A DNA stretch of 35,525 nt from Comamonadaceae bacterium. GTDB taxonomy: Bacteria > Pseudomonadota > Gammaproteobacteria > Burkholderiales > Burkholderiaceae_C. A program made the translations under genes and the position numbers. The stretch lies in NCBI GenBank assembly GCA_027491035.1, contig JAIXWZ010000083.1, positions 1 through 35,525 of the forward strand. The letters run 5' to 3'. Shown here one piece after another: positions 1-35,525 of this stretch (within the stretch, counting starts at the first letter, position 1; every line of letters begins with the position of its first letter). The notes under the pieces were generated by a model. It was not told where the DNA came from, searched no databases, and saw nothing but the letters and a program-made list of their open reading frames with translations.

Positions 1-138
1 GATCGGCCGCGCATTGGGCGTGGGGAAGGCGCCAACAATGCCGGCCTTGCAGGCAGCCAGAACCAAGTCAGGTCCCGAGATCAAAAACATGGGCGCGGCC
101 ACCACCGGCAGCCGCAGTGAGAAGGGCAAGCTCTTCAT
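1..138 (-). CDS. Nitronate monooxygenase family protein (N-terminal 46 residues, cut by window edge)
   Basis: Only the first 46 codons are present; the gene continues beyond position 1. The start is the ATG at 136-138, which shares the ATGA overlap with the stop of the upstream Bug-type gene, so it is probably the next gene of the same operon. The visible peptide has the N-terminal motif of 2-nitropropane dioxygenase/nitronate monooxygenase flavoproteins: a LPVVAAPMF strand, then SGPDLVLAACKAGIVGAFPT, which forms the start of the FMN TIM barrel. Family members oxidise alkyl nitronates with FMN and O2, but many in catabolic operons have no assigned substrate. The family call is fairly safe from these residues; the activity is not, because the catalytic histidine lies outside the window. 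Confidence 0.8.
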   Translation of the reverse strand, partial: MKSLPFSLRLPVVAAPMFLISGPDLVLAACKAGIVGAFPTPNARPI

Positions 139-1118
139 TCAGACGCCTTGAAGCCCGAAATGCGCACCGCCTCGCCCCAGCGCTTGAAGTCGGCGGCCAC
201 GAAGCGGGCCAGCTCATCGGGCGTGGAGGGCAGGGTTTCGAAGTCCATGGCGCGCCACTTGTCGCGGACCTCGCCAGCTCGCAAGGCCTTGACCAGCTCG
301 CGGTTGATGCTCGCAACCAGGGCGTCGGGCGTGCCCGCTGGCGCCGAGATCGCGGCCCAGATGTAGATCTCCATGTCGGGGTAGCCCTGCTCGCGGAAGG
401 TGCCCACTGCGGGCATCAAAGCCGAGCGCTGCGGGCTGGTGACGGCGAGCACCTTGACCCGGCCAGCCTCCAGGTGCGGTTTGACCGCCAGCAGCGGCAA
501 GAAGGCGGCCTGCACCTGCCCGCCCACCAGGTTCTGCACCGCCGGTGGCGTGCCGTTAAACGGCACATGCACCATGTTCAGCCCGGCTTTCTGGTTCAGA
601 ATCACGCCGGCGAAATGTGAGGAGTTGCCGGCCGTGAAGGAGGCGTAGGAGACCTTGTTGCCCTGGGTCTTGGCCCAGTCGATGAATTCACGCAGGTTGT
701 TGGCCGGCACGCTGGCGTGCACCGCCATCACCATGGCCGAGCCCAGGAAGTTGGTCACTGGCTTGAAGCTTTTTTCAGCGTCGTAGGGCAGCTTGCTGAA
801 GGTGTGCGGATTGATGGTCAGCATGCTGGTGTTGGACAGCAGCAGGGTGTAGCCGTCGGGGGCGGCCTGCGTCACCGCTTGTGCGGCCACGATGCCCGAG
901 CCACCGGGTTTGGCCTCCACCAGCAGTGGCTGGCCCGTGTTCTTGCGAAACTCCTCGGCCACCACCCGCACCGCGGTGTCGAGCGTGTTGCCGGGGGCGA
1001 ACGGCACCACGATGCGCACCGGCCGCTCGGGCCATGCGGCCGGCGTCGTTTGGGCCGTGGCTGACAGGCTCAAGCTCAGCCCGAGGGCCGCGCAGCTGAT
1101 GAGGGACGAGGTCTTCAT
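135..1118 (-). CDS. Bug/TctC-family periplasmic tripartite tricarboxylate transporter binding protein
   Basis: 327 residues, the usual length for the family. A Sec signal peptide is visible (charged MKTSS, hydrophobic core, cleavage probably after ATA near residue 22). The mature N terminus has the family pattern RPVRIVVPFAPGNTLDTAVR, followed by EAKPGGSG and the APDGYTLLL stretch that shape the carboxylate-binding pocket. Such proteins bind small carboxylates or amides in the periplasm; Burkholderiales have many orphan copies. No TctA or TctB membrane partner is seen in the window. It overlaps the upstream hydrolase and the downstream nitronate monooxygenase by 4 bp each, so it is translationally coupled within the operon. 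The ligand is unknown but may be the operon's substrate or a breakdown product. Confidence 0.92.
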   Translation of the reverse strand: MKTSSLISCAALGLSLSLSATAQTTPAAWPERPVRIVVPFAPGNTLDTAVRVVAEEFRKNTGQPLLVEAKPGGSGIVAAQAVTQAAPDGYTLLLSNTSMLTINPHTFSKLPYDAEKSFKPVTNFLGSAMVMAVHASVPANNLREFIDWAKTQGNKVSYASFTAGNSSHFAGVILNQKAGLNMVHVPFNGTPPAVQNLVGGQVQAAFLPLLAVKPHLEAGRVKVLAVTSPQRSALMPAVGTFREQGYPDMEIYIWAAISAPAGTPDALVASINRELVKALRAGEVRDKWRAMDFETLPSTPDELARFVAADFKRWGEAVRISGFKASE

Positions 1119-1858
1119 ATCGAGGGTCCTTTAAAAGGGTCGGTGGGGGCCAGACGAGCCAGCCATGAGGTGATCAGCTCGGCGAGCTGGGCGGTTTGTT
1201 CCAAGGGGCTCATGTGTCCGGTGTCTTCGAGCCAGTGCAAGTGCGCGGTGGGCATTTGATCGGCCGCCTCTTGCGACAATTCGGGCGGCGTGACCTTGTC
1301 CTGGCGGCCGCAAACAATGAGCGTGGGCAGCTTCAGTTGGCGCATCAGCGCCGCATGGTCGCCCCGGGCGGCAATTGCTCGGGTTTGCGAGGCCGCCGTC
1401 TGCGGCCCCACCTCGAGCAACATGGTTTTGATGAAGCCCATGAGCGCTTCCTCACCGTGCCGGCTTGGGTGGGTGCTCCAGCGCGCGACCTGTTCGACCA
1501 AGGCCGCAAAGTTGCCCTCGATGGCCTGCAAGGTCTTGAGCCGGTTGGCCCGGCTGGCTTCGGTCTCGGGCCGTATGGACGAGTCGATCAGCGCCACCGC
1601 CTGCACGGCGCGCTGCGGCTCGGCCAGCATCTGCTGCAACACATAGCCGCCCATGGAAAAGCCGGCCAGTGCCAGGGGTCGATCGCTCGGCAGGTCGGCC
1701 ACCAGTTGCCAGGCGTCTTGGGCCATCTCGGCAATGGTTTCTTGGGTCGCAAAGTGGGCGATGCGAACCTCGCACACGGCGCTCAGGCGCTGCGCCACGC
1801 TCTGCCAGACGCGCTCGTCGTTGAGCATGCCCGCTAGCAAGAGCAAGGTCGGTTTCAT
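1115..1858 (-). CDS. Alpha/beta-fold hydrolase
   Basis: 247 residues from the ATG at 1856-1858, which overlaps the stop of the CoA ligase by 4 bp; a longer upstream reading would run into that ligase and is rejected. The nucleophile elbow GFSMGGY places the catalytic serine near residue 68. The acid is probably the Asp of CGRQDKVTP and the histidine is that of EDTGHMSPLE near the C terminus, so the full Ser-Asp-His triad is present. A single-domain cytoplasmic hydrolase of this type may cleave an ester, a thioester or a C-C bond of a ring-fission product. Its place between a CoA ligase and a solute-binding protein suggests a role in the same catabolic route, but the sequence does not identify the substrate. 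Confidence 0.88.
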   Translation of the reverse strand: MKPTLLLLAGMLNDERVWQSVAQRLSAVCEVRIAHFATQETIAEMAQDAWQLVADLPSDRPLALAGFSMGGYVLQQMLAEPQRAVQAVALIDSSIRPETEASRANRLKTLQAIEGNFAALVEQVARWSTHPSRHGEEALMGFIKTMLLEVGPQTAASQTRAIAARGDHAALMRQLKLPTLIVCGRQDKVTPPELSQEAADQMPTAHLHWLEDTGHMSPLEQTAQLAELITSWLARLAPTDPFKGPSI

Positions 1859-3597
1859 AGGGAGTGTTCCTGGGGGGCCAGAGCGCGCGCACGCTCGCGC
1901 AATTGGCGTTTGAGAATCTTGCCCACCGCGTTGCGCGGCAGGCTGTCGACCGGCAAGAGGTATTCGGGCAGTTTGTAAACGGCCACCCGCTTGTCGTCCT
2001 TGAGAAAATGCTGCAGATCGGCCAGGGTGGGGCTGTGACCTGGGCGCGCCACGATGCAGGCGCACAGCTTCTCGCCCAAAATCGGGTCGGGCACCGCCAC
2101 CACCGCCACGTCTTGCACGCCGGGGCAAGCCAGCAGCAGGCTCTCCACTTCCTCCGAAGAAATGTTGACGCCGCCACGGATGACCAGGTCCTTGCTGCGT
2201 CCGACATAGCGGTAGTACTGCTGCCGATCACCGGCGATCTCGAACAGGTCGCCGGTGCGGTAGTAGCCTTGCTCGTCAAAGGCGCGGGTACTCAGTTCTG
2301 GCGCGCGGAAATAGCCACTGAAAATCGTCGGGCCGGCAAAACGCAACTCACCCACCTGACCGGCCTGCACGATCTCCTGTTCGTTGTCGAGGTCAACCAA
2401 GCGGGTGCGGATCTTTCGTGTGGTCGAGATCTTCCAATGATGGCCGTCCACCCCGGCGCGCGGGAAGTACTGGGCCCGCATCGCCGGGTCGGGCACGTCG
2501 ATGTCGCTGCTGGTCAGGGCGGCCCCTTCGTTGGAGCCGAAGTAGTTGACGATGTGAACCCCATGGCGTTCCTCGAAGCCGCGAACCATCCATTGCGACA
2601 GCGGCGCCGAGCCCGAGCCAATGCGCCGCAAACGCTGGAAGTCGATGCCGGCCAGCAGTTCCTCCTGTTGCAGCAAGGCATTGAGTATGGCGGGCGGCGA
2701 GACGGTGTAATCAATGCGTTCGGTTCGCAGCTGCTCCAAAAACACCGGCAGCACAAAAGGCTGGTGCTGCACCACTGTGCCGCCCAGCACGAGCCAGGCG
2801 GCAAAGCAACTCGACAAGCCCGCCATATTGATCAGCGGGAAGGGATTGAGCAGTCGGGCGCCGGGCTGCAGTTGCGCCGCCTCAATGATCGAAGGCGCCA
2901 CCACCAGCCATTCGTTGTGGCTGCGCGGCACACCCTTGGGGCTGGCCTCGGTGCCCGATGTCCAGCACACGGTAAACACGTCATTGGCACTGACCGCGGC
3001 CTCTTGTTCGGCGCGCGCCAGCCTTTGCATGAGCGAGACATTGGCCTGCGGCCAACTCGCTTCGATCGGGCAGGCACCCTGGGGTGCACCGGGTCCCCAG
3101 CAGAGCACCTGGCTCAAGTGGGGGTGGGCTTGTTGCAACTGCAGCCACATGGCCGCGCTCGCATGCGCCTTGGCGAGGCTGCCAATTTGCGTGAACGTGA
3201 CCACCGCACGGGCCTGCGTCAGGCTCACAATGTGCTCAAGCTCATGCTCGCGGTACTGAATCGGAACGGGCGAGAGCACCAGACCCAGGCGGGCGCAGCT
3301 GAGGTAGAGCACAAACTGCTCGATGGTGTTGGGCATCTGGGCCAGCACGATGTCATCGCGCTGAAGGCCCCTATCGAGCAGCAGACCGCTCATGCGGTCG
3401 ACCTCGCCAGATAGTTCCAACCAGCTCAGGCGCCTGGGTTGACCATGGGCGAAGTCTGGGCGGTTGCAGGCATCGACCACCGCTTCAGCCTGCGGCTGGC
3501 GCTGGACCTGCCTGACAAATACGTCCCACAGCGTGTCGCTGCCCCACCAGAGCGCGGCGGTGTAGCGATCAATGTGGGCCGGATCGACCAGAATCAT
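1855..3597 (-). CDS. AMP-forming acyl-CoA ligase (ANL superfamily)
   Basis: 580 residues with the full set of adenylating-enzyme motifs: the phosphate-binding loop TSGTEASPKG at residues 213-222, YFGSNEG (A5 region), YRTGD (A7) and the C-terminal NAVGKILKRQL with the catalytic lysine. It should activate a carboxylic acid to acyl-AMP and then acyl-CoA in the cytoplasm. The overall pattern resembles cyclohexanecarboxylate- or 2,3-dihydroxybenzoate-type ligases more than acetyl-CoA synthetases, but the acid cannot be read from the sequence. It starts about 30 bp after the cleavage oxygenase stop and its own stop overlaps the hydrolase start (ATGA). In context it probably activates the acid formed when the oxygenase aldehyde product is oxidised. 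Confidence 0.93.
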   Translation of the reverse strand: MILVDPAHIDRYTAALWWGSDTLWDVFVRQVQRQPQAEAVVDACNRPDFAHGQPRRLSWLELSGEVDRMSGLLLDRGLQRDDIVLAQMPNTIEQFVLYLSCARLGLVLSPVPIQYREHELEHIVSLTQARAVVTFTQIGSLAKAHASAAMWLQLQQAHPHLSQVLCWGPGAPQGACPIEASWPQANVSLMQRLARAEQEAAVSANDVFTVCWTSGTEASPKGVPRSHNEWLVVAPSIIEAAQLQPGARLLNPFPLINMAGLSSCFAAWLVLGGTVVQHQPFVLPVFLEQLRTERIDYTVSPPAILNALLQQEELLAGIDFQRLRRIGSGSAPLSQWMVRGFEERHGVHIVNYFGSNEGAALTSSDIDVPDPAMRAQYFPRAGVDGHHWKISTTRKIRTRLVDLDNEQEIVQAGQVGELRFAGPTIFSGYFRAPELSTRAFDEQGYYRTGDLFEIAGDRQQYYRYVGRSKDLVIRGGVNISSEEVESLLLACPGVQDVAVVAVPDPILGEKLCACIVARPGHSPTLADLQHFLKDDKRVAVYKLPEYLLPVDSLPRNAVGKILKRQLRERARALAPQEHSL

Positions 3598-3627
3598 GCG
3601 TTCAGCCCGTGCTGCCGTGCCCGGTCT

Positions 3628-5073
3628 TCACCAGCCGCGCTTGAGCCGCTCGCCGCTGACCCAGGTGGCATGAAAGCCGTTGGGCACCCGCTGGGGCAGC
3701 CGGATGCGGGCCACCGGACCCGGGCTGATGTCGCGGGCATCGAACACCGTCACAAAGGACGCCTGCTCCTTGTCGTCCCACATGAAACCCACCAGGTAGC
3801 CGTCGTCCTCGTTTTTCCAGTTGTCGGCTGGGGCAAATGGCGCCTCGCTGAACCATTTGTGTACCCCCTCGTGGTAAGTGGTGCAGCTGTCTTTTTCGAG
3901 GTCGTAGCGCGCAAAGCCGCAAAAGCGCGGATCTTCTGCGCGGTTGCTGCGGCCCATGAGCACATTCCAGGTGTAGCGGGTCTTGTAGCCCTGCATCCAG
4001 GAATTGATGACGGGAAACTCCTGGTTGATGATGTCGTCGACGACGCGCTCGCGGGTCTGGCCGGTGCGCAGGTTAAAACGCCACTCGTAGAACATGAAGT
4101 CGTGTTCGAGATTGGCCAGCATTTTGGGGAAACGCTCGACATCGAGGTTGCCCCGCCAGTCGCGCGGCAGGCGGAAGGGGGTGCCGGTCATCACGATCTC
4201 GGTGCCGCCTTGGCCGTCGTCTTCTTCCCAGGCATTGGAGGCGTGGTACATATAGGTCGGGCTGGCCTCGAACCAGCGGATCTGATCGGGCTTGCCGTGG
4301 CGCGGGATGATGCCAAAGCGCGAGGGCGTCTCGTGGTAGAACTTGAGCTTGTGCCGCCCGGCGGCAAACGCATCCATGTCGTAGAACAGCGGGAAGTCGT
4401 GCACCACGCTGAAGTTGGGCGTAATCGCCATGTCGTGCGGCAGGCGCGGGCCGGGCAGTTGCACTGGCATGAATGTCTTGAGCGCGCCGGCGCGGTCCAT
4501 CACGCCGTAGTGCATATAGGGCGCTTCCTTGCCGTAGGCAAAGAACAGAAACTCGCCGGTGCGCTCGTCGACCTTGGAGTGGGCCGAAATCGGCAGCCCC
4601 TTGAGCCTCGGGTCGAGGTCGAGCGTGCCAGCGGTCGACAAGTCGTCGGGGCGCACCTTGTAGACCGCTCCGCCCAAATACCACATGGACAGCAGATGCC
4701 CAGCGTAGTACTTGACGTCGGTGTTGGACGTGTTTTTCAGGGGGGCGTCGGGCCGATCTTTGCGTGGTGGGTCTTTGATGCCCTGCCACAGTGCCTGACC
4801 TGCGGCCAGCTCTTCTGTGAGCCCCTGCGTCATGACCCAGCGGTTGCGGTAGCGGGCCCGCCCGCCTTCGAACTCGACCGCGTGCAGCATGCCGTCGCCA
4901 TCGAACCAGTGGTAGCGGCCCTGGGCTTCAAAGCGCCGGTTGGGCCCGTTGCGCACATGCATGCCAGTCAAATCGCGGGGGATCTGGCCCTGCACATCGG
5001 TCAGGTCGATGGTGACTTCTTGCGTGATCGGCGCAAAGCCGCCATTGAGGACGGGGATGTCATTGGTGCCCAT
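3628..5073 (-). CDS. Carotenoid cleavage oxygenase / lignostilbene dioxygenase family protein
   Basis: 481 residues. The start is the ATG at 5071-5073, preceded by AGGAGA at good spacing; a 23-residue longer reading has no such site. The four iron-binding histidines of the seven-bladed propeller are all present: H165 (AHSKVD), H213 (LPHDMAIT), H277 (MYHASNAWEE) and H468 (GFHATW). The conserved QEFPVINSWMQGYKTRY stretch matches the EFPRIN-type motif of the family. Such Fe(II) enzymes cleave a C=C bond with O2 to give two carbonyl products. In proteobacteria without carotenoid genes, the substrates are often stilbenes or phenylpropenes. The aldehyde dehydrogenase directly upstream and the CoA ligase directly downstream fit processing of an aldehyde product. 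The substrate is unknown. Confidence 0.93.
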   Translation of the reverse strand: MGTNDIPVLNGGFAPITQEVTIDLTDVQGQIPRDLTGMHVRNGPNRRFEAQGRYHWFDGDGMLHAVEFEGGRARYRNRWVMTQGLTEELAAGQALWQGIKDPPRKDRPDAPLKNTSNTDVKYYAGHLLSMWYLGGAVYKVRPDDLSTAGTLDLDPRLKGLPISAHSKVDERTGEFLFFAYGKEAPYMHYGVMDRAGALKTFMPVQLPGPRLPHDMAITPNFSVVHDFPLFYDMDAFAAGRHKLKFYHETPSRFGIIPRHGKPDQIRWFEASPTYMYHASNAWEEDDGQGGTEIVMTGTPFRLPRDWRGNLDVERFPKMLANLEHDFMFYEWRFNLRTGQTRERVVDDIINQEFPVINSWMQGYKTRYTWNVLMGRSNRAEDPRFCGFARYDLEKDSCTTYHEGVHKWFSEAPFAPADNWKNEDDGYLVGFMWDDKEQASFVTVFDARDISPGPVARIRLPQRVPNGFHATWVSGERLKRGW

Positions 5074-5099
5074 GGTGGTCTCCTGGAAGGGTCGGGGTT

Positions 5100-6800
5100 T
5101 CAGGTGGCGCTGCGCGCGGGGCGGCGCGACTGCGCAATGCAAAAGCGGCTGCTCACGAAGGCCAGCTGCGTCAGGCTGGCATTGCCGGCCGGATTGAGCC
5201 CGGTGACGTGATAGTCGCTGTAGGCCGCTGCAAAATTGAGCGGCATGGCGCCTGTGAGGTTGGTGGTCAGCTGGGCGCCAGCGCTGGCGTAGGCCTGTTC
5301 GGCCCGCGCAATGAAATCTTCTTCGGTGGAGTACAGAAAGGCCGTCAGGCCGCCAAATTCACGCACATCGCCCGTGGCCTGCTGGAGCGCATCGTCGGCG
5401 CTGTCGCAAGCAATGACAAAGCTGACCGGGCCGAAGCGCTCGCCCGCGTACAGATCGCGCTCGGCGGTGCTCAGTTGCAGCATCAAGGGCGTGCTCGTGC
5501 GCGCCTGTGGGAACTGCGGGTGCGAATAAGCCGCCGGCTTGAGCAGCACGCGGCCCCGGCGCTGACCCTCTTCGTGCAGTTGGGCAAGCAGGGCCAGGGT
5601 TTGCGGCGACTGGATGGTCGCCAGGATCATGGCCGCCTTCTTGGGCTCGCTGCACAGATGGGCCACATGCCCGGCGAGGCGCTGCCCGACCTCTTCAAAG
5701 CTCACCACGCCGTCGGGGGTGCGAACCCCTTGGCGGGGCACATAGATGTTCTGCGGGCTGGTGCACATCTGGGCGCTGAACATGCACAAGGTGGTGGCCA
5801 AGCTGCGCAATGCGGCATCAAGGTCGTCGGCCGACTCCAGCACCACGGTGTTGCTGCCCGCTGTTTCGGTGTAGGCCAAAGCGGGGTAGGCGTTTTTCTC
5901 GACCCACTGACCGAATTGCACGCTGCCGGTGAAGTCGACGATGGCGGTTTTGGGGTGTTGCACCAGCTGCTTGCCGATGGGCTCGGCCTTGCTGTCCAGC
6001 GCCATCGTGACCAAGTTGGGGTCAAAGCCGGCCTGGGCCAGCACCTGCCGAAAGACCCGCACACTGATGGCCATGGGCAGCACGGTGGCCGGGTGGGGCT
6101 TGACGATCACCGCATTGCCGGTGGCAAGGCTCGCCATCATGGACGGCCAGGCGTTCCAGGTGGGAAAGCTCGCACAAGTAAAGCACACCGCCACACCCCG
6201 CGGCACCAGTCGGTAGGTCTTTTCGAGTTGAATGGACGAAGGACCAAAGCTGCGTTCCCAGCGTGCCGTGGGCGTGACCGCCCGCATGGCCTGCTCGGCA
6301 TAGACCAGCGCCTCGATGCCCCGGTCCAACGCGTTCACGCCGGAGCCGGCGTAGGCCATGTTGTAGCTCTGACCGGCGGTGTGCATGACCGCATGGGTCA
6401 TCTCGAACAGGTGATCGCGGTAGATCGCATCGAGCACCTGCATCAGCACGCCCAGGCGATCTTCGATACTGGCCCGCGCCCAGCTGGGCACGGCCTGTCC
6501 TGCGGCCTCGAACAGGGTGTCTATGTCAGCCTGCGGGTAATCGATGTGCAGCGGCGCTTGGGTGTAGGGCGAGACCTCTTCGCCCAGCCAGCCGATCTGT
6601 CCGGGTTGATCGAGCGCGAAGCGCCGCCTGCCCTGCGCCGAGCCCAGGTGCTGCTCGAACATTTGCAGGCCCTTGCCTTGCGCCTGTTCGGCGCTGGGGT
6701 ACTTGGCCGGCATCTCCGGATAGGGACTCCAGCAATGGCGCTCGCGGCAGGCCTGCCGGGCTCGCTCAAGGGTGGGCAAGTGCTGCTGATACAGGCTCAT
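5100..6800 (-). CDS. paaN: PaaN2-type aldehyde dehydrogenase (phenylacetic acid degradation protein family)
   Basis: 566 residues from the ATG at 6798-6800, which overlaps the lipocalin-like stop (ATGA). It has the aldehyde dehydrogenase core: FTGSVQFG in the cofactor region, the general base Glu in YTETAGSNTVV and the nucleophilic Cys in SAQMCTSPQNIYVP. The long N-terminal region and the CFTCASFPTWNAWPSMMASL segment are typical of the stand-alone PaaN family (TIGRFAM PaaN_2), which lacks the MaoC hydratase domain of PaaZ. Family members are NAD(P)-dependent semialdehyde dehydrogenases in CoA-linked aromatic catabolism. No paaABCDE genes are in the window, so this copy probably serves another aldehyde, perhaps the product of the adjacent cleavage oxygenase. 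The symbol reflects family membership only. Confidence 0.88.
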   Translation of the reverse strand: MSLYQQHLPTLERARQACRERHCWSPYPEMPAKYPSAEQAQGKGLQMFEQHLGSAQGRRRFALDQPGQIGWLGEEVSPYTQAPLHIDYPQADIDTLFEAAGQAVPSWARASIEDRLGVLMQVLDAIYRDHLFEMTHAVMHTAGQSYNMAYAGSGVNALDRGIEALVYAEQAMRAVTPTARWERSFGPSSIQLEKTYRLVPRGVAVCFTCASFPTWNAWPSMMASLATGNAVIVKPHPATVLPMAISVRVFRQVLAQAGFDPNLVTMALDSKAEPIGKQLVQHPKTAIVDFTGSVQFGQWVEKNAYPALAYTETAGSNTVVLESADDLDAALRSLATTLCMFSAQMCTSPQNIYVPRQGVRTPDGVVSFEEVGQRLAGHVAHLCSEPKKAAMILATIQSPQTLALLAQLHEEGQRRGRVLLKPAAYSHPQFPQARTSTPLMLQLSTAERDLYAGERFGPVSFVIACDSADDALQQATGDVREFGGLTAFLYSTEEDFIARAEQAYASAGAQLTTNLTGAMPLNFAAAYSDYHVTGLNPAGNASLTQLAFVSSRFCIAQSRRPARSAT

Positions 6801-7282
6801 GATGCGGGCCTTCGCTGCCAGATGAGGCGGTGGTGGCGCAAGACGGTGGTGCTGCCGGGCAAGGGGTCGCTGGCCGATAGGGTCAGGCTGCTTTCGGCGC
6901 CGAAGTCCATGTTGCGCACCTGCTCGCTGCCCACGAAGCTGGGGTTGAGCGCATGGCTGACCTGATGCACCACCTGGGCGCGGCCCTCGTGCCAGCGGGT
7001 GTGGAAACGACCCGCGTACTGAAAGTAGCTCTCGAAGGCGGCCAGGCGCTCTGCCTCGGGCACGGTGCGGGTGCTTTGGCCCGAAAGCGCAGGCCGAGCG
7101 GCCCGCGCAATGCAGGCCGACATGGTGCCGTCGCCGGTGTAGACGATCAGGCCAGTGGCATCGGGCCCGAAAGGCAGCGTGCTGGGTCGCCCGTCGCTGT
7201 AGGCGATCTCCCACCTCAGCAGGTGCCAGGTGCCCAACAGGGCTTGCGGATCAGGCGGGGCCGTTGGGCCGTTGGCTTGCAC
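6797..7282 (-). CDS. Lipocalin-like domain protein
   Basis: 161 residues starting with GTG (7280-7282), chosen because a strong GGAGGAG site lies 5 bases upstream and no in-frame ATG gives the conserved N terminus. The protein has the lipocalin-like barrel pattern: LLGTWHLL near the start, then GLIVYTGDGTMSA, and near the end a RNMDF strand and the C-terminal RHHRLIWQR strand, resembling Pfam Lipocalin_5. No signal peptide is seen, so it is probably cytoplasmic. It is the first gene of the left operon and overlaps paaN by 4 bp. Such proteins may bind a hydrophobic ligand or catalyse isomerisation or dehydration; nothing here decides between binding and catalysis. Confidence 0.75.
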   Translation of the reverse strand: MQANGPTAPPDPQALLGTWHLLRWEIAYSDGRPSTLPFGPDATGLIVYTGDGTMSACIARAARPALSGQSTRTVPEAERLAAFESYFQYAGRFHTRWHEGRAQVVHQVSHALNPSFVGSEQVRNMDFGAESSLTLSASDPLPGSTTVLRHHRLIWQRRPAS

Positions 7283-7479
7283 TGAGTCTCCTCCCTCAAA
7301 GCGATGGACTCAATCGCTTTCTTTATTGAACTGACTTAGGGGTCAACGTTAACCCAGTCGCGGTGTGGGCGGAAAGGTAGAAACCCTGATGTGTCCCGAT
7401 GAGGCGTTCGGAAGGCGGCCGGAGCCCGGCCGCGCCCACTGCCGGGGCAGGTCAGCAGCAAGGAGTCAGCGCAGAGGAT
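7283..7479 (-). promoter_or_regulatory. Probable promoter region with operator-like palindrome for the left operon
   Basis: This 197-base gap separates the lipocalin-like gene from the cysteine hydrolase upstream on the same strand and is the longest gap in the minus-strand block. It holds an imperfect 14-base palindrome, GGTCAACGTTAACC at 7341-7354 (6 of 7 pairs match). On the minus strand the palindrome contains TTGACC, a plausible -35, but no convincing -10 follows at standard spacing. The AT-rich stretch next to the palindrome, in a GC-rich surround, supports a regulatory role. The cognate regulator is unknown. Confidence 0.4.
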
Positions 7480-8178
7480 TTAGCGAGACGGCTTGAGCCG
7501 TCCGAGCACTTCATCGGTGGTTTGCACATCGCCAAAGCTGAAGATAAAGCCCGACAGGCAGGTTTCGTGCTCCTCGACCGTGTTGGCCGAGCAGGCATCC
7601 GAGACCATGAGGGTGCGGTAGTTGAGCATCATGGCGTCGCGCGCGGTGGACTCGCAGCACACGTTGGTGGCAGTGCCGGCTATGAGCAGGGTGTCGACGC
7701 CCTGGGCCTGAAGCCGCTCGTGCAGCTCAGAAGAGCCCTGGATGAAGGCGCTGTAGAAATACTTGCGAACCCGCCAGTCGTCGGCCTGCGGTTCGAGGTC
7801 GGCATACAGCTCATGGCCCGGATCGCCCTCGGCCATGCAGCGGCTGCGCAGGGCGTAGCCCTGCGGGCTCGACAGTTCCTGGTGAAAGTGCGACCAGGTC
7901 CGATCGGACTCGGGCGCGTAGGTGTTGAGAATCCAGACCACCGTGCCACCGGCGGCTCGCACCCCACGGGCCAGGCGGTTGATGGTCGGGCAGGTGGCTG
8001 CTGCGCCCGGCACCCAAGCATGTCCGCCGCCTTTTTGCACGAAGCTGTTTTGCATGTCGACGACCACCAAGGCGGTTCGACGGGCCTCGAGCTTTTCAAA
8101 GGCATGCAGCCGACCCCGGCGTGCGACCACTCTTTGCACCAGTTCAGGGGAGGGGATATAGGGACGCATCTCGGTCAT
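7480..8178 (-). CDS. Cysteine hydrolase, isochorismatase superfamily (RutB-like)
   Basis: 232 residues with the Asp-Lys-Cys triad of the superfamily: D41 in VVVDMQNSF, K139 in VRKYFYSAF and the nucleophile C174 in TATNVCCESTARDA. The ATNVC-ESTARD motif and the length resemble RutB (ureidoacrylate amidohydrolase) more closely than true isochorismatases, so C-N bond hydrolysis of an amide or ureido compound is more likely than vinyl-ether cleavage. It is the last gene of the GntR-SDR-transporter operon, about 60 bases after the SDR gene, with a hairpin between them. With the allantoinase-like protein in the same operon it could release ammonia from a ring-opened amide. The substrate is not determined. 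Confidence 0.88.
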   Translation of the reverse strand: MTEMRPYIPSPELVQRVVARRGRLHAFEKLEARRTALVVVDMQNSFVQKGGGHAWVPGAAATCPTINRLARGVRAAGGTVVWILNTYAPESDRTWSHFHQELSSPQGYALRSRCMAEGDPGHELYADLEPQADDWRVRKYFYSAFIQGSSELHERLQAQGVDTLLIAGTATNVCCESTARDAMMLNYRTLMVSDACSANTVEEHETCLSGFIFSFGDVQTTDEVLGRLKPSR

Positions 8179-8210
8179 GTCGGGCCTTGGTAAGACTTAG
8201 AGCAAGAAGG

Positions 8211-8234
8211 GCAGCCGCACCTCGGCGCGGCTGC
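8211..8234 (-). terminator. GC-rich hairpin, possible terminator or attenuator after the SDR gene
   Basis: GCAGCCGC at 8211-8218 pairs perfectly with GCGGCTGC at 8227-8234 around an 8-base loop. It lies just after the SDR stop. In the minus-strand transcript the following bases are CCTTCTTGCTCT, only partly U-rich. Read on the plus strand the hairpin is followed by GTTTTC. It may reduce transcription into the last gene of the operon or stabilise the upstream mRNA. Confidence 0.4.
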
Positions 8235-8238
8235 GTTT

Positions 8239-9009
8239 TCAGGGCATGTAGGTGCCGCCATTGATCGGCAAGGTCTGCCCGGTGATGTAGGCCGCCGCCG
8301 GGCTGATCAGGAACAAGATCGGATCGCTCACGTCCTGGGGCTGCGCAATGCGGCCCATGGGCACCATCCGGGTGTAGGCCGCCTGGTCCAGATTGGACGG
8401 AGCCGACTCGTCTGATCGGCCCGTGCCGCCGCGCAGGAAGGCGGTGTCGACGGCACCCGGGGCCACCGCATTGACCCGCACCCTTGGCGCGTTCTCCAGT
8501 GCCAGTTCCTTGACGAGCAGGATCATGCCGGCCTTGGCCGGACCGTAGGCACCGAACATGGGCCTGGCCCAGGCACCCAGACCCGAGGCCACATGCAGCA
8601 AGCTGGCACGCTCGCTGCGGTGCAGATGGGGCAGGGCCGCGCGCGAGATAAAGAAGGCCGCATCCAGGTTGCCGCGGATGATGTCCTGCCAGACCTCGGT
8701 GGCCGTCTGCTGCAAGGGCTTGGCCTCGCTCATATAGCCCACCAGATTGACGCAGGCATCCATTCCGCCCAGCTCAGTGGCAGCCTGCGCCATGGCGGCA
8801 TCGACCGAATCGGGGTCTTTGGCGTCCATGGCGATGCAGGGCATCTGAGCGCCGTGGCGCTCGATCGAGGCGGGCAGATCAAGCACCCGAACCTGCGCGC
8901 CCAGCGCGGCGGCCTGGCCGGCCAGATGCCGGCCGATGCCGCCGCAGCCGCCGGCCAGCACCAGGCGCAGGCCGGCGAAGGCCTGCGCGCTCCACACAGA
9001 GGTGCTCAT
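8239..9009 (-). CDS. Short-chain dehydrogenase/reductase
   Basis: 256 residues from the ATG at 9007-9009, chosen because it sits in a TGATG overlap with the stop of the binding-protein gene; an ATG four codons upstream is also possible. The Rossmann nucleotide motif is AGGCGGIG (residues 19-26), the structural Asn is N88 in VNLVG, and the catalytic set is S142, Y155 and K159 (YGPAK). The C-terminal YITGQTLPINGG is typical of classical SDRs. It should oxidise or reduce an alcohol/ketone with NAD(P). Tight coupling to the LIV-type transporter genes links it to metabolism of the imported compound, but the substrate is unknown. Confidence 0.9.
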   Translation of the reverse strand: MSTSVWSAQAFAGLRLVLAGGCGGIGRHLAGQAAALGAQVRVLDLPASIERHGAQMPCIAMDAKDPDSVDAAMAQAATELGGMDACVNLVGYMSEAKPLQQTATEVWQDIIRGNLDAAFFISRAALPHLHRSERASLLHVASGLGAWARPMFGAYGPAKAGMILLVKELALENAPRVRVNAVAPGAVDTAFLRGGTGRSDESAPSNLDQAAYTRMVPMGRIAQPQDVSDPILFLISPAAAYITGQTLPINGGTYMP

Positions 9010-10187
9010 CACTTGCTGCATGCGTCGGGTGCGTGGCTGTCAAGCAGCGTGCGCTGGCCGTTGCGGATGCGGATGATGTAGGCGGGCAACTCGGAGTCGC
9101 CGTCCCGGCCAAAGCAGATGTTGCCGGTCACGCCGGTGATCTGCGTGCTGCGCAGCGCATCGCGAAGAGCCACACGCTCGGCCTTGACCTTGGCCTGATC
9201 GCCCGTCGTGCCTGCGCGGCGCATCGCGTCGGCAAACACGTACACGATGTCATAGGCCGAAGCATCAACGTGGTGCGCGCCCGATTTGTTGACGCCGCGC
9301 TTCTTGGCTTCCTCCAGGAACTTGCGCTCGAAGGTGCGGGTGCGCTCGTTGGTGTCCCACCAGTACCAAGACACGAAGGTCGCGCCTTCGCCGTCGCTGC
9401 CCAGCACCTTGGCGATATCGGGATCGGCGAAGATTTGCGCGCCAATGAGCATGCTGTTGTGGCCCTGGCGGCGCAGCTCTTTCATGACCTTGGCCGCGCC
9501 TTCGGGCAGGCCTGCAAAAGCGAGAACGGCCGGCGTATTGCCCTTGAGCTTGGTGATGTGGGGCGACAGGTCGGTGGCGTTGGTGGCAAAGCCTTCGGCC
9601 GGGATCACCATCTTCCAGCTGTTGGCCTCCAGCAGGTTGGGCATCCAGCCAGCCAGCGCCTTGCCGACAAACTCGTCGCTGGGAAACATCACCGCAGCGG
9701 TTCTGTTGCTCACGCCGCCTTTGGTGCCCATGGTCTTGAGCAAGCGGCCAAACTGCTTGCCCTCGTCTTCGGTCACGCGCAAGGCCCACTTGCGGTCCTT
9801 GGTCAGGCCAGGGGCGGAGGCGGCATTGGGAATCTGCACGATCTCCAGTCGCTCGCCGGCGGCAAAGGCCACCTGCGCCTCTTGGCTTGAGAAGGGGCCG
9901 ATGATGCCCACGGCCTTGGCATCTTCGGTGAACTTTTGCGTCGCCACTTGCGCGTTCTTGGGGTCCCCGCCGGTGTCAAATTTCTCGATGCGGATCTTGC
10001 GGCCGTTGACGCCGCCGGCTGCATTGATCTCGGCCACGGCGATGTCCACCGAGATCTCGGTGCCCACCGCCACGCCTGAGTAGCGCCCGGTTTTGGCATG
10101 CGACAGGCCCAGCACAATGTCTTGCGCCCAGGTGGGGGTGGCCAGGCCGGCAGCCAGGCTGGCAATGACCAACAAACGTTTTTTCAT
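9009..10187 (-). CDS. LIV-type ABC transporter periplasmic substrate-binding protein
   Basis: 392 residues from the ATG at 10185-10187, preceded by GGAG at 6 bases; an earlier reading adds nine residues ahead of the signal peptide and is rejected. A Sec signal peptide (MKKRLLVIASLAAG, cleavage probably after TWA) is followed by the type-I periplasmic fold: DIVLGLSHAKTGRYSG, EINAAGGVNGRKI, then GIIGPFSSQEAQV and GAQIFADPDI. This is the Leu/Ile/Val-binding family, which in Burkholderiales often binds aromatic acids, amides or urea rather than amino acids. It follows the two ATPase genes, so all five transporter parts are together. The ligand is presumably the substrate of the surrounding catabolic genes. 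Confidence 0.93.
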   Translation of the reverse strand: MKKRLLVIASLAAGLATPTWAQDIVLGLSHAKTGRYSGVAVGTEISVDIAVAEINAAGGVNGRKIRIEKFDTGGDPKNAQVATQKFTEDAKAVGIIGPFSSQEAQVAFAAGERLEIVQIPNAASAPGLTKDRKWALRVTEDEGKQFGRLLKTMGTKGGVSNRTAAVMFPSDEFVGKALAGWMPNLLEANSWKMVIPAEGFATNATDLSPHITKLKGNTPAVLAFAGLPEGAAKVMKELRRQGHNSMLIGAQIFADPDIAKVLGSDGEGATFVSWYWWDTNERTRTFERKFLEEAKKRGVNKSGAHHVDASAYDIVYVFADAMRRAGTTGDQAKVKAERVALRDALRSTQITGVTGNICFGRDGDSELPAYIIRIRNGQRTLLDSHAPDACSK

Positions 10188-10206
10188 CAGCAACTCCATA
10201 GAAGTT

Positions 10207-10908
10207 TCAAGCACCCAGATAAGCCTGCGTCATGCGCGGATCGCTCGCGAGCGACGAGGCTTGGCCTTGCAGAACCAGCCGCCCAAGTTCAAGCACATAG
10301 GCCCTGTGGGCGGTAGCCAGGGCCATGTGTGTGTTTTGCTCGACCAGCAAGATGGACAGGCCATCGCGGTTGAGCTCGGTGATCAGTTGGAACAGCGCCT
10401 TGACCAGCAAGGGGCTCAAGCCCAACGAGGGCTCGTCGAGCATCATCAGGGACGGTCGGCTGAGCAGGGCCCGGCCAATGGCCAGCATCTGCTGCTCGCC
10501 GCCTGAGAGCACCGAGGCGGGCATGTCGCGCCGCTGCGCCAGATTGGGAAAACGCTCATAGATCGCCTCAATTTCCCGGCTGGCATCGTCACGCCGGGTG
10601 TAGGCACCCATCAGCAAGTTGTCGTGCACGCTCAAGCTGACAAAGATCTGGCGCCCCTCGGGCACCAGCACCAGGCCTTCGCTCACCCGCCGGGCGGCGC
10701 TGTGGCCCAAGATGGAGTGGCCCTTGAACTGCACCTGCCCGCCGGCGGGCTTGACCATGCCTTGCAGCGCTTTGAGCAAGGAGCTCTTGCCCGCGCCGTT
10801 GGCACCCAGCACGGTAACGATCTCGCCGGCCTCGATGTTCAGCGACATGCGCTGCACCGCCTGGGTGCGGCCGTAGTGGACCGACAACTCTTGCACATCA
10901 AGCAGCAT
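10207..10908 (-). CDS. livF: LIV-type ABC transporter ATP-binding protein, LivF-like
   Basis: 233 residues from the ATG at 10906-10908, preceded by GGAGAG; the start overlaps the LivG-like end by 11 bases. It carries Walker A GANGAGKSS, the signature LSGGEQQ, Walker B LMMLDEP and the H-loop region LLVEQN, in the order and length of LivF. The final QAYLGA is also typical. It should pair with the LivG-like ATPase at the inner face of the membrane and energise import through the LivH/LivM-like permeases. The symbol indicates family position only; the transported compound need not be an amino acid. Confidence 0.93.
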   Translation of the reverse strand: MLLDVQELSVHYGRTQAVQRMSLNIEAGEIVTVLGANGAGKSSLLKALQGMVKPAGGQVQFKGHSILGHSAARRVSEGLVLVPEGRQIFVSLSVHDNLLMGAYTRRDDASREIEAIYERFPNLAQRRDMPASVLSGGEQQMLAIGRALLSRPSLMMLDEPSLGLSPLLVKALFQLITELNRDGLSILLVEQNTHMALATAHRAYVLELGRLVLQGQASSLASDPRMTQAYLGA

Positions 10909-11656
10909 GGTGGCTCTCCATCGCATCGGGCGTGCCCAGATAGGCTTCGAGTACCGCGGGATCTTGCTTGACCGCTTCGGGTGTGCCCTCGAAGATCTTG
11001 CGGCCGAAGTTAAGCACCACCACATGGTTGCACAACTGGCGCACAAAGGGCATGTCGTGCTCGACCACCAGCAAGGTGATGCCGCTGTCAGAGACCGATT
11101 GCAGCAAATGGCGCAAATCGTCGGTCTCCACCGGGTTCAGACCGGCTGCGGGCTCATCGAGCAGCAAGATCTTGGGCTGGGCCATGAGCGCGCGCACGAC
11201 CTCAATGCGTTTTTGGATGCCGTAGGGCAGATCGGCCACCACCTGGCCCGGGTAGGTGTCCAGCCCGGCCCGCTCGAGTGCCGCACGCGCCCGAGCGCTG
11301 GCCTTGCGGCTGCCCACCAGCTCCCAAGGCCGGCTGAAGTGGTGCTCGCCGAGCATCACGTTCTCCAGCGTCGACAGGTGCGGCATGAGCCGAATGTTCT
11401 GAAACGAGCGGGCGATGCCGCAGCGCACGCGATTGGCCACCGACATGTGGGTGATGTCCTGGCCGGTGGCGCTGATGCGGCCCTGGTCGATCGGATAGAC
11501 GCCCGAAATCAGGTTAAAGACGGTCGATTTGCCCGCTCCGTTGGGGCCGATCAGGCCGGTGCGGCTGCCCGTGGGCACACCAAAGCTGACATCGTCGATG
11601 ACCTTGAGGCCGCCGAAGGACTTGCTCACGCCGTCCAGTTGCAGGGCGATGCTCAT
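10898..11656 (-). CDS. livG: LIV-type ABC transporter ATP-binding protein, LivG-like
   Basis: 252 residues. Walker A is GPNGAGKST and Walker B is ILLLDEPAAGLNP. The usual LSGGQ signature is replaced by the segment LPYGIQKRIEV, a variant common in LivG homologues, followed by VVEHDM with the switch histidine. The RSFQNIRLMPHLSTLENV stretch around the Q-loop is characteristic of this subfamily. It overlaps the LivM-like gene upstream by 4 bases and the LivF-like gene downstream by 11, so the ATPases should be made in fixed ratio. Confidence 0.93.
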   Translation of the reverse strand: MSIALQLDGVSKSFGGLKVIDDVSFGVPTGSRTGLIGPNGAGKSTVFNLISGVYPIDQGRISATGQDITHMSVANRVRCGIARSFQNIRLMPHLSTLENVMLGEHHFSRPWELVGSRKASARARAALERAGLDTYPGQVVADLPYGIQKRIEVVRALMAQPKILLLDEPAAGLNPVETDDLRHLLQSVSDSGITLLVVEHDMPFVRQLCNHVVVLNFGRKIFEGTPEAVKQDPAVLEAYLGTPDAMESHHAA

Positions 11657-12534
11657 GCGCTGGCCTCCTGTTTGCGCCGCCCGGGCGAGGTCCAGCGCTC
11701 GATCATCGTGCGGGTGATCACGCCCTGTGGCCGAAGCATCATGATCAGCACCACGGCCACGCCAAAGACGATGTAGCGCCCGCCCTCCAGAAACTTGAGC
11801 GACGGGTCGACGGTTGAGAGCTTGCGCAGCGCCTCGGGCACCAGGGTAAAGAAGACCGCGCCGAACAGCGGACCCCAGACCGTCTGCGTGCCGCCCATGA
11901 GCACATACAGCAGCACATAGATGCTAAAGAGCACGCCGGTCGACTGCACATCGATGAAGTTGAACTGGTGCACCAGCAAGCCGCCGCCCAAGCCGCCGAT
12001 GGCCCCGCCGATGGTCAGCGCCAGCACCTGTGTCATGCGCAGGTGCACACCAAACAGGTGAGCCACGCTCTCATCGTCATGGATGGCACGAACCGACAGA
12101 CCAAATCGGGTGCGCATGAGCCAGGCCACGAAGACCACGGTCCCGATGGCACAGGGCACCACCACCGGCAGGCCCGCGTAAGCCATGACCGACAGGCCCG
12201 CGGCGCCGCCCAGCGCCGGGATGTTGAGCAAGATGCCGCCCACCACCTCTGCAAAGGCAAAGGTGGCCAGCACCATGTAGATGCCGCGTGTGCGCAGGAT
12301 CGGAAAGGCAATCAAAAAACCCACCAGCGCGGCCATGGCCGAGCCCAGCACGATGGCCGGCGCCAGTGCAAGATCGTAGATCGAGGTCAGGGCACCGGCG
12401 GTGTAGGCGCCCACCAGCACGAAGCCAGCTGCGCCCAGGTTGAGCAGACCGGCCGAGCCGGGGATGAACACCGAATAGGCCACGATGACATTGATGGCCA
12501 GCATCGCAAGCAGGCCGCTGAGATAGCCGGACAT
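11653..12534 (-). CDS. livM: LIV-type ABC transporter permease, LivM-like
   Basis: 293 residues from the ATG at 12532-12534, in a TGATG overlap with the LivH-like stop. The protein is strongly hydrophobic with about eight to ten membrane spans. It shows the family landmarks: SAGLLNLGAAGFVLVGAY near the N terminus, the FGLSVRAIHDDESVAHLFGV cytoplasmic loop that contacts the ATPase, and MGGTQTVWGPLFGA late in the protein. It should form the inner-membrane channel with LivH. The C terminus ends in a short charged tail. Confidence 0.93.
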   Translation of the reverse strand: MSGYLSGLLAMLAINVIVAYSVFIPGSAGLLNLGAAGFVLVGAYTAGALTSIYDLALAPAIVLGSAMAALVGFLIAFPILRTRGIYMVLATFAFAEVVGGILLNIPALGGAAGLSVMAYAGLPVVVPCAIGTVVFVAWLMRTRFGLSVRAIHDDESVAHLFGVHLRMTQVLALTIGGAIGGLGGGLLVHQFNFIDVQSTGVLFSIYVLLYVLMGGTQTVWGPLFGAVFFTLVPEALRKLSTVDPSLKFLEGGRYIVFGVAVVLIMMLRPQGVITRTMIERWTSPGRRKQEASA

Positions 12535-13448
12535 CAGAACTTGCCCTTTCCGATTTTGTTGTGGCCAAACAAGCCCTGCGGCCGAATGACCAAAATGAGC
12601 AGCAGCAAGCCCCACACCGGGATCTTCTCAATCTCGGAGCCAAATGTGCTGATGGCCAGCACCTTGACCAGACCGACCAGCAGACCGCCAGCAATGGCGC
12701 CCCAGATATTGCCCAGCCCGCCGAGCACCATGCCCGCAATGGCGTCGGTGGCAATCGCATCGCCCATGAAGGGGGTGACGGTGCCGTAGCTGGCCGCATA
12801 CAAGATGCCGGCCAGCGCCGACAGCACCCCGGTGATGACAAAGACCACCGGCACGATGCGCTGCACCTCCACACCCATGAGCGTGGCGGCATTGGGGTTC
12901 TCGGCAATCGAGCGCAGCGCCCGGCCCAGGCGGGTGCGCTCCAAGATGGCCGTCAGCAGCGCCACCAGCACAATGGCCGTGGTCAGGCTCAGCAGGTGGG
13001 GGATGCCAAAGATCAGTCCGCCGATTTCCAGCGTCGTGTCCTTAAAGGGCAGCTCAAAACGCTGCGGATCGCTGCTCCACAGGGCCATGGCCATGTGCTC
13101 GAAGACGATCAGAAAACCCAGGGAGCTCACCAGGGGCAGCGCGTGCTCGGTGGCATCGCCAAAGCGCGCCTTCATGTAGCGGTAGGTGAAGCGCTCGATC
13201 AGCAGCGAGGCCAAGATCACCACCGCGATGCCGGCCATGGCCGCATACGTCCAGTGCCAGCCCAGACCGAAGATGTGGGGGCCGGCGGTCGACAGCGCCC
13301 AGGTCACCATGGCCGCGAGCATGAACAGGGCCGGGATGGTGAAGTTCAGGAAGTTGAGCATCCCGATGGTCAGCGTGAAGGCCACGGCCACAAAGGCCAG
13401 GATGCCTCCCAGCATGAGCCCGTTGACGATCTGTTGCAGCAGTTGCAT
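12534..13448 (-). CDS. livH: LIV-type ABC transporter permease, LivH-like
   Basis: 304 residues from the ATG at 13446-13448 with GAGG upstream. Hydrophobic, with multiple membrane segments. The landmarks are NGLMLGGILAFVAVAFTLT and GMLNFLNFTIPAL at the start, the ATPase-contact loop TRLGRALRSIAENPNAATLM, and GMVLGGLGNIWGAIAGG near the end. It starts only a few bases after the stop of the polysaccharide-deacetylase-like gene, so catabolic and transport genes are transcribed together. Confidence 0.93.
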   Translation of the reverse strand: MQLLQQIVNGLMLGGILAFVAVAFTLTIGMLNFLNFTIPALFMLAAMVTWALSTAGPHIFGLGWHWTYAAMAGIAVVILASLLIERFTYRYMKARFGDATEHALPLVSSLGFLIVFEHMAMALWSSDPQRFELPFKDTTLEIGGLIFGIPHLLSLTTAIVLVALLTAILERTRLGRALRSIAENPNAATLMGVEVQRIVPVVFVITGVLSALAGILYAASYGTVTPFMGDAIATDAIAGMVLGGLGNIWGAIAGGLLVGLVKVLAISTFGSEIEKIPVWGLLLLILVIRPQGLFGHNKIGKGKF

Positions 13449-13456
13449 GGTCGGCC

Positions 13457-14359
13457 TCAGGTGATGTGGGTGTGGTGGTTGGCCATGTACCACTCAGCGA
13501 TTTCCTCGCGCGTGGTCCACCAGACGTCAGGGTGGCCTTTGGCATGGGCCAGGAACTCACGAAAGCAGGGCATGCGGTGCGGATGTCCCGAGACGTGGGG
13601 GTGCAGGCCCACGCTCATGATCCGGCCGCTGTCGGCGCCGTCGCGATACAACTCATCGAACTGGTCTTTGAGCATGCGCGCCGCATCCCAGGTGGTCATG
13701 GCGCGGCGGTGGAAGAAGGTGAAGTCGTTGACCTCAATCGTGTAGGGCACATTGACGATGGGGCCCGAAGGCGTTTGAATCAGGTAGGGCTGCTCGTCGT
13801 TCATGTAGTCGCAAAAGAACTTCAAGCCCCGTTCGGCCAGCAGGTCGGGCGTGTTGGGCGTGCCGCGCAGCGAGGACGACAGCCAGCCCTTGGCCTTGCG
13901 GCCCACCACTTTTTCGTAGACCGCCAGCGTGGCGTCGATCACGGCGCGCTCCTTGTCGATGTCGAAGGTGTAGCGGGTGAGCAGCTCGCCTTGCTCGTAG
14001 TTATGGGGCACCACTTCCCAGCCGCGCTCTTTGGCGTAGTCGATGATTTCCGGCCGCTCGAGCATGGTCTTGGCGTTGGCGGTGCAGGAAAACGGCACGC
14101 CCATCTCGTCAAAGAGCTTGAACAGGCGCCAGACCCCCACGCGCTGGCCGTACTCGCGCCAGGTGAAGTTGGGAAAGTCGGCCACATTGCCCGGCAGCAT
14201 GTCGGGCAGCATGGGCGGGCCGCCCGCGTAATTGGGCTCGGTGCCTTCGCGCACCAGGTCCCAGTATTCGCAGTTCATGGTGATGATCACCGCCAGCTTT
14301 TTCCCGCCGGGCCAGCGCAGCGGTTGGCGTTTGATCAGGGGGGACCAGGGATAGTGCAT
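13457..14359 (-). CDS. Polysaccharide deacetylase family protein, allantoinase/imidase-like (PuuE type)
   Basis: 300 residues from the ATG at 14357-14359, with AGAGG upstream. It starts with the PuuE-like WPGGKKLAVIITMNCEYW strand and has REYGQRVGVWRLFKLF, H119 in VPHNYEQGE and the histidine-rich GLHPHVSGHPHR (residues 251-261), the probable metal ligands and active-site region of the NodB fold. The known relatives with this N terminus are PuuE allantoinase and bacterial cyclic-imide hydrolases rather than sugar deacetylases, so hydrolysis of a C-N bond in a ring is the favoured activity. It contains a NDEQPY motif (residues 187-192) also found in the second domain of the fusion protein at 31146-33038. 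No signal peptide, so cytoplasmic. The substrate is inferred only by family. Confidence 0.88.
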   Translation of the reverse strand: MHYPWSPLIKRQPLRWPGGKKLAVIITMNCEYWDLVREGTEPNYAGGPPMLPDMLPGNVADFPNFTWREYGQRVGVWRLFKLFDEMGVPFSCTANAKTMLERPEIIDYAKERGWEVVPHNYEQGELLTRYTFDIDKERAVIDATLAVYEKVVGRKAKGWLSSSLRGTPNTPDLLAERGLKFFCDYMNDEQPYLIQTPSGPIVNVPYTIEVNDFTFFHRRAMTTWDAARMLKDQFDELYRDGADSGRIMSVGLHPHVSGHPHRMPCFREFLAHAKGHPDVWWTTREEIAEWYMANHHTHIT

Positions 14360-14378
14360 ATCAAGCCTCTTGAGGTTT

Positions 14379-15269
14379 TCAATGGGTGCCGCTGTGCCAG
14401 CGCAGGCCCTGCGCATGGCTGACGATGCGACCGGCCACCGGGCTGGGAAAGTGGGCCGCCATCAGCAGTGTGGCGGTGTCGGCGATCTCATGAACCAGCT
14501 GGTGGCGAACCGCGCTGGCGGCCTTCGGATCGTGGCAAAAGCGTGATGACCACGACAGGTCAAGCAACTGCACCGGCGTGTGCAAGATGTCGCCGGTAAA
14601 CACCGCATGATCGCCCTGGCTGCGGGCATGCAGCACGCAAGAGCCGGGCGTGTGCCCATGGGCGGGCTCGAGCCTCACACCGGGCTCGAAGTCGTGCCCG
14701 CCCTCGACCATGAGCGCTTGACCCGCATCGACCACCGGCAGCACGCTGTCGGCAAACGAGCCGTGATTGGGCGCCGGCCTGCCTTGTGCCAGGGCTTGCC
14801 GATGCTCGGCCTCCCAGTGGCTGTATTCCGTCTGCGAGAACACATAGCGGGCCTTGGGAAAGGTCGGCACCCAGGCCCCGTTTCGCAGTTCGGTGTTCCA
14901 GCCCACATGGTCGGCGTGAAGGTGGGTGCAGCACACAAAGTCGATCTGATCGGGGCGCAGGCCCACCTGGGCCAGTGCCTCCATATAGGCAAACTGCTGG
15001 TGGTGCCAACTGGCGCGAAGCGGGCGCTCTTTGTGGTTGCCCACGCAGGTGTCGATCAAGAAATTGTGCTGCGGCGTGCGCAGCACAAAGCTGTGAAAGC
15101 TCATCATGAGCTGGTGCTCGGCGTTGACAAAACGCGGCATCAGCCAGTCGGCCTGCTCCTGTACACGAGCCATGTCCGCATTGGGCAGCACAAAGTCCAC
15201 GCCAGAAAAAGCGCCCTCGGTCTCGACCACGCGGTCGATGGTGAATTGGCCGATGCGCTGGGTTTTCAT
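14379..15269 (-). CDS. Metallo-beta-lactamase-fold hydrolase
   Basis: 296 residues. The metal-binding motif THLHADHVGW gives H116, H118, D120 and H121; the further ligands are the histidine of AHGHTPGS, the Asp of VFTGDILH and the histidine of AAHFPSP. A complete binuclear zinc (or iron/zinc) site is therefore present. The pattern around HADHVGWN resembles the subgroup that includes lactonases and organophosphate hydrolases. No signal peptide is seen, so it is probably cytoplasmic. It lies between an SDR and the imidase-like gene, so a lactone, lactam or ester intermediate is a reasonable guess, but quorum-signal degradation cannot be excluded. Confidence 0.88.
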   Translation of the reverse strand: MKTQRIGQFTIDRVVETEGAFSGVDFVLPNADMARVQEQADWLMPRFVNAEHQLMMSFHSFVLRTPQHNFLIDTCVGNHKERPLRASWHHQQFAYMEALAQVGLRPDQIDFVCCTHLHADHVGWNTELRNGAWVPTFPKARYVFSQTEYSHWEAEHRQALAQGRPAPNHGSFADSVLPVVDAGQALMVEGGHDFEPGVRLEPAHGHTPGSCVLHARSQGDHAVFTGDILHTPVQLLDLSWSSRFCHDPKAASAVRHQLVHEIADTATLLMAAHFPSPVAGRIVSHAQGLRWHSGTH

Positions 15270-15286
15270 GCGTGCTGACCTTGGCC

Positions 15287-16117
15287 TCACATGATGGCCG
15301 GCAACTCGTGTGCCGGGCTGCGGGCCTTTTCCGCTGCCTGCTCGCCGTCCATGCCCTCGGGCCACAGACGAGCCACGTAGCGCTGTCCGGTGACCTCGGT
15401 GCCGGCCTGGCCCATGAGCCAGACGATGGGCGCGCGCATCAAGGCCGGGGAGAGCAAGTTGCCGTCGGCGCCGCGCCGGCCCGAGCCACTGCCGGGCAGC
15501 AGCCGGGTGTCGGCCGCCCCGCCGGGCAGCAGCACATTGACGCTCACGCCGGTGCCTTGCAAGTCCTTGGCCCAGACCACGCTCATGGCCTCCAGGGCCG
15601 CCTTGCTCGGCCCATAGGGGCAGTAGCCGGTTCGCACCATGGTCACCTGGCTGGTGGAGATATTGACCACTCGACCCGAGCCCTGCGCCACCATGGCCGG
15701 CACGCAGGCCCTGGCCATGAGAAAGGCACCGGTCACGTTGGCATCGACGATGTTGCGAAAGCCTTGTGGGTCGGCTTTCCAGAACAAGGCCGGCTCGGTG
15801 TTGAAGGTCTGGCTGATCTCGAGCATGCCGCGACCGGCGTTGTTGATCAGAGCGTCGATGCGGCCAAAGGCCTCGAGGCAGCGGCTGGCCACCTGCTGGC
15901 ACTGCGCCCAGTCAGATACATCGGCGATCACTGCTATGGCCCGCGGTGTATCGAGGCCCGCATTCCATCTTGCGCATGCCGCCTCGAGCTCAGCGCTTTC
16001 GCGCGCGCCAGTGACCACCACACGGTGTCCGGCTTGCAGCAGGGCGTCGGCCATCTCCCAGCCCAGGCCGCGGCCACCGCCGGTGATGATGATGGCTTTC
16101 GAGGTTTGATCGTTCAT
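15287..16117 (-). CDS. Short-chain dehydrogenase/reductase
   Basis: 276 residues from the ATG at 16115-16117; a GTG three codons upstream would overlap the regulator stop and is less likely. Motifs are ITGGGRGLG (residues 11-19), INNAG (91-95), catalytic S154 or S156, Y168 and K172 (YGPSKAA). It is a classical SDR, NAD(P)-dependent. The last 40 residues, after TGQRYVARLWPEG, are not part of the usual SDR end and are rich in Ala and Glu. It is the first structural gene behind the GntR regulator, so it is probably induced by the pathway substrate. Confidence 0.9.
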   Translation of the reverse strand: MNDQTSKAIIITGGGRGLGWEMADALLQAGHRVVVTGARESAELEAACARWNAGLDTPRAIAVIADVSDWAQCQQVASRCLEAFGRIDALINNAGRGMLEISQTFNTEPALFWKADPQGFRNIVDANVTGAFLMARACVPAMVAQGSGRVVNISTSQVTMVRTGYCPYGPSKAALEAMSVVWAKDLQGTGVSVNVLLPGGAADTRLLPGSGSGRRGADGNLLSPALMRAPIVWLMGQAGTEVTGQRYVARLWPEGMDGEQAAEKARSPAHELPAIM

Positions 16118-16122
16118 GGGGT

Positions 16123-16794
16123 TCACAGCAGCGCCACCGGCGCCAAGGGTTGTTCGGTCATGGCTTTGGGCCGTGCATGAATGATGTGGGACTGCACCTG
16201 CAAACGGGCCAGCAGTGGGTCGCGGGCTCGCAGTGCGGCAATGATTTCGCGGTGCTGCTCGTTAGATCGTCGCACCTTGACCTCACCGGGCCAGTTGTGC
16301 TGCTTCATCGTGACCAGCGGCAACTCGATCAAGGACTTGGCCAGGCTTTGCAGCCTGACGGAGCCGCTGGCTTGCAGCAAGATGGCATGAAAAGCGGTGT
16401 TGCTGGACTGAAACCCCAAGAAGAAGGCCTTGGGGTCGAGGTCTTGGTCGAGCAGGGCGTCGATTTCGTCGGCCTTTTGCTCCAACTGCCCCCAGTGCTC
16501 TTCTTTGCCATTGAGGGCCGCCAGCGCGGTGGCATGGCCTTCAAGCACCGCCCGCAGCTGAAAAATCTCGTCGATTTCGGCGCTGCTCATCTCGGCCACA
16601 AAGGTGCCGCGGTTGGCCTCGGTGCGCACCAGGCCCTCGCCGGCCAGGCGGCGCAGGCTGTCTCGGATGGAGGTGCGTGAGACGCCCACGCGCTGGGCCA
16701 GATCTTCTTCCACCAGCCGTTCGCCGGGCAGGAAGCGGCCGTCCAGGATGAACTGGCGAACGCTGTCGTAGGCAAGGCTGCTGGCGCGTGACAT
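16123..16794 (-). CDS. GntR-family transcriptional regulator with FCD domain
   Basis: 223 residues from the ATG at 16792-16794. A TTG 20 codons earlier would place coding sequence over the promoter and operator and is rejected. The N-terminal winged helix (residues 5-65) has FLPGERLVEEDLAQRVGVSR and TSIRDSLRRLAGEGLV, the GntR recognition helix pattern. The C-terminal half is an all-helical FCD ligand domain (IFQLRAVLEGHATALAA). Such regulators usually repress until a carboxylate or similar metabolite binds. The gene is divergent from the FAD monooxygenase unit, and identical TTGTGTACA boxes occur in both promoters, which suggests autoregulation and control of both operons. Confidence 0.92.
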   Translation of the reverse strand: MSRASSLAYDSVRQFILDGRFLPGERLVEEDLAQRVGVSRTSIRDSLRRLAGEGLVRTEANRGTFVAEMSSAEIDEIFQLRAVLEGHATALAALNGKEEHWGQLEQKADEIDALLDQDLDPKAFFLGFQSSNTAFHAILLQASGSVRLQSLAKSLIELPLVTMKQHNWPGEVKVRRSNEQHREIIAALRARDPLLARLQVQSHIIHARPKAMTEQPLAPVALL

Positions 16795-16818
16795 GGGTGG
16801 GGTTTGAGTCTTCGAGCG

Positions 16819-16841
16819 ACTATAAGTGATTGTGTACAAAT
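16819..16841 (-). promoter_or_regulatory. Promoter and candidate GntR operator in front of the regulator operon
   Basis: On the minus strand TATAGT (16819-16824) is a good -10; no strong -35 is seen at 17 bases. Just upstream of the -10, at 16830-16838, is TTGTGTACA, part of ATTGTGTACAAAT with a TGTACA core. This resembles the TTGT-N2-ACAA type sites of FCD-domain GntR proteins. The same 9-mer occurs once more, in front of the divergent FAD monooxygenase gene. Binding here would block RNA polymerase, fitting autorepression. Confidence 0.5.
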
Positions 16842-16981
16842 CAAGCCATAACAATCATCAGATCAGGGGCATGCTCAGGGTTTGCACTGAGTGGATTCCG
16901 GGTTTTCCCTCTGAGAAATTCCCGGTGATCGACCTCCGATGAAGGGCATCGAGATAAGAGTGTTGCCGGTTTTTCGGAAAG

Positions 16982-16990
16982 TTGTGTACA
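16982..16990 (+). promoter_or_regulatory. Second copy of the TTGTGTACA box, candidate operator of the FAD monooxygenase operon
   Basis: The 9-mer TTGTGTACA lies 30 bases before the ATG of the monooxygenase and 152 bases from the identical box in the regulator promoter. A TTAGAT at 17001-17006 may be the -10, which would place the box just upstream of it. The -35 is not clear. The matching pair in a divergent promoter is the main evidence that the neighbouring GntR protein binds here. Confidence 0.45.
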
Positions 16991-17020
16991 GTTGGCCGTC
17001 TTAGATTGGAGCCTCAATTG

Positions 17021-18214
17021 ATGAAACCGCATATCTTGATCGCCGGAGCCGGCCCCGTAGGCATGGTCAGCGCACTGGTCCTGGGCAAAGCTGGCATCGC
17101 CGTCACCTTGCTCGAGGGCGCGCCGGGTTTGAGCATGGACCTCAGGGCCTCGACCTTTCATCCGCCGACGCTCGATATGCTGGCGCGCTACGGCCTGTCG
17201 CAGACCATCATTCCCCAGGGATTGGTTGCGCGCTACACCCAGCAGCGCGACCGCAGCGAGGGGGTGATCGCCGAGTTCGACATGGATCTGCTCAAGAACG
17301 ACACCGAGCACCCCTTTCGGCTGCAGTGCGAGCAGTGGAAGCTGACCGAGGCCATCAAAGACCAACTGGCCCAGCTGCCCCACGTCAAGATCCTGTTTAA
17401 CGCCAAGGTCGAGTCGGTCAGTCAAACCGCCGACAAGGTGCAGCTGGTGGCCCAGCAAGAGGGCGAGAGCCTGCGCCTGGAGGGCGATTATTTGATCGGT
17501 GCCGACGGCGCCTGGAGTGCGGTGCGCCGCAGTGTGGGCATCGAGTTCGAGGGCTACACCTATCCCGAGCGCTTCCTGGTGATCTCCACCGACTTCGAGT
17601 ACGCCAATCACCTGCCCAAGCTGTCTTATGTGAACTACTGCTCAGACCCCAAAGAGTGGTGCGTGCTGCTGCGCGTGCCCACTCTCTGGCGCGTGCTGTT
17701 TCCCACCCGCCCCGAGGAGAGCGACGAGGAGGTGCTCACCGACGAGGCGGTGCAAGCGCGTTTGCAAAACCTGCTGGCGCAGCCACAGCCCTACAAGACC
17801 ATCCACCGCACCCTCTACAAGGTGCACCAGCGGGTGGCCAAAGAGTTCCGTCGGGGCCGCGTGCTGCTGGCCGGCGACTCGGCCCACATCAACAATCCGC
17901 TGGGCGGCATGGGCATGAACGGCGGTGTGCACGACGCCTTCAACCTGTCTGAAAAACTGCTGGCCGTGATCCAGCAGGGGCAAGATGTGAGCCTGCTCGA
18001 CCGCTATGAGCGCCAGCGCCGCACCATCGCCATTGAATACATCAATGCCAGCACGGCGCGCAACAAGGCTGAAATTGAAGAGCGCGACCCGGTGCAGCGC
18101 AAGAAGACGCAAGACGCCCTGCGGGCCACCGCTGCCGACCCGGCAGCAGCGCGTGCTTATCTGCGCAAATCGTCCATGCTCGACGCCCTGACCCGGGCCG
18201 AGGCCATCGCATGA
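17021..18214 (+). CDS. FAD-dependent monooxygenase, class A flavoprotein (PHBH/MHPCO fold)
   Basis: 397 residues from the ATG at 17021, with GGAG upstream; an earlier TTG would lie inside the operator. The dinucleotide motif is IAGAGPVGMVSALVLGKAG (near residue 7), the middle motif is GADGAWSAVRR and the FAD ribityl motif is GRVLLAGDSAHINNPLGGMG. Length and motifs fit single-component flavin hydroxylases such as p-hydroxybenzoate, 6-hydroxynicotinate or methylhydroxypyridinecarboxylate oxygenases, which hydroxylate or open aromatic rings using NAD(P)H and O2. It is the first gene of the four-gene plus-strand unit, and its stop overlaps the next start (ATGA). The following amide- and acid-processing enzymes make an N-heteroaromatic substrate attractive, but this is inference. 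Confidence 0.9.
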   Translation: MKPHILIAGAGPVGMVSALVLGKAGIAVTLLEGAPGLSMDLRASTFHPPTLDMLARYGLSQTIIPQGLVARYTQQRDRSEGVIAEFDMDLLKNDTEHPFRLQCEQWKLTEAIKDQLAQLPHVKILFNAKVESVSQTADKVQLVAQQEGESLRLEGDYLIGADGAWSAVRRSVGIEFEGYTYPERFLVISTDFEYANHLPKLSYVNYCSDPKEWCVLLRVPTLWRVLFPTRPEESDEEVLTDEAVQARLQNLLAQPQPYKTIHRTLYKVHQRVAKEFRRGRVLLAGDSAHINNPLGGMGMNGGVHDAFNLSEKLLAVIQQGQDVSLLDRYERQRRTIAIEYINASTARNKAEIEERDPVQRKKTQDALRATAADPAAARAYLRKSSMLDALTRAEAIA

Positions 18215-19119
18215 GCGACAAAATCGTTCGCGGCATCTCCCGCGTCAGCCACGCCGAGCGCCGCGCGCAACTGGCCGCTCGCCTTCGCGAAAAGCGCCTC
18301 CTGTCGGCCCCCGGTGTTTTTGAAATGGTGTCGGCCAAGATTGCCGATCGCATGGGCTTTGAGGCGCTCTACATGACCGGCTACGGCACGGTGGCCTCTT
18401 ACCTGGGCCTGCCCGATGCGGGCCTGGCCAGCTACTCTGACATGGTCAACCGGGTGCAGCAGTTCGCCAGCATCACCGCCACGCCCATGATCTGCGACGG
18501 CGACACCGGCTACGGCGGCCTGCTCAATGTGATGCACACGGTGCGTGGCTATGAGGCCGCAGGCGCTTGCGCGATTCAGCTCGAAGACCAGGAATTCCCC
18601 AAGAAATGCGGCCACATGCTGGGCCGGCGCGTCATCGACGCGCAGGCCATGGCCGACAAGATCCGGGTGGCCGTTGAAAGCCGCAGCGACCCCAACTTTC
18701 TCATCATTGCCCGCACCGATGCGCGCACCACCCATGGCCTGGACGAGGCCCTGCGGCGCGCTGAAATGTATGCCCGCGCCGGTGCCGATTTGCTGTTTGT
18801 CGAAAGCCCCGAGTCGGTCGAAGAAATGGCCCGCATCGGCAAGACCTTTGACCTGCCCCTGGTGGCCAATATGGTTGAGGGCGGCCGCACGCCGGTGCTC
18901 AGCCGGCAAGAGTTGCAGTCGTTGGGCTACCGCCTGGCCATCTTTCCGGCCGCTGCCTTTTTGGCAGCCGGCGCCGCCTTCGAAGGGGTGTACCGCACCA
19001 TACAGGAAAACGGCTCGACCGTGGGGGCCAGCACGCCGCTGTACGAGTTCCAGAAGTTCTCTGAACTGATGGGCTTTGACTGGGTGGCGCAATTTGACAG
19101 CGAACATTCGCAAAACTGA
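18211..19119 (+). CDS. Isocitrate lyase/PEP mutase family protein (methylisocitrate or dimethylmalate lyase-like)
   Basis: 302 residues with the TIM-barrel landmarks of the superfamily: LLSAPGVFEMVSAKIADRMGF, the metal-binding DGDTGYGG (D96, D98) and KKCGH (residues 131-135), whose Cys is the catalytic base of true lyases. The lyase Cys argues for C-C bond cleavage (as in methylisocitrate or 2,3-dimethylmalate lyase) rather than phosphonate chemistry. It should split a substituted malate/isocitrate-type acid into a keto acid such as pyruvate and a dicarboxylate or carboxylate. It is coupled to the monooxygenase by a 4-base overlap and lies 16 bases before the cysteine hydrolase. The exact acid is unknown. 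Confidence 0.9.
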   Translation: MSDKIVRGISRVSHAERRAQLAARLREKRLLSAPGVFEMVSAKIADRMGFEALYMTGYGTVASYLGLPDAGLASYSDMVNRVQQFASITATPMICDGDTGYGGLLNVMHTVRGYEAAGACAIQLEDQEFPKKCGHMLGRRVIDAQAMADKIRVAVESRSDPNFLIIARTDARTTHGLDEALRRAEMYARAGADLLFVESPESVEEMARIGKTFDLPLVANMVEGGRTPVLSRQELQSLGYRLAIFPAAAFLAAGAAFEGVYRTIQENGSTVGASTPLYEFQKFSELMGFDWVAQFDSEHSQN

Positions 19120-19135
19120 GCAGGAGGGCGCGATC

Positions 19136-19756
19136 ATGGACAAACACGCCATCTACAAGCACCAAGGCTTGGGCGGCACCTCCGGCATTGGCCGGCGCTG
19201 CGCCTTGGTGCTGGTTGATTTCGTCAATGGTTTTGTCGACTTTGACCAACTCGGCGGCCCGCACATCCTGGATGCGGCCAACGCCACCGTGCCCTTGCTC
19301 GCGCATTTTCGGGCGCAGCAACTGCCTATCGCGCACACCCGGGTGGTGTTCGCAGACGATGGCTCTAACCACAACGTCTTTGCCCTGCGCGTGCCGCCGC
19401 TGCAAAAGCTCACCGAAACCGCGCCAGGCTCGCAGATCGTGCCGCAGCTGACGCCGCAGCCCGGCGAGTGGGTGATCCGCAAGCAGTCGGCCTCGGCCTT
19501 TTTTGAAACCGGCCTGGCCGGCTGGCTGCTGCAGCGTGGGGTGGACACCGCAGTGATTGTGGGCTGCACCACCAGCGGCTGCGTGCGCGCCAGCGTGGTC
19601 GACAGCCTGCAGCACAACCTGCGCACCGTGGTCATCAGCGACTGCGTGGGCGACCGCGCCATCGAGCCGCACGAGGCCAATTTGTTTGACATGCAGCAGA
19701 AATATGCGGACGTGATGACCCGCGACGAGTTCATCGCACAACACACTAGGAGCTGA
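19136..19756 (+). CDS. Cysteine hydrolase, N-carbamoylsarcosine amidase/maleamate amidase-like
   Basis: 206 residues from the ATG at 19136, with AGGAGGG upstream. The triad is D28 (VLVDFVNGF), K116 (VIRKQSAS) and C149 in GCTTSGCVRASVVDS. That last motif with the downstream GDRAIEPHEANLFDMQQKY is characteristic of N-carbamoylsarcosine amidohydrolase and is also seen in maleamate amidohydrolases of nicotinate degradation. It should release ammonia (or carbamate) from an amide in the cytoplasm. It sits between the lyase and a maleate-isomerase-like gene, an order reminiscent of the last steps of nicotinate catabolism, although the other nic genes are absent. It is a different subfamily from the RutB-like hydrolase at 7480-8178. 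Confidence 0.9.
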   Translation: MDKHAIYKHQGLGGTSGIGRRCALVLVDFVNGFVDFDQLGGPHILDAANATVPLLAHFRAQQLPIAHTRVVFADDGSNHNVFALRVPPLQKLTETAPGSQIVPQLTPQPGEWVIRKQSASAFFETGLAGWLLQRGVDTAVIVGCTTSGCVRASVVDSLQHNLRTVVISDCVGDRAIEPHEANLFDMQQKYADVMTRDEFIAQHTRS

Positions 19757-19759
19757 CAC

Positions 19760-20503
19760 ATGGCCGACCACCTGGGCTACCGACAAAAATTTGGCGTTCT
19801 CGGACCGTCGACCAACACCATCGTCCAGCCCGACTTTGACGACCTGCGCCCGGTTGGCGTGACCAACCACTACAGCCGCATTGCGATTCCGAACAACCCG
19901 GTCAATGACAACGAGAGCTTTCTCAAGCTGGTTGACAACATCAACAAGGCCACGCTCGATGCCATTGATGTGCTGCGCACCTGCGAGATGGACTACATGA
20001 TCATGGGCATGTCGGCAGCGACCTTCTGGAATGGCCGTGAGGGGGCCGCGCAGTACATCAAGATGATGGAAGACCGTGCTCAGGTCAAGGTCAGCTGCGG
20101 CTCCTTTGGCACCGAGGCGGCGCTCAACCTCTACAAGGCCAAACGCATCGCCTTCTTGTCACCTTACTTTGAAGTGGCCAACAAGGAGGTGCGGCGTTTC
20201 TACAGCGACTGCGGCTTTACCGTGGTGCGCGACATCTGCCTAGAGCGGCCCAGCCCCGTACAGATTGCCCACACCACCGACGAAATCTGCCGCCAGACCC
20301 TTAAAAAGCTCGACGGCGACGATGTCGATGCCATTGTGCAGGTCGGCACCAACCTGTCGATGATTCGCCTGGCCGCCGCAGCCGAAGTCTTTCTGGGCAA
20401 GCCGGTGATCGCCATCAACACCGCCACCTACTGGCACGCGCTGCGCGCGCAGGGCATCAACGACAAGGTGGCAGGGTTTGGCAACTTGATGGAATGCCAT
20501 TGA
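19760..20503 (+). CDS. Arylmalonate decarboxylase/maleate isomerase-like protein (Asp/Glu racemase superfamily)
   Basis: 247 residues, start 3 bases after the preceding stop with AGGAG upstream. The fold is recognisable from KFGVLGPSTNTIVQPDFDDL, IMGMSAATFWNG, LSPYFEVANKEVRRFY and the GKPVIAINTATYWHALR end. From recalled family alignments, arylmalonate decarboxylase has one catalytic Cys in its second half and maleate isomerase and racemases have two. Here the first position is G83 (GMSAATFW) and the second is G196 (QVGTNLS), so both are glycine. Y136 matches a conserved active-site Tyr. The protein may therefore catalyse decarboxylation, isomerisation or hydration by another mechanism. It closes the four-gene operon. 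Confidence 0.82.
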   Translation: MADHLGYRQKFGVLGPSTNTIVQPDFDDLRPVGVTNHYSRIAIPNNPVNDNESFLKLVDNINKATLDAIDVLRTCEMDYMIMGMSAATFWNGREGAAQYIKMMEDRAQVKVSCGSFGTEAALNLYKAKRIAFLSPYFEVANKEVRRFYSDCGFTVVRDICLERPSPVQIAHTTDEICRQTLKKLDGDDVDAIVQVGTNLSMIRLAAAAEVFLGKPVIAINTATYWHALRAQGINDKVAGFGNLMECH

Positions 20504-20548
20504 AGGCGGTCGTCCTGCTCTGCGCAGGGTCGGCTCACTGCGTGAACA

Positions 20549-20911
20549 TCAAGACTTGAGGGCGGTCTGTTGGGGCTTGATGCCCAACACCTTGCACAGC
20601 GCCCGCTCAATCTCGGCCAAGTCGGTTTCACCCATGCTGCAGACATAGCCGGCCAGCCGGGTCTTGTCGATGGCCCTGATGTGTTCTGTTCGCACTTTCG
20701 AACTGGCGCTGACTGAGGGCGTTGCAACCAGCAGCGGGAATACTGGTGGCGTGTCTGTGGTTGTCAGCGGCAAGACCACCACGGTGCGGCGGTGGTCATT
20801 GACCTCCCTGACCGACAGCACCACGCAGGGGCGGCGCTTGGCCATCTCCGATCCGCGACCTGGGTCCAGTTGCACCCAATGGACCTCTCCGCGCAGGATG
20901 CTCGCTGTCAT
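20549..20911 (-). CDS. MazF/PemK-family toxin (endoribonuclease)
   Basis: 120 residues. The N terminus RGEVHWVQLDPGRGSEMAKRRPCVVLS has the MazF landmarks (G-E-V/I-W, D-P-x-x-G-x-E, the RP(C)VVLS strand), and VVVLPLTTTDTP is the following conserved segment. Family members cut mRNA at short motifs. The start overlaps the antitoxin stop by 4 bases (ATGA), the normal antitoxin-first order. The gene converges with the plus-strand AMDase-like gene across a 45-base gap. The toxin is full length with no sign of decay. Confidence 0.9.
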   Translation of the reverse strand: MTASILRGEVHWVQLDPGRGSEMAKRRPCVVLSVREVNDHRRTVVVLPLTTTDTPPVFPLLVATPSVSASSKVRTEHIRAIDKTRLAGYVCSMGETDLAEIERALCKVLGIKPQQTALKS

Positions 20912-21231
20912 TTGGCTTGCCGATTCAGGCTTTGGGCTTTGACCCGACGGCCACTTTGAGCGTCCAGCTCTTCTAGGAAGCGCTTTTCGTCAAATTCGCC
21001 CCAAGCGGCATCGCCATCGAGCGCCAGCCACTGGCTGTCGTCGACGACTTGCCCCAGTTCGAGCGAGGACAGGCGCATGGCCGCCTCTTGAAGTTCACGG
21101 CTTTCGCGGTCCAGCTCGACCCGCACCAAATCCACAACAAACTGGTTGCGTTTGCGTGGAGGGGTGTGCGCCGCAAGTCGCTGGGCCAAGTCTTGCGGCA
21201 GGCGAAGGGTGATTTGCTGAAATGATCTCAT
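20908..21231 (-). CDS. Antitoxin of the MazF-type module (ribbon-helix-helix)
   Basis: 107 residues. The N terminus FQQITLRLPQDLAQRLAAHT followed by KRNQFVVDLVRVELDRES has the ribbon-helix-helix pattern: a short strand with alternating residues and two helices. The C-terminal half is acidic (DGDAAWGEFDEKRFLEEL) and should wrap and neutralise the toxin. It precedes the toxin with a 4-base overlap. The promoter directly upstream carries inverted repeats, as expected for autoregulation. It is longer than a typical MazE, but toxin neighbourhood and DNA-binding pattern make the role clear. Confidence 0.85.
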   Translation of the reverse strand: MRSFQQITLRLPQDLAQRLAAHTPPRKRNQFVVDLVRVELDRESRELQEAAMRLSSLELGQVVDDSQWLALDGDAAWGEFDEKRFLEELDAQSGRRVKAQSLNRQAK

Positions 21232-21241
21232 GGTGTCTTGA

Positions 21242-21288
21242 AGATATCATAATATATCGAATGATATCTATGAGTTGTCAAGATATCA
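21242..21288 (-). promoter_or_regulatory. Promoter and palindromic operator of the toxin-antitoxin operon
   Basis: AGATATCAT (21242-21250) and ATGATATCT (21261-21269) form a perfect 9-base inverted repeat with a 10-base spacer. A third partial site, AGATATCA, is at 21281-21288. On the minus strand TTGACA (21276-21281) is a perfect -35, and TATATT (21251-21256), inside the repeat spacer, is a good -10 at 19 bases. Antitoxin binding would cover the -10. The rest of the gap up to the GNAT gene (21289-21484) shows no clear gene or signal. Confidence 0.7.
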
Positions 21289-21484
21289 ATGTGGCCAACC
21301 ATGTGCTCCCCGACGGGCACTTCAAACTCCCCCGCCCGTGCCGGCCTGCGAGGTGGCGCAGTCCCATGTCGCCCGGGGCGCCCGAAATTTGTCTCACCAA
21401 GGGGAGCCACTTCTCGCCTCATGCGCCGGCTGCTTGAGTGACCTGCTATCGGAGTGACTGCCTCGGGATATCCTTAGACAGACC

Positions 21485-21940
21485 ATGCAAATCCAACCAG
21501 ACGACCCCTCCCGCCCCGACGTCTTGGCTCTTTTAGAGGAGCACCTGCGCCACATGCACGAGTTGTCCCCGCCCGAGAGCGTTCATGCCTTGGACGTTTC
21601 GGCGCTCCAAAGGCCTGAGATCACTTTTTGGTCGGTTCGCCAAGAAGGCCTGCTCCTGGGCTGTGGCGCGCTCAAGGAGCTCGACCGCTCGCATGGCGAG
21701 GTCAAGTCGATGCGAACGCCGCAATCGCTGCGGCGTCGCGGGGCCGGGCGGGCAGTGCTGGCGCACATCATTGAAGAGGCTCGCCGACGTGGTTACCGGC
21801 GTTTGAGCCTGGAGACAGGGTCGGTGCAAGCCTTTCGCCCGGCGTGGTGCCTCTATGAGAGCTTCGGATTCATCCACTGCACCGCCTTTGCCGACTACAA
21901 GCCCGATCCTTACAGCGTCTTCATGACGCTCAAGTTGTAG
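21485..21940 (+). CDS. GNAT-family N-acetyltransferase
   Basis: 151 residues. The acetyl-CoA binding motif A is visible as VKSMRTPQSLRRRGAGRAVL (about residues 76-95, with R-R-x-G-x-G), followed by the LAHIIEEARRRGYRRLSLETG helix-strand pair and the late YESFGFIHC motif B. It resembles the YsnE-type small acetyltransferases, which acetylate small amines or auxin-like compounds in a few studied cases. No Shine-Dalgarno sequence is obvious. It is not linked by spacing to a neighbour: the toxin-antitoxin genes face away and mnmC is convergent. The substrate is unknown. Confidence 0.88.
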   Translation: MQIQPDDPSRPDVLALLEEHLRHMHELSPPESVHALDVSALQRPEITFWSVRQEGLLLGCGALKELDRSHGEVKSMRTPQSLRRRGAGRAVLAHIIEEARRRGYRRLSLETGSVQAFRPAWCLYESFGFIHCTAFADYKPDPYSVFMTLKL

Positions 21941-21972
21941 TCTGTGCCGCCTATATCTGGCCAAAGGCCGCA

Positions 21973-21997
21973 TCGCGCCGGGGCGGCGCTCCTACAG
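21973..21997 (-). repeat. REP-like palindromic element
   Basis: On the minus strand the sequence reads CTGTAGGAGC, GCCGCCCCGGC, GCGA: a GTAGGAGC head with a GC palindrome (GCGCC and GGCGC arms) and a CGCGA tail. This layout is that of the GTAGGAGCG-type REP sequences common in pseudomonads, xanthomonads and some betaproteobacteria. It lies in the convergent gap between the GNAT gene and mnmC, the usual place for REPs. Only one copy is seen in this window. Confidence 0.5.
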
Positions 21998-22049
21998 CTC
22001 GCTGGCCGCACGCGGGCCGTGAAGTCGGCATCTCGAGCTTGTACAGGCC

Positions 22050-23936
22050 TCAACCCGCCTTTTTAATCACCCGCCCCGCCCACACCGCCTGCGCCAATCG
22101 GCCCTCGACCGGCAGCGGTTCGTCGTGCAGCCAGGCAGCGATCAGTTCGGCAGCCAGGGCGGTGCCGGCCAGACCGCGCGAGCCGTAGGCGGTGCTCAGC
22201 CACAGGCCGGGCCAGCGGCTCTCGTCGAGCGGGCCGATCAGGGGCAGGTGGTCTTTGTAGGCCAGGCGAAGGCCGACCCATGCTTGCGTCTGCCGCATCG
22301 CCAGGCTCTTGGCCGTTGCGGGCAGCAGCCGCTCGAGCTTGCGCAGGTTCTCGGCGTGGCTTTGCGCGCTCGGCTGCAGCCCGGTTTGGTCTCGCTCGAA
22401 GCTCGCACCCAATTGCCAGCACAGCTGCCCCTGGGCGTTGGTAAAGCGGGGCACCAGATGGCCGTGGCCGTTGACCGGTACCGCCGGCAGCACGTCATCG
22501 GCTTGCACGGGCGCCCACGACACCTGACCGCGCAGGATTTGCGTGCCCTCAAGCCCCAAGCCGACCGAGGCCAGCAGACGCATGCAGTCGCTGGCGTTGG
22601 CCAGCACCAGCAAATCGCCGCGGCCCAATTCCCCTCCGGTGGCGTCCAGCGCCAGCCATTGGCCGTCCTGGCGCTGCAGTTGCTCGACCCTTGAGGTGCC
22701 GACGCACTGCGGCTCCAGGCCTGCTTGTTGGAGCCAGGCCTCCACCAGCGCCGCAGGCCGTATCCAGCCGCCGCTGGCGTGCCAGATCGCGCGGTGCTCG
22801 CACTGCGGCTCCCCGTCTGGCATTGCCTCCGCGCTTTGGCTCCAGAAGCGGCCGGCTTCGGGCCAGGCCGCGGGCAGGGCGCCGGTGGCATCCCACCGTT
22901 TCTGCAGCACGCCGCAGGCGCTGTAGTCGACATCGGCGCGCAGCAGCCGACGGGCCTCGGACCAGGTGCTGCGCACACCGGCGCGGCTCCAGCGCGACAG
23001 GAGGCCGTCATCGGGCGAGACATGGGGGGCAAGCATTGCCACCGGCAGGCCCGAGGCACCGGCCGAGGGCCGATCGGCTTCGAGCAGGCTGATTTGCCAG
23101 CCTCTGCGCCCAAGGCTGGCGGCCACGGCCGATCCGGCCAGGCCCGCACCAATGACCAAGGCGCGGCCTGGCGCACCTGCTGCACGCTCTGCACGCTCTG
23201 CAGGCTCTGCAGGCCGGCTGCGGGCGCTCTGGCGCGGCTGCCAGGCGGGCTGGTAGCGGGCCCGCAGCTGATGGCGTTTGGGCGCCAGGCCCTCGACCTT
23301 GCGCACCTCAAAGCCGCTTTCGGCCAGCGCATCGACCACGCTGCGCGCCACGCACCAGCTCGCCAGCGAGCTGCCGCGTCGGCAGCGGCGGCCGATGGCG
23401 CGCAGCAGCTCGGGGCTCCACATCTGGGGGTTTCGCTCGGGCGCAAAGCCGTCGAGGTAGATGCTGTCAAACTGCCCGTCGATCGTGCGCAGCATGCGCT
23501 CGGCCGAACCGATCAGCAGCGTCAAGAGCACCCGCCCACCCTCGAAAGACAGCCGGTGCACGCCGGGCAGCAGGCCCTCGAAGCCCCGGGCCAGTTGCTC
23601 GGCCAAAGGCATCAGGTCGGGGTGGGGCTGACAGGCTTGCAAAAGGTCGGCAGGGCTGACCGCAAAGGCCTCTGTGGCGGTGTAGTGCAACAGGGCAGGG
23701 CGCTGCGCATCTTGCCGCCAGCCTTGCCAGCTGACCAGAAAGTTCAGGCCCAGGCCGAAGCCGTTTTCAAGAATGCGCCACTGCGGCTGACTTTGCCAAG
23801 CCTGGGGCAGGCCGCAGCCGGCAAAAAACACCTGCTCGGCCTGCGACAGGCCGTGCCCGACGCTGCTGCGGTAGCGGTCCTCAAAGCGCGGGCTGGCCGG
23901 GGTGCCGTCTTCCAGCCAGGCCACCGGCTCGGCCAT
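22050..23936 (-). CDS. mnmC: Bifunctional tRNA 5-methylaminomethyl-2-thiouridine biosynthesis protein MnmC
   Basis: 628 residues, the usual length for the fused enzyme. The N-terminal part (about 1-235) is the SAM-dependent methyltransferase: WRILENGFGLGLNFLVSW is the SAM site and IYLDGFAPERNPQMWSPELL is a hallmark of MnmC. The C-terminal part starts at LVIGAGLAGSAVAASLGRRG (FAD motif) and includes GLPVAMLAPHVSPDD and the final YGSRGLAGTALAAELIA. Together they convert cmnm5s2U to nm5s2U and then mnm5s2U at the tRNA wobble position. The linker carries a short repeated Ala-Glu-Arg stretch coded by a 9-base tandem repeat. It lies 12 bases downstream of yggX. Housekeeping gene. Confidence 0.95.
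   Translation of the reverse strand: MAEPVAWLEDGTPASPRFEDRYRSSVGHGLSQAEQVFFAGCGLPQAWQSQPQWRILENGFGLGLNFLVSWQGWRQDAQRPALLHYTATEAFAVSPADLLQACQPHPDLMPLAEQLARGFEGLLPGVHRLSFEGGRVLLTLLIGSAERMLRTIDGQFDSIYLDGFAPERNPQMWSPELLRAIGRRCRRGSSLASWCVARSVVDALAESGFEVRKVEGLAPKRHQLRARYQPAWQPRQSARSRPAEPAERAERAAGAPGRALVIGAGLAGSAVAASLGRRGWQISLLEADRPSAGASGLPVAMLAPHVSPDDGLLSRWSRAGVRSTWSEARRLLRADVDYSACGVLQKRWDATGALPAAWPEAGRFWSQSAEAMPDGEPQCEHRAIWHASGGWIRPAALVEAWLQQAGLEPQCVGTSRVEQLQRQDGQWLALDATGGELGRGDLLVLANASDCMRLLASVGLGLEGTQILRGQVSWAPVQADDVLPAVPVNGHGHLVPRFTNAQGQLCWQLGASFERDQTGLQPSAQSHAENLRKLERLLPATAKSLAMRQTQAWVGLRLAYKDHLPLIGPLDESRWPGLWLSTAYGSRGLAGTALAAELIAAWLHDEPLPVEGRLAQAVWAGRVIKKAG
23181..23216 (+). repeat. 9-base tandem repeat in the MnmC inter-domain linker
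   Basis: Four units in a row: TGCACGCTC, TGCACGCTC, TGCAGGCTC, TGCAGGCCG. They lie inside mnmC and encode the Ala/Glu/Arg/Pro-rich linker between the methyltransferase and oxidase halves. Since the unit is a multiple of three, copy changes keep the frame. Confidence 0.7.
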
Positions 23937-23948
23937 TGCGCCGCCGAC

Positions 23949-24224
23949 TCAGGACTGGGGCGGCGGCACGTAGCCGGCGACTGCGTCGGCGCCTTCGCCA
24001 AAGAAGTGCTTTTCCATTTGGCGGGCCAGGTACTGGCGGGCCCGCGCATCGGCCAGGTTGAGGCGGTTTTCATTGACCAGCATGGTCTGCTGCTTGAGCC
24101 ATTCGGCCCAGGCGGGCTTGCTCACCTCGGCCCAGATGCGCTGGCCCAGGGGCCCGGGGTAGGGCGGACGGTCCAGGCCTTCTGCTTCGCGGCCGAGCTT
24201 GATGCAATTGACAGTGCGTGCCAT
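23949..24224 (-). CDS. yggX: YggX-type Fe(II)/Fe-S trafficking protein
   Basis: 91 residues, the standard length. The conserved start [19 protein letters not shown] includes the single family cysteine. [31 protein letters not shown] and EKHFFG are the remaining landmarks. It helps protect or repair iron-sulfur clusters under oxidative stress, acting in the cytoplasm. It is upstream of mnmC by 12 bases, probably in one transcript. There is nothing unusual in the sequence. Confidence 0.95.
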
Positions 24225-24256
24225 GGGGTGTGCTTTGTTGGGATTGACGAGGTTGT

Positions 24257-24262
24257 ATTTTA
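24257..24262 (-). promoter_or_regulatory. Possible -10 box for yggX-mnmC
   Basis: TAAAAT on the minus strand, 32 bases before the yggX ATG, stands out as AT-rich in a GC-rich 63-base gap. No convincing -35 is seen at 16-18 bases, so the call is weak. Confidence 0.3.
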
Positions 24263-24287
24263 CGAAGGCCGGCGCGGCTGCTGTTCT

Positions 24288-25217
24288 TCAGGCTGCAGCC
24301 GCCAGGCTTTCGAGCTGCTTGTCGCGCTGGCGCCGCAGCCAGGTGGCGCTGCGTCCGCCCAGCGGTCGCTGCAGCAAATCTTGCGCAAAATCGACCGCGG
24401 CCAACAGGCCCATCAGGTCGATGCCGGTGGACAGGCCACTGCGCTCGGCCATGAGCACCAGGTCTTCGGTGGCCGCGTTGCCCGCAGCTCCGGGCGCAAA
24501 CGGGCAGCCTCCGATGCCGCCCACGCTGGCGTCGAAGCGGCGCACGCCTTCTTCGACCGCCGCCCAGGCATTGGCCACCGCCATGCCGCGCGTGTCATGA
24601 AAATGCATGGCCAGCTGCTCGGCCGGGATGTGCTCAAGCAGCGCGCGGGTGCGCTCGCGCACCATGCCCGGCGATGCCGCGCCGATGGTGTCGGCAATCA
24701 CCACCTCCTGCGCGCCGCAGTCCAGCATGCGCCGCGCCAGCTCGACCACCCGCGCCTGCGGCGTCGCGCCTTCAAACGGGCAGTCAAAAGCCACGGCCAC
24801 ATAGGCGCGTGTGCGCATGCCCAGGCCAAGCGCCGCCCGCACGGTTTCTTCGCTCACGGTGGTGGCCTGATCGAGCCCCATGTTGATGTTCTTGCGGTTC
24901 ATGGTTTCGGTGGCCGACAGCACCACCGCGATCTCGCGGGCACCTGCCGCATGGGCGCGCTCCAGGCCCTTGAGGTTGGGCACCAGCACCGAGCTGCGCA
25001 GCTGCGGCTGACGCTCGAGCAGTTGCGCCGTGACCTCGGCGGCGTCGGCCATCTGGGGCACGGCCTTGGGCGAGACGAAGCTGGTGGCCTCGACGCTTTG
25101 CACGCCGGCTTGCACGAGCAGGTCGATCAGGCGCAGTTTATCGGCCGTGGCGATGGTCACGGGCTGGTTTTGCAGGCCGTCGCGCGGCGCGACGTCGGTG
25201 ATGATCAGGCGGTCCAT
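24288..25217 (-). CDS. Hydroxymethylglutaryl-CoA lyase family protein
   Basis: 309 residues with the HMG-CoA lyase landmarks: the start IITDVAPRDGLQNQ (metal-binding Asp and catalytic Arg), SFVSPKAVPQMADA, the HFHDTRGMAVAN histidine motif and the active-site Cys loop GGCPFAPGAAGNAATED. Such enzymes split 3-hydroxy-3-methylglutaryl-CoA or a close 3-hydroxyacyl-CoA into acetyl-CoA and a keto acid. It is 17 bases downstream of a class III CoA-transferase, a pair that could activate a free hydroxy-dicarboxylic acid and then cleave it. A leucine-degradation role is less likely, since no liu genes are near. Other aldol-type acyl-CoA substrates are possible. Confidence 0.92.
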   Translation of the reverse strand: MDRLIITDVAPRDGLQNQPVTIATADKLRLIDLLVQAGVQSVEATSFVSPKAVPQMADAAEVTAQLLERQPQLRSSVLVPNLKGLERAHAAGAREIAVVLSATETMNRKNINMGLDQATTVSEETVRAALGLGMRTRAYVAVAFDCPFEGATPQARVVELARRMLDCGAQEVVIADTIGAASPGMVRERTRALLEHIPAEQLAMHFHDTRGMAVANAWAAVEEGVRRFDASVGGIGGCPFAPGAAGNAATEDLVLMAERSGLSTGIDLMGLLAAVDFAQDLLQRPLGGRSATWLRRQRDKQLESLAAAA

Positions 25218-25234
25218 GGTGGTGCTTTCGGTGT

Positions 25235-26428
25235 TCAGGCAATCGCGCCTTGGGCGCGCAGGCTGGCCAGTTGCTCGGCACTGTAGCCCAAGCCCGAGAG
25301 CACCTGGTCGGTGTGTTCGGCCAGCGCCGGTGGGCGCACAAAGTGGTGCTGCGGGCTGTCTGAGAGCTTGACCGGATTGCCTGGCAGCGGCAGTGACTGG
25401 CCGTTGGACAGCTCGACTTCAACGACCATGTCTCGCGCGCGAACTTGGGCCTGGTTGAGCGCCTGGGCAAAGTTGTTGACCGGGCCACAGGGAATGCGCG
25501 CGGCCTCGAGCTGCTCGACCCAATAGGCGGTGGTTTGCGTGCGAAACTTTTCGCTGATCAGGGCCTCGATGCGCTCCTTGTGGGCATAGCGCACCGGCTG
25601 CTTGAGGTACTCTGGCTTGCGCAACTCTTCGATGCCGATGAAGTTGGCAAAACGCTCGAAAAAGGCGTCGCCGATGCAGGCCACGATGACATGCCCGTCG
25701 GCCGTCGGAAAGCTGTTGTAGGGCACGTGCACGAAGTGACCGTTGCCGATGCCCTCGGGCACGATGCCCGACATCAGGTACATGGTGGCCATGTAGTTGA
25801 GCATGGAAATCTGCGCGTCGAGCATCGAAATGTCGACATGCTGGCCGCGGCCCGTGCGCTCGCGCTGAGCCAGCGCCGCCAGCACCCCAATGGCGCCGAA
25901 CAGGCCGCCGCCGAGGTCACCGATGGGAATGCCGCTGCGTGTGGGGCCCGACTGCTGGGTGCCGGTGATCGACATGCCGCCGCCCATGGCCTGCACCACC
26001 TGGTCGAAGGCTGGGCGGTCGATGTCGGGGCCAGTCTCGCCAAAACCGGTGACCGAGCAGGTGATGATGCGCGGGTTGACGGCCGCCAGTGCCTCATGGT
26101 CGATGCCCAGCCGCTTGGGCACGCCGACGCTGAAGTTGTCAAACACCACATCGGCCTGGCGAACCAGGTCGAGAAACACCGCCCGCCCGGCCTCGCTCTT
26201 GAGGTCGATGCACACGCTTTGCTTGTTGCGGTTGAGCGTCAGGAAGTAGGCGCCCATGCCATCGCGCGAATGGTCGGGGTCTTTTTCCAGAAGACGTCGC
26301 GTGCCTTCGCCGGTGCCTGGGGGTTCGACCTTGATGGTGCGCGCGCCCATATCGGTCAGCAGCATGGTGCCATAGGGCCCCGACAGCATGTGCGTGAGGT
26401 CCAGAACGGTGATGTGTTCCAGGGCCAT
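25235..26428 (-). CDS. Class III (CaiB/BaiF-type) CoA-transferase
   Basis: 397 residues from the ATG at 26426-26428, with AAGGAGA upstream; longer readings enter the intergenic gap. The N terminus ITVLDLTHMLSGPYGTMLL and KVEPPGTGEGTR, the SVTGFGETGPDIDRPAFDQV block and the catalytic Asp in IPIGDLGGGLFGAIG identify the family. It moves CoA from a donor such as succinyl-CoA to a free acid via an aspartyl-CoA anhydride. With the HMG-CoA-lyase-type gene behind it, a succinyl-CoA:hydroxymethylglutarate (or related hydroxy acid) CoA-transferase role is plausible, as in the human enzyme SUGCT of the same family. The true acid is unproven. Confidence 0.93.
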   Translation of the reverse strand: MALEHITVLDLTHMLSGPYGTMLLTDMGARTIKVEPPGTGEGTRRLLEKDPDHSRDGMGAYFLTLNRNKQSVCIDLKSEAGRAVFLDLVRQADVVFDNFSVGVPKRLGIDHEALAAVNPRIITCSVTGFGETGPDIDRPAFDQVVQAMGGGMSITGTQQSGPTRSGIPIGDLGGGLFGAIGVLAALAQRERTGRGQHVDISMLDAQISMLNYMATMYLMSGIVPEGIGNGHFVHVPYNSFPTADGHVIVACIGDAFFERFANFIGIEELRKPEYLKQPVRYAHKERIEALISEKFRTQTTAYWVEQLEAARIPCGPVNNFAQALNQAQVRARDMVVEVELSNGQSLPLPGNPVKLSDSPQHHFVRPPALAEHTDQVLSGLGYSAEQLASLRAQGAIA

Positions 26429-26454
26429 GGGTGAAAGTCTCCTTGTGGGTGGGG

Positions 26455-26475
26455 CGGCCTTCGGGCCGTTTTTTT
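26455..26475 (+). terminator. Rho-independent-type hairpin with UUCG tetraloop, reading plus
   Basis: CGGCC (26455-26459), loop TTCG, GGCCG (26464-26468), followed by seven T residues (26469-26475). On the plus strand this is a textbook terminator, though no plus-strand gene ends here. Read on the minus strand it lies in the leader of the CoA-transferase gene and lacks a U tract. It may stop antisense transcripts. Confidence 0.45.
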
Positions 26476-26550
26476 GAATCGCTGGGGCCACTGGGGCCTT
26501 TATCGCATTTAAAGCCGGGCGATTGTCTGCTGGCCCGTGATTTCTTGCAT

Positions 26551-27624
26551 TCAAGCGGGCAAAGGCGGCTCGACCGCAGGGCAGTCGATCGATTCGAAGC
26601 CCAGCAACTCGATTCTGGGGCTGAGGTAGCCTTCTCGCAGCGGCTCGGTGCGGCACAGGTCGGTGGAGAGGTATTTTTTGTTGTCGTCGCAAAGCACGGT
26701 GCACACCACGGCCTTGGGGCCCAGCGTCTGCTGCACCTTGAGCGCGCCGAGCAGGTTGGCGCCCGATGACACACCCACGCCCAGGCCCAACTCCCGAGCC
26801 AGGCGCTGCGCCAGCACGATGGCGTCGCCGTCGTGCACCGCCACCACGGGCGCGAGCTGATCGAGCCGGCACAGCGCGGGAATGAACTCGTCAGAAATGC
26901 CCTGAATGCGGTGCTTGCCCACCTTGTGCCCGGTCGACAGCGTCGGTGACTCGGCCGGCTCGAGCGGATGCACCCGCGCTTGCGGGCACACGCGCCCAAA
27001 GTGGCGCGAAACGCCGAGCACCGTGCCGCCTGTTCCCACGCCAGCGATGAAGGCGTCGGGCTGCAGGCCGCGTGTGCGCAACTGCGCCATCAGCTCGACC
27101 GCGGTGCCTCGTTCATGGGCCAGGGCATTGGCTTCGTTGTCAAACTGCGAGGGCAAAAAACAGTGGCCGTGCGTGTGGGCGAGCTCGCGCGTGCGGGCGA
27201 TGCTGCCCAGAAAGCCGCCCTGCTCGTGGCTGATCAACTCGACCTGCGCGCCGTAGAGCTGCATCAGCGCAATGCGCTCCGGGCTCATCCAGTCGGGCAT
27301 GAAGATTTTCACCGGATGGCCCAGGGCGGTGGCCATCGCAGTCAGGGCAATGCCGGCATTGCCGCTGGTGGCCTCGGCCACCAAGGCGCCCGCGGGCAAC
27401 TGCCCCGTCTGCAGCGCATGCGACAGCACCTGCAAGGCCATGCGGTCCTTGATGCTGCCGGTCAGGTTGAAGGTTTCGGCTTTGGCGTAGACGGTGCGCA
27501 CCTGGCTGTCCAAGCGCAGGGTGATGGCCAGCAGGGGGGTGCGCCCGACCAGGCGGGCCAGCTGCTGCAGCCGCTCAGTCCTCGGATCGGCGGGTGTCGC
27601 GGGCACAATCAGACCAAGGTCCAT
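26551..27624 (-). CDS. Cysteine synthase family PLP-dependent enzyme
   Basis: 357 residues, longer than typical CysK (about 310-320). The PLP lysine is K59 in NLTGSIKDRMA, the substrate loop is ATSGNAGIAL, the phosphate-binding loop is GVGTGGTVLGVSR and SSGAN near residue 290 contacts the pyridine nitrogen. The fold-type II catalytic machinery is intact, so it should do a beta-replacement or beta-elimination on a serine- or cysteine-like substrate. The C-terminal 40 residues (after KKYLSTDL) are an extension. The start overlaps the YrdC-like gene by 16 bases, which ties it to the amidase operon. Catabolic use as an ammonia-lyase-like enzyme is as likely as cysteine synthesis here. Confidence 0.88.
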   Translation of the reverse strand: MDLGLIVPATPADPRTERLQQLARLVGRTPLLAITLRLDSQVRTVYAKAETFNLTGSIKDRMALQVLSHALQTGQLPAGALVAEATSGNAGIALTAMATALGHPVKIFMPDWMSPERIALMQLYGAQVELISHEQGGFLGSIARTRELAHTHGHCFLPSQFDNEANALAHERGTAVELMAQLRTRGLQPDAFIAGVGTGGTVLGVSRHFGRVCPQARVHPLEPAESPTLSTGHKVGKHRIQGISDEFIPALCRLDQLAPVVAVHDGDAIVLAQRLARELGLGVGVSSGANLLGALKVQQTLGPKAVVCTVLCDDNKKYLSTDLCRTEPLREGYLSPRIELLGFESIDCPAVEPPLPA

Positions 27625-28340
27625 GATCCGCTGGTGGGCCGTGCCGGTAGCGCCACGCCGAACTGGCGCTCGATGATCTGCGCCTGTTGCTCGAACAGCC
27701 CGCCCCAGCGCAGGACGCGCCAGGAGGGCAGCTCAATGATGGTGCTGCCCATTTGCCAATCGTTGATGTAGCGCGAGGTGCCGTAATCCATGGTCAGGTC
27801 GCAGCCTTCGCGCAGGCTCTCCTGAACATCTTCAAAGCGGAACTTGCTGCCCGAGCCCGAGATGTTGGCCGATGAGCCCATCAGCGGCACGGCCGCATCC
27901 AGGCTCAGCCGCGCCAGCTCGTTGTGCAGGGGGCCGGCGTTCATCAGCAGATCCATGGTGCCGACCTTGGTCGAGCGGTTGATCGCGCCGAACTGGACCG
28001 TGCGCAGCCATGGGTGGTCGGCCCGGTAGGGCGCGATCACCGATAGGGGCAGGTTGTGGTCGATCGTCAGGCAGCGCACCAGGTCGCGGTCACGCGGCTC
28101 GACTTGCAGCACCTCCTGAAAAATATCCCAGTTGCCAATCACGCCATTGGGCTTGGTTTGCGGCCGTTTCTTGAGCGCATAAATGCGCTCAACCGCCATC
28201 GCGGTGTGGGCAAAGATAGCATAGGACACGCTCAGCGGCAGCAGCGTTACGCCGCCGCTGGCCATGGTGCGAAAGGCGTGGCGGGCATCTGCGATTTGCA
28301 CCGCCTCGGGCGGCTCTGCGCCGCGGGCAATCAGTTCCAT
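27609..28340 (-). CDS. Atypical YrdC/Sua5-domain protein
   Basis: 243 residues. The YrdC pattern is present: an early FRTMASGGVTLLPLSVSYA segment, then VERIYALKKRPQTKPNG with the conserved K-x-R-P and late LMGSSANISG (the SSAN motif that binds the nucleotide). However, the usual P-T-D-T-V-Y-G-L is replaced by PLSVSYAIF, so the threonylcarbamoyl-adenylate pocket is altered. It overlaps the amidase upstream by 10 bases and the PLP enzyme downstream by 16, in a catabolic operon rather than with tRNA genes. It may have been recruited to handle a carbamoyl or carbonyl group from the substrate. A house-keeping TsaC role is unlikely but not excluded. Confidence 0.78.
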   Translation of the reverse strand: MELIARGAEPPEAVQIADARHAFRTMASGGVTLLPLSVSYAIFAHTAMAVERIYALKKRPQTKPNGVIGNWDIFQEVLQVEPRDRDLVRCLTIDHNLPLSVIAPYRADHPWLRTVQFGAINRSTKVGTMDLLMNAGPLHNELARLSLDAAVPLMGSSANISGSGSKFRFEDVQESLREGCDLTMDYGTSRYINDWQMGSTIIELPSWRVLRWGGLFEQQAQIIERQFGVALPARPTSGSWTLV

Positions 28341-29644
28341 GGGTGTCTTTCTTCAGGCAAGGCTGCCTCAATGGTGCGGGCCACTTCAATGAGCCGGTGG
28401 TCCTCGTAGCGGCGGTGTATGAGTTGCAGGCCCATGGGCAGGCCTTCTGGGCTCCACAGCAGCGGCAGGCTGATGCAGGGCACCTGTAGCGCCGTCCACA
28501 GGCGGTTGAAGGTGGCCATGCCCTGGCTGTGCAGGCCCAAGGGCGCTGGGCCTGGGGCGCTGAGCGAAATCACGGCATCGGCATCGTCCATGGCCGCTTC
28601 AAAGGCGATGCGGGCCTGCGCGATGCGATCGAGCGCCAAGCGCATACCCGCCGGGGTCAACTGCAGATGATTGGCCAGCTTGGCCTTGAAGTCCGCGTGC
28701 AGCAGATCGGGGGCGGTGAGCATCTCCGGCAAAAAGGCGCTGCGCCCGCCATCTTGCATGACCTCGTCTTGCCAGGTGTTGATGGCGGCCAGCTCCTGCG
28801 GCCAAGGCATCTCGCGCAATTGCACACCGGCGCTGCGCAGCCGCTCGAGCAGGGCGTCAAAGGCCGCTTGCGCCGGCGTTTCGGCCTGGTCCCACAGGGG
28901 GGTGCGGCAGACCATCAGCTTGAGCTGGGGCCAAGGCGGCACCGGGGGCAGGCTGGGTTCAATGAGGCCATAGGCGTCAAGCAACAGCGCCAGATCGTCC
29001 ACGCTGCGGGCAAACAGGCCTAGGGTGTCGAGGTGGGCGGCAAAGCTCTTGATGCCATCAAAGGGGATGCGGCCCCAGGTGGGCTTCATGCCGACCGCGC
29101 CACAAAACGCGGCGGGGCGTATGGTGGAGCCACCCGTTTGTGTGCCGAGTGCCAGCGGCACCATGCCGTCGGCCACTGCCGCCCCCGAGCCCGAAGAAGA
29201 GCCGCCCGGCGTGCGCTGCAGGTCCCAGGGGTTGCGCGTCGGCGGGAACTGCCCGCCGCAGGCAAATTCGAGGGTCTGGAGCTTGCCCATCAGGACGGCG
29301 CCTTTGGCGCGCAGTACGGCCATGCAATGCGCGTCTTCGTTGGGCTGGTGCTGGGCGTAGATGGGCGAGTTAAAGCGCGTGGGCTGGTCCAGGCTGCGAA
29401 TCACGTCCTTGAGTCCGACCGGTATGCCGTGCAGGGCGCTGCGGCGCGGCTGCGCGTCGCAGGCTTCGGCCTGGGCCAGGCAGGCTTGCCGGTCGAGGTG
29501 CGCCCAGGCCTGAACTTGGGGCTCACGCGCCTGAATGCGCTCGAGGCAGGCGCGCACATATTGTTCGCTGCTCAGGCGCCCTTGCTGCATCAGGGCACTG
29601 GCTTGGCTGGCTGTGAGTTGCCACAGTGGGGAAAGAGAACCCAT
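28331..29644 (-). CDS. Amidase (amidase signature family)
   Basis: 437 residues. The Ser-cisSer-Lys triad is visible: K79 in GIPVGLKDVI, the cis-serine around S149 in TPGGSSSGSGAAVA and the nucleophile S173 in TGGSTIRPA. The length fits the family (about 430-500). Family members hydrolyse amides, half-amides or related C-N bonds in the cytoplasm. It is the first gene of the leftward arm of the divergent promoter at 29645-29755 and overlaps the YrdC-like gene by 10 bases. The ATG at 29642-29644 is taken as start; the Shine-Dalgarno sequence is weak. The substrate is probably a pathway amide that the deacetylase-like fusion produces or uses. Confidence 0.92.
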   Translation of the reverse strand: MGSLSPLWQLTASQASALMQQGRLSSEQYVRACLERIQAREPQVQAWAHLDRQACLAQAEACDAQPRRSALHGIPVGLKDVIRSLDQPTRFNSPIYAQHQPNEDAHCMAVLRAKGAVLMGKLQTLEFACGGQFPPTRNPWDLQRTPGGSSSGSGAAVADGMVPLALGTQTGGSTIRPAAFCGAVGMKPTWGRIPFDGIKSFAAHLDTLGLFARSVDDLALLLDAYGLIEPSLPPVPPWPQLKLMVCRTPLWDQAETPAQAAFDALLERLRSAGVQLREMPWPQELAAINTWQDEVMQDGGRSAFLPEMLTAPDLLHADFKAKLANHLQLTPAGMRLALDRIAQARIAFEAAMDDADAVISLSAPGPAPLGLHSQGMATFNRLWTALQVPCISLPLLWSPEGLPMGLQLIHRRYEDHRLIEVARTIEAALPEERHPWN

Positions 29645-29650
29645 TTGATC

Positions 29651-29679
29651 TTGAGTGGCTCAAAAATTGTATGCATAAT
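29651..29679 (+). promoter_or_regulatory. Divergent promoter with operator-like box between amidase and MmgE/PrpD genes
   Basis: On the plus strand TTGAGT (29651-29656) and CATAAT (29674-29679) are 17 bases apart, a good sigma-70 pair. On the minus strand TACAAT (29666-29671) is a good -10 for the amidase, without a strong -35. Both -10 boxes are overlapped by TTGTATGCA (29667-29675), part of AATTGTATGCATAAT. The reverse complement of that 9-mer recurs at 29743-29751. One repressor at this site could silence both arms; the GntR protein at 35362 is the candidate. Confidence 0.55.
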
Positions 29680-29719
29680 AGCCGCTAATTTGAGCTTATC
29701 CAAGAGAGGATTTGCACCA

Positions 29720-29740
29720 ATGGTCCAATTGCATGAGTGA
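29720..29740 (+). other. Possible 6-residue leader ORF overlapping the MmgE/PrpD start
   Basis: ATG at 29720 has a good AGAGGA site 9 bases upstream and encodes MVQLHE, then stops at 29738-29740. The stop lies just beyond the ATG (29733) of the MmgE/PrpD gene, which itself has no clear Shine-Dalgarno site. Translation of the leader could deliver ribosomes to that ATG. It could also be coincidence. Confidence 0.25.
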
Positions 29741-31124
29741 ATTGCATACAAATCCGGCTCCCTTGACGCAAGCCTATGCCGAGTTCATTGTCGGCTCGCA
29801 CGACTTGTCGCCACGTGCCATCGAGGTGACCGTTCTGGGTTTTACCGATGCCCTGGGCGTGACCTTGGCGGGAGCGCACGAGCCGGCTGTGCTCGCGCTG
29901 GCGCGCTGGGTGCAGGAGCAAGGCGGGCCGCAAGCGGCTCGGGTGGTGGGCCAGACATGGCGTGTGCCACCGGCGGTGGCCGCCATGCTCAATGCCACGG
30001 CGGCCCATGCGCTCGATTACGACGACTTTGCTTTTTCCAACCACCCCAGCGCGGTGCTGGTGCCAGCCATCTTGGCGGCAGCCGACACGGCGCAGGCCGA
30101 CGGCGCGGCCCTGATGCGCGCCTACGCGGTGGGCTACGAGGTCTGGTCAGACGCCTTTTTGCGCGAGAAAGACCTGTACTACGACCAGGGCTGGCACCCC
30201 ACGGCGGTGCTTGGCACCCTGGGCGCCACAGCGGCGGCCTGTGTGATCTGGCGCATGAGCGCCGAGCAGACCCGTCACGCCTTGGCGCTGGCCGCCTCGA
30301 GCGCCGGCGGCGTGTTCGAGAACTTCGGCACCATGGCCAAGCCCTTTCATGGCGGGCGGGCCGCCTGGGTGGGGCTGCAAGCTGCTGGCATGGCGCGCTG
30401 CGGTTTGCAAGCGTCGGCCACCGCCATTGAGGGCCGTCATGGCTTGCTGCGCGCGTTTTCTCCGAATGGCCGGGTCGACTTGCAAAGCCCTGCGCCGGTG
30501 GCGGGGCAGTGGCGCTTGGCCCAGCTGGGCCTGAACATCAAGAAGTACCCGGTGGTGGGTTCGGCCCAGCGGGGCATTGACGCCAGCCTGGGCTTGCGGC
30601 GTGAGCATGCGCCCGATATGGCTCGCATCGTGCGCATCGACGCGCACATCAGCCAGCGCCACGCCGCCGTCATGCCGCACCACCGGCCAACCGATGCCTT
30701 GCAAGCCAAGTTCAGTCTTGAATTCGCCATCGCCAGCGCCTTGGTGCATGGCGCGGTGGGACTGGCTCAGCTGCGCGACGAAGTGGTGCGCGATCCGCTC
30801 ATCGTGCGGCTGATGTCTCTGGTGCAGATCCACACCACGGAAGAATTCGAGCCGGGCTGGCGCGATGCCGCGCCCTTTGACCAGATTTTTGTGCACCTCG
30901 ACGACGGGCGCACTCTGGCCTCGCCCAAGGTGCGCCGCGCCACGGGCCATGCCGACACGCCACTGCCTGCCGAGCAAATGCATGAAAAATTCATGGGCTG
31001 CGCCCAAGCGGCCGGAGTGGCCAAGCCCGCAGCTCAGGCCTTGTTCGAGCAGGTGCAGCGGCTGCCTGAGCTCAAAGATGCCCGCGACTTGTGCCTGCCT
31101 GAGTTTGGCGCGGCCACGGCTTGA
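29733..31124 (+). CDS. MmgE/PrpD family protein
   Basis: 463 residues from the ATG at 29733; a TTG seven codons earlier is possible but lies one base behind AGAGGA. Family landmarks are GFTDALGVTLAGA, the NATAAHALDYDDF stretch, YAVGYEVWSDAF and GWHPTAVLGTLGATAAA, then SSAGGVFENFGTMAKPFHGGRAAWVG. The family includes 2-methylcitrate dehydratase PrpD, cis-aconitate decarboxylase and iminodisuccinate epimerase, all acting on polycarboxylic acids without iron. No prpB or prpC is adjacent, so propionate catabolism is unlikely. It starts the rightward operon and stops 21 bases before the deacetylase-like fusion. A dehydratase, isomerase or decarboxylase step on the pathway acid is inferred. Confidence 0.9.
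   Translation: MSELHTNPAPLTQAYAEFIVGSHDLSPRAIEVTVLGFTDALGVTLAGAHEPAVLALARWVQEQGGPQAARVVGQTWRVPPAVAAMLNATAAHALDYDDFAFSNHPSAVLVPAILAAADTAQADGAALMRAYAVGYEVWSDAFLREKDLYYDQGWHPTAVLGTLGATAAACVIWRMSAEQTRHALALAASSAGGVFENFGTMAKPFHGGRAAWVGLQAAGMARCGLQASATAIEGRHGLLRAFSPNGRVDLQSPAPVAGQWRLAQLGLNIKKYPVVGSAQRGIDASLGLRREHAPDMARIVRIDAHISQRHAAVMPHHRPTDALQAKFSLEFAIASALVHGAVGLAQLRDEVVRDPLIVRLMSLVQIHTTEEFEPGWRDAAPFDQIFVHLDDGRTLASPKVRRATGHADTPLPAEQMHEKFMGCAQAAGVAKPAAQALFEQVQRLPELKDARDLCLPEFGAATA
29743..29751 (+). promoter_or_regulatory. Second TGCATACAA box, candidate operator
   Basis: TGCATACAA at 29743-29751 is the exact reverse complement of the box at 29667-29675, 76 bases away, so the pair could allow looping. 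It lies just inside the MmgE/PrpD reading frame. A further ATTGCAT at 29728-29734 repeats the left part of this site (29741-29747) with a 13-base period. Confidence 0.4.
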
Positions 31125-31145
31125 TGCGGATTGAAGCGACTGACC

Positions 31146-33038
31146 ATGCCCTCTATTCGTGATTTTGTTCAATACGCGCCGGTGACCAGTCGCCCCCCGG
31201 TGCGCTGGCCCGGCGGTAAACGCCTGGCGGTCTGGATCGTGCCCAACGTCGAGTTCTACGAGTACACGCCGCCACCGGCCATCGGCCGCGAAACCTGGGA
31301 CCGGGTGCCGGTGCATCCCGATGTGCGCGAATACGGCTTTCGGGACTACGGCAACCGGGTCGGGATCTGGCGCATGGACGAGGTCTTGCGTGAGTACCCG
31401 GTGCGCCCAACGGTATCGCTCAACCTCGCTTTGCTCGACCACTTTCCGGAAATTGCGCAACTGATCCGCGATCGCGGCTGGGCGGTCATGAGCCATGGCC
31501 TGTACAACACCCGCTTTCTGTATGGCATGGACGAGGCTCAGGAACGAGCGTTTTACCGCGACAACATCGACAGCCTCAAACGCCACACCGGGGGCGATCT
31601 GCAGGGCATCTTGACGCCGGCCATCACCAACACGGCGCGCACGCCTGCGCTGATTGCCGAGTCGGGCATGACCTATCACGCCGACTGGGTGCATGACGAT
31701 GTGCCGGTGCCCATTCATGTACCGGGCCGTCGGCTGGTGTCGATTCCCTACAGCTACGACTTGAACGACGCCCCCTTGTGGGACGGCCGCCCCTATGGCG
31801 CGCGCTATTTCGTCGACGCATGCAAGGCGGCTTTCGATCGGCTTTACGCCGAGAGCAGCGACGGCGGGCGGGTGTTCTGCGTGGCCCTGCATCCTTATCA
31901 GATTGGTCAGCCGCACCATGTGGGCCACTTGCGCGAGGTGCTCGACCACATGGCCGGGCATGACGGGGTGTGGTGGGCCACCGGCGATGAGATCGCCCGC
32001 CATTTCCTGGACCATCACCACGACGAGCATGTGGCGCATGCCCAAGAGATCGAGGCGCGCCGCGTGGCCCGCCCCAAACAGGCTGTAGTGCGCGCGCCCC
32101 GGCCGGTGCAAGACATGCAGCCCGGACCCTGGCCGGCCGAGCGGCGCCATGGGTATGACCACCCGCATTGCACCTGGTCGCCCTGGCCGAGCCGGACACC
32201 GCTGCGTTGGCAGGCCCCGGGGCAGTTGGCCGTGGTGCCGTTGCTGGTGCTTGAAGCCTACGAGGACCCACTGCCGGAAAACTGGCCGCAGGTGCACAGC
32301 GTGGGCGGCGGCCTGATCCGAGACTTTCCCAACATCTCGCGGGTCTCGACCCGTGAATATGGCCATCGAGTCGGCATCTTCCGGCTGCTCGATGCCTTGC
32401 GCCGGCGCGGGATCAAGCCCACGGTGGCCATCGACGCCTTGAGCGCCGAGTGCTACCCCGACCTGCTCGATCGATTGCAGCAAGACGGTGCCGAGTTCGT
32501 AGCGCATGGCATTTCCGTGACGCGGCCGCAGACGAGCCGCATGAGCGTGGCGCAGGAGCGCGCTTACATCATCGAGACCCTGGAGCGACTGGCCGCTTGC
32601 GGGGTGCAGACTCGTGGCTGGTTTGGCGCCGACTACAGTGAATCGACCCTCACCCCCCAATTGCTGGGCGAGCAGGGCGTGCAGTACCTGTCCGATTGGG
32701 CCAACGACGAGCAGCCCTACCGCATGAGCACGCCAGGCGATCTGGTGGCCACGCCGCTTTGGGCTGACTTCGACGACCAAACGGTGCTGATCAACCGCAT
32801 GTGCGACCCCGTCATTTTGGAAGACCACTTTGGCAAGGCTTTGCGCCAGCTCAATCGCGACGCGGTCCAGTCGGCGCGGCTCCTGCATTTTTGTGTGCGA
32901 CCCTGGGTGCTGGGTTCATCGGCCCGCATTGCCTTGTTTGAGCGGGTGCTTGACGTGGCGCAGTCGCTCGATCAGGTTTGGATGCCGCGCCTGGGCGAGG
33001 TGGTCGACGCCTGGCGAGCGGCGCAGCAAGCGCGCTGA
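31146..33038 (+). CDS. Tandem polysaccharide-deacetylase-like protein (two PuuE-type domains, second one degenerate)
   Basis: 630 residues from the ATG at 31146, about twice the family length. Domain 1 (about 15-290) has WPGGKRLAVWIVPNVEFYEY, YGNRVGIWRMDEV, H117 (MSHG) and H249 in ALHPYQIGQPHH, the features expected of an active metal-binding fold. A linker (about 295-350) follows. Domain 2 (about 350-628) repeats the plan with WQAPGQLAVVPLLVLEAYED, EYGHRVGIFRLLDAL, H454 (VAHG) and NDEQPY (520-525), but LHP is replaced by CVRPW (R585), so one probable active-site His is gone. It may be a catalytic/regulatory pair, like an internal heterodimer. No signal peptide. C-N hydrolysis of a ring or N-acyl group is inferred from the allantoinase/imidase relatives. 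Confidence 0.85.
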   Translation: MPSIRDFVQYAPVTSRPPVRWPGGKRLAVWIVPNVEFYEYTPPPAIGRETWDRVPVHPDVREYGFRDYGNRVGIWRMDEVLREYPVRPTVSLNLALLDHFPEIAQLIRDRGWAVMSHGLYNTRFLYGMDEAQERAFYRDNIDSLKRHTGGDLQGILTPAITNTARTPALIAESGMTYHADWVHDDVPVPIHVPGRRLVSIPYSYDLNDAPLWDGRPYGARYFVDACKAAFDRLYAESSDGGRVFCVALHPYQIGQPHHVGHLREVLDHMAGHDGVWWATGDEIARHFLDHHHDEHVAHAQEIEARRVARPKQAVVRAPRPVQDMQPGPWPAERRHGYDHPHCTWSPWPSRTPLRWQAPGQLAVVPLLVLEAYEDPLPENWPQVHSVGGGLIRDFPNISRVSTREYGHRVGIFRLLDALRRRGIKPTVAIDALSAECYPDLLDRLQQDGAEFVAHGISVTRPQTSRMSVAQERAYIIETLERLAACGVQTRGWFGADYSESTLTPQLLGEQGVQYLSDWANDEQPYRMSTPGDLVATPLWADFDDQTVLINRMCDPVILEDHFGKALRQLNRDAVQSARLLHFCVRPWVLGSSARIALFERVLDVAQSLDQVWMPRLGEVVDAWRAAQQAR

Positions 33039-33081
33039 TGCATGCCACCAAGCCCAACGACCCTTCTGAACAACCGTGACC

Positions 33082-33852
33082 ATGATTGAACTGTCAGGCG
33101 TTTCTAAAACCTACGGGACTGCGCAGGCCCCCATCCATGCGCTGCACCCGACCGACCTGAAGCTCGACGAGGGGCAGGTGGTGGGTCTGCTGGGCTTTTC
33201 TGGGGCGGGCAAGAGCACCTTGCTGCGTTTGGTCAATCTGCTCGAGACGCCCAGCAGTGGTCGGGTCAGCTTGGGCGGACAAGACCTCACCGGACTGACG
33301 GCGGCCGAACTCAGGCAGGCGCGCCAGCAGGTGGGCATGATCTTTCAGCAGTTCAATTTGCTCAGCAGCCGCACGGCTTTGGAGAACGTGGCTTTTGCCC
33401 TGGAGGTGGCGGGGCTTGCGGCCTCGGTACGCCGCGAACGTGCACGCGAGGCACTTTCGGCCGTGGGCTTGAGCGACAAGGAGGCCGCCTTCCCGGCCCA
33501 GTTGTCTGGCGGCCAGAAGCAGCGGGTGGCCATTGCCCGGGCGCTTGCCATGCGCCCGAAGATTTTGCTCAGCGATGAGGCCACTTCGGCGCTCGATCCG
33601 CACACGGCCTTGTCGATTCTGCGCCTACTCAAGCAGCTCAAGCGCGAGCGGGGCATGACCATGGTGGTGGTCACGCATGACATCAAGGTGGCCAGCTATC
33701 TGTGCGAGCAGTCGGTGGTGCTCGAAAAGGGCAGGGTGGTCGACCGCATTGATATGGGCAATCCGCAACCGGTGAGCCGTCTGGGCAAGTTCTTTTTTGA
33801 AACCGCCCGGGGTTGGACCGATGACACCGAGTTGCCGCAGGAGGATGCATGA
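33082..33852 (+). CDS. metN: Methionine-type ABC transporter ATP-binding protein, MetN-like without regulatory domain
   Basis: 256 residues from the ATG at 33082; a GTG two codons earlier is possible. Walker A is GFSGAGKST, the signature is LSGGQKQRVAIARAL and Walker B is ILLSDEATSALDP with VVVTHD. The Q-loop region IFQQFNLLSSRTALENVAFALE is typical of MetN. Usual MetN proteins have about 340 residues with a C-terminal NIL (ACT-like) domain that senses methionine; this one stops shortly after the ATPase core. It overlaps the permease gene by 4 bases. The missing domain suggests import without methionine trans-inhibition, perhaps of another substrate. Confidence 0.9.
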   Translation: MIELSGVSKTYGTAQAPIHALHPTDLKLDEGQVVGLLGFSGAGKSTLLRLVNLLETPSSGRVSLGGQDLTGLTAAELRQARQQVGMIFQQFNLLSSRTALENVAFALEVAGLAASVRRERAREALSAVGLSDKEAAFPAQLSGGQKQRVAIARALAMRPKILLSDEATSALDPHTALSILRLLKQLKRERGMTMVVVTHDIKVASYLCEQSVVLEKGRVVDRIDMGNPQPVSRLGKFFFETARGWTDDTELPQEDA

Positions 33853-34520
33853 ACGATTTATTCGGCGCTTTGGTCGAATTCGGCCCCGCGCTCTGGAAAG
33901 CCACCACCGACACCTTTTTGATGGTCGGTGTGACCATGGTCAGCGCAGTGCTCTTGGGCACACCCTTGGGTGTGCTGCTGTTTGTGACATCCTCGCAGGG
34001 GCTCTACCCCAAGCCGGTGCTCAACCGGGTGGCGGCTTATTTGGTCAATGTGCTGCGCTCGTTTCCTTTCATCATCTTGCTGGTGCTGCTCATTCCGTTT
34101 TCGCGGGTGGTGGTGGGAACCAGCATCGGCCCGAAGGCGGCGGCAGTGGCTTTGTCGTTTGCGGTGATTCCCTACTTCGCGCGTTTGGTTGAGCAGAACC
34201 TGCGCGATGTGCCGCGCGGCATGGTCGAGATGGCCCGCGCTTGCGGCGCCACGCCGCTGCAAACGGTGCTCAAGGTGCTCATCCCCGAGGCCCTGCCCGC
34301 CTTGCTGGGTAGCCTGACTGTCACCGCAACCGGCTTCATCGCTTACTCGGCTGTGGCCGGTGCAGTGGGCGCCGGCGGCCTGGGCGATTTGGCCATACGC
34401 TACGGCTATTACCGTTTTGAGACCTCGGTGATGATCTGGTGCGTGGTCATCATGTTTGTGTTGGTTCAGTGCACGCAACTGCTGGGTGACTGGCTGGTGC
34501 GACGCACCGATAAGCGTTGA
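33849..34520 (+). CDS. metI: Methionine-type ABC transporter permease, MetI-like
   Basis: 223 residues with about five membrane spans. TTDTFLMVGVTMVSAVLLGTP, NVLRSFPFIILLVLLIPF, and the ATPase-contact EMARACGATPLQTVLKVLIPEALP (EAA loop) are family landmarks; GAGGLGDLAIRYGYYRF ends the conserved part. It should form a homodimeric channel with MetN and MetQ. The start overlaps the MetN-like stop (ATGA) and the MetQ-like gene follows after 28 bases. Confidence 0.93.
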   Translation: MNDLFGALVEFGPALWKATTDTFLMVGVTMVSAVLLGTPLGVLLFVTSSQGLYPKPVLNRVAAYLVNVLRSFPFIILLVLLIPFSRVVVGTSIGPKAAAVALSFAVIPYFARLVEQNLRDVPRGMVEMARACGATPLQTVLKVLIPEALPALLGSLTVTATGFIAYSAVAGAVGAGGLGDLAIRYGYYRFETSVMIWCVVIMFVLVQCTQLLGDWLVRRTDKR

Positions 34521-34548
34521 TTTTCTTTTTTAACCTGAGGAGCTTGTC

Positions 34549-35352
34549 ATGAAAAAACGTCATCTTCTGGCTGCCATGGTGGCCCTGTCTGTCACCGCAT
34601 CGGCCTCCTGGGCGCAGCAGCAGGTGCTGCGCATCGGCTTCTTCCCCGGCCCCTATGCCGACCAATTCAAGCGCGGGGTGCAGCCCTACCTTGAGAGCCA
34701 GGGCATCAAGGTGCAGGCCACTGAGTTTTCGAACATCATTCAGCTCAACTCGGCCTTGATGGACGGCGCGCTCGACGCCAACGTGTTCCAAAACCGGGCC
34801 TTCATGGACACCTTCAATACCCAGCAAAAAGCCCGGCTGGTGGAAGTGCTGCAAGTGCCCAGCGCGCCTTTGGGCATTTACTCGAGCAAGCACAAGGACC
34901 TGCGCGCTTTGCCCAACGGCGCCCGGGTGTCGGTTCCCAACGACCCGACTTCGATGGGCCGAGCCTTGGCCTTCTTGCAGAGCCAGGGGCTGATCACGCT
35001 CGATCCGGCGGTGCCCGCCGGCCGCGCCACCGAGCGCAACGTCACCGGCAATCCCAAGAACATCCAGCTGGTTCCGATTGACGCACCGCAGATGCCGCGC
35101 ACCATGGTGGAGATGGATGCCGCCGCGATCTTGGGCAACCACGTGATCGCCGCCGGCATGGTGCTGTCGTCGGCGCTGGCGCTCGAAGATCCTGCGCCCC
35201 AGTACCGCATCATTTTGGTGGCGCGCGACGACGTGGCCCGCTCGGACCTGATGGCCAAGCTGGTCACGGGTTACAAGTCGGCTGAGTACCGGCGCTTCGT
35301 CGAGACCGACCCCAAGGCCAAGGGCTTTTCGCGGCCTGAGTACTGGCGCTGA
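34549..35352 (+). CDS. metQ: MetQ/NlpA-family periplasmic substrate-binding protein
   Basis: 267 residues with GAGGAG before the ATG. The signal peptide MKKRHLLAAMVALSVTASAS ends at SWA-Q and contains no lipobox Cys, so the mature protein is probably soluble in the periplasm, unlike lipoprotein MetQ. Family landmarks are LRIGFFPGPYADQF, EFSNIIQLNSALMDGALDANVFQN and PLGIYSSKHKDL, then VSVPNDPTSMGRAL. The family binds methionine and related compounds; here the ligand may be the cluster's substrate. It stops 9 bases before a GntR regulator. Confidence 0.92.
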   Translation: MKKRHLLAAMVALSVTASASWAQQQVLRIGFFPGPYADQFKRGVQPYLESQGIKVQATEFSNIIQLNSALMDGALDANVFQNRAFMDTFNTQQKARLVEVLQVPSAPLGIYSSKHKDLRALPNGARVSVPNDPTSMGRALAFLQSQGLITLDPAVPAGRATERNVTGNPKNIQLVPIDAPQMPRTMVEMDAAAILGNHVIAAGMVLSSALALEDPAPQYRIILVARDDVARSDLMAKLVTGYKSAEYRRFVETDPKAKGFSRPEYWR

Positions 35353-35361
35353 AGGTCGCCG

Positions 35362-35525
35362 ATGAACGGGGTCACCAGCAGCGTCGACAAGGCCTGCCAG
35401 GTCATACGCGAGGCCATCCGCAGCGGGCAGTACCCGGGCGGATCCTGGATCCGCGAGGTGGCGGTGGCCGAGCGGGCTGCTGTTTCGCGCACCTCGGTGC
35501 GCCAAGCGCTCAACGTCTTGGCCGC
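35362..35525 (+). CDS. GntR-family transcriptional regulator (N-terminal 54 residues, cut by window edge)
   Basis: The ATG at 35362 has GAAGG upstream and lies 9 bases after the MetQ-like stop. The visible part is the winged-helix domain: ACQVIREAIRSGQYPGGSW, then REVAVAERAAVSRTSVRQAL with the GntR recognition helix, followed by NVLAA. The ligand domain lies outside the window, so the subfamily is not visible, though the helix resembles FCD-type proteins. As the last visible gene of the rightward operon it is the natural candidate to bind the TGCATACAA boxes at 29667-29751. Confidence 0.85.
   Translation, partial: MNGVTSSVDKACQVIREAIRSGQYPGGSWIREVAVAERAAVSRTSVRQALNVLA

What the first reader, a model, noticed from the sequence alone, without database searches (positions are those of the whole stretch)
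7480..20503. Candidate undescribed pathway for a nitrogen-containing ring or imide, built from two divergent operons
Between the RutB-like hydrolase and the AMDase-like gene there are two cysteine hydrolases of different subfamilies, an allantoinase/imidase-type NodB-fold protein, an MBL-fold hydrolase, two SDRs, a flavin hydroxylase, an ICL/PEPM-family lyase, an AMDase/maleate isomerase-like protein, a full LIV-type importer and a GntR regulator. Several C-N cleaving enzymes, a ring hydroxylase and a C4-acid enzyme recall nicotinate or cyclic imide catabolism, but the defining nic genes (nicA/B, nicX) are absent and the combination matches no pathway I can name.
Basis: partly seen in the sequence, partly recalled or inferred. 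Interest (0 to 1): 0.75.

Follow-up and report, generated by a model that had tools for sequence, protein, structure and literature searches.

The report
Undescribed ring-breakdown gene module
A set of bacterial genes that very probably works as one regulated pathway for breaking down a compound, likely a nitrogen-containing ring; neither the compound nor the job of one key protein, a relative of known enzymes that has lost their catalytic residues, is known.

Summary
The genes named are present and intact. Neighbourhoods show a conserved plus-strand core (flavin monooxygenase FMO, ICL/PEPM-type lyase, cysteine hydrolase Iso2, AMDase-fold protein) and a frequent minus-strand accessory arm (GntR, SDR2, MBL, PuuE-like hydrolase, LIV importer, SDR1). 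The PuuE-like gene sat beside an intact FMO in 12 of 15 sampled genomes (one FMO remnant, two contig ends); whole sets recur, reshuffled, in alphaproteobacteria. The divergent promoter region keeps two TTGTGTACA boxes in 18 distinct loci (one box a near match in two) while the rest has drifted; the same box precedes a paralogous PuuE-SDR-FMO-AMDase cluster in 3 of 5 genomes. This supports one regulated pathway, though the core often lacks the arm. The 'AMDase/maleate isomerase-like' protein has that fold but neither catalytic cysteine (0 of 84 sequences); the RutB-like gene is at most a lineage-specific addition. A dedicated LeuCD-type hydratase, absent from the window, is a recurrent partner and points to an (alkyl)maleate to (alkyl)malate to C-C lyase end. 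Best reading: FMO-initiated breakdown of an alkylated N-heterocycle or cyclic amide. Substrate and step order are inference; tetrapyrrole-derived maleimides are the boldest candidate.

The parts
8239..9009 (-). SDR1, short-chain dehydrogenase (accessory arm)
   Evidence: PF13561/PF00106; after the SBP gene in L032, L132, L133, L134, L136
9009..10187 (-). LIV-type substrate-binding protein
   Evidence: PF13458
10207..10908 (-). LivF-type ATPase
10898..11656 (-). LivG-type ATPase
11653..12534 (-). LivM-type permease
12534..13448 (-). LivH-type permease
13457..14359 (-). PuuE-like NodB-fold cyclic-amide hydrolase
   Evidence: TIGR03212 166.9 bits, below cut-off; phmmer to PuuE 3cl6 129.8 bits; AF2 model pLDDT 83.2, Foldseek best 3cl6/1z7a TM 0.78-0.80
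14379..15269 (-). MBL-fold hydrolase, lactonase-like
   Evidence: PF00753; below cut-off to YtnP, AidB, 4-pyridoxolactonase models; H123, H125, D127, H128 at >=97% in 20 sequences
15287..16117 (-). SDR2, short-chain dehydrogenase
   Evidence: PF00106
16123..16794 (-). GntR/FCD regulator
   Evidence: PF00392 + PF07729
16830..16838 (+). operator box 1 TTGTGTACA, 35 bp upstream of gntR
16982..16990 (+). operator box 2 TTGTGTACA, 30 bp upstream of the FMO gene
17021..18214 (+). FMO, FAD-dependent group A monooxygenase (core)
   Evidence: PF01494; PnpA 239 bits, HspB 188 bits
18211..19119 (+). ICL/PEPM-superfamily C-C lyase (core)
   Evidence: PF13714; KKCGH in 56 of 56, Leu251 in 55 of 56 aligned sequences
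19136..19756 (+). Iso2, isochorismatase-fold cysteine hydrolase (core)
   Evidence: PF00857; D28, K116, C149 at >=97% in 61 sequences
19760..20503 (+). AMDase/maleate-isomerase-fold protein without catalytic Cys (core)
   Evidence: PF17645; AF2 pLDDT 94.6; Foldseek 2xed TM 0.87-0.88; M84 and G196 at the Cys sites
24288..25217 (-). HMGL-type lyase, possible adjunct
   Evidence: NF004283 349 bits, above cut-off; beside the core in L049/L134, HMGL homologues at 39-42% in L111, L119, L148
25235..26434 (-). family III CoA-transferase, possible adjunct
   Evidence: PF02515; nearest NCBIfam succinate-glutarate and mesaconate CoA-transferases, below cut-off

Best explanation
One GntR-controlled catabolic module for an alkylated N-heterocycle or cyclic amide. 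Shown: the gene set, its co-conservation, the two conserved promoter boxes, loss of the catalytic cysteines in the AMDase-fold protein, and conserved hydrolase, lyase and flavoenzyme motifs. Inferred: the LIV system (or, in relatives, perhaps a TctC-type one) imports the compound; FMO hydroxylates the ring with FAD, NAD(P)H and O2; SDR and MBL adjust the oxidation level and open a lactone where needed; the PuuE-like enzyme hydrolyses a ring C-N amide bond; Iso2 frees ammonia from the remaining amide, leaving a cis-butenedioate ((alkyl)maleate); a LeuCD-type hydratase (dedicated in some relatives, presumably housekeeping in this genome) makes an (alkyl)malate; the ICL/PEPM enzyme splits it by retro-aldol cleavage into a 2-oxoacid and a short acid. 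The AMDase-fold protein, encoded within 2.5 kb of FMO in 55 of 55 loci with both, probably acts next to FMO by a cysteine-free reaction that is not known; tautomerase, decarboxylase or ring hydrolase are the candidates.
For: Co-occurrence: the window-type set is complete and contiguous on the Allorhizobium pseudoryzae plasmid (L129) and complete or nearly so in Agrobacterium rosae L121, Pseudolabrys L112 and L034, in different orders. In 41 loci with >=9 kb on both sides, 29 with FMO hold ICL 22, Iso2 21, LeuC 12, PuuE 7, LivH 7, MBL 5; the 12 without FMO hold ICL 1, Iso2 1 and none of the other four. FMO and AMDase lie within 2.5 kb in 55 of 55 loci that have both. From the PuuE side: 13 of 87 genus genomes, plus one more in a 120-genome family sample and one more in a 398-genome phylum sample: intact FMO within 10 kb in 12 of 15 (only 47% and 42% identical in G179 and G501), an FMO remnant in 1, contig ends in 2. 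Dedicated LeuC (>=79%) in 6 of 87 genus genomes, the query's own included, all 6 on the FMO contig 2-11 kb away. Promoter: of 214 intergenic positions 15 are invariant in 18 distinct loci, all inside or within 2 bp of the two boxes. ICL: Leu where PrpB has Arg.
Against: The core occurs without PuuE, SDR or MBL in many betaproteobacteria, so those steps cannot be essential to every version. The PuuE/LIV/SDR/MBL arm occurs on a Roseomonas marmotae plasmid with no FMO, AMDase or ICL match in the 29 kb read (chromosome not searched). One FMO copy in G212 has no AMDase in the 20 kb read (L138). Only one LeuC, 52% identical and housekeeping-like, was found in the window's 90%-complete genome. A nitrogen ring is argued from C-N hydrolase folds only; isochorismatase and PuuE folds have other substrates. 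The role of the PrpB Arg is recalled, not from a call, and 4iqd, a closer hit than PrpB, keeps an Arg there. Many loci are related, so counts are not independent.
Confidence: 0.5

Rival explanations
1. Hydroxypyridine route like that of Aspergillus nidulans nicotinate breakdown: FMO makes a trihydroxypyridine, whose imide tautomer is opened by the PuuE-like enzyme and deamidated by Iso2, giving a 2-oxo- or 2-hydroxyglutarate-type acid.
For: HxnX/HxnV monooxygenases, HxnW SDR, HxnM imidase and HxnN amidase carry out this order in the fungus (PMC9304392, passages); the FMO is nearest to PnpA and the pyridine enzyme HspB.
Against: Does not need a LeuCD hydratase or an ICL/PEPM lyase; the lyase is among the most conserved partners and LeuC is recurrent. 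No old-yellow-enzyme gene in the module (Pfam of its genes).
Confidence: 0.2
2. Two pathways under one regulator: the core handles one substrate, the PuuE/LIV/SDR/MBL arm imports and processes another.
For: Core without the arm is common; arm without the core on a Roseomonas marmotae plasmid.
Against: In the PuuE-centred sample the arm is beside an intact FMO in 12 of 15 genomes and beside a remnant in one more; gene orders differ between lineages while the sets stay together.
Confidence: 0.15
3. Carbon-only aromatic or lactone pathway: the C-N hydrolase folds act on esters or lactones, e.g. a butenolide oxidised to citraconate.
For: MBL is lactonase-like; the lower end fits citraconate/citramalate chemistry.
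Against: Iso2 keeps Asp, Lys and Cys (the amidohydrolase triad by recall); the PuuE-like fold is nearest to an allantoinase; no ring-cleavage dioxygenase was recognised among the recurrent neighbours, of which only some were annotated by HMM.
Confidence: 0.12

Closest known systems
hxn nicotinate regulon of Aspergillus nidulans (PMC9304392; passages read)
   Same: Order of tools: flavin monooxygenase, SDR, PuuE-related imidase, amidase.
   Different: No alkene reductase in the module; here a LeuCD-type hydratase, an ICL/PEPM lyase and a Cys-less AMDase-fold protein; different amidase family (isochorismatase against FAAH-like HxnN).
Dimethylmaleate hydratase (DmdAB) / 2,3-dimethylmalate lyase end of nicotinate fermentation (recalled)
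   Same: Aconitase-family hydratase followed by an ICL/PEPM lyase.
   Different: FMO start, so oxygen-dependent; substrate not known.
Maleate cis-trans isomerase / arylmalonate decarboxylase
   Same: Fold (TM 0.87-0.88 to 2xed, 0.79 to 3dg9).
   Different: Both catalytic Cys positions replaced (M84, G196); 0 of 84 aligned sequences, window included, have Cys there (0 of 43).
PuuE allantoinase
   Same: Fold and family.
   Different: 166.9 bits against a cut-off of 424.6; other gene context.
PnpA / HspB monooxygenases
   Same: Nearest solved relatives by sequence (239 and 188 bits).
   Different: Substrate unknown; different neighbours.
Itaconate degradation lyase RipC and mesaconate CoA-transferase
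   Same: Nearest model for CitE, and among the nearest for CaiB, in or near the paralogous cluster.
   Different: Below their cut-offs.

Membership tests
Maleate isomerase / AMDase | Asp/Glu racemase-type fold | tested here: met
   AF2 pLDDT 94.6; Foldseek 2xed TM 0.87-0.88
Maleate isomerase / AMDase | one or two catalytic Cys | tested here: not met
   M84 and G196 at the Cys positions; Cys in 0 of 43 and 0 of 84. The Cys-bearing paralogue in L129 and L121 served as yardstick.
PuuE allantoinase | curated score | tested here: not met
   166.9 against 424.6 bits
PuuE-type NodB-fold hydrolases | fold | tested here: met
   3cl6/1z7a TM 0.78-0.80
Cyclic imide hydrolase (HxnM type) | imide hydrolysis | not testable with these tools
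   No characterised imidase sequence at hand; 3qbu, the fold relative of HxnM, scores below PuuE (46 against 130 bits; TM 0.70 against 0.78-0.80)
RutB | curated score | tested here: not met
   Iso1 87.2, Iso2 43.0, cut-off 377.95
2-Methylisocitrate lyase PrpB | curated score | tested here: not met
   266.3 against 354.4 bits
2-Methylisocitrate lyase PrpB | Arg for the distal carboxylate (recalled) | tested here: not met
   Leu at the position in 55 of 56
ICL/PEPM lyases with catalytic Cys (petal death protein, dimethylmalate lyase) | Cys loop KKCGH | tested here: met
   56 of 56
ICL/PEPM lyases with catalytic Cys (petal death protein, dimethylmalate lyase) | activity on alkylmalates | not testable with these tools
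   needs enzyme assay
nic nicotinate pathway | NicX ring-cleavage dioxygenase (M29 fold, recalled) | tested here: not met
   PF02073: no match in 7 of 9 genomes, the window's (90% complete) among them; over cut-off in 1, below it in 1
nic nicotinate pathway | NicA/NicB hydroxylase | not tested
   genome not searched
hxn nicotinate pathway | old-yellow-enzyme HxnT | tested here: not met
   none among the module's genes; rest of the genome not searched

The most novel reading that the evidence does not exclude
This cluster and its paralogous, box-sharing sister are parallel branches of a bacterial route for pyrrole or maleimide fragments of tetrapyrroles (chlorophyll, haem, bilins): a shared upper tool kit (FMO, Cys-less AMDase-fold enzyme, SDR, PuuE-like imidase) opens methylated rings, and separate lower ends (Iso2 + LeuCD + alkylmalate lyase; or ACAD + FAS1-type hydratase + CitE lyase) deal with rings that differ in saturation or side chain. 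The AMDase-fold enzyme would be a new, cysteine-free catalyst of its superfamily.
Probability: 0.1. Interest if true: 0.85.

Novelty: new variant of a known kind. Interest (0 to 1): 0.6.

Why it matters
A gene module found in beta-, alpha- and gammaproteobacteria (record titles) appears to be a regulated pathway with no name and no known substrate. It contains a widespread branch of the maleate isomerase/AMDase fold with its catalytic cysteines gone, so the annotation 'arylmalonate decarboxylase' that several such genes carry in plasmid records is probably wrong for this branch. If the substrate is a methylated maleimide or pyrrole, it would make the question of how bacteria mineralise tetrapyrrole fragments testable; maleimides and hematinic acid are reported from senescent leaves and lake sediments (PMC7318184, passages).

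Tried and rejected
Considered and set aside. (1) Maleate isomerase step: no catalytic Cys, and a LeuCD hydratase would take the cis acid anyway (by recall of the family). (2) Methylisocitrate lyase: below cut-off, Arg replaced by Leu. (3) Riboflavin/lumichrome catabolism (PMC12746152, outline and first of six parts): different enzymes. (4) Citrazinate/isonicotinate route: the ten papers listed of 72 were mostly about carbon dots. (5) Aromatic decarboxylase in L110 and L126: a recalled impression, not borne out by HMM. (6) Iso1 and the carotenoid oxygenase, AMP ligase and PaaN-like genes to its left as general members: Iso1 only in four near relatives; the others beside it in L032, L133 and L136 (as far as the contigs reach) but not in L034, L129, L132, L134, L137 or L140. 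(7) Literature: searches found no paper with four of the named terms; the listings of 20 (20 of 1,846 papers), 44, 45, 73, 74, 77 (15 of 942), 80 and 100 showed no description of such a cluster; only open-licence PMC papers are held. (8) The expectation that the paralogous cluster always carries the box: absent in G204 and in G023 (L153, L039). (9) The claim that the paralogous cluster has no GntR of its own: wrong on recheck; a 30-31% homologue lies about 8 kb upstream of its PuuE gene in G000 and G013, so the box may be read by either regulator. For that reason I lowered the novel case from 0.12 to 0.10.

The 19 intergenic regions were picked by hand and hold one duplicate (L080/L145); one search repeats the count on 18. 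In one search translations with stops or under 80% length were dropped and identical ones merged; one search dropped those with stops or not over 200 aa. In some searches the CaiB query was delimited wrongly (7 stops); it was corrected.
Full report
WHAT IS THERE. Two divergent operons meet at 16795-17020. Minus strand: gntR, SDR2, MBL hydrolase, PuuE-like hydrolase, livH, livM, livG, livF, substrate-binding protein, SDR1, then Iso1. Plus strand: FMO, ICL/PEPM lyase, Iso2, AMDase-fold protein, with overlapping or nearly touching ends. No RutB, PuuE allantoinase or PrpB call is justified.

ONE PATHWAY? A scan of genome contigs with eight AMDase-fold sequences kept the 80 best of 553 relatives, a capped list. 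FMO (>=40% identity) is present in 55 of 80 and within 2.5 kb of the AMDase gene in all 55. In the 41 loci with at least 9 kb on both sides, the 29 with FMO hold ICL 22, Iso2 21, LeuC 12, PuuE 7, LivH 7, MBL 5; the 12 without FMO hold ICL 1, Iso2 1, and no PuuE, LivH, MBL or LeuC. Thresholds were set after a first look, flanks are short for the far genes, and loci are related. The full set, reshuffled, stands on the Allorhizobium pseudoryzae plasmid within about 16 kb (SBP, LivFGMH, FMO, AMDase, PuuE, GntR, aldehyde dehydrogenase, SDR2, MBL, second GntR, a Cys-bearing AMDase paralogue, ICL, Iso2, SDR1), and in Agrobacterium rosae L121; most of it in Pseudolabrys L112, and in L034 (the same contig as L074, a MAG labelled Polaromonas) with LeuCD. 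Novosphingobium capsulatum has SDR, Iso2, PuuE, ICL, FMO and AMDase in about 7 kb plus a P450.

From the PuuE side: matches at E<=1e-60 in 13 of 87 genomes of the genus and 2 of 120 of the family, and at E<=1e-70 in 2 of 398 of the phylum; the window's genome is in all three, so 15 distinct genomes. A full-length FMO match lies within 10 kb in 12 (47% identical in G179, 42% in G501), an FMO fragment in one (G208, a decayed block), and two contigs end too early (G022, G217). Against this: a Roseomonas marmotae plasmid carries PuuE, LIV, SDR and MBL with no FMO, AMDase or ICL match in 29 kb; of the 18 genus genomes with FMO at >=70% identity, 12 have a PuuE match and 6 do not (G214, G023, G209, G219, G207, G196), though in G023 a PuuE gene is cut by the contig end; and G212 has a second FMO copy with no AMDase in the 20 kb read (L138). 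So the core is FMO-ICL-Iso2-AMDase and the other arm is a frequent accessory. Iso1 follows SDR1 only in near relatives (L032, L132, L133, L136) and gave no match in L034, L129, L131, L134, L137 or L140, which hold SDR1.

A PARTNER MISSING FROM THE WINDOW. Clustering the ORFs of the 80 loci showed a LeuC-type hydratase subunit in 15 loci, with LeuD in several (HMM check of three LeuC and one LeuD). In the genus, a LeuC at >=79% identity to that of L034 occurs in 6 of 87 genomes (G015, the query's own, and G196, G208, G212, G207, G179), always on the FMO contig, 2-11 kb away; 77 of 87 genomes have some LeuC match at E<=1e-100, and apart from these six the matches are at 47-53% identity, as in the window's genome (52%). 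This ties hydration of a cis-diacid to the pathway and, with the Cys-loop ICL/PEPM lyase, gives a hydratase-lyase end like that of dimethylmaleate (recalled). The lyase has Leu at the place of an Arg in PrpB (1o5q) and in 4iqd, and of Tyr in petal death protein, the best PDB hit (alignments; 55 of 56 homologues Leu); by recall that Arg holds the third carboxylate, so an alkylmalate is a likelier substrate than methylisocitrate.

REGULATION. TTGTGTACA occurs in the gntR-FMO intergenic region of 18 of 18 distinct hand-picked loci, twice in 16; in the other two one copy is a near match, TTGTACACA or TTGTATACA. Aligned, 15 of 214 window positions are invariant, 13 inside the boxes and 2 within 2 bp of them (with the duplicate row left in, 17, of which 16 inside). 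The boxes lie 35 and 30 bp from the two start codons. In 12 genus genomes the 9-mer occurs 1 to 8 times (reversed word: 0 to 6); four genomes without PuuE or FMO match have 3 to 7 copies, so the word itself is not rare. But in G000, G013 and G180 one of the few copies lies about 20 bp before the PuuE gene of a paralogous cluster (PuuE ~30%, SDR, acyl-CoA dehydrogenase, FAS1-type hydratase, FMO 47-48%, AMDase ~35%; CitE in G013 and G180 but not G000; a CaiB upstream). The matching clusters in G204 and G023 have no exact box; G204 also lacks the three CoA enzymes. A GntR homologue (30-31%) lies about 8 kb upstream of that PuuE in G000 and G013, so the shared box speaks for the same or a related regulator, not surely for the window's own. 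CitE there is nearest to RipC of itaconate degradation (188 against 375 bits).

THE AMDase-FOLD PROTEIN. The model (pLDDT 94.6) is nearest to maleate isomerase (2xed, TM 0.87-0.88) and AMDase (3dg9, TM 0.79). In the Allorhizobium cluster a second family member has YACTAGS and ITCTDF; aligned to it, the window protein has M84 and G196 in place of the two Cys. No Cys stands at either place in 43 or 84 aligned sequences; T18, N19, T20, N36, H37, G83, S85, Y136, G196, T197, N198, N220, Y224, W225 and R229 are invariant in the 43. Its reaction must differ from the known ones. It is the most interesting single part.

MECHANISM. See Best explanation. FMO is nearest by sequence to PnpA and HspB, both, by recall, para-hydroxylases that displace a ring substituent. 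PuuE-like: nearest to PuuE allantoinase rather than to the HxnM-like 3qbu. Iso2: D28, K116, C149 conserved. The order FMO, SDR, imidase, amidase is that of the fungal hxn pathway (PMC9304392, passages), but the lower end differs. Step order, substrate and the role of MBL and SDR1 are inference.

SUBSTRATE. The lyase implies a branched malate, hence an alkylated ring. Methylated maleimides or pyrroles from tetrapyrroles fit this and the presence of a parallel cluster; such maleimides are cited as found in senescent leaves and lake sediments (PMC7318184, passages; that study itself found hematinic acid but no maleimides in its leaves). No call tests this; I give it 0.10.

LITERATURE. Ten searches of open-licence PMC papers showed no description of this cluster in their listings, which were capped.

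Noticed in passing
window 31131-33038 (+): 635-aa protein that is a tandem fusion of two PuuE-type domains (33.6% and 28.8% to the PuuE-like protein of the module), between an MmgE/PrpD gene and an ABC importer with an NlpA-type lipoprotein. In G013 the matching DNA (93% and 85%) runs on across the border of two fetched pieces.
   Followed up: partly
window 24288-29644 (-): HMGL lyase, CaiB CoA-transferase, PALP enzyme, Sua5/YrdC-like protein and amidase in a row; HMGL and CaiB also sit beside the core in L049 and beside AMDase without FMO in L085, HMGL in L111, L119 and L148. Possibly a second amide or imide pathway.
   Followed up: partly
L044, L043, L152 (paralogous cluster): Second PuuE-SDR-FMO-AMDase cluster with acyl-CoA dehydrogenase and FAS1-type hydratase (CitE lyase in some), carrying the same box in 3 of 5 genomes looked at.
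   Followed up: yes
L129 20746-21462, L121 16675-17391, L109 259-993, L127 6867-7589: A second AMDase-family protein with both catalytic Cys lies in or beside some alphaproteobacterial clusters.
   Followed up: partly
L087, L111, L119, L128: A histidinol-dehydrogenase-family protein recurs near LeuC or ICL in four loci; confirmed by HMM for L128 only.
   Followed up: partly
window 20549-20911 (-): MazF/PemK-family gene just after the AMDase-fold gene.
   Followed up: no
L140 8305-9158: Decayed copy of the block in G208: Iso2 homologue and a 174-bp FMO fragment beside a PuuE/LIV arm, while a full block with LeuCD is on another contig (L139).
   Followed up: partly
window 3628-6800 (-): Carotenoid-oxygenase-family gene and PaaN-like aldehyde dehydrogenase, next to an AMP-dependent ligase; also beside Iso1 in L032, L133 and L136, not in L132 or L134. 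A 30% carotenoid-oxygenase homologue lies about 13 kb from PuuE in L130.
   Followed up: no
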